Shown: in pieces, positions 1-64,000 of the stretch
Position numbering within the stretch: position 1 is the first letter of the stretch
Layout: each line of letters begins with the position of its first letter
Program-made: the position numbers and the translations under genes
The notes under the pieces: generated by a model
What the model was told of the DNA's origin: nothing
Database searches by the model: none
Seen by the model: the letters and a program-made list of their open reading frames with translations, nothing else
Origin: Gordonia jacobaea
GTDB lineage: Bacteria > Actinomycetota > Actinomycetes > Mycobacteriales > Mycobacteriaceae
DNA length: 64,000 bases
Assembly (NCBI RefSeq): GCF_001186365.1
Contig: NZ_LDTZ01000016.1
Span: 248,001-312,000, forward strand
Direction: 5' to 3'

Positions 1-2
1 CC

Positions 3-575
3 GGCCTCGCCGACGACGTCGCGGCCACGCTGCGTGCCATCGATACCGTCGACGGGCCGCTTGTTCTGGTCGGTCATAGCTGGGGTGGGCAGGTCATCAC
101 CGAGGCAGGTGCGCATCCGCGCGTCGCAGCACTGGTCTACGTGGCGGCTCTGGTTCCCGATGTGGGGGAGTCCACCAACTCGCTGCACGCCCGCATTCCG
201 GCTGCGAGCACCGCGGTGATCGCCGGAGCCGAGGGGTTCTTGAGGATCGATCCCGAGCAGTTCGGCGCCGACTTCGCCGCCGACCTGCCAGCCCGCGACG
301 CCGACTTCATGGCGCACGCGCAGGTGCCCATCCGTGCTGAGGCGCTCGACGCTCCGGCCGCGGCCGCAGCATGGCGGGACCGGCCGTCGTACGGGATCGT
401 CGCGGGCGCCGACCGCACCATCAACCCCGACCTCGAACGGTGGATGTACGAGCGAGCGGGCGCCGAGGTCACCGAGGTTCCCGGATCGAGCCACGTCGTC
501 ATGATCTCGCACCCCGACGTCGTCGCCGACGTCATCGAGCGGGCGGCAACGGCAGCCGCATCTGCGGTTGCCTGA
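3..575 (+). CDS. Alpha/beta hydrolase, 5' end outside window
   Basis: The reading frame is open from the left edge, so the N-terminus is missing; about 190 residues are visible. A nucleophile elbow GHSWGG is encoded near bases 76-93, with serine as the likely nucleophile. A C-terminal SSHVVMISHPDVV segment supplies the histidine usually found before the last helix of the fold. About 380 nt separate elbow and histidine, matching small esterases and haloperoxidase-like hydrolases; the substrate cannot be named. The next gene, an aldo/keto reductase, starts 44 bases after the stop on the same strand, followed by a tautomerase-like gene, so the three probably form one catabolic or detoxification operon. 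The family call is firm; the function is open. Confidence 0.8.
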   Translation, partial: GLADDVAATLRAIDTVDGPLVLVGHSWGGQVITEAGAHPRVAALVYVAALVPDVGESTNSLHARIPAASTAVIAGAEGFLRIDPEQFGADFAADLPARDADFMAHAQVPIRAEALDAPAAAAAWRDRPSYGIVAGADRTINPDLERWMYERAGAEVTEVPGSSHVVMISHPDVVADVIERAATAAASAVA

Positions 576-619
576 CCCGATCACTTCGACACACAGATCT
601 CGACAGGACGGGAAAAACA

Positions 620-1696
620 ATGAGTGACAACGCTATTCGCGACCGATCCCTGTGCTACCGGGTCTTCGGTGAGCACACGGGGCTGCGCGTCTCCGAGGTC
701 ATCCTCGGTACCGGCAACTTCGGTACCCGCTGGGGTCATGGTTCGACGCCGGACGCGTCGTCGAAGATTCTCGATGCCTATGCCGACGCGGGCGGCAACT
801 TCCTCGACACCGCCGACAGCTATCAGTTCGGCGAGTCCGAGGAGATCCTCGGCCGGCTGCTGCAGGGTCGACGCGACGAGTTCGTGCTCGCCACCAAGTT
901 CACCCAGCGCGCCGACCCGTCGGCCGGAATCCTCGTGACCGGCAACAGTCGCAAGGCGATGGTGAGTTCGGTGGAGCAGAGTCTGCGACGACTGAATACC
1001 GACCACATCGACCTGTTGTGGGCTCACTACTCCGACGGCGTCACACCAGTGGAGGAACTGCTGCGCGGATTCGACGACCTCGCGCGCGCAGGCAAGATTC
1101 TGTACGCGGGGCTCTCGGATTTCCCGGCCTGGCGCGTGGCACGCGCTGCCACCATCGCCGAGATCCGCGGAACCCTGCCGATCGCGGCGCTGCAATTCGA
1201 GCACAGTCTCGTCGAACGCACCGCAGAGGCCGAGCTGGTGCAGGCGGGCAAGGCCCTTGGACTCGGGCTCGCGGCGTGGTCGCCGCTCGGCGGTGGCGTG
1301 CTGACCGGCAAATACCGCGACGGTGCCACCGGCCGCGCGCAAGGCTTCGGCGGCAAGGTCTTCCAGCCGGAGAACTCGACGCAGCGCACCGCGATCCTCG
1401 ACGAGGTCATCGCCGTGGCGAAAGAGGTGGGCGCGACACCGGGGGAGGTCGCCATCGCGTGGGTCGCCGCACAGGGCGTCACGCCCATCATCGGGCCGCG
1501 GTCGGTGGAGCAACTGCAGAGCAATCTCGCGGCACTCGCCGTCGACCTCTCACCCGAGCAGCTTTCTCGACTCGACGCGGTCAGCGCGCCGGCGCAGGTG
1601 TTCCCGTACACGCTGCTCGACGACCCCGACAACCAGCAACGCATCACCGGCGGCCAACTCGCGCGCTTCGACCGGCCGACCGTACCCGTCGCGTGA
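620..1696 (+). CDS. Aldo/keto reductase
   Basis: A 358-residue NADPH-dependent oxidoreductase of the aldo/keto reductase superfamily (TIM barrel). The first strand carries ILGTGNFGTRWGHG, followed by the catalytic Asp/Tyr region NFLDTADSYQFGESEE, the Lys in ATKF, and the DLLWAHYSD segment in place of the usual xxxxHxxD. The C-terminal cofactor part reads GVTPIIGPRSVEQLQSNL, typical of the YghZ/YajO-like branch. I chose the ATG at 620 because a purine-rich stretch (aggacggg) lies upstream and the sequence N-terminal of it is arginine-rich and unlike the family. Its length fits the family. The neighbours (hydrolase upstream, tautomerase 35 bases downstream) suggest a small-molecule degradation operon. 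Confidence 0.88.
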   Translation: MSDNAIRDRSLCYRVFGEHTGLRVSEVILGTGNFGTRWGHGSTPDASSKILDAYADAGGNFLDTADSYQFGESEEILGRLLQGRRDEFVLATKFTQRADPSAGILVTGNSRKAMVSSVEQSLRRLNTDHIDLLWAHYSDGVTPVEELLRGFDDLARAGKILYAGLSDFPAWRVARAATIAEIRGTLPIAALQFEHSLVERTAEAELVQAGKALGLGLAAWSPLGGGVLTGKYRDGATGRAQGFGGKVFQPENSTQRTAILDEVIAVAKEVGATPGEVAIAWVAAQGVTPIIGPRSVEQLQSNLAALAVDLSPEQLSRLDAVSAPAQVFPYTLLDDPDNQQRITGGQLARFDRPTVPVA

Positions 1697-1731
1697 GACA
1701 AGAACCCATCCGAGAGCACAGGAGCATTGCC

Positions 1732-2160
1732 ATGCCCATGATCGATATCTACGCACCAGCAGGAACCTTCGCCGACACCGCGCAGCTGGCCGCCGACGCC
1801 GCGAAGACGGTGATGGCCGTCGAAGGAGTTCCGGACCTCTCGATGTTCCGCGACAACACCGCAGCCTTCGTGCACGAGTTGCCGCCGGGTTCCTTCTCCG
1901 ACGTCAACGGAAATGCGCATCATGTCCGCGTCCAGGTGCTCACCAATGCGGGCGCGCTCACCCGCGAGCAGCAGGTGGCCGTCGTCGCCCAGCTCACAGA
2001 TCTGGTGGTGCGGGCAGCGGGCGACGACTCGCTCGCAGACCGCACCTGGGTGCTTCTCACCGAGGCAGTGCCTGGCGGCTGGGGGCTATGGGGACACGCA
2101 CACACCAATGAGGAGTTGGTGGCTGCGGCGCGCGCGGAGATCGCGAAGTCGGCGGGCTGA
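1732..2160 (+). CDS. Tautomerase-like protein (4-oxalocrotonate tautomerase superfamily)
   Basis: A 142-residue protein beginning Met-Pro-Met-Ile-Asp-Ile-Tyr. The proline directly after the initiator Met is the catalytic base in this superfamily once Met is removed. The C-terminal half holds TWVLLTEAVPGGWGLWGH, resembling long-form tautomerases in which two beta-alpha-beta units are fused. An aggag element lies 8 bases upstream of the ATG. It follows the aldo/keto reductase by 35 bases on the same strand, so the two are probably co-transcribed and may act on the same keto-enol intermediate. The exact substrate is unknown. Confidence 0.75.
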   Translation: MPMIDIYAPAGTFADTAQLAADAAKTVMAVEGVPDLSMFRDNTAAFVHELPPGSFSDVNGNAHHVRVQVLTNAGALTREQQVAVVAQLTDLVVRAAGDDSLADRTWVLLTEAVPGGWGLWGHAHTNEELVAAARAEIAKSAG

Positions 2161-2180
2161 GCACGAACTGCCTGTGCCGG

Positions 2181-2236
2181 CAGCGTCATCAACCGGCTAC
2201 AGCGTCATGAACGGCTACAGCGGCAGCGTCATGAAC
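2181..2236. repeat. Three short direct repeats at a convergent gene junction
   Basis: The 13-mer CAGCGTCATSAAC occurs at 2181-2193, 2200-2212 and 2224-2236, with short variable spacers containing CGGCTACAG. The last copies run into the 3' end of the leftward acetyltransferase gene. It looks like local slippage duplication between two convergent genes; no terminator stem is evident. Confidence 0.6.
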
Positions 2237-2679
2237 TGGTTGTGCGGGCTGGCCCGGTAGTCGGCGAACGGCGGGCACGACACGAACCCGGCACTGCGGT
2301 ACAGCGAGATCGCCGGAACGTGCAGCTCCGCGGTGCCGGTTTCCAGGCTCACTCGCTGATATCCGCGTCGACGGGCCTCGTCGACGACGTGCGTCAGCAG
2401 CGCGCGGCCGACGCCGGTACCCCGAGCAGCGGGAGCGGCGCGCATCGATTTCACCTCGCCGTGCGTCGAGTCCAGCTCTTTGAGGGCGACGAACCCTGCG
2501 AGTTGTTGGTCGTCCGGTTCGACGGTCCACGCTGTCCAGAAGCTGACGCCGGGAGCTGACAGGCCGGAGGCGTCGAGGGCGAAGGCGTACTCCGACATCA
2601 CCGACTGCAGCTCACGGAGATGGTGCTCGAGGAGGTCGGCGACGTAGGGGGCGGTCGGGTCGTCGAGCCTGATGTCCAC
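2215..2679 (-). CDS. GNAT-family N-acetyltransferase
   Basis: A 154-residue protein of the Gcn5-related acetyltransferase fold, transferring an acetyl group from acetyl-CoA to an unknown amine. The acetyl-CoA loop (motif A) is MRAAPAARGTGVGRALL, with the expected R-G-x-G-x-G/A pattern, followed by helix THVVDEARRRGY and the strand QRVSLETG. The C-terminal ISLYRSAGF is the usual motif B Tyr region. Length and layout fit the small single-domain members (PhnO/ElaA-like). It converges with the tautomerase gene and is divergent from the ribosomal operon. Nothing nearby reveals its substrate. Confidence 0.85.
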   Translation of the reverse strand: MDIRLDDPTAPYVADLLEHHLRELQSVMSEYAFALDASGLSAPGVSFWTAWTVEPDDQQLAGFVALKELDSTHGEVKSMRAAPAARGTGVGRALLTHVVDEARRRGYQRVSLETGTAELHVPAISLYRSAGFVSCPPFADYRASPHNQFMTLPL

Positions 2680-2768
2680 GTTTCCCCAATCGGTCGGTGA
2701 GAAGTAGGGAAGTAGGTGGGTATCGTCGCATGCCCTTAGCGAGAGAATCCACTGGCTCCGACCTGGAT

Positions 2769-2798
2769 TTGAATCGAGGCCCCGACCTGGTGCATACT
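2769..2798 (+). promoter_or_regulatory. Candidate promoter and long leader of the S10 operon
   Basis: TTGAAT (2769-2774) and CATACT (2793-2798) are spaced by 18 bases, a plausible housekeeping promoter. Transcription would start near 2805 and leave about 300 nt of untranslated leader before the rpsJ GTG at 3105. The 2680-3104 stretch holds no convincing gene. Long leaders ahead of S10 operons often carry autoregulation, but I see no recognised L4 leader structure here. This is a motif match only. Confidence 0.35.
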
Positions 2799-3104
2799 TG
2801 TCGGGTTGCCTTGACCGGCGGACGTGGTTTTACTGCGGCCCCGATCGGGTGAATACCTCCCAAGGCCCCCGAGTTCGGGACCAAGGGCGTGTAACGCGTG
2901 CGCCGAATCCGGTTCACGGTCACGACACGCCCGACCGCGGGTGCCGGAGCAAACCGGCTCGTACCAGCGACGAGCCAACGTACAACGACAGATGAACAGC
3001 GTCGATCCCCGACTCACGCGGAGATCTATGTGCCCGCCGACCGGTGTCGGCCCCAGGTGCGCGGTGTTTGTCTGTCGAGAACAACTGACGGAAGAGGACA
3101 CAGC

Positions 3105-3410
3105 GTGGCGGGACAGAAGATCCGCATCAGGCTCAAGGCCTACGACCACGAGGCGATCGACGCTTCGGCGCGCAAGATCGTGGAGACCGTGACCCGTACG
3201 GGTGCACGCGTCGTCGGCCCGGTGCCGTTGCCCACCGAAAAGAACGTGTACTGCGTCATCCGCTCGCCGCATAAGTACAAGGACAGCCGCGAGCACTTCG
3301 AGATGCGTACTCACAAGCGACTCATCGACATCCTCGACCCGACGCCGAAGACCGTCGACGCGCTCATGCGCATCGACCTTCCGGCCAGTGTCGACGTCAA
3401 CATCCAGTAG
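3105..3410 (+). CDS. rpsJ: 30S ribosomal protein S10
   Basis: A 101-residue protein beginning V(M)[18 protein letters not shown], an unmistakable S10 sequence, with [19 protein letters not shown] in the middle and the conserved end [15 protein letters not shown]10 sits in the head of the 30S subunit and, as NusE, also joins transcription antitermination complexes. The start is GTG, preceded by a GGAAGAGGA ribosome-binding stretch at about 10 bases. It is the first gene of the S10 operon. Length matches actinobacterial orthologues. Confidence 0.98.
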
Positions 3411-3430
3411 GGCGGGGGCGAAGAGAAATC

Positions 3431-4087
3431 ATGAGTAATCAGAGCGCGACCAAGGGAATTCTGGGCACCAAGCTCGGCATGACCCAGGTCTTCGACGAGA
3501 ACAACCGTGTCGTTCCGGTCACTGTCATTCAGGCAGGCCCGAACGTCATCACCCAGCTCCGTAACCAGGACCGCGACGGCTACACCGCCGTGCAGCTTGC
3601 GTACGGCGCGATCGATCCCCGCAAGGTGACCAAGCCGGTCGCGGGCCAGTTCGCGAAGGCAGGCGTTACGCCGCGTCGCCACCTGGCCGAGATCCGCGTC
3701 GCCGACACCAGCGAGTTCGAGGTCGGTCAGGAACTGACCGCCGAGATCTTCGCCGACGGTGCGCTGGTCGACGTCACCGGCACCTCCAAGGGCAAGGGAT
3801 TTGCCGGCGCGATGAAGCGCCACGGCTTCTCCGGCCTCGGTGCCAGCCACGGCGCGCACCGCGTGCACCGTGCCCCCGGCTCGATCGGTGGCTGCGCCAC
3901 CCCGGGTCGTGTCTTCAAGGGCATGCGGATGGCCGGTCGCATGGGTAACGACACCGTGACCACGCAGAACCTCACCGTCCACAAGGTGGACGCCGAGGCC
4001 GGTCTGCTGTTGATCAAGGGCGCCATCCCCGGCCGTAAGGGCGGAATCGTGGTCGTCCGTGACGCTGTGAAGGGTGGTGCGAAGTGA
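3431..4087 (+). CDS. rplC: 50S ribosomal protein L3
   Basis: A 218-residue L3. The N-terminus [17 protein letters not shown] and the central [13 protein letters not shown]...[11 protein letters not shown] stretch, which reaches toward the peptidyl transferase centre, are diagnostic. L3 is an early 23S rRNA assembly protein. The ATG at 3431 is 20 bases after the rpsJ stop, with a gaagagaaa purine run before it. Its TGA overlaps the GTG of rplD by four bases (GTGA), indicating translational coupling. Confidence 0.98.
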
Positions 4088-4770
4088 GCACCGAAACCAC
4101 AACGAAGCTGACGCTGGACGTCAAGACCGCCGACGGCAAGACCAACGGAACCGTTGATCTGCCCGCCGAGATCTTCGACGCACCCGCGAACATCGCACTG
4201 ATGCACCAGGTCGTGGTGGCCCAGCAGGCCGCCGCTCGCCAGGGCACACACGCAACCAAGACCCGTGGACAGGTCAGCGGTGGCGGCGCCAAGCCGTACC
4301 GCCAGAAGGGCACCGGTCGCGCCCGCCAGGGTTCGACCCGCGCACCGCAGTTCACCGGTGGTGGCGTCGTCCACGGCCCGCAGCCGCGTGACTACAGCCA
4401 GCGCACCCCCAAGAAGATGAAGGCAGCCGCACTGCGCGGCGCGCTGAGTGATCGTGCTCGTAACGAGCGCATTCACGTCATCACCGAGCTCGTCGCAGGC
4501 CAGGCGCCGTCGACCAAGAGCGCTCGGCAGTTCCTGGAGGCACTGAGCACCCGACGTAAGTTCCTCGTCGTGCTCGGCCGCGAAGATCTGACCGCGTGGA
4601 AGAGCGTTGCGAACCTGAAGAACGTGCTGCCGATCGCTCCCGATCAGCTCAACACCTACGACGTCCTCGAGTCGGACGAACTGGTGTTCAGCGTCGAGAC
4701 GCTCAACGCGTTCATCGCACAGAACACGTCGACGGCCAAGTCCGTCGCCAATGAGACAGAGGAGGCCTGA
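4084..4770 (+). CDS. rplD: 50S ribosomal protein L4
   Basis: A 228-residue L4 protein. The internal extended loop that reaches the peptide exit tunnel is visible as [26 protein letters not shown], followed by [20 protein letters not shown]4 is a primary 23S rRNA binder and, in enterobacteria, the S10-operon autoregulator; whether that holds here cannot be seen. The GTG start overlaps the rplC stop by four bases. A C-terminal tail ([13 protein letters not shown]) is common in actinobacteria. Confidence 0.98.
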
Positions 4771-4772
4771 GC

Positions 4773-5078
4773 ATGGCTACGCAGGCTGACCCGCGTGACA
4801 TCATCCTGGCGCCGGTGATCTCGGAGAAGTCGTACGGACTCATCGAGGACAACGTCTACACCTTCCTGGTTCACCCGGACTCGAACAAGACGCAGATCAA
4901 GATCGCCGTCGAGCAGATCTTCGATGTGACCGTCACGAGCGTCAACACCGCGAACCGCCAGGGCAAGCGCAAGCGCACCCGCGCAGGCTACGGCCAGCGC
5001 AAGTCCACCAAGCGCGCGATCGTCACGTTGACCGCAGACAGCAAGCCCATCGAGATCTTCGGAGGACCGGTCGGCTGA
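4773..5078 (+). CDS. rplW: 50S ribosomal protein L23
   Basis: A 101-residue L23, recognised by [38 protein letters not shown] and the basic segment [21 protein letters not shown]23 sits at the tunnel exit and is the docking point for trigger factor and SRP. The ATG is two bases after the rplD stop, and the GAGGCC just before it lies inside the rplD end. Length and position within the operon are standard. Confidence 0.98.
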
Positions 5079-5107
5079 CCGGGACTTCAGAGAAGGACTG
5101 AGAACTC

Positions 5108-5944
<837 letters not shown>

Positions 5945-5964
5945 GCACAGGAGGGAGTTAGAGA

Positions 5965-6245
5965 ATGCCACGCAGCCTCAAGAAGGGCCCGTTCGTCGAC
6001 GACCACCTGCTTGCCAAGGTGGACACGCAGAACGAAAAAGGCACCAAGCAGGTCATCAAGACCTGGTCGCGTCGTTCGACCATCATCCCCGACTTCATCG
6101 GTCACACCTTCGCCGTCCACGACGGTCGCAAGCACGTCCCGGTGTTCGTCTCGGACAACATGGTCGGGCACAAGCTGGGCGAGTTCGCCCCCACCCGTAC
6201 CTTCAAGGGTCACATCAAGGATGACCGGAAAGCGAAGCGCCGGTA

Positions 6246-6246
<1 letters not shown>
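5965..6246 (+). CDS. rpsS: 30S ribosomal protein S19
   Basis: A 93-residue S19 beginning [16 protein letters not shown], with [21 protein letters not shown] and [15 protein letters not shown]. It binds the head of 16S rRNA together with S13 and lies near the A site. A strong aggaggga ribosome-binding site precedes the ATG. The TAA stop overlaps the first base of the rplV ATG, so the two genes are tightly coupled. Confidence 0.98.
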
Positions 6247-7471
<1,225 letters not shown>

Positions 7472-7474
7472 GGC

Positions 7475-7891
7475 ATGTTGATCCCTCGTCGGGTCAAGCA
7501 CCGCAAGCAGCATCACCCGAGCCTCAAGGGCCAGGCCAAGGGCGGCACCAAGGTGACGTTCGGTGACTTCGGCATCCAGGCTCTGGAGAGCGCCTACATC
7601 ACCAACCGTCAGATCGAGTCCGCTCGTATCGCCATCAACCGGCACATCAAGCGTGGCGGCAAGGTGTGGATCAACATCTTCCCCGACCGCCCGCTGACCA
7701 AGAAGCCCGCCGAGACCCGCATGGGTTCCGGTAAGGGTTCGCCCGAGTGGTGGGTTGCCCCGGTCAAGCCGGGTCGCGTGCTGTTCGAAATGACCTACCC
7801 CGATGAGCAGACCGCTCGCGAGGCCCTGCGCCGCGCACAGCACAAGCTGCCCATCAAGACCCGGATCGTGACCAGAGAGGAGCAGTTCTGA
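7475..7891 (+). CDS. rplP: 50S ribosomal protein L16
   Basis: A 138-residue L16 beginning [20 protein letters not shown], with [20 protein letters not shown] near the end. It helps position the CCA end of aminoacyl-tRNA in the A site and is a late assembly protein. aggagggctgagg supplies the ribosome-binding site. The TGA shares its A with the ATG of rpmC, giving a one-base overlap. Confidence 0.98.
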
Positions 7892-8124
7892 TGGCACTCG
7901 GAGTTGCAGCAGCTGAGCTTCGTGATCTCAGCGACACCGATCTGGTCGACCGGCTCAAAGAGTCGAAGGAAGAGCTCTTCAACCTTCGGTTCCAGATGGC
8001 CACCGGCCAGCTCGACAACAATCGTCGTCTGCGGACCGTGCGTCGCGAGATCGCACGCATCTACACCGTGATGCGCGAGCGTGAGCTTGGTTTGGCGTCG
8101 GGACCGGATGGTGATGACGCATGA
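7891..8124 (+). CDS. rpmC: 50S ribosomal protein L29
   Basis: A 77-residue L29 with the typical two-helix core: [20 protein letters not shown] followed by [20 protein letters not shown] and [14 protein letters not shown]. It sits near the tunnel exit beside L23. The C-terminal [10 protein letters not shown] tail is an actinobacterial addition. It overlaps rplP by one base and rpsQ by four bases (ATGA), so translation of the three is probably coupled. Confidence 0.97.
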
Positions 8125-8411
8125 GTGAGGACCAGAAGGTGACCGAAACCAACACCGCTGAGCGGAACCGTCGCAAGGAGCGCATCGGTTACGTCGTCAG
8201 CGACAAGATGCAGAAGACCATCGTGGTCGAGCTGGAAGATCGTAAGCGTCACGCGCTGTACGGCAAGATCATCCGGACCACGAGCAAGGTCAAGGCCCAC
8301 GACGAGAAGGGCGATGCCGGCGTCGGCGACCGCGTGCGGATCATGGAGACCCGCCCGCTGTCCGCGACCAAGCACTGGCGTCTCGTCGAGGTGCTGGAGA
8401 AGGCCAAGTAA
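8121..8411 (+). CDS. rpsQ: 30S ribosomal protein S17
   Basis: A 96-residue S17 with the OB-fold core: [39 protein letters not shown] and [20 protein letters not shown]. It is a primary 16S rRNA binder and organises the 5' domain. It begins inside the rpmC stop codon and is the last gene of the operon: a 15-bp terminator stem follows 29 bases after its stop. The spc operon (rplN onward), which usually comes next in this order, is not within the window. Confidence 0.98.
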
Positions 8412-8440
8412 GAGCCGCCTCCATACAACTTCACAGTCGG

Positions 8441-8474
8441 CAATGGCCCGTCCCTTTCCAGGGGCGGGCCATTG
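8441..8474. terminator. Rho-independent terminator after rpsQ
   Basis: Arms CAATGGCCCGTCCCT (8441-8455) and AGGGGCGGGCCATTG (8460-8474) pair over 15 bp, with one G-T wobble and a four-base loop TTCC. No U-run follows, which is the usual actinobacterial form. It closes the S10 operon. Confidence 0.9.
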
Positions 8475-8514
8475 TCGTCGGTATGTGGCGGTGTGCCGAC
8501 GGCAGAAACGACTC

Positions 8515-8544
8515 GACCCGCCTGACGACATGGTCAGGCGGGTC
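8515..8544. terminator. Second hairpin, likely bidirectional terminator
   Basis: GACCCGCCTGAC (8515-8526) and GTCAGGCGGGTC (8533-8544) form a perfect 12-bp stem with a six-base loop. A weaker 8-bp stem (GTGAGCGG/CCGCTCAC) lies at 8605-8630. These sit between the rightward S10 operon and the leftward acetyltransferase and probably insulate the two. The rest of 8412-8688 holds no gene. Confidence 0.7.
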
Positions 8545-8688
8545 GGTGATCGGTGCGCTGCTATTCACCCGGAGAGGTGGCCGGTGACTAGCTCGACCGT
8601 CGCGGTGAGCGGTCGTCCACCCCCGCTCACACATTCAGAATAAGTTCGACGATGCACGCCGGACCAGGGACTTTTGGCCCGATTGCTG

Positions 8689-9045
8689 CTACGTGGTCAC
8701 CGACTGAATCCAGTTGATGTCGTCTGTGGTCACCTTGCGTGATTTGTCCGTATACTCTGCATGCTCGGACAAGAAGTGTCGGACCAACGGGCACACGGGG
8801 ACGATCAGTTTGCCCGCGGCGATCGAGTCGTCGAGCGCCTCCTTGACGAGGATTGTGGCCAGGCCGCGTCCGCCGAAATCGGGACCCACTTCGGTGTGGT
8901 AGAAAACGCGCTCGGCGCTCCCGCCATGATCGCGGTCCCGGTAGGCGGTGAGGCCCGCGACCCTGCCGTCGACGCTGATCTGATAGCGGTTCTCGTCCGC
9001 GAGGTGGGTGACGTTGGTTTCGGCTCCGGTTTTGTCGGTTGTCAT
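8689..9045 (-). CDS. GNAT-like N-acetyltransferase (YjdJ/COG2388 type)
   Basis: A 118-residue protein with the compact acetyltransferase fold of the YjdJ group. The sequence NRYQISVDGRVAGLTAYRDRD is the N-terminal sheet, FYHTEVGPDFGGRGLATILV contains the acetyl-CoA pyrophosphate loop (G-G-R-G-L-A), and KLIVPVCPLVRHFLSEH is the usual end. A further 40 residues extend past the normal core. The ATG at 9045 was chosen because the residues upstream (LPRATVGF) are unlike the family. It has its own terminator region downstream. The substrate is unknown. Confidence 0.8.
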   Translation of the reverse strand: MTTDKTGAETNVTHLADENRYQISVDGRVAGLTAYRDRDHGGSAERVFYHTEVGPDFGGRGLATILVKEALDDSIAAGKLIVPVCPLVRHFLSEHAEYTDKSRKVTTDDINWIQSVTT

Positions 9046-9109
9046 GAATCCGACGGTAGCGCGAGGCAGCACGCTGCGTGGTCGAGTGCGTGCTGTGGGT
9101 CAAGTGGGT

Positions 9110-9925
9110 TCAGTGCGCGGTGGCTGCGCGTCGATAGCCGCGCAGCGCCGGAATGAGGCAGACGGCGATGATGGCGACCGACCAGATCGCCACCTTGACG
9201 AAGTTGTGCGCCACCGGTCCGCCACTTGCCAGCGATCGCATCACCTCGATCGTCGGCGTCATGGGTTGGTTCGCGACGATCGGCTGCAGCCATCCCGGGT
9301 AGGCGTCGATGGGGGAGAAGCCCGAATTGAAGAACATCAACACGCTCGAGATCAACGACAGTAGGGGGACAAGCGGAGCGGATGGTCCTGCGCTCACTGC
9401 GAGTGCGAGTACCAGGGTTGCGTAAGCGATGCCGAACATCAGCGTGACGGCGATGATCCCGATGACCGAGGCGACACCGCCGGTGATCCGAAAGCCGATG
9501 GCCGTACCGAGCGCGAGGAGGAGCCCGGTCACGACGACGATGCGGACCACCTCGCTGCCGAGCCGTGAGGTGAGATCTGCGGCGCGATGGATCGGTAGGA
9601 CGTACAGCCTGGTCAACAATCCCGTACCGCGCTCGGAGTTCAGACGCACGCCCGCGGCAACGGAACCGAACATGGCGCTCACGAGAATGACCAGGGGCAC
9701 TGTCGAGTACGAGCTGTCCTGTCCCGTTGCACCGCCGATCGCGTCGCCGAGCACCACCTTGAACATGAGCAGCGTGAGTACGGGAACCACGACGAGTTGG
9801 ACGAGCATCCCCTTGTCGCCGACCATCACCGACACCTGGCGCCACGTCAGCGCGCCGCTCTGCGATGCCCATGCGCGCAACGAGCGTTCGGACCGAGGGG
9901 CCGCTACCGGCATCTGAGTGGTCAT
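9110..9925 (-). CDS. ABC-2 type transporter permease (DrrB-like), second subunit
   Basis: A 271-residue integral membrane protein with about six predicted membrane helices (for example LVQLVVVPVLTLLMFKVVL and IVVVTGLLLALGTAIGF). The layout is that of ABC-2 permeases: a cytoplasmic N-terminus, TM1-2, and the motif with FNSGFSPIDAYPGWLQPIVA before the last helix. Its ATG overlaps the stop of the preceding permease gene by four bases (ATGA), so ATPase, permease 1 and permease 2 are translationally coupled. The two permeases probably form the heterodimeric channel of a DrrA-type exporter. Divergent orientation from the NRPS genes suggests export of the peptide product; that link is inferred. Confidence 0.87.
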   Translation of the reverse strand: MTTQMPVAAPRSERSLRAWASQSGALTWRQVSVMVGDKGMLVQLVVVPVLTLLMFKVVLGDAIGGATGQDSSYSTVPLVILVSAMFGSVAAGVRLNSERGTGLLTRLYVLPIHRAADLTSRLGSEVVRIVVVTGLLLALGTAIGFRITGGVASVIGIIAVTLMFGIAYATLVLALAVSAGPSAPLVPLLSLISSVLMFFNSGFSPIDAYPGWLQPIVANQPMTPTIEVMRSLASGGPVAHNFVKVAIWSVAIIAVCLIPALRGYRRAATAH

Positions 9926-10749
9926 CGAGCGGCCTTTCTGGCTCCGAAGACGCCGAGTACCACCGCTGCGGCGGCCAAGCCGATGCACCACCAGACCGTC
10001 GGCATGAGTATCTCCCGGGTGGCACTTCCGTCACCGAGTGCGCGCATCGACGTGGCGAACTGCGAGATCGGTTGATTGCGCACGAAGGGGGCGATCCATT
10101 CGGGAAACTGGCTCTCGGGAACGAAGCCGGTGGACATCATGCCCAGGATCAGTATCGGAAGTGAGAGCGCCTGGCTCGTCGCCTCCGGACTGTCGGACAA
10201 CAGGCCGATGGCGTCGGCGACCGCTGCGATGAGTAGCCCGACCACGAATGCAACGGCGAAGAGTCCGATTGTCTCGGCCACCGAGCCGTGGGGGCGCCAT
10301 CCCATGACCAGGCTGGTTGCGGTGGCACACGTGATCGAGAGAGTCAGCAGGAGTCCGTTGGTGCCCAGTCGCGCGGACACCGGAACCCATGAGCGCATGG
10401 GAAGGGTACGGAAGCGGGTGTGCACGCCTTTCGTTGCATCGTTCGCGGCCCGCATGGCGGCGGCGGACGCGACGAAACCCACCGACTGCAGCGCGATGAT
10501 CGGCATCAGGAACTGTGCGTAGTCCATCCCCGGATCGGAGTCCATGATGGACCGCAGCGGCAGATAGAAGCAGACCGCGAGCAGCACCGGGGCGACGAAC
10601 GCGAAGATGAACTCGCCGTTGCGGACGATACCGCCGACTCCTCGTCCGACGAGCACCCAGAGTTGTGTCAGTGCGCGAGCGTGCGGCTCGGTTCCCGACT
10701 CGGGTGCAGCGACGAGAGCGGTGAGCTTCTTCGGAGCTGCCTGGGTCAT
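9922..10749 (-). CDS. ABC-2 type transporter permease (DrrB-like), first subunit
   Basis: A 275-residue membrane protein with an N-terminal cytoplasmic stretch (about 45 residues), then EFIFAFVAPVLLAVCFYLPL and further hydrophobic helices up to IGLAAAAVVLGVFG. The segment ILGMMSTGFVPESQFPEWIA is the ABC-2 signature region and parallels the FNSGFSPIDAYPGW segment of the next gene. It overlaps the ATPase stop codon by four bases upstream and the second permease start by four bases downstream. The tandem pair of homologous but distinct permeases indicates a heterodimer. Confidence 0.87.
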   Translation of the reverse strand: MTQAAPKKLTALVAAPESGTEPHARALTQLWVLVGRGVGGIVRNGEFIFAFVAPVLLAVCFYLPLRSIMDSDPGMDYAQFLMPIIALQSVGFVASAAAMRAANDATKGVHTRFRTLPMRSWVPVSARLGTNGLLLTLSITCATATSLVMGWRPHGSVAETIGLFAVAFVVGLLIAAVADAIGLLSDSPEATSQALSLPILILGMMSTGFVPESQFPEWIAPFVRNQPISQFATSMRALGDGSATREILMPTVWWCIGLAAAAVVLGVFGARKAAR

Positions 10750-11831
10750 GCGCTCGCGCTCCGGTCGGACGGGTGCTCCTCGTGGAGGTCGTTGTCGGAC
10801 GTGGCGTCGGGACCGGTGAGTGCGAGGAATACCTCGTCGAGGCTCGGGCGCCGTAATGTTATGTCGGACAGACGAATTCCGGCGAGCGTCGTTCGACGAA
10901 CGATCTCGACCAAGGTGTCGGCACCCTCTGGCGCCGGCACGGACACGGAGATCGAGTCGGCTTCGTTCACTGTCGCATCGTCGGACTGAGTGCTCGCGTG
11001 CGTCGCGCCGAGATCTCCGAGGCAGGCGAGTAGCGGTTCGAGTTCCTCGGCAACGTTTGGCGTCACCCGATAGTGCGAGGCACCGGTCGCCGCCTTGAGC
11101 TCTGCCGCGGTTCCCGACGCAATCACACGGCCCTTGTCGATCACCACGATGCGGTCGGAGAGCGAGTCGGCTTCTTCGAGGTACTGGGTGGTCAACAAGA
11201 TCGTGACCCCCTGGTCCCGAAGTGCGGAGACGAGTCGCCAGACGTCCTGCCTGCTACGCGGGTCGAGGCCCGTCGTCGGTTCGTCGAGGAAGACCACCTC
11301 CGGTCGGGTGACGAGGCCGCAAGCGATGTCGATTCGACGGCGCATACCGCCCGAGTACTTTCCGACGCGGCGTTCCGCGGCGTCGGTCAGGCCGAAGTCG
11401 GTGAGCAGTTCGTCGGCTCGCTCGCGCGCAGCTCGCCTCGTCAGCCCCATCAACCTGCCGAAGAGGACAAGGTTGGCGCGTCCGCTGAGTGACTCGTCGA
11501 GCGCTGCGAACTGCCCCGTCAGCATGATGGATCGTCTGACCGCCGCGGCGTCGGCCACGACGTCGTGACCGGCGACGATAGCCGACCCGGCGTCCGGTTT
11601 GAGCAGGGTGCACAGCATGTTGACCGTGGTGGTCTTTCCCGCCCCGTTCGGTCCGAGGAGCGCCAGGATCGACCCCTTCTCGACGTCGAACGTGACTTCT
11701 GCGACGGCGGTGTGGTCTCCGAAGTGTTTCCGCAGGCCATTCGCGGTGATGGCGACCTCGGGGGCCGCACGATGCCGAGCGCGCGAGCTCGTGCTCGGCG
11801 AGGCAACGTGTCTGCGGAACGGGTGTGCCAT
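10746..11831 (-). CDS. ABC transporter ATP-binding protein (DrrA family)
   Basis: A 361-residue ATPase. Walker [11 protein letters not shown], the signature YSGGMRRR, Walker [14 protein letters not shown], and the D/H-loop region [15 protein letters not shown] are all intact. The C-terminal 90-residue regulatory domain ending in RRPSLDEVFLALTG is the DrrA-type tail that contacts the permease. I placed the start at the ATG at 11831 because GGAGAGGAG lies 7 bases upstream; an in-frame ATG 15 bases earlier precedes that site. It is the first gene of the leftward exporter operon and diverges from the NRPS genes across a 434-base regulatory region. A second, independent DrrA homologue lies at 55328-56425. 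Confidence 0.93.
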   Translation of the reverse strand: MAHPFRRHVASPSTSSRARHRAAPEVAITANGLRKHFGDHTAVAEVTFDVEKGSILALLGPNGAGKTTTVNMLCTLLKPDAGSAIVAGHDVVADAAAVRRSIMLTGQFAALDESLSGRANLVLFGRLMGLTRRAARERADELLTDFGLTDAAERRVGKYSGGMRRRIDIACGLVTRPEVVFLDEPTTGLDPRSRQDVWRLVSALRDQGVTILLTTQYLEEADSLSDRIVVIDKGRVIASGTAAELKAATGASHYRVTPNVAEELEPLLACLGDLGATHASTQSDDATVNEADSISVSVPAPEGADTLVEIVRRTTLAGIRLSDITLRRPSLDEVFLALTGPDATSDNDLHEEHPSDRSASA

Positions 11832-12265
11832 TCGGCACTCCTCTCCCATGTGATGAGCATCTGTACCGGTGGCGTGACCTGCGCACCACCGCATTCCGGA
11901 TCGCCAAAATGATCCGGATTCCGCAATGAGCGCAGACTACATGTCGAATGTCTACCTGATCTACTTTTCCGCAGATCGATTTCGATGCGCGAGAAAGTTA
12001 CCCCGTTCAGGGGACATGTGTAACGACGAGGTGGAGATGAGCGATCAAAGTCGGGAAAGCATTTTTGTCACCTAATCCGCCCTGGTAATCAATTCTGAAC
12101 TACTTCCTTCGATTGAATTGTCTAGCGTTTCCTTCCGTAGAAATACACCTTGGGTGAGACTAGGTCGGGTAAATGGCGGGATCGGTTTCCAGGGCAGGCC
12201 GGCCGCAGCCAGCCGGCGTAGCCAGCGGGGATCGGGGCGAGTCGGTACAACCCGGGAGTGAGGAT
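11832..12265. promoter_or_regulatory. Divergent control region between exporter and NRPS operons
   Basis: This stretch has no gene and is more AT-rich than its surroundings. TCCGGATC (11895-11902) and GATCCGGA (11911-11918) form a perfect 8+8 inverted repeat with an 8-base spacer, about 65-85 bases upstream of the exporter ATG. CCCCGTTCAGGGGAC (12001-12015) matches a second copy upstream of the small LuxR-type gene at 51464-51478. I do not see a convincing -35/-10 pair for the NRPS gene and no good IdeR/iron box. The NRPS could start translation anywhere from 12173, but GTGAGGAT before 12266 is the best ribosome-binding site. Confidence 0.5.
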
Positions 12266-15200
12266 ATGAGCCAACAGCACACGGCGGACGATCGTCGTGA
12301 AGCGGGCCTCGGTGGTCCGCTGCTCGAGTTGACGGCCGCGCAGCGCGGCATGTGGTTTGCGGAAAGTCTCTCTCCTGATTACTCGGTAACCGTCGCGCAG
12401 TACATCGACATCAGGGATGATGATCGGCCGCTCGATGAGGAACTTCTTCGCCAGTTGATCGTCGACGCAGGTCGTGAGACCGAGATGGCCTTCACACGGA
12501 TCGTCGAGGTCGACGGTGTGCCGATGCAGGTTGTTGACCAGTCGATCGACAACCATTTGCAGGTTGTCGACCTTCGCGGCGAAGCCGATCCGGTCGCTCG
12601 CGCCCGTGACTGGATGAATTCCGATTATCGCGGCAATATGGACCTGCTGTCGGACCCCCTCGTCGTCGGTGCACTTCTTCGCGTCGCCGATGATCGCATT
12701 TTTTGGTACGTGCGTGCGCATCACATAGCCCTCGACGGATACGCAGCGCTGACCGTGGTATACGAGATTCTCAACCGTTACAACGCGGCGGTCACGGGTG
12801 CGGAATACGTCTCCAAACCCGGCGCCAAGCTCGATGAATTGGTTGCCGACGATCAGAAGTATCTCAGTGGCACCCGCCGCCAGGCTGACCGCGAATATTG
12901 GGCAGATCGCGTCCATGATCTTCCTGAACGAGTCACCCTCGCTCAGCAATCCGCAGCGGCTCCACTGTCGCCCTGCAATGCCGTTGCCGCCACCGAGATG
13001 GATTCCGCGCGCCAGCAGACCATCGAGCGTCTTGCCGCGTCGCTCAACAGTTCGCCTGCGGTGCTACTGAGTGCCGGATTTTCGGCATTTCTCGCCCGGA
13101 TGGCGGGAACCGACGATGTCGTTCTCAGCCTTCCGGTGACCGGCCGGGCCACGGCAAAGATCAAGCGTGCGGCCGGCATGGTCTCCAACATGTTGCCCGT
13201 GCGATTTCGCGACGTGAGGCGTCTGTCGATGCGCGGCCTCGTCGACCAGGCGCAGCTCGAGTTCACCGGTGTGCTCCGGCACCAGCGCTACCGGTTCGAA
13301 GACATCCGCCTCGACGCGGGACTGCAGGACGCCAACACCGCGTCGTTCGGTCCGATCGTGAACATCATGTTCTTCGACAAGCCCGTCGAGATGGCGGGTG
13401 CGACCGTGGACTACCACATCCTGGCGTCGGGCATCCTCGAGGATCTGCGGCTCAACCTGTACCAAGCGAGTCCCACCGCACGGATCGGCGTCGACCTGCA
13501 CGGCAACCCCAATCTCTACGACGAGGCCGAACTGCGCGGCCACCTCGAGCGCTTCCTCGCGTTCCTCGATCGCGTCCTGGCGCACCTGGACACTCCCATC
13601 GGCGACCTCGATCTGCTGCTCCCCGGCGAACGCGCGGATCTCCTCGACCTCGGCGTAGGCCCGCTCCGGCCGCTCCCGACGCCGTCTGCCCACCTGCTCG
13701 ACGGTTTCGAGGCCGCGGTCGGTGAGACACCGACGGCCACCGCGGTCGAGTTCGGCGACCATCAGTGGACATACGGGGAGTTCGATGAACTGCGGTGGCG
13801 CTTCGCGGCCACTTTGCGTATGGCGGGAGTCGGCCAGGGCGATCACGTTGTCGTCTCGCTCGACCGTGGGCCCGCCCAGGTCGTCGCGATCTACGCGGTA
13901 CTCACCCTGGGCGTGGCGTACGTCCCCGTCGACCCCACGCAACCCGACCAGCGCCGTTCGCTCATCGCCGATGCCGTCGGCGCGCGAGTGGTGATCGACG
14001 ACGAGTACCTCGCCAACGTGGGGTTCGGCCCTGGTGGGTTCGACGACGGCAGGATCTACGACGGCGCAAGGAAAACTGTGGGCGGCGGGGCAACTGCCGC
14101 CTACGTCATCTTCACCTCGGGCTCGACCGGCGTGCCCAAAGGCGTGCAGGTCAGCCACGAGGCGGTCATCAACAGACTCGCCTGGATGCAGGACAACTAC
14201 GGCCTCGCGACCGACGACGTCGTGCTCTACAAGACTCCGTTCACCTTCGACGTCTCGGTGTGGGAGTTGCTCTGGGCTCTCGGGCGGGGTGCTCGGCTGG
14301 TGATCGCCAAGCCGGGTGGCCACCGCGATCCCGCGTATCTGCGTGAGTTGATCATCTCGCGCGGGATCACCGTCCTGCACTTCGTTCCGTCGATGCTCGA
14401 CGTGTACACCGAGGTGCTGGCGAACGAGGGGCACTCGACGCTTCTGCCGGCGACGGTCAGGTTCGTGTTCACCTCAGGTGAGGCTCTTCCGCGGAGTCTC
14501 GCCGAGCGGGTGATCGACGGATCGCACGCTGATCTGGTCAATCTCTACGGCCCCACCGAGGCGGCGGTCGATGTCACCGAGTGCACGGTGGGCAGCGACG
14601 ACGGTCCGGTGCCCATCGGTACGCCGGTGGCCAACACTCGGGTTCATGTCCTCGACGGTGCCTTGGCTCAGGTTCCGGTCGGTGTCGCGGGTGAGCTCTA
14701 CCTCGCCGGTATCCAACTGGCCGACGGTTATGTCGGTCGTCCCGGGCTGACCTCGGAACGATTCGTCGCCGACCCGTTCGGGCCCGATGGCACTCGGATG
14801 TACCGAACCGGCGATCTGGTCAGGTGGGCAGACGATGGGAGTCTGCACTATCTCGGACGGACCGACTTCCAGATCAAGATCCGTGGACAACGCGTCGAGC
14901 CGGGAGAGATCGAGGCCGTCCTCGACGCCATGCCCGGAGTCGATGCGAGTGCGGTGGTGCCTCGTACCGACCTCGCTGCGGGACCCGTGCTCGTCGCGTA
15001 CGTCCGTTCCGAGAGCACGGACGTCACCGAGAGTGCCGCACTGGCATGGTGCCGCGGGCATCTGCCATCGCACATGGTCCCGGTTGCTGCGATGCGACTC
15101 GACGAGTTCCCGTTGAACCCCTCGGGCAAGCTCGATCGGAAGCGGCTTCCCGTACCCGAACTGAACCGCTCCGTCGAGTACGTCGCGCCACGAACCCGAG

Positions 15201-18200
15201 TCGAGCTCGCGCTCTCCTCACTGATCACCGAGCTCCTCGGTGTTGAGCGGATCGGATTGCGCGACAACATCTTCGCGCTGGGTGGCGACTCGCTGATGGC
15301 CGCGCGTCTCGTCTCGCGCGCGCGTAGCGAACGAGATCTCCAGGTTGATCTGACCACCGTGTTCTCGGCTGTCGACATCGGTGGGATCGCAGATCTGACC
15401 GAATTCGGTGGCGAGCCCGAACACGTGGTGTTACGCCGCTTCGAACGGGAAGCGGTCATTCCGTTGTCGCACGCGCAGACTCGGCTGTGGTTCGTCAATC
15501 GCATGGACCCGGGCGCCGCGACCTACAACATGCCCGGCGCCGTGCGACTCGGTCACGAAGTCGATGTCGACGCATTGCACGCGTCGATCGAGTTTCTCGT
15601 GGAGCGTCACGAGACGCTGCGCACACGTTTCGGCTCCCACCTCGGCGAGCCCGTGCAGGAGATCCTCACGACTGCCGAGGCGATGGAGTTCCTCGACACC
15701 GAGGTGTTCGACGCGGTGGATCGTCTCGACGAGTTGATCGCAGCCGAGGCGGCTCGGGGTTTCGATCTCGTACGTGAGATCCCGTTCCGGATCCGCATCC
15801 TGCGTGATCGCGAGGGCTACGTCGTCGTCACCGTGTTGCACCACATCGCAGGCGACGGGTTCTCGCTACAGCCGTTGATCCGCGACCTGGTGGTCGGCTA
15901 CACGCACCTTCGTGACGGCACGAAGCCCGACCTCGAACCCTTGGAGGTCCAGTACGCCGATTTCGCCATCTGGCAGCGCACACTCCTCGGCGAGTTGGAG
16001 TCGCCGACCGAACGTGCCGCCGAGGGCCTGTCGTTCTGGCAAACCGAGCTCGCGGACATGGCCGATTTGCTGATGCTTCCCACCGATCGTCCTCGGCCGC
16101 ACCTGCCGACCGGGGCGGGCGGCTACATCGATGCAGTCATCGATGCCGAGCTCGCGACGAGCATCAGGGGCCTCGCGCGAGATCGCGGCGTCACACCGTT
16201 CACTGTGGTGCACGCGGCGCTGGCGATCGTGCTGTCGCGGTGGGCGGAGGTCGATGAGGTCTCGATCGGCACGGCTGTGGCGGGCAGAGACGAGCCGGCG
16301 ACAGCGGAACTGGTCGGAATGTTCGTCAATACGGTGGTGCTGCGCACCGCAGTGTCGTCTGTGGACACCGTGGCCGACCTCCTCGAGCGCGCCCACGAGA
16401 CCAAAACCCGCGCGGTTCGGCACGCCGACATCCCGTTCGAGTGGATCGTCGACGCGGTGAGTCCGGAACGCTCCGCCTCTCACACACCGCTCTTCCAGGT
16501 CGCACTGACGATGCACCCAGGGCACGCCACCACGCTGCATCACTTCGACGAATCAGCCCGACTCATCGACGCGCGGGTGCCCGCCGCGAAGTTCGACCTG
16601 TCGATCACGGTGACCGATCAGGCTGACTCGGGTGGTTACGATCTCGAACTCTCCTACGCCGCTGACATTTTCGAGCGTCGAACCGCGGAACGCGTTGCCG
16701 CACAACTCGATTTGGTGTTGCGAACGATGGTCGCCGCGCCCGCACGCTCGGTCGGGACCATCGACATCGTCGCCGACGAGGACCGGGCCGAGCTGATTTC
16801 CGGTGTCGAGGCACTCGCGGAGCCCGCGCTGCTGCGAGACCTTTTCAGGGCGGGCGCCGAGCAGGCGGACCCGCACTCGCTCGCCATCGCCGGCACGTCG
16901 GAGATCACCTGGTCGATGCTCGTGGCCCGATCCAATCAGCTCGCCCGCGAACTCGTCTCGATGGGTGTCGGTCCCGGCGACATCGTCGCGATCTGCGTTC
17001 CGCGTTCGCATCATTCGGTGCTCTCGATGATGGCGGTCGCCGCCTCGGGTGCGGCATTCGTCAGTATCGACCCGGCGCTGCCCGCCGCGCGCATCGCCGA
17101 GATCCTCGCCGACAGCGAAGCGGCGGTCGGGTTGAGCGTCGAGGAGAGCGCCTCGCGTCTCCCGGACGCAGTGGACTGGCTCGTCATCGGTCACGAGGAC
17201 ACCGAGTTCCGACTTGCCGGCCACAGCGGTGCGCCACTGGGCGACGCGGAATTGGCCCGCACACCGCATCTCGACGACCTCGCGTATCTGATCTACACGT
17301 CGGGGTCGACCGGACGTCCCAAAGCCGCGGCGCTGAGCCACCGCGGACTGTCGAATGTCGTCGCCAACCAGCAGTCGATATTGAGAGTGAGCAGCGAGTC
17401 GCGCGTATTGCACGTCGCGTCACCGAGTTTCGACGCGTCGATCTTCGAGATCCTGATGGCGCTCGGCCAGGGTGCCCGACTGGTCATCAGTCCCGCGGGG
17501 GTGTTCGGGGGCGACGAACTCGCCACCCTGATGAGGGATCAGAGCGTGACCCACGCGGTGATGACCCCATCGGCGCTGGGCACCATCGAGCCGGCGGCGG
17601 TGCCGAAGTTGCGTCGGGTGATCAGTGTCGGGGAGGCGTGCCCGCCGGACCTGATGCGACGCTGGGCGAGGGCGGGGCGCCGATTCCACAACCTCTACGG
17701 GCCAACGGAAGTCAGCATCTGGGCCACCGCGGCCGGCCCGATGACCGAGCACGACGAGGTGTCGATCGGTTTGTCCATCCCCGGTGTCGGTGCGATCGTG
17801 CTCGACCGCGCGCTGCGGCCGGTCCCCACGGGCGTTCCCGGCGAGCTGTATCTGCGTGGCGTCCAACTCGCCCGGGGTTACCATCGCCGCAGCGACCTGA
17901 CGGCGTCGAGGTTCGTCGCCGACCCATTCGCTCCCGGTGAGCGGATGTATCGCACGGGCGATCGCGTGATCCGCACAATGCGTGGCGATCTGCGCTACAT
18001 CGGACGCACCGACTTCCAACTCAAGATCCGCGGACTGCGTATCGAACCGGGGGAGGTGGAGGCGGCAATCGTCGACCATCCTCTCGTCACCGACGCGGTG
18101 TGCCTCGGTGTGCCGGCGCCCAACGGGGACGATGTGTTGGTGGCTTACGCGACGCTGGCCGAAGGTGCGTCCGCAGATCCTGCGCACATCCTCGAGCATG

Positions 18201-20272
18201 CGGCCACGCGACTGGCCGGCTACATGGTGCCGCACACGCTCGTCGTCGTAGACGAGTTCCGGCTCACCACATCGGGGAAAATCGATCGAAAGTCGTTGCC
18301 TGCAGTCGACTTCGGGACCGCGGCCCCATATCGCCAGCCGGGGTCGCAGTTGGAGATGGTGGTCGCAGGTGTTTTCGGCCAGGTACTCGGGCTCGAACGC
18401 GTCTCCGCCGATGCCGACTTCTTCCATCTCGGCGGCAGTTCACTCTCGGCGACCAAGGTCACGGCACGTCTGGCGGCGCTTCTCGACCGCCAGGTGCCGG
18501 TGAAGCTGCTCTTCGAGCGTCCGACGGTCTCCGCGCTCGCCGCGGCATTGACGTCGGGGCCGACGGGGCAGGGCATGCCTGCGCTCCACGCGCGCAGCCG
18601 CACCGAACTCGTGCACGTGTCCGGCATGCAGCGGGGCCTCTGGCTGATCAATCGAGCCGAACCCGAGTCCGCCGCGTACAACGTCGCGATGGCTTTGCGG
18701 CTATCCGGCGACCTCGACGTCCCGGCGCTCACCCGTGCCACGATCGACCTCGGGAGGCGTCACGAGGCTCTGCGCACCGTCTATCCGATGATCAATGGTG
18801 AACCGGTGCAGGTGATCATGCCCGCCGACGCGCTCGACAACGATGTGCTGCTCGAGGTACGCGACGTCGAGGGCTCCCTGAGCGCTGAGATCGCCGAGAT
18901 CACCGGTGCAGGCTTCGACATCACCGTGCGGCCACCGGTCCGGGCGGTGCTGCTCAGGGTCTCCCCGGACGAGCACGTCCTCGTCTTCGTGGTCCATCAC
19001 ATCAGCGCCGACGGTGCATCGATGATGCCTCTCGCGCGTGATCTGATGGCGGCGTACGCCGCACGGCACGGTGGGGCAGAACCCGCATGGAAGCCCCTGG
19101 CCGTGCAGTATGCCGACTTCAGCATGTGGCTCTCCGAACGACTCGCGGTGGTCGACGACGGGGTGTCCGAGCAGGAGCGCCAACTCTCCTATTGGCAGGA
19201 GCGTTTGTCGGGCGTGCCGGAAATCCTCGAGCTTCCTGCGAGTAAACCGCGCCCGAAGACACCGAGTTTCGAAGGCGCCGCAGTCGAATTCGAGATCCCG
19301 TCCGACGTGGTCGCCAAGCTCGAGGAGACCTCCCGCAAGCACCACACCACCCAGTTCATGGTCACGCACGCGGTGTTCGCGGTGCTGCTCGCGCGGCTCT
19401 CGGGCCGAGATGACATCGTGATCGGCACACCGTTCGCGGGTCGCGGTGAGCCGTTGCTCGAAGACGTCGTCGGAATGTTCGTCAACACCCTTGCGCTGCG
19501 TACCCGGGTCGACGGCGGCGAGCGGTTCCTCGAGTTGCTCGATCGTGTCCGCGGCGACGACCTCGCCGATATGTCGCATGCCGCAATCCCTTTCGACGAG
19601 ATCGTCGCGCGGATCATGTCGCGGCCGCCGACCGCGCACAACCCGATCTTCCAGGTGATGCTGGCGTTCCAGAACGTCGAATTCCCGGTGCTCCGCCTCG
19701 ACGGACTCACCGTCGAGCCCGTGCGCGAGGAACTGACATCTGCGAAGGTCGACCTGGCGCTCACCTTCTTCCCGAACGATCCGGAACGGGAGGCTCGCGG
19801 CGGGGCGCTGCGTGCCCAGTTCACCTACGCCACAGATCTTTTCGACGAGGAGACGGTGAAGCGGATGGCCGCCCGATACGTCCGGCTGCTCGCCGAACTG
19901 GTCGACGACCCCGAGCGCGTCGTCGGCGACGCCAGCATGGCCATCGACTCCGATCAGGCCGATGATCCCGCCGAGGGTGATGAGCAGGCGTCGCTGTTCG
20001 ATCTGATCGCAGATGCCGTGACCTGCGATCCGGATGCGGCGATCCTGCCCGACGTCTGTGCGGTCAGCTTCGGTGATCTGTCGACGCACGTGTCGGCGCT
20101 GAGCGCGGTTGTGCCCGACGCTGATTCGGCACTGACGATGGCGCTCATGACGTTGGTTCCCGGACTGGCCACCGCTGGGCCCGCCGAGCTCGACGACGTC
20201 CTGAGTTCGTTGCACGCCCGCGCACACAGGGTCGCGGCGCGCGACAAATCCACCCCTATAGATCCCATCTAG
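12266..20272 (+). CDS. Nonribosomal peptide synthetase, modules 1-2 and condensation domain of module 3
   Basis: A 2668-residue NRPS read as C-A-PCP-C-A-PCP-C plus a terminal stub. C1 (HHIALDG near residue 152) starts LTAAQRGMWFAESLSP and resembles EntF/DhbF starter condensation domains. A1 (FDVSVWE near 661) has pocket residues DVWHFSLVDK, the code of serine-activating EntF. PCP1 carries LGGDSL near 1006. C2 has HHIAGDG (about 1192). A2 (FDASIFE, about 1722) reads DAFVIVLIWK; substrate unknown. PCP2 has LGGSSL (about 2055) and C3 HHISADG (about 2244). The last 95 residues (about 2575-2668) look like the start of an A domain that breaks off. The next NRPS gene starts 21 bases later. No epimerase or thioesterase is present. 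The start was set by the ribosome-binding site; an in-frame ATG at 12173 is the alternative. Confidence 0.95.
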   Translation: MSQQHTADDRREAGLGGPLLELTAAQRGMWFAESLSPDYSVTVAQYIDIRDDDRPLDEELLRQLIVDAGRETEMAFTRIVEVDGVPMQVVDQSIDNHLQVVDLRGEADPVARARDWMNSDYRGNMDLLSDPLVVGALLRVADDRIFWYVRAHHIALDGYAALTVVYEILNRYNAAVTGAEYVSKPGAKLDELVADDQKYLSGTRRQADREYWADRVHDLPERVTLAQQSAAAPLSPCNAVAATEMDSARQQTIERLAASLNSSPAVLLSAGFSAFLARMAGTDDVVLSLPVTGRATAKIKRAAGMVSNMLPVRFRDVRRLSMRGLVDQAQLEFTGVLRHQRYRFEDIRLDAGLQDANTASFGPIVNIMFFDKPVEMAGATVDYHILASGILEDLRLNLYQASPTARIGVDLHGNPNLYDEAELRGHLERFLAFLDRVLAHLDTPIGDLDLLLPGERADLLDLGVGPLRPLPTPSAHLLDGFEAAVGETPTATAVEFGDHQWTYGEFDELRWRFAATLRMAGVGQGDHVVVSLDRGPAQVVAIYAVLTLGVAYVPVDPTQPDQRRSLIADAVGARVVIDDEYLANVGFGPGGFDDGRIYDGARKTVGGGATAAYVIFTSGSTGVPKGVQVSHEAVINRLAWMQDNYGLATDDVVLYKTPFTFDVSVWELLWALGRGARLVIAKPGGHRDPAYLRELIISRGITVLHFVPSMLDVYTEVLANEGHSTLLPATVRFVFTSGEALPRSLAERVIDGSHADLVNLYGPTEAAVDVTECTVGSDDGPVPIGTPVANTRVHVLDGALAQVPVGVAGELYLAGIQLADGYVGRPGLTSERFVADPFGPDGTRMYRTGDLVRWADDGSLHYLGRTDFQIKIRGQRVEPGEIEAVLDAMPGVDASAVVPRTDLAAGPVLVAYVRSESTDVTESAALAWCRGHLPSHMVPVAAMRLDEFPLNPSGKLDRKRLPVPELNRSVEYVAPRTRVELALSSLITELLGVERIGLRDNIFALGGDSLMAARLVSRARSERDLQVDLTTVFSAVDIGGIADLTEFGGEPEHVVLRRFEREAVIPLSHAQTRLWFVNRMDPGAATYNMPGAVRLGHEVDVDALHASIEFLVERHETLRTRFGSHLGEPVQEILTTAEAMEFLDTEVFDAVDRLDELIAAEAARGFDLVREIPFRIRILRDREGYVVVTVLHHIAGDGFSLQPLIRDLVVGYTHLRDGTKPDLEPLEVQYADFAIWQRTLLGELESPTERAAEGLSFWQTELADMADLLMLPTDRPRPHLPTGAGGYIDAVIDAELATSIRGLARDRGVTPFTVVHAALAIVLSRWAEVDEVSIGTAVAGRDEPATAELVGMFVNTVVLRTAVSSVDTVADLLERAHETKTRAVRHADIPFEWIVDAVSPERSASHTPLFQVALTMHPGHATTLHHFDESARLIDARVPAAKFDLSITVTDQADSGGYDLELSYAADIFERRTAERVAAQLDLVLRTMVAAPARSVGTIDIVADEDRAELISGVEALAEPALLRDLFRAGAEQADPHSLAIAGTSEITWSMLVARSNQLARELVSMGVGPGDIVAICVPRSHHSVLSMMAVAASGAAFVSIDPALPAARIAEILADSEAAVGLSVEESASRLPDAVDWLVIGHEDTEFRLAGHSGAPLGDAELARTPHLDDLAYLIYTSGSTGRPKAAALSHRGLSNVVANQQSILRVSSESRVLHVASPSFDASIFEILMALGQGARLVISPAGVFGGDELATLMRDQSVTHAVMTPSALGTIEPAAVPKLRRVISVGEACPPDLMRRWARAGRRFHNLYGPTEVSIWATAAGPMTEHDEVSIGLSIPGVGAIVLDRALRPVPTGVPGELYLRGVQLARGYHRRSDLTASRFVADPFAPGERMYRTGDRVIRTMRGDLRYIGRTDFQLKIRGLRIEPGEVEAAIVDHPLVTDAVCLGVPAPNGDDVLVAYATLAEGASADPAHILEHAATRLAGYMVPHTLVVVDEFRLTTSGKIDRKSLPAVDFGTAAPYRQPGSQLEMVVAGVFGQVLGLERVSADADFFHLGGSSLSATKVTARLAALLDRQVPVKLLFERPTVSALAAALTSGPTGQGMPALHARSRTELVHVSGMQRGLWLINRAEPESAAYNVAMALRLSGDLDVPALTRATIDLGRRHEALRTVYPMINGEPVQVIMPADALDNDVLLEVRDVEGSLSAEIAEITGAGFDITVRPPVRAVLLRVSPDEHVLVFVVHHISADGASMMPLARDLMAAYAARHGGAEPAWKPLAVQYADFSMWLSERLAVVDDGVSEQERQLSYWQERLSGVPEILELPASKPRPKTPSFEGAAVEFEIPSDVVAKLEETSRKHHTTQFMVTHAVFAVLLARLSGRDDIVIGTPFAGRGEPLLEDVVGMFVNTLALRTRVDGGERFLELLDRVRGDDLADMSHAAIPFDEIVARIMSRPPTAHNPIFQVMLAFQNVEFPVLRLDGLTVEPVREELTSAKVDLALTFFPNDPEREARGGALRAQFTYATDLFDEETVKRMAARYVRLLAELVDDPERVVGDASMAIDSDQADDPAEGDEQASLFDLIADAVTCDPDAAILPDVCAVSFGDLSTHVSALSAVVPDADSALTMALMTLVPGLATAGPAELDDVLSSLHARAHRVAARDKSTPIDPI

Positions 20273-20293
20273 CCGGAAGGTCTCCACACAGCC

Positions 20294-23200
20294 GTGACGG
20301 GAATCGACGCGAACGCACTAGAAACATGCTCGGGGTGGGGTCGCCGTCCCGGTATACGTGATCTGATCGGGGTAACCGCACGGACCGAACCGCATGCCCT
20401 CGCACTGTCCACACCGGCGACGCTCACGTTCGGCGAGCTCGAAGCGCGCGTTGCGCCGATGGCCACGGTGTTCGCCGGACGCGGTATCGACCCCGATGCC
20501 GCCGTCGCAGCCACCATCGCACCATTGGTGACCACGCCCGGCGCAGACCCGGCCGCTTCGGCCGCCCTCACGCAGCAGCATCTCGCGCAGATACGTGCGG
20601 CGGCCGTCGACACACTCGGTGTGGACGACTGGCAATCGTTGCCCGGTCTCTTTCGACTCGCGGTGCGGCGCTTCGCCGGTCGGCTCGCCGTCACCGACAC
20701 CTCCGGTGCCGAGCTGACCTATCGGGAGCTCGACGAGCTCTCCGACGCCGTGGCCGTGGGACTGGTCGCCTCAGGTGTGGAACAGGGCTCGGTCGTCGGA
20801 CTCGCGACCGCCCGCAGCGTCGACGTCATGGTGGCGATCCTCGGCATCCTGAAGGTCGGCGCGACCTACCTCCCGCTTGACACCTCGCACCCGGCAGATC
20901 GCCTGCAGATGGTCGTCGACGACGCGGCTCCGGTCGTGGTGATCTCGGGCGAGGGCGGCCACGCGACGCTCGACCTCCTCGGTGTCGCGCTGACCACGAC
21001 GGCCGAGCTCTCCGACCGTGCGCGTCACGCGTCGGGGGAATTGCCTGCCGCACTCGACCCGCGGCTGGCTGCCTACGCCATCTTCACCTCCGGTTCCACC
21101 GGTAGGCCGAAGGGCGTCGTCGTCGAACATCGGTCGGTGGTGGCGTTGTTGGCTGCAGCCCAACAGCATTACGGCTTCACCGAATACGACGTGTGGACGA
21201 TGTTCCACTCGTACGCGTTCGACGTCTCGGTGTTCGAGATGTGGGGACCGCTGCTGTTCGGCGGACGTCTGCTCGTCGTGGATTACCTGACAACGCGCAG
21301 CCCGGCGGAGTTCGCAGCGCTGCTCGCGGCGCACTCGGTGACCGTGGTGTCGCAGACGCCGTCGGCGTTCTATCAGCTCGCCGCCGCCGTGCGGCCGCGT
21401 GGCGAGACGTCTGTCGCTTCCGACGAGTTGTCATCGTCGGTGCGGTACATGGTTTTCGCCGGTGAGGCGCTGGACTTCGCGCAGGTGACACGTTGGTACG
21501 CCGATCGCATGGCCGGCGCTGGACGCCCGGGGCCGGTGCTGGTGAACATGTACGGCATCACCGAGACGACGGTGCACTCGACGTTCCGTGCGCTCGATCC
21601 CGAATTCGTCGCGACGGCAAAGGGATCGGACGTCGGTGACGGGTTACCGGGCCTCGAGATCCACGTGCTCGACGAGCACCTGCGGCCGGTGCCAGACGGA
21701 ACGCCCGGCGAGATCTACGTCAGTGGCACGCAGGTGACGCGGGGGTACCTCGGCCGCCCCGAATTGACGGGCGTGCGCTTCGTCGCGGACCCGTTCGCCG
21801 GCGACGGGCGACGGATGTACCGCAGCGGCGACGTCGCGATCCGTCACGGCGACACTCTCGAATATCTCGGTCGATCCGATGCCCAGATCAAGTTGCGTGG
21901 CTTCAGGATTGAACTCGGCGAGGTCGAAGCGGCGCTGCTCTCCACCCCGGGGGTGGATGCTGTCGCCGTTGCGGTGACGACGCGTGAGAACGGAATCGAA
22001 CAACTCGTCGGTTACGCCGTCCTCGGCGAGGGCGCCGAGGTATCTCCGACGGCGATCAGGTCCAATGCCGCGGCGCTGCTGCCGGACTACATGGTTCCCG
22101 ACGTGGTGATGCTGCTCGACGGTCTGCCGCTCACGGTGAACGGCAAGTTGGATCGTCGTGCGCTTCCAGAACCCGAGATCGTGGTCGACTCGGAGTACGT
22201 CGCCCCCGGTACGGAGACCGAGAAGATGCTCGCCGAGATCGTCGCGAACGTACTCGATCTCGAACGGGTCAGCGTCGCCGACTCGCTGTTCGATCTCGGC
22301 GGCAATTCGCTTGCCGCTGCCCGCATCGTCGGCCGCGCTTCCGACGCCCTCGGGGTAGACCTCTCCGTGCGCGACGTGTTCGACGCCCCGACGGTCCGCG
22401 GTCTCGCCGAACTGTCGGCTCAGCGTGCCGCCGGTCTGCCCGCGGTGGTGGCACTGCCGCGCCCGCGGCGAATTCCGTTGTCGTTTGCGCAGAGTCGCAT
22501 GTGGTTCATCAATCAGTTCGACACGTCGTTGCCGACGTACAACATTCCGGCGCTGCTGCGGCTGGAGGGCGATCTCGATGTGCGTGCCTTACGCGCGGCA
22601 CTGAGTGACGTGATCGAGCGCCACGAGGTGCTGCGGACGACGTTCCCCGCCGTCGACGACGAACCGGTTCAGGTGATCGGCGGTGTCGACGAGATCGATG
22701 AGCGACTCGAGTGGCGCGACGTCGACTCGTGGTCGGAGCTGCAGACCGTCGCGATGACGGGTTTCGACGTGACCACGGGCTGGCCGGTGCGTGCCGCTCT
22801 GTGGGCGCAGGCGCCCGGACAGTGGGTGTTCGCATTGGTGATGCACCATATCGCCTCGGACGGCGAGTCGTTGCGTCCGCTCGTCACGGATCTCATCACG
22901 GCCTACGTTGCCAGAACCGCCGGGGCCGCACCGGAATTCGCGCCTCTGGAAATCCAGTTCGCCGACTACGCCATCTGGCAGCACGACGTTCTCGGTTCCG
23001 CGGACGACACGGACTCGATCATCGGACGCCAACTCGGCTACTGGTCACGACAGTTGCGCGGACTGCCGGACGTGCTCGACCTGCCCGCAGACCGACCGCG
23101 CCCGACCGTGGCGTCGATGCGTGGTGCGCGTGCGTCATTCGACGTCCCGGCAACCGTGGCCGAGAGTGTGGTCGAGTTGGCACGCGCGTCCGGGGTCACT

Positions 23201-26200
23201 CCGTTCATGGTCGTGCATGGGGCGTTGAGCGCGTTGCTCGCCCGACTGTCGGGGACGGATGACATCGCGATCTCGACCCCGATCGCGGGTCGCGGGCAGC
23301 CAGTGCTCGATCCGCTGGTCGGAATGTTCGTCAACACGCTCGTCCTGCGTGTGGGCGTCGACCCCACATTGACCTTCACCCAGCTCCTCGATCGCGTGCG
23401 CGGCGTCGACCTCGAAGGCTTCGCGCATGCCGACCTCCCCTTCGAGTCCGTCGTCGAGGCGCTCGACCCGCCACGTTCGGAATCCTTTGCGCCACTGAGC
23501 CAGGTCATGCTCACATTCGATCAGAACGCGATGCCCGAGTTCGCCGCACGCGGTATCGCCGCGGCACGGCTTCCGGCCCTTGCCGTGGAGCCGGTCGACG
23601 TCGACGAGATTCCGGCCAAGGTCGATCTGACGTTCGGGTTGAGGGACACCGGTAACGGTTGGTCTGGCGAACTCGTCTACGCCACAGACATTTTCGATGC
23701 CGATACCGCAGAGTCGATTGCCCACCGATTCGTTCGACTGCTCACCGAGCTGACCGAACAACCGGCGCTGCCGGTAGGCCGCTCACGACTGCTCGACGAT
23801 CAAGAGTACGACGAGATGTCGTCGATCTTCGGCAGTGAGGCGGCAACACCGCGGTTGCTGGCGGATGTCCTGGCCGATGTGGCCACACGGTACGCCGACT
23901 GCGCCGCGGTCACCGACGGGTCGGGCGCCGTCGCGACCTACGCTGAACTCGACGCCCGGTCGGATGCCTGCGCGCGGTGGCTCATCTCGCAGGGTGTGGG
24001 CACCGAATCGCTGGTGGCACTGGCTATTCGACGCTCGGTGGACCTTCTCACCGCGTTGTGGGCGGTGACAAAGGTCGGTGCGGGGTACGTACCCATCGAC
24101 CCTGACTACCCGGCCGACCGCATCACCTACATGCTGAGCGATTCGGGCGTCTCCCTCGGTCTGACGACATCGGAGTTGCGCGAGCAGTTGCCCTCCTCGG
24201 TGACGTGGTCGTTCGTCTCAGACGTCGTCACCGTTCGGCGGGGTCCCGCTGAGCCCGCCTCGGCGCCTCTGAGGTCGGACGAGCTGGTGCGTCCACGTCA
24301 CCTCGACGCCCTCGCCTACGTGATCTACACGTCCGGGTCGACCGGTCGGCCCAAAGGTGTTGCCGTCACCTACCGAGGTATCCACAACTACGCAGCAGAC
24401 CTGAGCCGCTACGGGGCGGAAGCAGGGTCTGTGGTGATGGGCTATTCGTCTCCGAGCTTCGACGCGTCGATCCTCGAGTGGCTGATCGCCTCCACCGGGG
24501 GAGCGACGCTCGCATATCGGCCCGAGGGCGCGATCGGCGGGGAATTGCTCGAAGAGTTCATGCGCGAGGCCGGGGTAACGCATGCGTTCATGACGCCGAC
24601 CGTTGCCGCGACGATCAATCCCGCAGCCGTCCCGGGTTTGCAGCTCCTGGCATCGGGGGGTGAGGCGCTGCCGCAGCGACTCGTCGATCGGTGGGCCGAC
24701 GAGGTTGCCTTCTTCAATGCCTACGGCCCGACCGAGACGTCGGTCGCCGTCGCCAACAGCCGACGCCGCGTCGGCGACCCGGTGCGCATCGGCGGACCCA
24801 TCGGGGGTGTGGGATTGGTGGTCCTCGACGACGCGTTGCAGCCCGTTCCCGTGAATGTTCCCGGCGAGCTCTACGTCCGTGGTGTCGCGCTGGCCCGCGG
24901 CTATCTCGATCGAGCAGGCCTGACTGCTGCGCGCTATGTGGCCGATCCCTTCGGCGGTGGCGGCGACCGCCTCTACCGCACCGGAGATGTGGTGCGATGG
25001 CGCCGCACCGAGGACGGCGAGCTGGAGCTCGAGTATTCCGGGCGTAGCGATGACCAGGTGAAGCTGCGAGGTCTGCGCATCGAATTGGGCGAGGTCGAAG
25101 CCGTCTTGTCGTCGTATCCGGATGTCTCGGAGGCGGTCGTGATCGGCGTGGGTGGTGCCGTGGCCACGGCGCTCGCAGGATACGTGGTGGCAGTTGCCGG
25201 ACTCGATCTGTCCGCGGTGCGCGCACACCTCGAACAGCAATTGCCCGCGCATATGGTGCCTGCCACCATCACCGTCCTCGACGAGCTTCCGCTGACACCC
25301 GTCGGCAAACTCGACAAACGCGCACTCCCGGCACCGGAGCTCCCCGACGGCGACGACTACGTCGAGCCGGCGTCGACCGCAGAACGTCAGTTGGCCGCAG
25401 TGGTCGCAGGGATGCTGGGGATCGACCGGGTCAGTGTCACCGACTCGTTCTTCGCGCTCGGCGGAGACTCGATCATGTCGATCCGACTGGCGTCGGCCGC
25501 CCGTGACGCGGGCTTGGCCCTGTCGCCGCGAGACATCTTCGAACACAAGACGATTCGAGCAATGGCTCGCGCAGGCAGTGACGACCGGGCGAGCGTGCCC
25601 CTCCTGCCCGAGCCGGACGGCGGTGGTTCCGGCGAGGTGCCGCTGAGTCCGGTGGCCGCGTGGTTGCTCGAGACCGCCGGGGAGCCCGCGCGGTTGCGCG
25701 ACTTCTCGCAGTCCGTGGTGATGATCGCTCCTCCAGATCTGAGTCCGGCCATGCTCGCGGCCGTCCTCGACGCCGTCGTGGCGGTCCACCCGATGCTCGC
25801 ACTGCAGCTCCGACACACCGACGACGGTTGGAGTCAGGTCGCTGGATCACCCGACTCGCGCGCAGAGGTGCGCGCCGTACATGCCGACATCAGCACTCGG
25901 TCAACAGAGTTCGAGGCGCTGATCCGTGCTGAGCACGCGGCGGCCCTCGGCAAGCTCGACCCCGTTGCGGGACGGGTGATCGCGGCAGTCCTCGTGTCCG
26001 GAAACGACGGCGCGCGTGTCATTCTCGCCATCCACCATCTCTCGATCGACGCCGTGTCGTGGCCGGTCGTCGTCGAAGACGTCATCACCGCATGGGGTGC
26101 GATGGACTCCGACGCACAGAAGGCGTTGCGGTCAGAGGTGACCTCCGCCCGAGCCTGGCACAACGCGCTGGCAACCACGGTGCGTGCCGACGACGAGCTC

Positions 26201-29200
26201 GACTACTGGATGGCTCGCGTCGGACTCCGCACACCGGGTTTCGACGTCCCGACTCCGCTCGGTCAGGCCGCGCCCGCACCGGTGACCGTCGAACTCGATC
26301 CGGAACTGACCGAGGCCGTACTCGCAGACCTGCCGACGGCCTTCGGCGCGACCACCGCCGACGTGCTGATCGCCGCGCTCGCGCGTGCTGTGCGCTCGTG
26401 GCAAAACGATCGTGGGCTGGCAGCAGATGGTCCGGTCGCGATGGTCTCCGAGGGGCACGGACGCTACGAGGATGTGCTCCTCGACGCCGAGGAGCCACGC
26501 CGGGCCGATCTGTCGCGAACGGTTGGATGGTTCACGACCATCGCGCCATTCGCCGTCGATCCCGGTGCCGACGGGATTCACGCCGTCAAGGCAGCGAAAG
26601 AGGAGCGGCTGACCCGCCCCGGCAACGGGATCGGGTTCGGACTACTACGCGCGGATCAGCGAAGTCCGTTGTGGGGCTGTGAACTTCCGGCGATCGGCGT
26701 CAACTATCTCGGTGCGGTCGGTCAGGGCGTCACCGAGGCCGACACCGCCGTTCCGTTCGCGGTCGACACCCGCGCACCAGCACTGGCATCGACCGTGTCC
26801 GGCATGATGCCTGCGACGAACGTACTCACGGTCAACATCGCGGTACGTCCAGGCGAGCATGAACGTGTTCTGTCCGCGGATTTCCTGTACGCGCAGGATG
26901 TGTTGACCCAGCACGACGTCGCAGCTCTCGCCGCCGCATGGCTCCGCGAACTCGAGGGGATCGTCACCGAGGTTGCCGTGCTCGGTGATCCGGGGCCCTC
27001 GCCCTCGGACCTGCCCGGCACCGGCATCACGCAGGCCGATATCGACGACGTGGCAAAGGCGTACCCCGGCGCTGCGATATGGCCGCTGACGCCGCTCCAG
27101 CACGGCTTCTTCCTGCAGTCGGCGCTCGCCGACGCCGGCGGTGACGACGCCGTGGATGTGTATGTGGGACAGGCCGTTCTGCGCCTTGCCGCGCCCGTCG
27201 ATGACACTCGGCTCCGCCGCGCCGTCGAAGGGCTGTTCTCCCACCACTCCGCCCTGCGGACGAGTTACCTGCAGACCGGGGGCGGTGCGGTGGTGTCCGT
27301 CGTGCAACCGTCGGTCGACGTTCCGTGGCGCACAATTGATCTGGGCGAGGTAGACGACACGCGGCGGCAGGCGGCGGTCGACGAGGTCGTCGCCGCCGAG
27401 CGCGTCACACCATTCGACCTCGCGGCGCCTCCGCTGCTACGGGTCGTGGCGGTTCGTGACTCGGGTGGCGTCACGGTCGTGATCACCAACCATCACATCC
27501 TGTTCGACGGTTGGTCGGGTCCGCTCGTCCTCGCAGACCTGCTGTCGCTCTACGCCACCGGGGCGACGTACACCGGTGCACAGCGCACCGGGATGAGCGA
27601 TTTCGGCGACTTCGCGCGGCGCATCGCGGGCGCCGATCACGCTGCCGGGCTGGCGGCCTGGGGTGACGTGCTCGCAGCGGTTGACGGGCCGACACTCGTC
27701 GCGCCCGGCGCGATGGCCACCGCTCACTCATTGCCGCGCAACCACATGATGGTCGTCGACTCGCAACTTGTCGCCGGGCTCGAATCCGTTGCACGAGCGC
27801 AGGGTTCGACGCTGGCGACAGTTCTGCAGTTCGCGTGGGCGGTGTTGTTGTCACGGGTGACGGGGGAACGCGTCGTCACCTTCGGCGAGACCGTGTCCGG
27901 CCGACCTGCTGACCTCGACGACGCCGCGTCGATGGTCGGCCTGTTCATCAACACGTTGCCCGCGGTCGTCGACGTCGACCCGTCCATGCCGATCGCCGAC
28001 GTGGTGGCAGCACTACAGAAATCCAAGGTCGCGGTGCTCGATCACCAGCACCTCGGACTACCGGAGCTGATCGCACTTGCCGGAGTCGACGGTGCTCTGT
28101 TCGATACGCTGACGGTCCACGAGTCCTATCCCGTTGACACCGAGTCGATTTCGACGACCGACACGTCGACAACAGGTCTCAGCATCACCGAGGTCGTGGT
28201 CAGTGACTCCACGCACTTCCCGCTGAACATGGTCACGTCGCCTCTGAGTGGCGGCGGACTGTCGATCAACCTGAAGTATCTGCCGAGTGCCTTCGACGAC
28301 GAGCAGATCCGCGTCTTCGCCGAAGCGCTCGGCGTCATCCTGCGCACCGTGGTCGAGCGACCGCAGTCGTTGGTCGCCGACATCTCGTTGGTCGACGCTG
28401 CCGAGCGGGCGACGATCGAACGGTGGTCTGTCGGACCCCAGGTCGAGGTACCGGCAGTCGAGACGGTTGCTGATGCTGTTGCGGCGCAGGTGGTTCGGTC
28501 GCCGGGTGCGCCTGCGTTGTGGTGTGGGGGTCGGGTGGTGTCGTATGCGGAGTTTGGTGCGCGGGTGGCGGTGTTGGCGCGTGAGTTGATTGGTGTGGGT
28601 GTGGGGCCGGAGGTGGCGGTGGGGGTGTCGTTGGAGCGGTCGGTGGAGTTTGTGGTGGCTGTTCATGCGGTGGTTGCTGCGGGTGGTCAGTATGTGCCGT
28701 TGGATACGCAGGCGCCGCTCGAGCGGGTGGAGTACATGGTGGGTACTGCTGGGGTGGGTGTGGTGGTGGTTGCTGCTGGTGTGGTGCCTGCTGCGGTGGT
28801 GGGGCTTGGTGATCGTGTGCGGGTGGTTGAGGTGGATGCGTCGGGGTCGGTGGATGTGTCGGTGGCTGCGGTGTCTGATGGTGAGCGGTTGTCGTCGTTG
28901 TCGGGTGATGCGGCGTTGTATACGTTGTTCACGTCGGGGTCGACGGGTCGGCCGAAGGGTGTCACCGTCTCGCACCGGGCCGTACTCAACAGGTTGTGGT
29001 GGGGACTGGGCGAGTATCCGTGGGCGGCGGGCGATCGTGTGGTGTTGAAGACGCCGGTGACGTTTGATGTGTCGGTGCCGGAGTTGTTCGCGCCGTTGAT
29101 GTCTGGTGCTCAGGTGGTGGTGGCGCGGCCGGATGGTCACGGCGATCCGTTGTATCTGGCGGAGTTGATCGGGGCGACGCGGGCGACGTCGGTGCATTTC

Positions 29201-32200
29201 GTGCCGTCGATGTTGTCGGTGTTCCTCGATGTCGTCCCCGAACAACGCATTCGCGAACTCGACTCCTTGCGGTGGCTCTTCTGTTCGGGCGAGGCGCTGC
29301 CGCCTGCCACCGTTGCCGCAGCCCATCGACTACTGCCGGACGTGTCGATCCACAACCTGTTCGGCCCGACAGAAGCGGCCGTCGAAGTGGGCTACGCCGA
29401 TGTCACCACGCGAGATCGCTTGATCCCCATCGGGATTCCGGTGGCCAACACGTCGATGTATGTGTTGGATGCGCGGTTGGGTGTGGTGCCGCCTGGTGTG
29501 CCTGGTGAGTTGTATTTGGGTGGTGTGCAGGTGGCGCGTGGGTATGCGTCGCGTGCGGGGTTGAGTGCTGAGCGGTTTGTGGCGGATCCGTTTGGTGGTG
29601 GGGGTTCGCGGTTGTATCGGACGGGTGATTTGGTGCGGTGGGGTGTTGGTGGGGAGATCGAGTATTTGGGGCGTACGGATTTTCAGGTGAAGTTGCGTGG
29701 GCAGCGGGTGGAGTTGGGTGAGGTGGAGGCGGTGGTGGCTGCGGCGCCGGGTGTGGTGCATGCGGTGTGTGCGGTGGTTGATGGTGGTGGTGGTCAGCAG
29801 TTGGTGGGGTATGTGTCGCCGGGGTCGGTGGATGTGGATGTGGTGTCGGAGTATGTGTCTGGGGTGTTGCCGGGTTATATGTGTCCGTCGGTGTGGGTGG
29901 TCACTGATGAGTTGGTGTTGAACAGTTCGGGGAAGTTGGATCGTCGGGCGTTGCCGCCGGTGGTGGTGGCGGAGGTGGGGTTTGTGGCGCCGGTGTCGTC
30001 GTCGCAGGTGTTGGTGGCGCAGGTGTTTGAGCGGGTGTTGGGTGTGTCGCGGGTGGGGTTGGGGGAGTCGTTTTTCTTGTTGGGTGGTAATTCGTTGTCG
30101 GCGATGCGGGTGGCTGCTGGGGTGGCGGATGTGTTCGGGGTGTCGGTGTCGGTGCGTGATGTGTTTGATGCGCCTACTGTCGAAGAACTCGCCGATCTCG
30201 TGACCACTCGGGATCGCGGTCTCGCGCCGATCGAGGCCGTGTCGCCACGGCCGTCTGCGATCCCGTTGTCGTTCGCGCAGTCGCGGATGTGGTTCATCAA
30301 CCAGTTCGAACCCGGGACCGCCACCTACAACATCCCGGCGCTACTGCGACTTCGCGGGAAGCTCGATCTCGTCGCGCTGCGCCGCGCTGTGGAAGATGTG
30401 GTCGCTCGTCACGAGGTGTTGCGTACGACGTTCCCCGCGGTCGACGGAACCCCGGTGCAGGTTATCCACCCGGCGCACCGCGTCGCGGCGGAACTCGACT
30501 GGGCCGTCGTCTCGGACGAACAGGCGCTCGCCGACGCGGTGAGCACCGGGTTCGATGTCACCGAATCGTTGCCGCTGAGGGTGCGGGTGGCACCGGTTGG
30601 CCCCGACGAGCACATCGTTGCCCTCGTCGCCCATCACATCGCGGCGGACGGTGAGTCGATGCGTCCGCTCGTGGCCGATCTGGTCACGGCGTATGTCGCA
30701 CGTTCGGCGGACACGACGCCCGAATTCGTCCCGCTGGCAGTGCAATTCGCCGACTACTCGATCTGGCAGCACCAGGTCCTCGGCGATCCCGCAGATCCTG
30801 AATCGGTGGTCGGGCGACAGCTCGCCCACTGGGTCGCGGAGCTCGCGGGCCTCCCCGACGTCATCGATCTGCCGACGGACCGTCCACGCCCGCGAGTCGC
30901 CACTCATCGCGGTGCTCGCATGCAGGTGGCCATTCCCGCGGAGATCGCGGATCGAATCGCCGCAACAGCGGCCGAACGTGGCGTCACCTCGTTCATGGTT
31001 GTCCACGCCGCGCTGTCGGTACTGCTCGCGCGTCTGTCGGGAAGCACCGACATCGCCGTCGCGACACCGGTTGCCGGGCGCGGACACGCAGTGCTCGATC
31101 CGCTCGTCGGGATGTTCGTCAACACTCTCATCCTGCGCAGCGAGGTCGACCTCGCCGAGTCGTTCGTCGATCTGCTCGACCGGATCCGGGTGACCGACCT
31201 CGATGCCTTCACCCACGCGGACGTTCCGTTCGAGACCATCGTCGACGCGCTGGACCCGGTGCGCTCCGAGGCATTCGCGCCGCTGGCCCAGGTCATGCTC
31301 TCGATGGAGGTGGGCGCGGTCGCAGATCCCACCGTGCGTGTCGACGAGCTCGAGGTCGAGCCGGTCGACGTCCCAAGTGTCCCAGCGCAACTCGACCTCG
31401 CGCTCACGGTGACAACCGCGCCTTCGGGCGTTGATTGGCAGTGCTCGATCGTCTATGCCACCGACCTGTTCGACGACGGGACCATCTCGACGTTCGCCGA
31501 CCGCTACCTCGCGTTGTTGGCCGGTCTGACGGCGGCCCCGGCAGACGCTGTCGGCGACACGACGTTGATCTCGCCTGCCGAAACGGCTGCCGTCCTGTCC
31601 GCCGCGACCGGGCCGATTACGGAGCCGATCGTCGAGACGGTTGCTGATGCTGTTGCGGCGCAGGTGGTTCGGTCGCCGGGTGCGCCTGCGTTGTGGTGTG
31701 AGGGTCGGGTGGTGTCGTATGCGGAGTTTGGTGCGCGGGTGGCGGTGTTGGCGCGTGAGTTGATTGGTGTGGGTGTGGGGCCTGAGGTGGCGGTGGGGGT
31801 GTCGTTGGAGCGGTCGGTGGAGTTTGTGGTGGCTATTCATGCGGTGGTTGCTGCGGGTGGTCAGTATGTGCCGTTGGATACGCAGGCGCCGGTGGAGCGG
31901 GTGGAGTACATGGTGGGTACTGCTGGGGTGGGTGTGGTGGTGGTTGCTGCGGGTGCGGTGCCTGCGGCGGTGGTGGAGTTGGGTGATCGTGTGCGGGTGG
32001 TTGAGGTGGATGCGTCGGGGTCGGTGGATGTGTCGGTGGCTGCGGTGTCTGATGGTGAGCGGTTGTCGTCGTTGTCGGGTGATGCGGCGTTGTATACGTT
32101 GTTCACGTCGGGGTCGACGGGTCGGCCGAAGGGTGTCACCGTCTCGCACCGTGCCGCTGCCAACCGTCTGCGATGGTGCATCGACCGTTTCTCACTGACC

Positions 32201-35200
32201 GACGCCGATCGGGTGGTGTTGAAGACGCCGGTGACGTTTGATGTGTCGGTTCCGGAGTTGTTCGCGCCGTTGATGTCTGGTGCGCAGGTGGTGGTGGCGC
32301 GGCCGGGTGGTCACGGCGATCCGTTGTATCTGGCGGAGTTGATCGGGGCGACGCGGGCGACGTCTGTGCATTTCGTGCCGTCGATGTTGTCGGTGTTCCT
32401 CGATGTGGTTCCGGCACAGAGCTTTACACAACTCCGGTCGTTGCGATGGCTGCTGACGTCCGGTGAGGCGCTGCCCACCGCGGTGGCACTCGAAGCACAC
32501 GCACAGTTGCCGGACACCAGGATTCACAATCTGTACGGTCCCACCGAAGCTGCGGTCGACGTCACGGACGTCGACGTGACGGGAAGCGACCACGTCACCA
32601 TCGGCAAGCCCATCAGCAACACCACCACGTATGTGTTGGATGCGCGGTTGGGTGTGGTGCCTCCTGGTGTGCCTGGTGAGTTGTATTTGGGTGGTGTGCA
32701 GGTGGCGCGTGGGTATGCGTCGCGTGCGGGGTTGAGTGCTGAGCGGTTTGTGGCGGATCCGTTTGGTGGTGGGGGTTCGCGGTTGTATCGGACGGGTGAT
32801 TTGGTGCGGTGGGGTGTTGGTGGGGAGATCGAGTATTTGGGGCGTACGGATTTTCAGGTGAAGTTGCGTGGGCAGCGGGTGGAGTTGGGTGAGGTGGAGG
32901 CGGTGGTGGCTGCGGCGCCGGGTGTGGTGCATGCGGTGTGTGCGGTGGTTGATGGTGGTGGTGGGCAGCAGTTGGTGGGGTATGTGTCGCCGGGGTCGGT
33001 GGATGTGGATGTGGTGGGTGAGTACGTGGCTGGGGTGTTGCCGGGTTATATGTGTCCGTCGGTGTGGGTGGTCACTGATGAGTTGGTGTTGAACAGTTCG
33101 GGGAAGTTGGATCGTCGGGCGTTGCCGCCGGTGGTGGTGGCGGAGGTGGGGTTTGTGGCGCCGGTGTCGTCGTCGCAGGTGTTGGTGGCGCAGGTGTTTG
33201 AGCGGGTGTTGGGTGTGTCGCGGGTGGGGTTGGGGGAGTCGTTTTTCTTGTTGGGTGGTAATTCGTTGTCGGCGATGCGGGTGGCTGCTGGGGTGGCGGA
33301 TGTGTTCGGGGTGTCGGTGTCGGTGCGTGATGTGTTTGATGCGCCTACCGTCGAAGAACTCGCCGAGGCGATCGAAGGCCGTGACCAGGTGCTGCCCCGC
33401 GTGACAGCGGTGGCGCGACCGGCGCGGGTACCACTGTCCGCTGCGCAGTCGCGGATGTGGTTCATCAACCGATTCGACCCGACGTCGGCGTCCTACAACA
33501 TTCCACTTGTGTTGCGCCTCAGGGGAACTCTCGACCTCGAGGCTCTGGCCGCAGCAGTCGGCGACGTCGTGGAACGTCACGAGGTACTGCGCACGATCTA
33601 CCCGGATGACGGTGACGGCCCAGTGCAGCACATCGTCGACGCCGCACAGGCGCGCGACGAGGTTGATTGGGGCATCGCATTCCATCGCGATGGGCTGATT
33701 GCTTCTGCCACAACGGGATTCGACGTGACGCGTGAACTCCCGATCCGGGGTCGGGTACTGCGGGTCGCCGACGACGAGCACGAACTGGCCCTCACCGTCC
33801 ATCACATCGCGTTCGACGGGGGATCGGTTCCGGTACTCGTCGGCGATCTTCTCGCCGCCTACCTTCACCGCACCAGCCCGGCAGTGCCCGCGCAGGCTCC
33901 GCTGTCCGTGCAGTACGCCGACTATGCGCTCTGGCAGCAGGCGGCGCTCGGCAGCGTGCACGATCCGTCGAGCCCGATCGGTAGCCAAATGGACTACTGG
34001 CGAACGCAACTCGCGGCACTCCCGATCGTCACCGACCTGCCGAGGGATCGGCCGCGGCCCTCGGTGCGCGACAGCGACGCAGGTGTGGTCAGGCTGACCG
34101 TCGACGACGCGTTGGCGACTCGCATCGAGGCCTTCGCCCGAGACCACGAGACCACCGGCTTCATGGTCCTGCACGCGGCGCTGGCGATCATGGTGTCGCG
34201 CGAGGCCGCCACCGGCGACGTCGTCATCGGGACCCCGATCACGGGCCGCACGGACTCTGCCCTCGCCGATCTTGTCGGCATGTTCGTCAATACGTTGGTG
34301 CTGCGCACCGAGGTTGATCCGGGGCGGACCGTCGAGGACTTCCTCGCGTCGGTGCGCACCACCGATCTCGATGCCTTCGCGCATGCCGACGTGAACTTCG
34401 AAGATCTCATCGACGAGTTGTCGCCCGCGCGTTCCACCGCATTCGAGCCGCTCGTGCAGATCGCCTTCACCCATGTGTCGGGCGACGTCGATCCGCGGGC
34501 CGAGATGGAGGCGGCTGGACTGGTCGCCGAACCGCTGGACATCGCTGCGCCGACGGCCAAGTTCGACCTCACGGTCGGCGTGGCAGACCGACGCGCCGAC
34601 TCTCCCATGACGGCCGAATTCATCTATGCCAGCGCACTGTTCGACGAACCGACGGTACGCGGTTTCGCCGATCGCTGGTTGACGGTGCTGGAAGCGATGG
34701 TGGCAAACCCCCGGGTCGCCGTCGGCGACATCGACCTCGCGGTCGACGACGACACGGTGGTGTCACTCGGGGTGCGGAGTCGGAACTCGTTGGGCACCAA
34801 TGGTGTTGCAGCCGATGGCGGTGTCTCGATGCCGCGAGTACTCGTCGACATCCTCGACGACCGCGTCATCGATCCGGACCGTCCGGCACTGGTCTGTGGT
34901 GACCACCAGTTGACCTACGACGAATTCGAGAAGGCGGTCAATCGGGTGGCCCGCAGGCTGATCGCCGCGGGTGTCGGACCCGGCGACGTGATCGCCGTCG
35001 GTATGAACCGCTCGATCAACTCGGTTGTCGCCGTATTCGGTGTGTTCCGAACCGGGGCCGCGTACGTGCCCATCGCGCCGTCGTATCCCGAGGACCGCAT
35101 CGCCTTCATGTTGGCCGATTGCGGCGCAACCCTTGGGATCAGCGATCGCGACACCATCCCCGGCCTCGGGGAGTCGCCGTGCACATGGATGGACATCGAC

Positions 35201-38200
35201 ACCCTGATCGCACCCGGGGTCGAAGACAGCCCCGTCACGAACGACGAGCGCCGTGCGCCGAAGAGACTCGACGACCTCGCATATCTCATCTACACCTCCG
35301 GATCGACCGGTCGCCCCAAGGCTGTCGGCGTCGCTGAGCGCGGCATCGCCAATCTCGTCGACGCACTCGCGGAGATCTCCGGGACCTCGGCAACCGCATC
35401 CGACGTCCGGGTGCTGCATGTCGCATCGCCCAGCTTCGACGCGTCGGTACTCGAAATGCTCTGGGGCATAGGCCTCGGCCACACCCTGGTGATCGCCGGC
35501 GCCGACGAGTACGCCTCGGACGCGCTCGGCCGGGTCCTCGAGCGCGGCGGTGTCACCGACGCGATCATCACGCCTACGGTGCTCGCCACCGTCGACCCGC
35601 GTTTCGGTGCGAGCCTGCGAAATCTCGCATCGGCGGGAGAAGCGTGCCCACCCGAACTCATGGACAGGTGGGCGTCGGCTCATCCCGATCTCAGGACGCT
35701 CAACCTCTACGGGCCGTCGGAGACGACGGTGTGGGCAACCGCGGCCGTGATCGAGCGCGGGCAGCCGGTGACCATCGGACGCCCGATTCGCGGGTTCGCC
35801 GCGTATGTTCTCGATTCGCGACTGCACCAAGTGCCGCAGGGCGTGACGGGGGCGCTGTATCTCAGCGCCGACGACTCTCTCGCGCGTGGCTACCTCGGAC
35901 GTCCCGGACTGACCGCGAAGGCGTTCGTCGCGAATCCGTTCAGCTCGACACCGGGCGCGCGCCTGTACGCGACGGGCGATCTCGTCAGGGTCACTGCCAC
36001 AGGCGAATTGGAGTATGCCGGCCGCATCGACACACAGGTCAAGTTGCGCGGGCTGAGGATCGAACTCGGCGAGATCGAGACGGCACTCACCTCGCATCCC
36101 GACGTCGACGCTGCGGTGGTGATCGGCGTCGGCGGTGCCGTCGCGAGCGCGCTGGCAGGGTACGTGGTGGCATCACCCGACGTCGATGTCGCAGCCATCC
36201 GCGACCACATCGCCACGCGGCTTCCCTCGCACATGGTTCCCGCGAGTCTGACCGTGCTCGATGCTCTACCGCACACGCCCGGAGGCAAGGTCGACACCGC
36301 CGCGCTGCCCGAGCCCGCCGAAGGGGCACAGCAGCACAGCAGCGTCGCACCGGCGACCGACGCGGAGGAGCGTGTCGCCGCCGTCTACGCCGAGGTGCTC
36401 GGTAGCGAGACCATCGGCGTCACGGAGAGCTACTTCGACCTCGGCGGCAACTCGTTGTCGGCCACTCGCGTTGCTGCGCGCATCTCCGAACTCTTCGACG
36501 CCGACATCACCGTGCGCGACGTCTTCGAGCAGCCAACCGTGCGCGGTCTCGCCGCGCTTGCGGCGCAGCGTGAGCCGGGCCTCGCCCCGGTCGTGCCGGT
36601 CGTGCCCCGACCGGCTCGCATTCCGCTGTCGTTCGCGCAGGCCAGGATGTGGGTCATCAACCAGTTCGATCCCACGTTGAGCACCTACAACGTCCCGGTG
36701 CTGCTTCGGCTCAGCGGCGACGTCGACGTGGCTGCGCTGCGGGCAGCCGTCGTCGACGTCGTCGAGCGTCACGAGGTGCTGCGGACGGTGTTCCCCGCGG
36801 TGGACGGCGTTCCGGTGCAGATCATCGGCGGCGTCGACACCGTGTCGGACCGCCTCGATTGGGGCGTCGTCGACTCCGCCGCACAGCTCGAGGCCGCGGT
36901 GACCGACGGCTTCGACGTCAGTGTCGAGGAGCCGCTGCGGTGCTGCGTCTGGCGGTCCGCGCAGGACGAGTATGTGTTCGCGCTGGTGGCCCACCACATC
37001 GCTGCCGACGGCGAGTCGATGGGCCCGTTGGTCAGCGACATGATGGCGGCGTATGCGGCGCGCGCGACAGGCTCGGCACCGCACTTCGCGCCGCTGCCGG
37101 TGCAGTTCGCCGATGTGGCCATCTGGCAGCACGAGGTGCTCGGGCGGCCGGACGACCCGGCGTCGGTGGTCGCGCGTCAACTGTCCTACTGGGAGGACGC
37201 GCTGGCAGGCGTACCGGATGTGGTGGAACTGCCGACCGACCGTCCGCGACCCCTCGTCGCCTCCGAGCGGGGTGCGCAGGTCGGGTTTGCGATACCGGCC
37301 GCCATCGCAGGCCGGGTGTCGGCGGTGGCACGCGAGCACGGTGTGACACCGTTCATGGTCGTGCACGCGACACTCGCTGCGCTCCTGTCCCGACTGGCCG
37401 CCACGACCGATGTCACGGTGGGAACCCCGATTGCCGGTCGCGGACAACGTGATCTCGACGCATTGGTCGGCATGTTCGTCAACACCCTCGTACTCCGCAG
37501 CGACGTGGACCCCGGCGCATCGTTCGCCGATCTACTCGAGTCTGTGCGGACCACCGACCTCGACGCGTTCGCCCACGCCGATGTTCCGTTCGAAGCGGTG
37601 ATCGATCGTCTCGACCCCGTGCGTTCGGAAGCGTTCGCGCCCCTCACCCAGGTGCTGCTCACGTTCCATCAGTCGGTGCTGCCGGAGTTCGCGGCGGAAC
37701 TGAACGCCACACATGTTGCCGGAGTGCAGATCTCGCCCATCGCGCCGCAGCACACCCCGGCCAAGGTCGACCTCACCTTCGGTATCGCCGACGCTCCCGA
37801 CGGTCAGCCGTGGACGGCGCAGATCGTCTATGCCACAGACCTTTTCGATGGCTCGACGGTTGACACGATCGCCGACCGGTTCGTCCGGATGCTCGACGGC
37901 TGCACCGCCGATCCGAGCCTGCCGATCGGCGACGTCGTGCTTCTGTCGGATGACGAGAAGGCGACGCTCGCCGCACTTCCGGCGCCGATAACGAACATGC
38001 CGCGCGCGGACCTGAGCCTCGTCGACCTGTTCGCCGAATCTGTACGCGCACACCACGACCGGCCAGCAGTCAGCGCGGCCGGACAGTCGCTCGACTACGG
38101 CGAACTCGACCGCCGGTCGACGGCAGTGGCCGCGGCACTGGTCGAGCGCGGTGTCGTCGCGGGAGATCTCGTCGGTGTCGCAACGGCACGCACCGTCGAC

Positions 38201-41200
38201 CTCGCCGTCGCCATTCTGGGTGTCCTCAAAGCGGGTGCGGGCTATCTCCCGTTGGATACGACGAACCCGGTGCGACGCCTGACCTACATCGTCGCCGACG
38301 CCGCCATCGACCTGATCATCACCGACGCCGCGACCGTCGATCACGAGCTGTTCGGGCAGTTGCCCGACGCGGTCGCGGCCGTCGACGTCGACGACCTGGT
38401 GGGCGAGGGGACAGGTCTGCCCACGCCGACGCCGGTCATCAAACCTGATTCCGGCGCGTACGTCATCTACACCTCCGGATCCACCGGCAAGCCCAAGGGC
38501 GTGCAGATCACTCACCGCGACGTGCTCACCCTGATCGACACCACCGCGACCGACTTCGAGTTCGTCCCGACCGACGTCTGGACCATGTTCCACTCCTATG
38601 CGTTCGACTTCTCGGTGTGGGAACTGTGGGGCCCGTTCGCGTCGGGTGCGCGTCTGGTCATCGTCGACCGCGACGTCGCACGCGACCCGGACGCATTCGT
38701 CGAACTCCTCGGCCGCGAAGGGGTGACGGTGCTGAGCCAGACGCCGTCCGCCTTCTACCAACTCATCGACGCTCGACGGCGCGTCGGACCTGATCTCGCC
38801 CTGCGCTACATCGTGTTCGGCGGCGAGGCGCTCGCATTCGATCAGGTCGACCGCTGGTTCACTGAAAACCCCTCGGACACAGCCCAACTGGTCAACATGT
38901 ACGGCATCACCGAGACCACGGTGCATGTCAGCATCCGGCCCATGGACCGAGCATCGGTCCTCGACGGCGACAGCTCGCTGATCGGTAGGCCGTTGAGCTC
39001 GTTGGGCATTCACATCCTCGACTCGCGACTGCATCCGGTCCCGCCGGGCGTCGTCGGCGAAATCTATGTCACGGGTGGCCAATTGGCGCGGGGTTACCGG
39101 GGACGGTCGGAGCTCACCGCCACGCGGTTCGTCGCCGACCCCTTCGATCCGGGCGGCGAACGCATGTACCGCACCGGCGACCTCGCCCGCCGCATCGGCG
39201 ACGACATCGAGTATCTCGGGCGCGGTGATGCGCAGGTGCAGCTGCGTGGCTTCCGCATCGAGTACGGCGAGGTCGAGGCCGCATTGGCCGCTGCCCCCGG
39301 CATCAACGCGGCCGCGGCAACGGTCGTCGACATCCCCGGACGTGGCGAGCAACTCGTCGGCTATGTGGTCGCAGACCGGATCGACTCGATAGACGTGGAC
39401 GAGGTCCGCGACTCGGTTGCGCGCGCGGTGCCGACGTACATGATTCCCGGAATCATCATGCCGATCGATCGTCTGCCGCTGACCGCGAACGGCAAACTGG
39501 ATCGACAAGCACTGCCGCAGCCCACGATCGACGGCGTCGGCGGCGACGACGTCGTGCCGGCGACGCCCGCCGAGGAGACTCTGGCCGGCCTCGTGTCCGG
39601 TGTGCTCGGGGTCGAAAAGGTCGGCATGACCGACTCCTTCTTCGCGCTCGGCGGTGACTCGATCCTCGCCATCACGCTCTCGTCGGCCGCACGTGCAGCA
39701 GGCCTTCCGATCTCCCCGCGCGACATCTTCGAGCACAAGTCGGTGCGCGCTCTTGCCGTGGCAGCAGCAGCCGATGCACAACGACTCCCGATGCTCGCCG
39801 AGTTGCCGGACGGGCCGACGGGTGCCGTTCCGGTCTCGCCGATTGCTGCGTGGATGATCGAATTGTCCGACGAGCCAGACGATTTCGCCGACTTCTCGCA
39901 GTCGATGACACTCATCGCGCCCGAAGGTCTCGACACCGAGTCATTGCGGCGACTGCTCACGACGGTGGTCTCGGCACACCCGATGCTGTCGTCGACACTG
40001 CGGTGCGTCGACGGTGAATGGGTGGCCACAGCAGGATCCGACGCCACACCGAGCGTCGTCGGCGAGCGGGTCGATGCAGCCGGCGGCAGCCCGGAATTCG
40101 CTGCCGCGGTGCGGGCGGCACATGCTCGCGCACTGCGTGAGCTGTCACCGGCCGACGGGGTCCTGGTGTCCGCCGCACACGTCGTGGGAGCCGACGGTGC
40201 GCGGGTGGTGCTCGCGATCAATCACCTCGGCGTGGACGCGGTCTCGTGGCCGATCCTCATCGAGGATCTGATCACGGCGTGGGCGGCGTCGGAAAGCGGT
40301 GGCGATGCGACGTTGCGTCCCGAGGTCACCTCGGCACGGGCGTGGCACTCCGCGCTGGCCGAACGCACACCCGATCACGTGGGCGAGGTCGACTACTGGC
40401 TGGCGCGCGTCGACCGCGAGCCCACCGATCTCGGCGTCACCGTCGACCGCGACCGAGATCGATTCGCCACGCTCTCCACGGTGACCGTCGCCGTCGGCGC
40501 CGCGGACACGGAGGCGCTACTCACCAGCGTCCCCGAACAGTTCGGTGGGCATGTCAACGACGCTCTGCTCGGTGCGTTGGCGCGCGCGATCAGGTCGTGG
40601 CAGCGTGCTCGCGGAATCGTCGACGATGCTCCGGTATCGATCCTGGTCGAAGGTCACGGACGCTACGAGGACGTGCTCGCCCACGGCTCGTCGCCGAGCA
40701 TCGCTGACCTCTCCCGCACCGTCGGATGGTTCACGTCGATCGCCCCGATCGTGGTCGACCCGGGCGATGACGTCGTGCACGCCGTGAAGGCTGCCAAGGA
40801 GGAACGCCTCGGTCAGCCCGAGCACGGTCTGGGATTCGGCCTGCTGCGCAACAACCTCTCGCGCAACGGTGACGCACGGTTGGCGCAGACCGCGTTGCCC
40901 GGTATCGCGTTCAACTACCTCGGAGCCGGCGTCCGCGGCAGCGACGACGCGGCGGTGTTGCCGTTCACCGCCGATCCCGCGGCACCCGCGCTGCCCGCGT
41001 CGGTGTCGGGTCGCATGGTTGCGATGAACACGCTCTCCGTCAACGTCGGCACCGCGACGACCGACAGCGGCCGCGAATTGTCGGCCGACCTGCTGTTCCC
41101 GAGTGGCGCATTCTCTCGGTCGGACATCGAAGACCTCGGTGATCGATGGGCGGCCGAACTCGCCGCGGTCACCGTCGCGGCGCGACAGCCGGGCGGACCG

Positions 41201-44200
41201 GGACTATCGCCCTCGGACGTGCCCGGTACCGGCGTCACCCAGGACGACCTCGACGAGCTCGCGCATCGTTTCGGCTCGGCCGACGTCTGGCCGATGACGC
41301 CACTCCAAAGGGGCCTGCACGTCCAATCAGAGCTCGCGGGCGACGACGCGGTCGATGTCTACGTGGTGCAGGGAATCCTCCACCTCGGCGGGGACATCGA
41401 CGTCGAGCGGCTTCGTCGTGCGACAGAAGCACTCTTCGATCATCACAGGGCGCTGCGCTCGGCGTTCGTGCGTTGCAGGAGCGGCGCCGTGGTCACGGTG
41501 ATCCCGGAGTCGGTCTCCGTGCCGTGGGAGGTCGTCGAGGTACCGGCGTCGTCGGCCGGTGATGACATGTCGGCTGATGACAAGTCGGCGGTGGAGCGCT
41601 ACGCCGACGTGGAGCGACGTCGTGGATTCGATCTCGAGTCCGCCCCGCTGATGCGCTTCACGCTCTTCCGCCACGGCGACGACGCGCACCTGATCGTCAC
41701 CAATCACCACATTCTGATCGACGGATGGTCGGGTCCGCTCGTCCTCGCCGACCTGCTCGCGCTCTACGCGACCGGGTCGACCTACACCGGGACACAACCC
41801 GGTGGTGGCGACTTCGGCGATCATGCGCGCCGCATCGCGCTCGCCGATCCCGACGCCGCTCGGGCAGCGTGGCGAGGCGTGCTCGCACCGGTCGACGGTC
41901 CGACCCTCGTGGCTCCCGGCGTGTCCGGTGCTCGCGAGATGCTTCCGCGCGATCACTCCGCGCTGCTCGACGAGCAGATCGTCGACGGAATCGAGCGGCT
42001 CGCCAGGGCGCAGGGCGCAACCGTGGCCACGGTGCTGCAACTGGCCTGGGCTGTGTTGTTGTCTCGACTGACCGGGAACCGGGTCGTCACATTCGGTGAG
42101 ACCACCTCGGGCCGCCCCGCAGATCTCGAAGGCGTGGCGTCGATGGTCGGCTTGTTCATCAACACCGTGCCCGCCGTCGTCGACGTCGACCCGGACGCAC
42201 CCGTCGCGGACGTGCTCGCGCGTCTGCAGCAGGCGAAGGTGACCGTGCTCGACCACCAGCACATCGGACTGACCGAGCTGATGGCGCTGGCCGACGTGCC
42301 GCTGCTGTTCGACACCCTCACCGTGCACGAGTCCTACCCGGTGGACGGCGACTCGCTCGCGACCGCCGACCCCGCACAGACCGGGGGACTGCAGATCCTC
42401 GACTTCGATGGCACCGACGCGACCCACTACCCGCTCAACATGGCGACGGCTCCGTTGCCGGGCGGGCAGATCTCGCTCACGCTCAAGTATCTGCCTGCGG
42501 CATTCGACGATCACCAGGTAGAGGTGTTCAGCACCGCGCTGGTCGAGATCCTGCGCCAGATGGCCGCTGACCCGACACGCCTCACCGCCGACATCACCCT
42601 CGTCACCGAACAACAGAGGGCACAGTTCACGCCGGTCGACGGTGGTGAAGGGGAACGACCGCGGCTGCTCGCCGACCTCTTCGCCGAAGCCGCGGCGGCA
42701 TACGGACCGCGCACAGCGGTCAGCGACGCTGCCGGTTCGACGCTGACCTACGCCGAACTTGACGCCGAGTCCACTCGCCTCGCGCGGTGGCTGATCGCAC
42801 GTGGGATCGGGACCGAGTCGCTCGTCGGTCTGGCGATCGGACGCTCCACGGAATTGCTCACCGCGATCTGGGCGGTCGCCAAGACCGGCGCGGGGTATGT
42901 GCCGATCGATCCCGACTATCCGGCGGAACGAGTCGCGACGATGGTCGAGGATTCCGGCGCCGTACTGGGCCTGACCCGCTCGCGCTCGCTGCCGACGCGG
43001 CCGGGACTCGACTGGGTCGACCTCGACGACCCTGCCGTCTCGCGCGCAATCTCGTCACAGGACACCACCTCGCTCGCCGCGAACGAGCTACTGAAGCCGG
43101 TGCGACCGGACAACACGGCCTACGTGATCTACACCTCAGGATCGACCGGAAGACCGAAGGGTGTGAGCGTCACGCACTCCGGTCTGGCCAACTACGCCGC
43201 AGCGGAATCGTCCCGCTTCCCGCAGGTCGAGAAGCCGGTTGTGCTCGGCTTCGCGTCGCCGAGCTTCGACGCCTCGGTGCTGGAGTACCTCCTCGCCGCA
43301 GCGTTCGGCGGCGAGATCGCATACCGCCCCGCGGACGCGGTCGGTGGCGAGGCACTGGAGCAATTCATGCGAGAACGTGCCGTGACTCATACGTTCCTCA
43401 CCCCGACCGTGTTGTCGACCATGGATCCGGCTGCACTGCCGGATCTGGCGGGGGTCGCCGTGGGCGGCGAAGCCGTGCCGCCGTCGATCGTCGACGGTTG
43501 GTCGAGCCACCTCAGCCTGCACAACATCTATGGTCCGACCGAGACGACGATCAGTGTGACGTTCGCGCGGCCGACGAGGCCGGGTGCCAGAGTGCTTCTC
43601 GGCGGTCCCATCAACGGCACAGGGTTCGAAGTCCTCGACGCCCGCCTGCATCCCGTACCCGAGGGAGTCTCCGGAGAGCTCTACATCACCGGACTACCCC
43701 TCTCTCGCGGATATCTCGATCGGCCGGGACTGACGTCGGAGCGGTTTGTCGCGCACCCGAACGGCACCGCGGGCGAACGCATGTACCGCACAGGCGACGT
43801 CGTCCGTTGGCAGCGCGACGAGACCGGTGAACTCTCACTCGAGTACGCGGGCCGAAGCGACGCTCAGGTCAAGCTTCGCGGTCTACGAATAGAACTGGGT
43901 GAGATCGAGGCGGCCCTGGCGGCTCATCCGACGGTCGAATCGGCCGTCGTCGTCGGAGTCGGGGGAGCGGTGGCGACAGCGCTCGCCGGGTACGTCGTGC
44001 TCGACGATTCCCCGGGCCCCGATGATTCCCTCAGTGATCCCGAGGAATCCGTGTCGACGACGCTGCGGCACTTTCTCTCGCAACGGTTGCCCGCCCATAT
44101 GGTGCCGTCGAGCATCACCGTGCTCGATGCCTTTCCGCTCACGGCCGTCGGCAAACTCGACAAGCGCGCGCTTCCCGAACCGCAGCGCCCGAGCGGGGTT

Positions 44201-45298
44201 CGTGTGGACCCGGTCGGGCCGATCGAGGAATCGGTGGCCGAGGTGTTCGGCGAGATCCTCGGCGTCGAGAACGTCGGCGCGACCGACAGCTTCTTCGACC
44301 TCGGCGGCGATTCGTTGTCGGCGACCCGTGCTCTCGGTCTCTTGCGGCGCGTGCACGGCGACCATCTCGAACTCGGCTGGTTGTTCAACGATCCGACGCC
44401 GCGCGGGATCGCGGCCCGAATCGAAGGCGCCACCGCGCCGGCAGGAGAGGTTCTCATCGAGCTCGCGCGCGGCTCACAGCCTCCGCTGTTCTGTGTGCAC
44501 CCGGCGGGCGGACTCGCGTGGTTCTATGGCGGGTTCGTGCCCTACCTGGCCGATCGGCCGGTGTACGGCCTGCAGGATCCGCACGCCGTGTCCGGAGAAC
44601 CGTTTGCCTCGTCTGTCGAAGAGCTGGCGCAGAGGTACCTCGCCGAGATCCGACGTGTGCAGCCGGAAGGGCCGTACAACCTGCTCGGATGGTCGCTCGG
44701 CGGATACGTCGCCTACGCGATGGCCACGGCGCTGCGGGAAGCAGGCGAGGAGGTCGACTTCCTCGGCGTGATGGACTCGGCGCCGGTGTCCGTCGACCAG
44801 GTGAACGGGTCTGAATCGGCCGAGCGGGTGCGTCCCGGCGGCGAGTTCGTCGGCGATTTGCTGGGGGGCTGGCGCGACCTATTCGATCTCGGGGAAGATA
44901 TTGAGGCGAGCTCTGCCGATGAGGTCGCAGCGATCGTGCGGGACAAGATCGCATCGCTGGGACTGCTGCGTGATGAGCAGGTGCAGTGGGTGATGGACAG
45001 TTTCGCGGGTGGTGAGCAGTTGGTGGAGCAATTCCGCCCCGACCGGTTCGACGGCTCGCTGCTGGTGTTCACGGCGACACGCGACAAGGAAGACCCATCC
45101 GCTGTCGCGCGGTCGTGGGAACCACACGTCGACGGAGACGTTGTCAACGTAGACGTCGACGCCGACCACCTCGGCATGGCGAATGCGGACGCACTCGCAG
45201 TCATCGGGCCGGTCCTGGCTCTGCGACTGGCGGGCAACGCGCACGAGCAACACACAACGAACATCGAAGACGATGGTGAGGAAAGGAAGCGACAATGA
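20294..45298 (+). CDS. Giant nonribosomal peptide synthetase, modules 3 (A-PCP) to 9, with terminal thioesterase
   Basis: An 8334-residue protein. An A-like stub (1-100) precedes A3. Approximate landmarks and pocket codes by my alignment: A3 309 (DVFSVAMVHK); PCP3 667; C4 850; A4 1389 (DALFAGAVAK); PCP4 1722; E4 1913; C5 2399 (NHHILFDG, D-donor type); A5 2924 (DVPHFSLVEK); PCP5 3263; C6 3446; A6 3981 (DVPHLSLVDK); PCP6 4320; C7 4503; A7 5048 (DALIAALVWK); PCP7 5383; C8 5566; A8 6105 (DFWSVGMVHK, threonine-like); PCP8 6452; E8 6643; C9 7136 (D-donor type); A9 7658 (DALFAGIISK); PCP9 8003; TE with GWSLGG, Ser about 8134, and DHLGM His about 8292. The E domains sit after modules 4 and 8 and each is followed by the matching condensation type. 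The start is GTG with GGAAGG upstream. MbtH overlaps the stop. Modules 5 and 6 hold near-identical cassettes. Confidence 0.95.
28457..30195 (+). repeat. A5-PCP5 cassette, copy 1 of a near-identical intragenic repeat
   Basis: This stretch matches 31631-33366 at an offset of 3174 bases, then 3171 after one codon is lost in copy 2. The matching blocks are 28457-28977, 29033-29232 and 29458-30195. I count about 11 mismatches in the first 521 bases and 8 or 9 in the last 738. Third codon positions are mostly G or T (runs such as ggtgtgggtgtgggg), unlike the C/G-ending codons on both sides. The unmatched patches 28978-29032 and 29233-29457 have host-like codons. Confidence 0.93.
31631..33366 (+). 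repeat. A6-PCP6 cassette, copy 2 of a near-identical intragenic repeat
   Basis: This is the partner of 28457-30195. It encodes most of A6 and all of PCP6. The blocks are 31631-32151, 32207-32406 and 32629-33366. The two copies are separated by the C6 domain (30196-31630), which has ordinary codon use. Because the offset is a multiple of three, recombination between copies would delete or add exactly one A-PCP-C unit in frame. Confidence 0.93.
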
Positions 45299-45507
45299 CG
45301 AATCCCTTTGACGACGAGAACGGACGATTCTTCGTCCTGGTCAACCACGAGAACCAGCACTCCCTGTGGCCGACATTCGCCGACATCCCCGACGGATGGA
45401 CCAAGGTGTTCGGAGAGGACAGCCGGGCCGCGTGCCTCGAGTACGTCGAGCAGAACTGGACCGACCTGCGCCCGAAGAGCCTCATCGAAGCGATGGAGGC
45501 CGATTAG
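45295..45507 (+). CDS. MbtH-like NRPS chaperone
   Basis: A 70-residue MbtH-family protein. The conserved core is [10 protein letters not shown], then PDGW, and the C-terminal [14 protein letters not shown]. MbtH proteins bind the N-terminal part of A domains and raise their solubility and activity. Its ATG overlaps the TGA of the giant NRPS (ATGA), and the purine run gaggaaaggaag lies just upstream, so it is coupled to that gene. It is close in sequence to the second MbtH at 56418-56663, and cross-talk between the two assembly lines is possible. Confidence 0.96.
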
Positions 45508-45610
45508 TCGGCGCGAAGGGCAGACGCCCCTGTAGAGGCTGCGACACGACGACGTAATCGCCGACCGGTGACACGCATATAACGCTTTCACACCAGTCAC
45601 ATCAGCAACA

Positions 45611-45639
45611 TTGGATACCTGCTGACGCCTCAGTAGCAT
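45611..45639 (+). promoter_or_regulatory. Candidate promoter of the 117-residue protein
   Basis: TTGGAT (45611-45616) and TAGCAT (45634-45639) are spaced by 17 bases in the AT-richer gap between the MbtH gene and the next gene. If used, it gives a leader of about 115 nt and uncouples the small gene from the NRPS operon. The rest of 45508-45761 holds no gene. Motif match only. Confidence 0.35.
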
Positions 45640-45761
45640 CGGGTTTTGTAGAAACACGAAATCCGAGTGGAATTCGTCACATAGTACGGTGGTTCGTCTT
45701 CCGAACAAGTCGCTTAGGTGCATTCTGTTCGAAAGGATCGACGCCATCGTTGGGAGGCAAG

Positions 45762-46115
45762 ATGGCTGAGGTCGGAGATGTCGACGCGTGGGGTGCTCGA
45801 GGTCGAATGATGACGGAATTGCGTAACGACGTGAAGCGGCGCGCTGAGGCGACGCCGTGGATGACGGCTGTTCGCTTGGGGGGCGATTCGGCGACGTACG
45901 CCGAGCTTGCGGAGAGCATGTCGTCGTACGAAAAGGTGATGAAGCGAAACGGTATGTCGTCGGAGGCCGCGATCTACGCGGCACTGCTTCACTCGCTCCC
46001 GTCGATTGCCACGGTCAGCGATCCCGTCAAGCAGGGCGCGATGATCGATCAGGTTCTCGCCTGGCTCGGTCGCAATCTGCCGTTCTCCGGTGGTTCGCTC
46101 CGGGCCGTGGGCTGA
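45762..46115 (+). CDS. Small protein with an A-domain-like N-terminal segment, function unknown
   Basis: A 117-residue protein with a strong ribosome-binding site (GGGAGG, six bases before the ATG). I do not recognise it as a named family. Residues about 25-60 (TELRNDVKRRAEATPWM, TYAELAESM) look like the first strand-helix segment of an NRPS adenylation domain, and are followed by a helical tail (AAIYAALLHSLP). The same two-part layout appears at the C-terminus of the upstream NRPS (19990-20272) and the N-terminus of the giant one (20294-20620). No AMP-binding motifs are present, so it cannot adenylate by itself. Possible roles are a docking partner or regulator of the assembly line; this is inference from similarity by eye. 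Confidence 0.7.
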   Translation: MAEVGDVDAWGARGRMMTELRNDVKRRAEATPWMTAVRLGGDSATYAELAESMSSYEKVMKRNGMSSEAAIYAALLHSLPSIATVSDPVKQGAMIDQVLAWLGRNLPFSGGSLRAVG

Positions 46116-46127
46116 CGCTCCCGCCCT

Positions 46128-46182
46128 GCGGCACCAACTCACTGGCCGCGGCACCAACTCACCGGCCGCGGCACCAACTCAC
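46128..46182. repeat. Three tandem copies of a 20-bp unit
   Basis: GCGGCACCAACTCAC occurs at 46128, 46148 and 46168, giving a period of 20 bases with TGGCC or CGGCC between copies. It fills the gap between two convergent genes, and the last copy runs into the 3' end of the leftward gene (stop at 46179). The number of copies is likely to vary between strains. Confidence 0.85.
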
Positions 46183-46811
46183 AAGCCTGCTATCACCAGC
46201 ACCAGCAGCATGATCGGAATGCCGATCACCGCGGCGATCGTGCCGAGGACTATTCCGGTGACCGCGCGGCCACTGCCTCGATAGCGGGTCGGGTGTCGGT
46301 GAATCTGGCGAACGCCCGCAGCACCGAGCACCATCGACAAGAGCCCGACGACCCCGCCGATGCCCAACACCGGAATAAGTGGGAACGCGGCCAATGCGGT
46401 CACCAACGACGCTGTGGTCAGCGGCGATGTCCGCGGTCGCGCGGGCACCTGACTGGCGAGAGGTACCGGATGGACCGTCGGTATCACCGTCGGCGTGAGG
46501 ATCACGCGTTCAGCGTGGGCGAGGTCCCAGTAGTCGCCTACCTCCGGTAGTGGGGTATCGCGAGATGTATCTCGTGTCCGCACGCGGAGGCCTTCGATGG
46601 GCACGGGATTGCGTCGTGATCGCGGCGCGTCGTCGCCACGGCCAGATGACGCGGCGTCCGGTACCGAGTACGCCTCCGAGGCATCCGGCGTCGACGAAGC
46701 ATCCGGTATGGAGGGCAGCGACATCGACTCCAGCACGTTCGACTGCGGCCAGCGCTCGTAACGGTCGGTTGCTGCCGGTTCGATCGGCGCTGTGTGGTGT
46801 TCGGTTCGCAT
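46179..46811 (-). CDS. DUF4190-like membrane protein
   Basis: A 210-residue protein. The N-terminal 120 residues are polar and probably disordered (Ser/Pro/Asp-rich, SLPSIPDASSTPDASEA). Two long hydrophobic helices follow: SLVTALAAFPLIPVLGIGG with VGLLSMVLGAAG, then AVTGIVLGTIAAVIGIPIMLL. The pair joined by RQIHRHPTRYRGSG matches DUF4190-type membrane proteins of actinobacteria, whose function is unknown. GAGGAGGG six bases upstream fixes the start at 46811. The gene is flanked on both sides by short tandem repeats. Confidence 0.75.
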   Translation of the reverse strand: MRTEHHTAPIEPAATDRYERWPQSNVLESMSLPSIPDASSTPDASEAYSVPDAASSGRGDDAPRSRRNPVPIEGLRVRTRDTSRDTPLPEVGDYWDLAHAERVILTPTVIPTVHPVPLASQVPARPRTSPLTTASLVTALAAFPLIPVLGIGGVVGLLSMVLGAAGVRQIHRHPTRYRGSGRAVTGIVLGTIAAVIGIPIMLLVLVIAGL

Positions 46812-46902
46812 CGGCCCTCCTCGTAGTGAGTCTACCGATGCACACCGCGCCGCCCCGGAATGAAGAGTCCGGAACGGCGCGGAGTGGGTGGATCTGTACT
46901 GA

Positions 46903-46938
46903 GGCGTCTGGCGAATCAGCGGCGTCTGGCGAATCAGC
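46903..46938. repeat. Two tandem copies of an 18-bp unit
   Basis: GGCGTCTGGCGAATCAGC is found at 46903-46920 and again at 46921-46938. The second copy contains the stop codon of the leftward lipoprotein gene, so the duplication lies exactly at its 3' end. Confidence 0.9.
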
Positions 46939-47440
46939 CGCCGTGCTGGCCCATCATCGAGGTGAGCTGGGTGACGGCGTTGCCGGACAGCTTCCACTCG
47001 CCATCGACCTTCACGTACGAGAGCGTGATGTTCGCGGGGTTGGACGTGTGCGGGCTCTTGACCTCCACGCTGGCATCCGCAGCGTTGTCGCCGGTCTTCT
47101 TGACCTCGGTCACGGTGTACACATCGGGTCCGTAGCCCGCTGCCGACGCGCCCTTGGCGTACGCCTGGATCGCGGTCTTGGTGACCGGATTGCTGGTGTC
47201 GACGACCTTCTCGAGCTCGTCGGACGAGGTATTGGGGTCGACGGCCTTACGGAGGATGTCCTGGGCGTCGGAATTGGTCAGGCCGGCGATCGCCGCGGCG
47301 GCCTGGCTCGTCGCCTCGGTGACATTGCTGGTGGCGCTTGCGACGGTATCGCTGGCGCTGTCCGAACCTGAACAGCCCGCTACAGCGACAAGTGCGGCGC
47401 CCGCGATCATGGCTGCCGCGAGAGACTTCCGAAGCTTCAT
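46934..47440 (-). CDS. Secreted lipoprotein, possibly MTB12/CFP2-like
   Basis: A 168-residue protein with a signal peptide (KLRKSLAAAMIAGAALVAVA) ending in a lipobox, AVAGC, so the cysteine is probably lipidated and the protein anchored outside the membrane. After a Ser/Ala-rich linker comes a compact domain: DAQDILRKAVDPNTSSDELE near the start and VKVDGEWKLSGNAVTQL at the end. This resembles the low-molecular-weight antigen MTB12 (CFP2) domain, a small alpha+beta fold of unknown role. That assignment is tentative. AGGAG precedes the ATG. It diverges from the flavin monooxygenase gene. Confidence 0.78.
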   Translation of the reverse strand: MKLRKSLAAAMIAGAALVAVAGCSGSDSASDTVASATSNVTEATSQAAAAIAGLTNSDAQDILRKAVDPNTSSDELEKVVDTSNPVTKTAIQAYAKGASAAGYGPDVYTVTEVKKTGDNAADASVEVKSPHTSNPANITLSYVKVDGEWKLSGNAVTQLTSMMGQHGG

Positions 47441-47520
47441 TGCTACTCCTGACGACGAATTGTAAGGCCACACTAACCGATCGCTTTACGTCGACGAGGG
47501 GCGGCACTACACGTGGGAAT

Positions 47521-47542
47521 TAACCGGACCGTGGTCCGGTTA
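47521..47542. promoter_or_regulatory. Perfect palindrome, likely repressor operator
   Basis: TAACCGGACC (47521-47530) and GGTCCGGTTA (47533-47542) are perfect inverted repeats around GT. The site lies 45 bases upstream of the flavin monooxygenase ATG, in the divergent gap to the lipoprotein gene. Size and symmetry suit a TetR-family operator. No such regulator gene is seen nearby. Confidence 0.7.
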
Positions 47543-47586
47543 TGGCGAGTGAAAGGTTTCGTATCCGTCATTCCAGGAGGCATGAC

Positions 47587-48696
47587 ATGCAGTTCGGACT
47601 GTTTTCCGTCAGCGACATCACGGCCGACCCTACGACGGGAGTCGAGCCGACAGAACACGAGCGCATCAAGGCATCGGTGGCTATCGCGAAGAAGGCCGAG
47701 GACATCGGTCTCGACGTGTACGCCCTCGGCGAGCACCACAATCCACCGTTCTTCTCGTCGTCACCGACGACGACTCTCGCCTACATCGCAGCTCAGACGA
47801 GCAAGCTGCACCTCTCCACCGCGACGACCCTGATCACCACCAACGACCCGGTCAAGATCGCCGAGGACTTTGCCATGCTGCAACACCTCGCCGACGGCCG
47901 CGTCGACCTGATGCTCGGACGTGGCAACACCGGCCCGGTGTACCCGTGGTTCGGCAAGGACATCCGGCAGGGCATCCCGCTGGCCATCGAGAACTATCAC
48001 CTGCTGCATCGGTTGTGGACCGAGGACGTCGTCGACTGGGAGGGCAAGTTCCGCACCCCGCTGCAGTCGTTCACCTCGACGCCGCGTCCGCTCGACGACG
48101 TCGCGCCCTTCGTCTGGCACGGCTCGATCCGCAGTCCGGAGATCGCTGAGCAGGCCGCCTATTACGGTGACGGCTTCTTCGCCAACCACATCTTCTGGCC
48201 CGCCGAGCACTCGAAGCGACTGATCGACTTCTATCGGGAGCGCTACGAGCACTACGGACACGGAAAGGCGAGTCAGGCGATCGTCGGGCTCGGTGGTCAG
48301 TTCTTCATCAGGAAGAACTCCCAGGACGCCGTCAACGAGTTCCGTCCCTACTTCGACAACGCGCCGGTGTACGGGCACGGACCGTCGTTGGAGGACTTCA
48401 GTCGCGAGACGCCGCTCACGGTCGGCAGCCCGCAGGAGTTCATCGACCGCACGCTCTCGTTCCGCGACACCTTCGGCGACTACCAGCGCCAGCTGTTCCT
48501 CGTCGACCACGCGGGCCTGCCGCTCAAGACGGTCCTCGAGCAGCTCGACGAGCTCGGCGAGGTGCTCCCCGAACTCCGCAAGGGATTCGCAGAAGGCCGC
48601 CCGGCAGATGTTCCCGACGCGCCGACGCACGCCTCGCTCGTCGCGGCACGCGACGCAGAGGAGCTTGCAGAGCAGGAAACACAGGTGAACGCATGA
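47587..48696 (+). CDS. LLM-class flavin-dependent monooxygenase (CE1758-type)
   Basis: A 369-residue luciferase-like monooxygenase using reduced FMN. The opening MQFGLFSVSDI, the active-site region DVYALGEHHNPPF, and VDLMLGRGNTGPVYPWFG fit the family, as does GHGPSLEDFSRETPLTVGSP near residue 270. AGGAGG seven bases upstream fixes the start. The stop overlaps the next ATG by four bases; that next gene encodes an NAD(P)H:FMN reductase, so the pair is a two-component system with the reductase supplying FMNH2. The same pair occurs together in corynebacteria (CE1758/CE1759). The substrate is unknown. The palindrome at 47521-47542 probably controls it. Confidence 0.9.
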   Translation: MQFGLFSVSDITADPTTGVEPTEHERIKASVAIAKKAEDIGLDVYALGEHHNPPFFSSSPTTTLAYIAAQTSKLHLSTATTLITTNDPVKIAEDFAMLQHLADGRVDLMLGRGNTGPVYPWFGKDIRQGIPLAIENYHLLHRLWTEDVVDWEGKFRTPLQSFTSTPRPLDDVAPFVWHGSIRSPEIAEQAAYYGDGFFANHIFWPAEHSKRLIDFYRERYEHYGHGKASQAIVGLGGQFFIRKNSQDAVNEFRPYFDNAPVYGHGPSLEDFSRETPLTVGSPQEFIDRTLSFRDTFGDYQRQLFLVDHAGLPLKTVLEQLDELGEVLPELRKGFAEGRPADVPDAPTHASLVAARDAEELAEQETQVNA

Positions 48697-49358
48697 AGCC
48701 ATTGACACTCGTCGCAGTGAACGCAGGCCTTAGCGAACCGTCGTCGACGAGGATGCTCGTCGACCGGCTCACCGACGACGCCGCGTCGCTCGTGCGGTCG
48801 CAGGGCGGCGACGTCGACGTGCAAATCATCGATCTGCGTGACCTCGCGGTCGACATCGGGCGTTCGCTGGCAACCGGTTTCGCGACCGGTGCTGCGGGCG
48901 ACGCCATCCGGTCCGTTGAGGACGCCGACGCGCTGATCGTCGCGACCCCGGTGTTCAACGCGTCGTACTCGGGTTTGTTCAAGTCGTTCTTCGACCTCGT
49001 CGACGTCGACGCGATGGAGGGCAAGCCGGTCCTCATCGCGGCGACCGGAGGCAGTCCCCGGCACTCGATGGTCCTCGACCATGCGCTGCGTCCGTTGTTC
49101 GGCTACCTGCGCACCGTCGTCGTACCGACCGGCGTCTACGCGGCGTCGGAGGACTGGGCGTCGACCTCCGGCGACACGGCAACGCTATCCGACCGAATCC
49201 GCCGGGCCGCAACACAATTGGTGGCGCTCATGCCCACCGGAACTGTTCGGCACGCCGTTACGTCGCAGACGTCGGACGCTGATCGCGGCGAGCAGCGGGT
49301 ACACGCGGGCGAGGAGGCGGGGATCGCCAACTTCGCTCGTCTGCTCGCAGGCGATTGA
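48693..49358 (+). CDS. NAD(P)H-dependent FMN reductase (CE1759-type)
   Basis: A 221-residue flavodoxin-fold reductase. TLVAVNAGLSEPSSTRMLVD is the FMN phosphate loop, ADALIVATPVFNASYSGLFK the second flavin-contact region, and KPVLIAATGGSPRHSMVLDH the third. These match MsuE/SsuE-like reductases. It overlaps the monooxygenase by four bases and should supply reduced FMN to it. The last 45 residues (GTVRHAVTSQ, then DADRGEQRVHAGEEAG) extend beyond the standard core. A strong terminator follows. Confidence 0.9.
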   Translation: MKPLTLVAVNAGLSEPSSTRMLVDRLTDDAASLVRSQGGDVDVQIIDLRDLAVDIGRSLATGFATGAAGDAIRSVEDADALIVATPVFNASYSGLFKSFFDLVDVDAMEGKPVLIAATGGSPRHSMVLDHALRPLFGYLRTVVVPTGVYAASEDWASTSGDTATLSDRIRRAATQLVALMPTGTVRHAVTSQTSDADRGEQRVHAGEEAGIANFARLLAGD

Positions 49359-49387
49359 GTGATAGAGACTGGGCGAACGGGACTGGA

Positions 49388-50401
49388 CTATGCGCGCCCG
49401 GGAGTGTTCTCCCGGGCGCGCAGTCGTGTGCCCGGAAGGGTCGGCGCCGGCAGGTGTTGCACCTCGCCGGTGTAGCCCTGCACCTGGCCGAAGCGTTCGC
49501 TGTGCGCCATCCACTCCTCGCGCGCGAGGACGATCTCCTCGTGGCTGCGCCCGACGAAGTTCCACCACATGATGATGTCGTCGTCGAACGGTGCACCCCC
49601 GAGCACGATGACCCGCGCGTCGTCGTCGCCGCGGTTGGCGAGGACGATGGTCTCGGCGCCGACTCCGACGTAGCCGAGTTCGGTCCGCTCGAGCGGACCT
49701 GTCGTCGAATCGACGATCTCCACGCGACCGGAGTCGATGAGGAATCCGTGTTCGAATCCGGGGTCGACGTCGAGCGTGACGTCGGCTCCCGGCGGGATGC
49801 GCAGTTCAGCGCCCAGCAGTGGCGTGAACGTCTCGACGGGCGACGTGCTGCCGAGCAGTGTGCCGAGAAAGATGAGTGCCGTCACGTCGCCGACGGTGAT
49901 CGCCGGTGGCGCGTAGTGGGCGAAGTCGCGTGCGGTGTTCGCGGACTCGGCGGGGAGTGCGACCCACAACTGCACGCCGTGAAGGACCGTGGTGTCGGGT
50001 GTGGAGACCTCGGTATGGGCGATGCCGTGCCCGGAGGTCATCAGGTTCAGTTCGCCCGGCCGGACCATCGCGTGATTGCCCATCGTGTCCCGGTGCTCGA
50101 TCTCACCGGTGAAAAGCCAACTGACCGTTTGCAATCCGATGTGCGGATGCGGTGGGACGTCCATGCCGCCGGTGGCCGAGACGTCGTCCGGGCCGTAGTG
50201 ATCGGCGAAGCACCACGCTCCGATCAGCGACCGTTCCCGTTGCGGCAGGGTGCGATGCACCGTCATGGCACGCGGCCCGCCGAGCGGTACGTCGCGCGCG
50301 GTGAGCACCTCGACGCGCAGCGATCCGTCATGATCGGGATCGGCGTTCTCGGCCTCGGTCTGGCAGTCGATCTCGGCCGGGTGTGCTTCGAGGTTGCTCA
50401 T
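49388..50401 (-). CDS. Pirin family protein
   Basis: A 337-residue bicupin. The metal-binding N-terminal cupin shows MDVPPHPHIGLQTVSW with the two His residues, and HGIAHTEVS supplies the third His and Glu. Pirins have been reported as quercetinases or transcription cofactors; the bacterial role is often unclear. The length is longer than the usual 230-290 residues: the C-terminal part (DDIIMWWNFVGRSHEEI, then REEWMAHSERF) is typical of the larger actinobacterial group. Its last codons form one side of the bidirectional terminator at 49391-49422. The gap upstream to 50525 contains only a duplicated gcctttcggct element. Confidence 0.9.
   Translation of the reverse strand: MSNLEAHPAEIDCQTEAENADPDHDGSLRVEVLTARDVPLGGPRAMTVHRTLPQRERSLIGAWCFADHYGPDDVSATGGMDVPPHPHIGLQTVSWLFTGEIEHRDTMGNHAMVRPGELNLMTSGHGIAHTEVSTPDTTVLHGVQLWVALPAESANTARDFAHYAPPAITVGDVTALIFLGTLLGSTSPVETFTPLLGAELRIPPGADVTLDVDPGFEHGFLIDSGRVEIVDSTTGPLERTELGYVGVGAETIVLANRGDDDARVIVLGGAPFDDDIIMWWNFVGRSHEEIVLAREEWMAHSERFGQVQGYTGEVQHLPAPTLPGTRLRARENTPGRA
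49391..49422. terminator. Bidirectional terminator overlapping the pirin 3' end
   Basis: A 14-bp perfect stem (49391-49404 with 49409-49422; TGCGCGCCCGGGAG and its complement) closes on a TGTT loop. It lies 32 bases after the rightward FMN reductase gene and covers the last codons of the leftward pirin gene. It can serve both convergent transcripts. Confidence 0.85.
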
Positions 50402-50524
50402 GGCTCGTGTGCCTTTCGGCTGGCGCCTTTCGGCTTGTGGACCGTTTGGCTGTGGGGCTGATGACGCCAGTCTAGGAACAGTCGAGTCGACGACGCGTGC
50501 CCGGTGCGATCGGCGAGCCGAATC

Positions 50525-51271
50525 TCAGAGATCGGTGGCGTCGTCGAATGTCATGGCCAGGTGTGCCACCGACATCGTCATGGCGGCGTGCCGGGCCAAC
50601 TTCAGGTCACGTAGTTCTTCTGCGATCGGGTGACCGCCGAGCGTCAGGGTGGCGCCGCCGATCCGTGCGCGGACACCGCTCAGTGATCCCAGCCGCCACG
50701 GTATGGAGCGCAGCGTTCCGTCGAGGCACGAGTAGGCGGTGAGTTCCGCATCCCCTGAGCCCGCGGGGACCGGCAGGCCCGGTGCGGTCTCGAGCGCCGC
50801 GATGAGGCTTCCGTCGTGCGAGACGCTGCCGCGCTTGCGCGAGCTGTCATGGTCGACGTCGAAGTCGGCGAGAAACTTGGGGAAGCCCCAAATCCCGCGC
50901 CCTGCCTGACGGGTGAACTCGCCGTCGACCGGAAGCCGATGAATCAATGCGTGCGCATCGCCGCGCAACACCGAGCCGAGCGCATTGATGGGCGATGGAC
51001 GTTGCGCCGGATTCTCGACGAGCAAACACACACCGAACTCGTTGTATGGGCCGAGATCTCCGTCGACGTAGTCGACGAATACCAGCATCACCATTCCGCG
51101 GCCCGGGCGCATCCGCAGTGGACGAAGGGGCGATGCGCCCGACGATTCTATGGCTCGCGCCATCGCGTCGGCGTCGGCGGTGAATCCCGCGACGATGCAC
51201 CGCGCATCTCTGACCTGGACGGGCATCGTGAGCGTGGTACCTGCGACGGTGTGGGTCGACGGGGAGGGCAT
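50525..51271 (-). CDS. Acetoacetate decarboxylase family protein
   Basis: A 248-residue protein with the acetoacetate-decarboxylase-like fold. MVMLVFVDYVDGDLGPYNEF is the conserved central strand with the Glu, and GRGIWGFPKFLADFDVD includes a lysine at the position expected for Schiff-base formation in true decarboxylases. Many actinobacterial members are not proven decarboxylases, so the substrate is open. AAAGGGA precedes the ATG. A KstR-like operator lies 31 bases upstream of the start, hinting at control by the sterol/cholesterol-responsive repressor. It diverges from the LuxR-type regulator gene. Confidence 0.8.
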   Translation of the reverse strand: MPSPSTHTVAGTTLTMPVQVRDARCIVAGFTADADAMARAIESSGASPLRPLRMRPGRGMVMLVFVDYVDGDLGPYNEFGVCLLVENPAQRPSPINALGSVLRGDAHALIHRLPVDGEFTRQAGRGIWGFPKFLADFDVDHDSSRKRGSVSHDGSLIAALETAPGLPVPAGSGDAELTAYSCLDGTLRSIPWRLGSLSGVRARIGGATLTLGGHPIAEELRDLKLARHAAMTMSVAHLAMTFDDATDL

Positions 51272-51301
51272 GAGGTCCCTTTCTGACAGCGACGGACAAA
51301 C

Positions 51302-51315
51302 GAGAACGTGTTCTA
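51302..51315. promoter_or_regulatory. KstR-like operator
   Basis: On the minus strand the site reads TAGAACACGTTCTC. The published KstR motif is TnnAACnnGTTnnA, so only the last position differs. It sits 31 bases upstream of the acetoacetate-decarboxylase-family ATG, where a repressor would block transcription. Confidence 0.55.
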
Positions 51316-51355
51316 GTTTGGCATACCGTCTGCTGAGCGATGGCTCCCCGGCCTG

Positions 51356-51419
51356 AATGTGTGTCTTATCGAAAGATGTGGCTGCTGCGGCACCCACATC
51401 TTTCGATCGGACACACATT
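51356..51419. repeat. Long inverted repeat, 26-bp arms
   Basis: Arms 51356-51381 and 51394-51419 pair over 26 bp with two adjacent mismatches and a 12-base loop. The inner part is ATCGAAAGATGTGG against CCACATCTTTCGAT; the outer part is AATGTGTGTC against GACACACATT. It sits between the starts of two divergent genes, so it is not a normal terminator for either. It may be a small mobile-element remnant, a structured RNA or a double operator. Confidence 0.85.
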
Positions 51420-51442
51420 TGGGCGCAGCAATCCAGCGCCGA

Positions 51443-51508
51443 TTGTTGCGAATGCAACAAAGGCCCCATTTAGGGGACTACCGACATGTCAGACCCAATC
51501 CTTACTAT
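51443..51508 (+). promoter_or_regulatory. Hairpin, CCCC-GGGG box and promoter of the LuxR-type gene
   Basis: TTGTTGC/GCAACAA (51443-51460) is a 7-bp hairpin. CCCCATTTAGGGGAC (51464-51478) matches CCCCGTTCAGGGGAC at 12001-12015. TACTAT (51503-51508) is a good -10 element, with only a weak -35 (ACCGAC, 51480-51485). With a start near 51515, the box centre would lie near -45, the usual place for LuxR-type activators, so autoactivation by the downstream product is plausible. Confidence 0.55.
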
Positions 51509-51562
51509 TTGCTGTGAGTTGGGGATCGCTGTCGTAAAGACATGATGTGTAAGGACGTACTG

Positions 51563-51943
51563 GTGACCGTAGTTTCTCAGACCGGGGGGCCTCTCGCGGC
51601 GCCATCGCCTGTGCCCGGCGTCGTAGTCGATCGCGTCGCGACGTCGACCGCGTCCGCTCGCACCGAGATCGCCCGCATGGACGACTACCGCCACGGCCAC
51701 GACGTCGCCGCCATGCGCCGGCCGGTGCTGTCGCGCCGCGAGGTCGAGGTGTTGTTGACCTGGCTGCGTGCCGAGTCGAAAGAAGACGCTGCGGCGACGC
51801 TGTTCATTTCGGCCTCGACCGTGAGCACCCACCTCGCGCGTATCCGCGCGAAGTACACGGCCGCCGGCCGTCCCGCCCCGACGAAGACCCATTTGCTGGC
51901 TCGCGCGCTCCAGGACGGTTACACCAGCCTCGACCTCTGGTGA
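51563..51943 (+). CDS. Small LuxR/GerE-type transcriptional regulator
   Basis: A 126-residue protein whose C-terminal 70 residues are a LuxR-type helix-turn-helix: VLSRREVEVLLTWLRAES, then SASTVSTHLARIRAKY as recognition helix, and TKTHLLARALQDGY. There is no receiver or autoinducer domain; the N-terminal 50 residues are short and variable, including ARMDDYRHGHDVAAMRRP. I chose the GTG at 51563 because AAGGA lies seven bases upstream; ATGs at 51542 and 51545 are possible. The gene ends three bases from the convergent mycolyltransferase gene. A box shared with the NRPS/exporter control region sits at its promoter, so it is the best candidate regulator of the cluster. Confidence 0.8.
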   Translation: MTVVSQTGGPLAAPSPVPGVVVDRVATSTASARTEIARMDDYRHGHDVAAMRRPVLSRREVEVLLTWLRAESKEDAAATLFISASTVSTHLARIRAKYTAAGRPAPTKTHLLARALQDGYTSLDLW

Positions 51944-51946
51944 GGT

Positions 51947-52939
51947 CTACGCCCCGATGTCTCGGGCGATCGACGGCCAGGTCTGATGCAGGTCGTCCTG
52001 CCAGTAGCCCCACGAGTGGGTTCCGCCTGAGCGCAGATTGACCTTGGCGGGAATGCCGAGCTGCGCGAGGCGCGTGGCCATCTGGCGTGTGCACTGATCG
52101 ATGCCGAACTCGATCGCTCCGCCGAGCAGCGCCTGGTTCGCCAGCACCAGCCCGTCGCCGTCGATCGACGGGTCGGACAATTGTTCGTGCTTGCCGGGAA
52201 GTCCGGTGCCCGCGGTCATGTAGACCTTGGTGCCGCGTAGCTTCGCCGCGTTGAGATAGGGATCGTTCGCCCGCCAACCGGGTCCATTCAGCGGCCCCCA
52301 CATGTTGACCATGTTGCCGCCGCCGCGGTTCTCGACGACGAAGCGGATGTACTGCTGGCCGACGGGGTCGCTGGTGCGAGCACAGCCGCTGAACGCAGCA
52401 ATCGAGCGGTACATCCCGGGAGCCGCCAGCGCGAGGTTGAACACCGTGGTGCCGGCCATCGAGATGCCTGCTGCGGCAACCTTTCCGGTGGTCGGGAAGC
52501 GCTTGTCGATCAGGGGTGGCAGTTCTTTGGTGAGGAACGTCTGCCACTTGTTGCGTCCGAGGACCGGGTCGTCGCGTTGCCAATCGGTGTAGTACGAGAA
52601 CGCACCGCCGATCGGGGTCACGACGTAGACGTTCTTGTCGGCGAAGAACTTCTTGTAGTCGGTGCGGGCGTCCCACGTGGCTGAATCCTCGCCACCGCCT
52701 GCGCCGTTGAGCAGGTACAGCGTCGGCGCGGGACGCGTGCGGTTCTTCGGCGTCAACACCGTGATCGGGACGATGCGATCCATCGACGCCGAATGCACCA
52801 TCAGCGTCACCTGCTGGGGTGAATCGTCGGTCGAACTGACGATGCTCGACGTCGGCGCCGCCTGCGCGGGTGCCGTCGCCCCGAGGAACGCGGCCAGCGT
52901 GAGCCCAAGGGTCAGCCAGATCAGGTGTTGTCGACGCAT
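51947..52939 (-). CDS. Secreted mycolyltransferase (antigen 85 family)
   Basis: A 330-residue esterase/acyltransferase that would move mycolic acids onto trehalose or arabinogalactan outside the membrane. It has a signal peptide (LIWLTLGLTLAAFLGATAPA, then QAAP). The nucleophile motif is AAGISMAGTTVF, the catalytic His lies in GTHSWGYWQDDLH, and TLYLLNGAGGGEDSATW is the oxyanion region common to the family. I preferred the second of two adjacent ATGs (52939), which gives a five-base spacing after AGGAG. It indicates a mycolic-acid-containing cell envelope. Confidence 0.92.
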   Translation of the reverse strand: MRRQHLIWLTLGLTLAAFLGATAPAQAAPTSSIVSSTDDSPQQVTLMVHSASMDRIVPITVLTPKNRTRPAPTLYLLNGAGGGEDSATWDARTDYKKFFADKNVYVVTPIGGAFSYYTDWQRDDPVLGRNKWQTFLTKELPPLIDKRFPTTGKVAAAGISMAGTTVFNLALAAPGMYRSIAAFSGCARTSDPVGQQYIRFVVENRGGGNMVNMWGPLNGPGWRANDPYLNAAKLRGTKVYMTAGTGLPGKHEQLSDPSIDGDGLVLANQALLGGAIEFGIDQCTRQMATRLAQLGIPAKVNLRSGGTHSWGYWQDDLHQTWPSIARDIGA

Positions 52940-53013
52940 CATTGCTCCTGCGATCACTCGTGACGTCTGCGAGGCCGCGTTTCCCAAACGTCGACCCGCA
53001 GGCGTGAGTCGCG

Positions 53014-53856
53014 CTACAGCGCGACCTGCGTCAGGATATCGGTCGTCGGTTGAGCCGATCCACCCTGTGGCTCGATCGTCACCGCGAGCACCGTCGAGGA
53101 GTCGAGGGAATCGATCACCTGCGGGGCGCTGGAGCCGGTACCCGCGACCAGGCCCGCTGAGACCGGGGTGGCCGCTTTGCCGATCAGCCACAACTGGAAA
53201 GTCTGGTCCGCGGGGATGGGGTTGCGCTGGTCGCGCACTACGGCGACAGCGCGGTTCGCCGACTTCGAACTCACTACGGTGATGGTGCCTCGATCATCGG
53301 CGAGCGACGAGACGGTCGACCGCGCATCAGGTGCGGCAAGAATGTCGGAGACCTGTTGGGCGGTGGTTGTCGTCGTCTGCTCCGGTGCGGTGGATCGTCC
53401 GATCAGTACACCAGCACCGAGCGCGACGGCCACCGCGACCGCTGCAGCGCCGACCGCGACTGCGACACGCCCGCGCCTGCTGCGCGCGCGGTCGATCGGA
53501 ACAACGGTCGCGGGGTCACCGTCGGAGACGTCTGGGTGGTCGGTGTCGGTGTCGCTCGGCTCTTCGGTGTCGGAGACGCCCGGCCGTGAGGTGTCGGTGC
53601 TCCTCGGCCCTTCGGCGTCGGCGCTGAACACGTGGTCGAGGACCGTCGTGCGCATCTCTGGGGGTGCGGCGAGTGCGAATCCGCTTGCGAGGTCGGTGAT
53701 GGCCGACTGGATGTCGGTGATGCGTGCGAGGTAGATCCGGAGTTCGACGGCGCTGAGGTCGTCGAGTTCGCGGCGCACGCGTTCGGTCTCGGCGGGCGTC
53801 AGCGCGTCGATCGCATACAGCTCGATGTGGTCGTCGAGCCACTCGGTGTCAGCCAT
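53014..53856 (-). CDS. rskA: Anti-sigma-K factor
   Basis: A 280-residue single-pass membrane protein. The cytosolic N-terminus (DTEWLDDHIELYAIDALTPA, then ETERVRRELDDL) is the RskA sigma-binding domain. A Ser/Asp/Thr-rich linker follows, then one membrane helix, VAVAVGAAAVAVAVALGAGV, and an external domain ending in VLAVTIEPQGGSAQPT. In mycobacteria RskA holds SigK inactive until it is cleaved by regulated proteolysis. It overlaps the end of sigK by eight bases. GGTGAG precedes the ATG; a GTG nine bases upstream is an alternative start. Confidence 0.92.
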   Translation of the reverse strand: MADTEWLDDHIELYAIDALTPAETERVRRELDDLSAVELRIYLARITDIQSAITDLASGFALAAPPEMRTTVLDHVFSADAEGPRSTDTSRPGVSDTEEPSDTDTDHPDVSDGDPATVVPIDRARSRRGRVAVAVGAAAVAVAVALGAGVLIGRSTAPEQTTTTTAQQVSDILAAPDARSTVSSLADDRGTITVVSSKSANRAVAVVRDQRNPIPADQTFQLWLIGKAATPVSAGLVAGTGSSAPQVIDSLDSSTVLAVTIEPQGGSAQPTTDILTQVAL

Positions 53857-54460
53857 CGGACTCACCGTGCAGACACTTCTTGAGCCGGCGGAGGCCGTCG
53901 CGGATGCGGGATTTGATCGTCGGGAGCGGAGTGGACATGACGGCCGCGACCTCGGGATACGTCATGCCGTTGAAGTACGACATCTCGATGCTCGCGCGTT
54001 GGAGTTCCGTCAGCCGGTCGAGGCACGTGTGCAGGGTGCGGGTCTCCTCGCGGTCGACGACCACTTCGAGTGGAATCGGGTGCGGGGTACTCGCGTTGCC
54101 TGCGCCGTACTCGGCGGCCTTGCGTTGCTGGAGTTCCTCCGTGCGGACGCGATCGACGGCGCGCCGATGCGCGATCGTCATCATCCACGTGATCACCGAG
54201 CCCCGCGACGGCTGATACTGGTCGGCCTTCTGCCAATATTGCAGGTAGGACTCCTGTACGACCTCATCGGCGTAGTGCACGTCGCGGATCACCCGGAGCG
54301 CGAGGCCGTAGATGCGTGCGCTGGTGAGGTCGTAGAGGTGACTGAATGCCGCGCGGTCGCCGCCTGCGGATGCGGTCAGCAGATCACGAAGGGTTCCGGC
54401 TTCCGACGTCGAGCCTCCGGGGCGGTCGTCGTCTCCCGTCGCTGCGTGGCCGGATGTCAC
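53849..54460 (-). CDS. sigK: ECF sigma factor SigK
   Basis: A 203-residue extracytoplasmic-function sigma factor. Region 2 is FSHLYDLTSARIYGLALRVI, followed by YADEVVQESYLQYWQKADQY and VITWMMTIAHRRAVDRVR; region 4 is LTELQRASIEMSYFNGMTYP, followed by VAAVMSTPLPTIKSRIRDGL. The order sigK-rskA matches mycobacteria, where SigK controls a redox- and envelope-related regulon. I used the GTG at 54460 (GGTGGTGGA upstream) since the residues before it are low complexity and have no ribosome-binding site; an ATG at 54508 is the alternative. Confidence 0.92.
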   Translation of the reverse strand: MTSGHAATGDDDRPGGSTSEAGTLRDLLTASAGGDRAAFSHLYDLTSARIYGLALRVIRDVHYADEVVQESYLQYWQKADQYQPSRGSVITWMMTIAHRRAVDRVRTEELQQRKAAEYGAGNASTPHPIPLEVVVDREETRTLHTCLDRLTELQRASIEMSYFNGMTYPEVAAVMSTPLPTIKSRIRDGLRRLKKCLHGESDG

Positions 54461-54555
54461 TCCACCACCGTAGCCACGCCTGACGTCAGGTGTCGCGATT
54501 ACGCCCATACGGTGTCGTGTCGTGTCGGGATCGGCACGACCATCGGGCCGTCGAC

Positions 54556-55338
54556 TCATCTGCTTGCCGCACGCCGGTAGAGCATCAGCGACAACGGCAT
54601 GCACACCGCGAGGATCACGAGGCTCGCACCGATCGAGTAGCCGAGCGCGTGGTCGGCGACCCACCCGGACGGTGGCACGAAGTTCGACGGCGCGCCGTTG
54701 CCGAGGTGCTCGCGACTCGTCGTGGCGACAGCCGTCACCGGATTCCACTCGGCGATCGTTCGTAGCGGCCCCGGCAGGCTGGCCGCCGAGATGAATGCCG
54801 ACGACAGGAACGTCACCGGGAACATCCACAGGAACCCGATGCTCTGCGCCACTTCGACATTGGGCGCTATCAGCCCGGTGACCGCGCCCACCCATGCCAT
54901 CGCGAGCGCGAACAGGATGATCACCCCGAACGCGATTGCCGCGTCGGCGAGCGAGCCGTGGACCCGCCACCCGATGACCAGTCCGCTGATCACCATGACC
55001 GCGAGTCCGACGAGGCCGAGCAGCATGTCGGAGCCCACCCGCCCGGCGATGACGGCCAATCGCGACATGGGCAACGAGCGCAGCCGGTCGATGATCCCGT
55101 CCGACATGTCGTTGGCAAGTCCCACCGTGGTGAACGCTGCGTTGAAAACGACTGTCTGCGTGAAGATCCCGGCCATCAGGTACTCGCGGTAGGAGTGCCC
55201 TCCGAACGTCGCGCCGAAGGCGTAGGCGAAGAGGAACACGAACATCAGCGGCTGAATGGTCGCGCTGACGAGCAGGGTGGGGATGCGTCGCACCGTGAGC
55301 AGGTTGCGCTCGACGATGACTGCTGTGTCAGTGAACAT
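54556..55338 (-). CDS. ABC-2 type transporter permease (DrrB family)
   Basis: A 260-residue permease with six predicted helices, including LLVSATIQPLMFVFLFAYAF and SLVILAVCMPLSLMLYRRAA. The ABC-2 signature region is FPVTFLSSAFISAASLPGPL. This is the classic single DrrB-type permease, unlike the two-permease exporter at 9.1-10.7 kb. The ATG at 55338 lies within the 3' end of the ATPase gene (11-base overlap), with GGGAGC upstream. It is the last gene of the NRPS-MbtH-ATPase-permease operon and probably exports that operon's product. Confidence 0.9.
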   Translation of the reverse strand: MFTDTAVIVERNLLTVRRIPTLLVSATIQPLMFVFLFAYAFGATFGGHSYREYLMAGIFTQTVVFNAAFTTVGLANDMSDGIIDRLRSLPMSRLAVIAGRVGSDMLLGLVGLAVMVISGLVIGWRVHGSLADAAIAFGVIILFALAMAWVGAVTGLIAPNVEVAQSIGFLWMFPVTFLSSAFISAASLPGPLRTIAEWNPVTAVATTSREHLGNGAPSNFVPPSGWVADHALGYSIGASLVILAVCMPLSLMLYRRAASR

Positions 55339-56425
55339 CGGCGGGCTCCCTTGTCTCGCGGTTCGTCGCCGTGTCGCCATCGGCGTTGATGGTGTGGTCG
55401 GTCAGTTGAAGGAAGACGTCGTCGAGTGTTGGTCCGGCAACGGAGACGCTGCGCACCGGCGTGCCTCCGGCGTCGAGTGCACGGATGGCGTCCGGTATGT
55501 CGGCAGCACCGTCAGCGACGGGCACCGTCCACGTCCCTGTTTCGGATCGATGAGGGTTTCCGACGCCGATTGCCGCCAATGTTCTTGCGACGACGGCGGA
55601 TTCGGAAGCTGTCGGCTCGCCGTCGAACTCGACGGTGAGGATTTCGGGGGTGATGGAGTTCTTGAGCTCGTCTGCGCTGCCCTGCGCGCGGATCGTTCCG
55701 TGGTCGATGACGGTGATCTCGTCGGCGAGTGTGTCGGCTTCCTCGAGGTACTGGGTGGTGAGCAACACGGTGGTTCCCGCATCCACCTGTGCGGCGATCA
55801 GGTCCCAGATCTGACGTCGGCCCCGTGGGTCGAGTCCTGTGGTCGGCTCGTCGAGGATGACGAGGCGCGGGTGGTTGATGAGCGCTCCAGCGAGGTCGAG
55901 TCGTCGCCGCATGCCGCCCGAGTAGGTGCGCATCGGTCGGTCGGCGGCATCGTCGAGGCCGAGTTCGGCGATCATGTCGCGCGCGAGGACAGATGCGTCG
56001 CGACGACGATGGCCGTAGAGCTGCGCCACCATGCGTAGGTTCTCGAAGCCGGTGAGGGTGCCGTCCACAGCGGCGTATTGCCCTGAGACGCCGATGATTT
56101 CGCGCGCCCGGTCGGGCTCACGCAGTGCATCGATCCCCGAGACGGTGACCGTGCCGGCATCGGGGCGCAGCAGAGTGGCCACCATGCGAACGGTGGTCGT
56201 CTTGCCCGCACCGTTGGGACCCAGGAGAGCGTGGACGGTGCCCGCCGGAATCGTGAGGTCGAGATCCCCGACGGCGACGACAGCGCGGCCTCGGCGCAGC
56301 AGTCCGGAGGTGAAGACCTTTCGTACACCGCGGATCTCGAGTGCGTTCTGTGTGGCCCCGGTGTCGGACGACCCGGTATCTGTCCTGTCGCGATCGGGCG
56401 TATCCGTGGTGCTGGGCTCAGTCAT
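55328..56425 (-). CDS. ABC transporter ATP-binding protein (DrrA family)
   Basis: A 365-residue ATPase with Walker [11 protein letters not shown], signature YSGGMRRR, Walker [14 protein letters not shown], and the region [15 protein letters not shown]. The DrrA-type C-terminal domain ends [14 protein letters not shown]. An N-terminal Thr/Asp-rich stretch of about 30 residues precedes the nucleotide-binding fold. Its ATG at 56425 overlaps the MbtH stop by eight bases, so it is coupled to the second NRPS operon. Confidence 0.93.
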
Positions 56426-56663
56426 CCTGTGTCGTCCCGTGGTCGGCACGCTTACTCCCTTCCATTGCTTCGATCAGGCTCTTCGGGCGCAGGTCGGTCC
56501 AATTCTCTTCGACGTAGCGCAGGCAGTCGTCGTGGCCCGACGGCCCGTGCACGCTGCGCCAGCCGGTGGGGACAGGCGCGAACTGGGGCCACAGCGAGTG
56601 TTGGTTCTCGTGGTTGACCAGCACCAGGAACACGCCGTTGACGTCGTCGAACGGATTGGTCAT
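56418..56663 (-). CDS. MbtH-like NRPS chaperone (second copy)
   Basis: An 81-residue MbtH-family protein opening [20 protein letters not shown], with QHSLWPQF and [14 protein letters not shown]. It is very like the copy at 45295-45507 in its core, but has an extra polar tail, [20 protein letters not shown] sits eight bases before the ATG and overlaps the end of the upstream NRPS gene, which stops 13 bases away. It should support the A domains of the second assembly line. Confidence 0.96.
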
Positions 56664-56676
56664 GAGTGATTCCTCC

Positions 56677-59600
56677 TCAGTTGATGTCTTCGGTTGACGT
56701 GACGCCACTGGTGTGGCGCCACCGATGGCGCGCAGTTGCCGCGTCGTCCATGCGATGCCTCGATGTCCGACGCGGTTGTGGGGAGAGGACATGCGCGAAG
56801 TCGACGACGTTGTGCGGCAGAAGCATTCGAGCGTGAGTGCAGTCGACATCGATATTGTGGATGTACCCGTCGACGTAGGGACGCCATCCGTCGACGGCTC
56901 GTGCACCCCGCTGAGGTGCCCTGGTGGCGGAGACGAAGGTGATGTCTCCGTGGAACACTCGAGGACGCCACGGATTGGCGAGGGAGCCCGCCTGCTCGAA
57001 AACGCGGTGCACCGTGCCGAATTCGGCTCTCGACAACCCCGCGAGCATCCCGCCGGCCGACCGCACCGCGTGCCAGGCGTCGTCGACATCGGGTGACGCG
57101 GTGGGATCGGTTGTGGTGATGCCGAATTCGCTCATGAGCTCACCAATGGAGGGCTCGGTGACGAGGTCGGGTCGGTCGGACAGGACGTACGAGTCGAGGA
57201 TCGTGAGATCGCCGATGACTTCTCCGCTCCCCTGAAGGATCACCGCGATCTCCTGGGCGATGATCCCGCCGAGCGACCAGCCGAGCAGATGGTACGGACC
57301 GGACGGCGCGACCGACTGGATCTGTTCGGCGTAGTACGCGGCGAGTTCACCAAGCGACGACGGCGCAGGCTGCCCGGACAGCGTCGGGTGCTGGAGGCCG
57401 TACACGGGACGGTCGGGTTCCAGGTGGGGTAGCAGCGACGCGAATGCCCAGGAGAGTCCGATCGCCGGATGCACGACGAATAGCGGTGCCTTTGTCGACG
57501 CAGACTCGCGCGGCGCCGACCGCAGCGGGATGAGTACCTCCCAGGCGGAGCGAGAGCCCGCGCTGCTGTTGTCCGGTTCGTGTGACGCAGGGTCGATCTG
57601 TGAGGCGAGTTCTGCGACTGTCGGTGCCGCGAACACCTGGTGCGCGCGTATCTCGACTCCGAGAGCGCTCGACAGACGATCGGTCAGGGTCGTTGCCTGC
57701 AACGAGTTTCCGCCGAGATCGAAGAAGCTGGCGTCTGCGGCGATCTCGTCGTCCGGCAGTCCGAGTACCTCGATGAAGATCGCCGCGATGGTCGTCTCGG
57801 TGCCGGGGCGCGGGGCGCGCCCACGTCGCGTGATCTCCGGAGCCGGGAGCGCCGTGCGGTCGAGCTTGCCGACGGGGGTCAGTGGGATCTCGTCGAGAAC
57901 AGTGACCGTCGCGGGCACCATATGGCGCGGAAGGCGTTCTCGCAGGGAACTTCTCAGGTCATCGCCCAGAGCGGTTCGATGCGAGGTGCCGGCGTGGGCG
58001 GCTCGCTCGGCGAGCGTCACGTAGCTGTGCAAGGTGGTGCCGCCCTCCGTCGACGCGGAGTCGTCCCCGGACTGGCCGGCTCCGGCCAGCACTGTGACCG
58101 CGAAATCGATCCGAGGGTCGGCCGTGAGCGCGTCGTCGATCTCTCCGAGTTCGACGCGGAAGCCACGAACCTGTACCTGGCCATCGCTTCTGGCGACGTA
58201 GGAGAGTCGGCCGTCGTGCGTCCACCGGACGAGGTCTCCGGTGCGGTACATGCGGCAACCGGCGAACTCGTCTCCGGCGACCATCGGGGCGGGCAGATAC
58301 CGCGACGCGGTGAGCCCGGGACGACGGTGGTAGCCGCGGGTCACCTGCGACCCGATCAGGTACAACTCACCCACGACACCCGCGGGCACCGGATGCAGGC
58401 GCGCATCGAGTACGAGTGCGCTCACGCCGTTGTTCGGTGTGCCCATGGTCAGTTCGTCGTGTGCGCGCAGCGGATCGCTCGAGGTGGTGATCACGGTGGT
58501 CTCGGTGGGGCCGTAGACATTCATGATCCGACGCCCCGCCGACCACCGCCGCGCGAGATCTGCTCCGTAGGCCTCGCCGCCGATCGCGAGGCACGTCAAC
58601 GTCGGGACATCGGTCGGCGACATGCTCGCCACCGCGGCGGGCGTGATGAATGCGTGGGTCACCCCGGTCCGAGTGAGGAACCGCGCCAACGGTTTACCAC
58701 CGTAGACGTCGGTCGGAGCGATGACCAGGCATGCGGAGCCCGCTGCGGCGAGCAGGAACTCGAGCACCGAGGCGTCGAAGCTCGGTGACGCGAAATGGAG
58801 CACCCGCGATCCTTCGTCCGGTGTCATCCTCGCCCGCAACTCGTCGCGGACCGCACGTAACCCGGAGTGCGGCACCAGAACGCCCTTCGGTCGCCCGGTC
58901 GAGCCGGAGGTGTAGATGATGTAGGCCAACTGGTCGACGCCTGCGGGTACTGCCTCGGTCTCTGTGAGGGGAGCTGTCGACGCGCCGGCGAGCCGGTCGA
59001 GTACCGACTGCTCGTCGACGACGAGTATCGGCATCGTCGAGGAGGGGATGCGCTCGCGGGTCGCCGAGTCGGTCACCACGAGTCGCGCACCGCTGTCGGT
59101 GAGCATGTGCGCGATCCGCTCCGGCGGGTACGTCGGGTCGACGGGCACGTAGGCGGCTCCTGTCCGCACGATGGCCCAGATGGCAACGAGTGCCTCGATC
59201 GACCGGGGAATGGCCATGGCCACAACAGGTTCGCTCGTCGCCTGCGCGTCCGATTCCCAGACGCCACTGGCCAGCAGCACACGTGCGAGTCGGTGCGCGC
59301 GGGCGTCGAGCTCGCGGTAGGTGATGCTGGTGTCGCCGTCGGTGGCGGCGATGCCGTAGGGGTTGCGTGACACGGAGTCGTCGAGAATCTCGCCGAACGT
59401 GATCGGTTCGCCGCTGACCGGTCCGCGCGCGGGTGCGACATCGGCAACCTCGAGCGGATCGGTGATGCGGATGTCGCCGACCGCGCGCGTGGTGTCGGTG
59501 GTGAACGCACGGACCACCCGCAGGAACCGGATGGCGAGGTCGTGGGCATCGTGGTCGCGGTACCGATCGGCGGCGAACGTCACCTCGAGGGAAGCGTCGG

Positions 59601-62600
59601 GTGAGTGTAGGTGCGCGATCGTGAACTGAAGACCGAATTTGGCCTGGGCGGAGCCGATCTCGCCGATTTCCCCGCGCAGCCCCGGTGCCAGGTCGACCTG
59701 TCCGTGCGCGACGTCTGCCCCGTAGTCGTGGACCGAGAGTGCGACCTCGAAGAGCGGATGTCCGCCGACCGACCTGTCGGGATTGACCGCTGCGACGACG
59801 TCGTCGAAGGGCACGTCGCGATGGTCGAGCGCATCGAGGTCGTCGTCTCGCACCCGCGCGAGCAGGTCGCGAACGGGTTCGGTGCCGTCGAGCCGAGTGC
59901 GCAGGGCGAGCGTGTTGACGAACATTCCCACCACACGGCTGAGGTCGGTGTCCGGGCTATCTGCGAGTTCAGCGATGTCCCGATTCGCCACCGGCGTGCC
60001 GATCACCACGTCATCGCCTACTCCGAGTCGGTGCAGGAGGGTGGCGAGTGCGGTGTGGAGCAGAGTGAACGGGGTGGTCGAATAGGCTCGCGCACAATCG
60101 ATCACGGCGTTGCGCAGCCCGTCGTCGAGCGGAATCGATACCGAACCGGCAACCGACGGCGAACTCTTGTGTGCGTCGGCATGGGTCTGCGCGGGGCGGG
60201 TCGGCTTTGGTGCGCAGTCGGCCGGGGCGCCTGCGAGCAGGCTCGTCCAGTAGGCGAGATCGTCCTCTTTTTCACTTCGACGGTCGGCCGCGGTGACGAT
60301 TGCGGCGTAGTCGCGATAGTCGAAAGCCGAAGCCTCCCAGAAGGTGTCACGGCCGTTGAGTCTTTCGGAGTAGGCCGTGGCGAGGTCGTCGATCAGAATC
60401 GGCAGCGAGGCGCCGTCGGCCGCGGCGTGGTGGATGACGAGGACGAGGATGTGCTCGCTGGTGGTGCCCTGCGAGATCCGCGTCAGGAGATGCGCGCGCA
60501 TCCCAGGCTGCGCCGAGATGTCGATCGGGGTGGCGCACAGGTGCTCGATCAACGCCGACGCGTCGCTGTCGTCGCTGTAGCCGAGCGGTTGCAGATGCCC
60601 GATCGCGCGGTCGGCCCCGACGAGAACACCTCCGACCTGCGTACCGCCTGTTTCGGAGGGGTAGACGGTACGCAGGCCGGCGTGCCGCGACACGAGATCG
60701 ACCAGTGTGTCGCGGAGCGTCTGACGGTCAAGGGGTCCCGTCAGGCGCAGTGTGAAGGGCATCAGGTAGTCGGTCGACGCCGGCTGCGTGCGAGCCAGCG
60801 ACAGTAGTCGACGCTGCATCGGCGCGATCGGAATGATGCTGCCGCGCAGAGGAATCAGCGTGGCGGAATGACTCCCTTGCTCGACGTGCTCGTCGCGGCC
60901 GACGAGTTCCGCGAGCGCGGCAACCGTCGGGCGATCGAAGATCTCCCGCACGCGAAGCCTGGTTCCGTCGTCGCTGCGCAGCTTGGCCGCGAGAGCCGTT
61001 GCCTGCAACGACGTTCCGCCCGCGGCGAAGAAGTCGGTATCTGCGCCAACGCTGTCGCGTTCGACGCCGAGGACGTCGGCCATTGCGTCGGCTACCCGCT
61101 GCTCGGCCGTCGAACCGAGCTCTCGCACAGCAGCCGCCGCCGGTGCGGTCGGTGCGGGCAGCGAGCGACGGTCGATCTTTCCGTTGGGAGTCAACGGGAA
61201 CCGATCCAGCACGACGACGCTCGACGGCACCATCTGCCGGGGCAGACTCGCCGCGACATGCGCGATGAGGTCATGGTCGGACGGGGAGTCGGGCCGGGTC
61301 GACGTGACGTACGCGACCAGGCGTGCCTCGGCGCCTTCTCCGTGCACGAGTGTCAGCGCGGCGTCGACGTCACGATGTGATGTGAGCGCGTGGCTCACCT
61401 CGTCCGGCTCGATGCGGAAACCGCGCACCTTGACCTGATTGTCGCTGCGGCCGTCGAAGACCAACGACCCATCGGTGGTGCGGTGCACCACGTCGCCGGT
61501 GCGATACATCAGCCCGCCGCGCGCTCGCGGATCGGCGATGAATCGTGCAGCGGTCAGACCCGGACGGCCGAGGTAGCCGCGTGCGACCCCCGGTCCTGCG
61601 AGGTACAGCTCACCGGGTACGTTGTCGCGCAAGGGATTCAGTCGATGGTCGAGAACCAGTGCGGTGCAACCGATAACCGGCTCGCCGATCGTGATCGCCT
61701 CGCCGGGACTCAACGGCTGCGACATCGTCGCCACGATCGTGGTCTCGGTGGGTCCGTAGCAGTTGACGTAACGCCTTCCCGGTGCCCAGGCCGCCACGAG
61801 TTCTGCTGGCGATGCCTCGCCCCCGACGCCGAGCGTCCGGAGCAGCGGCAGCGGCGCAGGTGTGGCTGCCATGAGCGCGGCGGGTGTGATGAAGGCGTGC
61901 GACACCGCGTGCTCGGCGAGGAACTCGACGAGCTCGTCTCCGCCGAAGATGGTCGGCGGCGCGATGACCATCGTCGCACCCGCATCGAAGGCGAGGAGGA
62001 ACTCCAGGAACGTCGCATCGAAACCGGGTGACGCGAAATGCAGTGTGCGATCGCCGGAATGAACGTCGTAGCGGTCGCGCTGACTCTGGCTGAACGCGCC
62101 GATGCCTCGATGCGTCACCGTGACGCCCTTGGGTGTGCCGGTCGAGCCGGAGGTGTAGATCACGTACGCGGCGGCGTCGGGTCGACGAGGCGCGGGAGCC
62201 GGTGGTGCCGCGCTGCCGCGATCGAGTGCTCCGGTGTCGAACCAGTGCAGGTCGGACGACGCGTCGAGCAGTGCGGTTCCGAGTGCCCCGTCGGTGTCGG
62301 TGATTCCGACTGCGACGTCGGAGTCGCGGAGCATGTGCTCGATGCGTTCGGTCGGATACCGCGGATCGATGGGAAGCACCACGCCGCCCGCGCGCAGGAC
62401 TGCCCAGAGCGCGGCGACGAACCGCCACGACCGGGGGAGTGCCACGGCGACTACGTCTTCCGGCCCGACGCCCTCGGCCCGGAGAGCGTTCGCCCATCGT
62501 GCCGAGATCTCGTCGAGGCGCGCGTACGTCAGCGCGACGTCGCTGTCCTCGACGGCAATGAGATCACGGTGGCGGGTGGCGGTGAGCTCGAGCAGGTCAC

Positions 62601-64000
62601 CGAGGTGAACCGGGTCGGGCGTCGTGACATCACGCGCAGGCTGCGTTGCGACGAGATGGTCGTCGACGCTGCGGTCGGGGTGTGCGATCAGTGCATGGGC
62701 GAGTTCGACGAAATCGTCTGCCAGGGACTCGATTCGGGCGCGACTGAACAGGTCGGTCGCGTACGTCAGACGTAGGGTGTCGCCGCGCGACTGCACCTCG
62801 AGGTCGAATCGCGCTGCGCCGGTGTCGACTTCTTCGATCCCGGTGCGTACTCCACGTAGCGCGGAGTCCGTTGTCGCGAGCGGATCGTCGTCGACCGTCA
62901 GTGAGATGGTGAAGATCGGGTGACGGCCCGTCCGAGGGGGACGCAGGTCTGCCACGACGGCGTCGAACGGCATGTCCGCGTGTGAGAGGGCGTCGAGGTC
63001 GGATCGGCGCACCTCGTCGACGAGTTCGGCCGCCGACCACGTTCCGTCGACGCGGGTGCGCAGTGCGACCGAGTTGACGAACATTCCGACCAGTTGCGCG
63101 AGACGGGGATCGGCTCGTCCAGCGACGGGTGTCCCGATGACGATGTCGGCGTCGGAGCCGCTGGTGTGCACGGCCTGGTCGGCGCTGTGGTGACGTAGCA
63201 GAGCGACGAGCACCGCGTGCATCGCCATGAACTCGGTCGTCGTCGAGCTACCGAGTTCGGTGAGGCGCGCACGCACATCGCGGCCGAGGGCCACCTCGAC
63301 GACGTCGGCGCCGCGTTGCCCTGCTGCGTCTGTCGCGGGCGCGACGTCGGGCAGCAGTACCGGGGCGGAATCGAGACCGTCGAGTTCGGAGCGCCACCAC
63401 GCGGTCAGGTCGGGCAGGCGCGCGTCGAGCCGGTCACGCTGCCACCGCAGGTAATCGCGATAGTCGAGGGGGAGCGGATCTGCCGACGGTGATCGACCGT
63501 CGGACAGATCCGCGTAGGCGCCCGCGAGGTCATGCGCGAGTGGCGCCATCGACGCGCCGTCGGCGGCGATGTGGTGCACGACGACGGTCAGCTTGTGGTG
63601 GTCAGCGGAGTCGCTGAGCCGGTGCAGCGCGACGCGGATGGGCAGATCGCGCGTGAGGTCGAATGGACGCTGCGCCAGCGATTCCGCGGCTACACGCCAT
63701 TCCGACGCCGAGACGTCCTGGACGTCGAGCGTGATGTCGCTGTCGGCGGCGACCACCGCTGCCGGCAGTCCGTCACGTTCGGGATATACGGTGCGCAGCG
63801 GCTCGTGGCGGGCGATCACCCAGCGGAGCGCGCCGGTGAGCGCGTCGACGTCGAGTGCGCCTCGCATGTCGAGTGCGAAGGCGATGGAGTACGACGCGTC
63901 GGGCGCATCGTCGTCGGCGCCGAGCGTGTTGAGGAACCAGAGCTGCCGCTGAGCAGGTCCGCAGAACATCTCGGTTGTCGGATCGTGCTGCAGGAGATCG
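56677..64000 (-). CDS. Nonribosomal peptide synthetase, last two modules with thioesterase, 5' end outside window
   Basis: At least 2440 residues, open to the right edge. The domain order is C-A-PCP-C-A-PCP-TE. The first C domain begins with the GPAQRQLWF motif almost at the edge and has HHIAADG. A10 (FDATFLE, near base 62015) reads DALFGGCIVK and A11 (FDASVLE, near 58770) DALFAGVVIK; both belong to the same pocket class as A4 and A9 of the other line. PCPs carry AGGTSL and LGGNSL, and C11 has HHAAADG. The thioesterase has GWSLGG (near 57279) and a CTHARML histidine. No epimerase is visible. Whether more modules precede is unknown; the frame continues upstream of the first Met (63969). It leads the NRPS-MbtH-ABC operon. 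Confidence 0.95.

Follow-up and report, generated by a model that had tools for sequence, protein, structure and literature searches.

Among the known docking domains of nonribosomal peptide synthetases (NRPSs), the COM, PAX and SLiM/beta-hairpin classes flank the break between two subunits with matched elements and sit, in the accessible text of PMC9113145, at E/C or PCP/C (PCP/Cy) junctions, none of them at C|A. Their elements are helices, a hand or a short linear motif. In engineered type S NRPSs, by contrast, the break lies in the C-A linker, and a pair of SYNZIP zippers holds the subunits together (accessible sections of PMC8362031 and PMC10443035); an NRPS cut artificially at this linker gave, in the accessible sections of PMC8362031, no detectable product when zippers were absent or when only subunit 1 carried one.

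The window analysed here, a 64,000-nucleotide stretch of Gordonia jacobaea DNA, holds a natural break at the same point, with one module shared by two proteins, C3 on NRPS1 and A3-T3 on NRPS2. Each of the two termini that face each other across it carries a short domain, referred to here as a stub, and a third stub is encoded as a freestanding protein:

12173..20272, forward strand: NRPS1, 2699 aa, with two A and three condensation domains and a stub last
18611..19957, forward strand: terminal condensation domain of NRPS1, C3 (Pfam Condensation, residues 2147-2595)
18995-19015, forward strand: HHxxxDG motif of C3
19988..20242, forward strand: core of the C-side stub at the NRPS1 C-terminus, preceded by C3 (stop codon 20270-20272)
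20294..20617, forward strand: N-side stub at the NRPS2 N-terminus, its start 21 nt past the NRPS1 stop
20657..21751, forward strand: complete adenylation domain A3 (PF00501 match), behind the N-side stub
20294..45298, forward strand: NRPS2, 8334 aa, with seven A domains and a C-terminal thioesterase (Pfam Thioesterase, E 4e-34)
45295..45507, forward strand: mbtH-like gene that separates NRPS2 from the free stub gene (Pfam MbtH, E 4.8e-30)
45762..46115, forward strand: freestanding (F-type) stub protein, 117 aa counted from the ATG, conserved core from about 45807

The stubs differ from each known class. They are related domains, predicted to be folded, on both sides of a C|A break; COM domains belong to the E/C junction (accessible text of PMC9113145), and PAX is a three-helix bundle at PCP/C, whereas the stubs have a predicted beta hairpin. 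The upstream SLiM motif is shorter than 15 aa and lies at PCP/C or PCP/Cy, as far as the source text extends, while the upstream stub is about 85 aa, predicted to be folded, and follows a C domain. SYNZIPs are engineered coiled coils, and the stubs are natural, with a different predicted fold. In a literature search that covered few subscription papers and preprints, we found no docking domain like these described for a C|A break in the accessible portions of the sources, which included PMC9113145, PMC5550956, PMC8362031, PMC10443035, PMC10212144 and PMC11186497.

Results

One stub domain in three places

By sequence comparison, one domain type of about 85-110 aa is present at the end of NRPS1, at the beginning of NRPS2 and in the 117-aa protein. 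It consists of an adenylation-domain start followed by a helical tail that A domains lack. The first-pass annotation had proposed this shared layout by eye, and alignment of family profiles with hhalign bore it out, with significant similarity for all three pairs: C-side against N-side stub (97.5%, E 5e-12, 81 columns), free against C-side stub (96.7%, E 4e-10) and free against N-side stub (89.3%, E 2e-6). The tails match each other on their own, scoring 20.8, 33.9 and 21.4 against shuffled maxima of 12.1, 13.8 and 12.9 (60 column shuffles each), and they gave no match to the A-domain tail. A-domain starts, in turn, align with 43 columns of the C-side stub (1.1e-8), 58 of the N-side stub (1.1e-9) and 66 of the free profile (8.5e-8), so that the likeness to the N-terminal subdomain of the ANL family (PF00501) extends to the start of the stub and stops at its tail. 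In other genera, the stubs on either side of a split share as much as 50% identity, with E down to 5e-24.

Later A motifs are absent from the stubs, of which only the start aligns with A domains; at about 85-110 aa, and short of the complete PF00501 core with its substrate- and ATP-binding motifs, they cannot be working A domains. A tree built with every third Gordonia sequence separated the full stub set from A domains with a support of only 0.505, and placed the F type in a single clade across five genera (support 0.995). One locus (L253, from a genome 79% complete) was omitted from it because short stub ORFs there may be broken NRPS pieces.

Pfam searches returned no family for the C-side stub and only AMP-binding (E 0.01) and EAD5 (E 0.16) for the N-side stub; the free protein matched no family even at a cutoff of E 10. 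Given these results, the relationship among the stubs is invisible from the window alone.

Predicted fold

The predicted order of secondary structure is near-identical in the three stubs (helix, two-strand hairpin, helix, helix, helix, or alpha-beta-beta-alpha-alpha-alpha), the second strand of the N-side stub being two residues only, and the fold models have pLDDT >90 across most of each stub. The order is reminiscent of that of beta-hairpin docking domains, but none of these stood among the fold-library matches listed. The top rows of a fold-library search were mostly A domains, the tighter ones covering about 45 residues at about 1 A; these matches are weak, with no Foldseek E below 0.19.

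A read-through co-fold of the C-side and N-side stubs, with only 16 sequences per stub, gave a pTM of 0.51 and no confident mutual packing. Its alignment, in which the window's own sequences were represented, comprised 12 C, 12 N and 4 paired rows. These were a random draw from 38 C and 36 N rows, selected solely for aligning correctly, as one in eight draws of that size did; because the C-side and N-side stubs are homologous, MAFFT had stacked N rows onto the C-side stub. Confident folding of the single stubs, set against the lack of confident packing in the pair, would fit surface caps: each stub would fold back on its own neighbor, the C-side stub covering the A-facing side of C3 and the N-side stub the C-facing side of A3, and stabilize exposed surfaces with no pairing of stub with stub. 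The A-domain N-lobe adjoins C in C-A didomains, and the predicted stub fold resembles that lobe. We nonetheless judge this arrangement improbable, since the co-divergence described below is stronger between the stubs than between each stub and its own neighbor.

Position and distribution

The C-side and the N-side stub are each present in 56 of 59 Gordonia genomes. Among Gordonia loci picked because they matched, a C domain precedes the C-side stub without an intervening A motif in 64/66 (in the other two, the frame that was read showed no C motif). The C-side stub terminates NRPS1, with 0-68 residues beyond its trimmed core; the N-side stub is followed by an A domain in 69/69. One locus (L132) was dropped from the N set, its match being the A domain itself, as were L175-L177 as duplicates of other loci and the second free protein of L174, which duplicates L030. 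In the window, C3 precedes the C-side stub and a complete A3 follows the N-side stub, so that the two stubs do meet at the C3/A3 break, as had been noted from the sequence. Both stubs are present at 65 Gordonia splits, in 48 of which a start for NRPS2 shares 4 nt with the stop of NRPS1.

Matched elements thus lie on both adjoining termini, as in docking domains, with the exception of two N-stub-only loci, L134 and L137 (genomes G033 and G026). Four loci had no single-sequence C-stub match; rechecked with a profile, L133 (2e-19) and L136 (8e-18) contain the C-side stub, and L134 and L137 lack it. In these two, the upstream neighbor of the N-stub protein ends A-like, with neither C domain nor C-side stub, and both genomes encode one C-side stub followed by two N-stub proteins.

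Paired stubs also occur at C|A breaks in 8 further genera of the same family (13 splits). In four other genera, single stubs lie within continuous proteins, behind a C domain (L197, L241/L242, L243, L255), and subunit docking therefore cannot be the sole role of the domain; an accessory role is compatible with these internal copies. At E<=1e-6 the family tally is 200 of 401 genomes and 16 of 31 genera, an upper estimate because head-only A-domain matches are included (e.g. G203, profile columns 2-40). Four loci outside the family (L261-L264), some of the better matches among those listed in an order-wide search of 298 sampled genomes, were considered as stubs and rejected, being ordinary A domains when read.

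Selection and co-divergence

The stubs are under purifying selection. Summed dN/dS was 0.20 for the C-side and 0.15 for the N-side stub (18 close pairs, in which some species recur), near the values of the flanking domains (0.10 for the C domain; 0.13 for the A domain, 17 pairs). A-domain regions recombine often, the head of the stub is A-domain-derived, and the stub proteins of L134 and L137 stand beside an apparently degenerate A region; the stubs might on these grounds be scars of fission or recombination, functionless remnants of the A-domain start that persisted after the splitting or shuffling of module 3. This we consider very improbable, for beyond the purifying selection, the same kind of junction recurs in 9 genera, the tail is common to the stubs and missing from A domains, freestanding copies exist, and the two sides diverge together.

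This co-divergence was measured over 64 splits with a partial Mantel test that controlled for both flanking domains, in which the C-side and N-side stubs gave r=0.52 (p=0.001), the strongest of six partial correlations. Stubs and their own neighbors gave 0.21 and 0.20, the N-side stub and the C domain 0.35 (significant), and the C-side stub and the A domain 0.06 (not significant). Physical adjacency may lie behind part of the co-divergence of the stubs.

The free stub protein beside mbtH

A GGAGG precedes the ATG of the free protein at 45762, which is a candidate start, as conservation of the family begins only at about 45807/45810. The free protein is found in 56 of 59 Gordonia genomes, and together with a stub in 54/59. 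Because both are nearly universal in Gordonia, this co-occurrence carries little information, and the location is the informative fact: in 61/68 Gordonia cases the free stub lies 3' of mbtH on the same strand, near NRPS genes rather than away from them. Two genomes (G017, G061) have the split with no free protein detected, and two (G072, and G023 in 280 contigs) have the free protein with no C-side stub detected. Freestanding stubs also flank mbtH in 10 loci of three further genera (g83, g89, g91), and in six split-pair genera (g24, g25, g28, g29, g82, g94) no small F-type protein was listed at E<=1e-7 in a search of 401 sampled genomes with 12 candidates scored per genome.

Like MbtH-like proteins, the free stub is small, NRPS-linked and encoded at the same place; no sequence relation between the two was seen, and the free stub does not match the MbtH family. 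The NRPS stub could be viewed as a receptor, placed at the C-A linker, to which freestanding stubs bind; these would give the adjacent A domain an MbtH-like support or gating in trans, with docking secondary. The position beside mbtH in Gordonia and the 10 other loci speaks for this proposal, as do the unity of the F-type clade, the internal single stubs of four genera and the N-side stubs that have no adjacent C-side stub; against it are the six split-pair genera and the two split-bearing Gordonia genomes in which no free partner was found. We regard it as unlikely, though a serious contender.

Discussion

Given that the break separates a C domain from its A domain, a connector is to be expected there, and on balance we lean toward the view that the stubs serve a split C/A-T module as heterotypic docking domains, with the free stub acting in trans at that site. 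An A-domain N-lobe, cut down and equipped with its own helical tail, would have been put to new use as a pairing module where condensation and adenylation domains meet, the stubs of NRPS1 and NRPS2 would bind as an unlike pair, and the pair would hold C3 against A3-T3 such that the split module works as one. Less certainly, the F-type protein might join this C/A junction in trans and serve there, alongside MbtH, as a cap, a competitor or an extra subunit.

The first-pass annotation had suggested a docking module, conserved and provided with a free partner, to be abandoned if the three segments lacked profile similarity, differed in predicted fold, or had small homologues mostly away from NRPS genes. 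None of these outcomes occurred, which makes such a module the best reading. Support for it is partial: the co-fold, with its pTM of 0.51, does not decide pairing, and the two N-stub-only loci and the internal stubs, where docking is needless, count against docking.

A broader scheme, which we entertain only doubtfully, is a switchable C/A junction assembled in trans. C-type and N-type stubs would pair across the break, the freestanding stubs encoded beside mbtH would bind the same site and gate which subunits join, and in the genera with internal stubs a freestanding C-type stub would supply the missing half in trans; in G033 and G026, the one C-side stub may dock either N-stub protein.

If the stubs do act as docking domains, a natural C|A connector would show how bacteria split a module where engineers put synthetic zippers (accessible sections of PMC8362031). 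The 65 Gordonia splits and 13 others provide natural pairs ready for tests of binding, specificity and swapping, and the free stub may represent, after MbtH, another class of small proteins that partner NRPSs.

A split third module and its neighbours

NRPS1 ends in its third condensation (C) domain followed by a stub, a domain of ~85-110 aa comprising a cut-down adenylation (A)-domain start (the head) and a helical tail of its own, and NRPS2 opens with a stub followed by an A domain; module 3 is therefore split as C3 / A3-T3. We call these the C-stub and the N-stub, and the freestanding small proteins free or F-type.

Genes of the split module
12173-20272: NRPS1; three condensation and two A domains, with the third C domain and a stub at the end (Pfam)
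20294-45298: NRPS2; stub first, full A domain next, seven A domains in total, thioesterase last
45295-45507: mbtH-like gene, 3' of NRPS2 (Pfam MbtH, 4.8e-30)
45762-46115: free stub protein gene, after the mbtH-like gene

A gap of ~250 nt (45508-45761) separates mbtH from the free gene in the window; this spacing is ~200-430 nt in 60 of 68 Gordonia cases.

One domain at three sites

The first-pass annotation had proposed a common layout for the NRPS1 C-terminus, the NRPS2 N-terminus and the free protein, and comparison of profiles built from 43 C-side stubs (alignment A3), 41 N-side stubs (A4) and 24 free proteins (A1) bore this out. By hhalign the C-stub and N-stub families matched at 97.5% (E 5e-12, 81 columns), free and C-stub at 96.7% (E 4e-10), and free and N-stub at 89.3% (E 2e-6); with the free alignment enlarged to 58 sequences (A6) the latter two E-values became 1.9e-11 and 2.5e-8. 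Alignment to 13 non-redundant A-domain starts was limited to 43 (C-stub), 58 (N-stub) and 66 (free) columns of the profile. The tails alone, cut at the head end, aligned with one another (scores 20.8, 33.9 and 21.4, against highest values of 12.1, 13.8 and 12.9 in 60 column shuffles each), and profile comparison of these tails gave no alignment with the A-domain continuation. Since only heads align to A domains while tails align mutually, the domain is an A-domain start with its own tail, as the annotation had it.

Position and divergence in Gordonia

C-stub and N-stub are each present in 56 of 59 Gordonia genomes and absent from the same three (G012, G072, G023); a short open frame belonging to the free family is found in 56 as well (absent from G012, G017, G061). 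In the fetched loci having a C-stub, it forms the protein end and the N-stub opens the next open frame, with the N-stub unconfirmed at locus L132, where the N-side match is the A domain itself. A C domain lies ahead of the C-stub in 64/66 loci, an A domain behind the N-stub in 69/69, and in 48/65 splits there is a 4-nt overlap between the NRPS1 stop and an NRPS2 start. Upstream of the free gene we found mbtH on the same strand in 61/68 cases and thioesterase sequence in 54/68; because 0.6-2.7 kb of upstream DNA was read, some missing neighbours may reflect short flanks. In some genomes (e.g. G031) the cluster occurs twice, with separate stubs and a separate free gene in each.

Several variants were also seen. 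Two tandem mbtH-like genes lie between the NRPS and the free gene in L012 (615-842 and 945-1205, oriented) and L022 (546-833 and 926-1228), and L154 has one mbtH, then two tandem F-type proteins. A second, more divergent class of C/A split stubs occurs in further Gordonia NRPS clusters (L131-L133, L135 and L136, in G022, G068, G067, G030 and G011).

L134 (G033:C4) and L137 (G026:C84) are exceptions. There the protein ahead of a second N-stub protein ends A-like, with neither C domain nor C-stub at its end, so that, taken with L115 and L130, one C-stub precedes two N-stub proteins; the first of the two is the one with the A-like end. In G033 and G026 the two may be alternative partners of a single C-stub, or one may be a decaying subunit.

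Summed dN/dS over 18 close pairs came to 0.20 in the C-stub, 0.15 in the N-stub and 0.10 in the adjoining C domain, and over 17 pairs to 0.13 in the adjoining A domain, with some species recurring among the pairs. Over 64 splits, C-stub and N-stub distances correlated with both flanking domains removed (partial r=0.52, p=0.001). The remaining five partial correlations ranged from 0.06 to 0.35, of which four were significant; the co-divergence may come partly from DNA adjacency.

Stubs in other genera

Stub matches at E<=1e-6 occurred in 200 of 401 family genomes sampled, from 16 of 31 genera; as some matches are head-only, these figures are an upper estimate. The loci read outside Gordonia were picked from the better matches. 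The four matches read outside the family proved to be ordinary A domains and were rejected. Thirteen split pairs (L193, L195, L196, L198-L200, L244, L250, L256-L260) span eight genera (g24, g25, g28, g29, g82, g85, g91, g94). In 11 of the 13, identity between the two stubs of one split is 35-50% over 63-90 residues (E 1e-9 to 5e-24); it is 30% in L250 (E 0.003), and pairwise comparison gave no match in L244. L257 has an N-side stub with a weak profile score, yet this stub matches its own C-stub at 3e-11. Among all 78 splits, 33 gave a pairwise match at 1e-3, of which 20 extend past the head, and the two stubs are more diverged from each other in Gordonia than elsewhere.

A row of C-stub-like small protein, mbtH and F-type small protein occurs at ten loci (g83, g89, g91), nine of which also have an NRPS start downstream. 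L244 (g85) has the two small proteins but no mbtH separating them, and neither small protein of L241 matched a Pfam family. Among the matches listed, F-type small open frames at E<=1e-7 came only from Gordonia, g83, g85, g89 and g91. In g83 the first F-type gene has a more divergent counterpart ~37-40 kb away (G358:C2:856599 and 896017; likewise G380, G431, G461, G394, G407, G420, G451), which probably lies close to the opposite end of the NRPS. At L253 (G501:C1:2032000-2040000; genome 79% complete) the open frames bearing the C-like and N-like stubs are short, 278 and 145 codons, and may be pieces of a broken NRPS.

A tree was built from 137 sequences, comprising every third of the Gordonia stubs, all other stubs and 13 A-domain starts. 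The division between all 124 stubs and the A domains has support 0.505 in this tree; leaving aside two internal stubs, the other 122 separate at 0.935. F-type proteins of other genera grouped with Gordonia free proteins (0.995), and freestanding C-like proteins were placed among the Gordonia C-stubs, at modest support.

Likely docking across the break

The break strands a C domain that needs an A-T pair carried by another protein. Given that homologous, co-diverging, selected domains sit exactly at both new termini, the best reading is that C-stub and N-stub form an unlike docking pair across it. Of the docking module first proposed at the C3/A3 break, the homologous, selected stubs at both termini stand, and the docking role is likely, with binding itself what we infer. 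The free protein is closer by profile to the C-side stub than to the N-side stub and could therefore occupy the latter, where it could cap, compete or bridge.

Alternatively, an NRPS stub might be a receptor for free stub proteins acting in trans like MbtH. The main argument for this is the single internal stubs, each behind a C domain (L197, L241/L242, L243 and L255; genera g25, g83, g91 and g86), with an A-domain motif directly behind in all but L255, where only the next T motif was seen. These may be fused former splits, or have their second half supplied in trans by a free stub.

As a docking pair, the stubs would differ from each class described in the excerpt of PMC9113145 that we consulted, COM (E/C), PAX (PCP/C) and SLiM/beta-hairpin (PCP/C or Cy), in sitting at C/A with folded domains on both sides. 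Engineered NRPS splits at the C-A linker have been joined by synthetic zippers (PMC8362031, PMC10443035, in excerpt). Within the limited selection of literature examined we found no report of the stubs, a real, conserved and apparently undescribed domain family. Behind some N-stubs lie uninterrupted NRPS frames of 19,979 (L085, G020:C1 near 3.97 Mb), 18,521 (L129, G075:C52), 18,315 (L114, G078:C46) and 17,953 (L111, G031:C1) codons, stop to stop; if single proteins, these would exceed kolossin synthetase, given as 1.81 MDa in the excerpt of PMC8362031.
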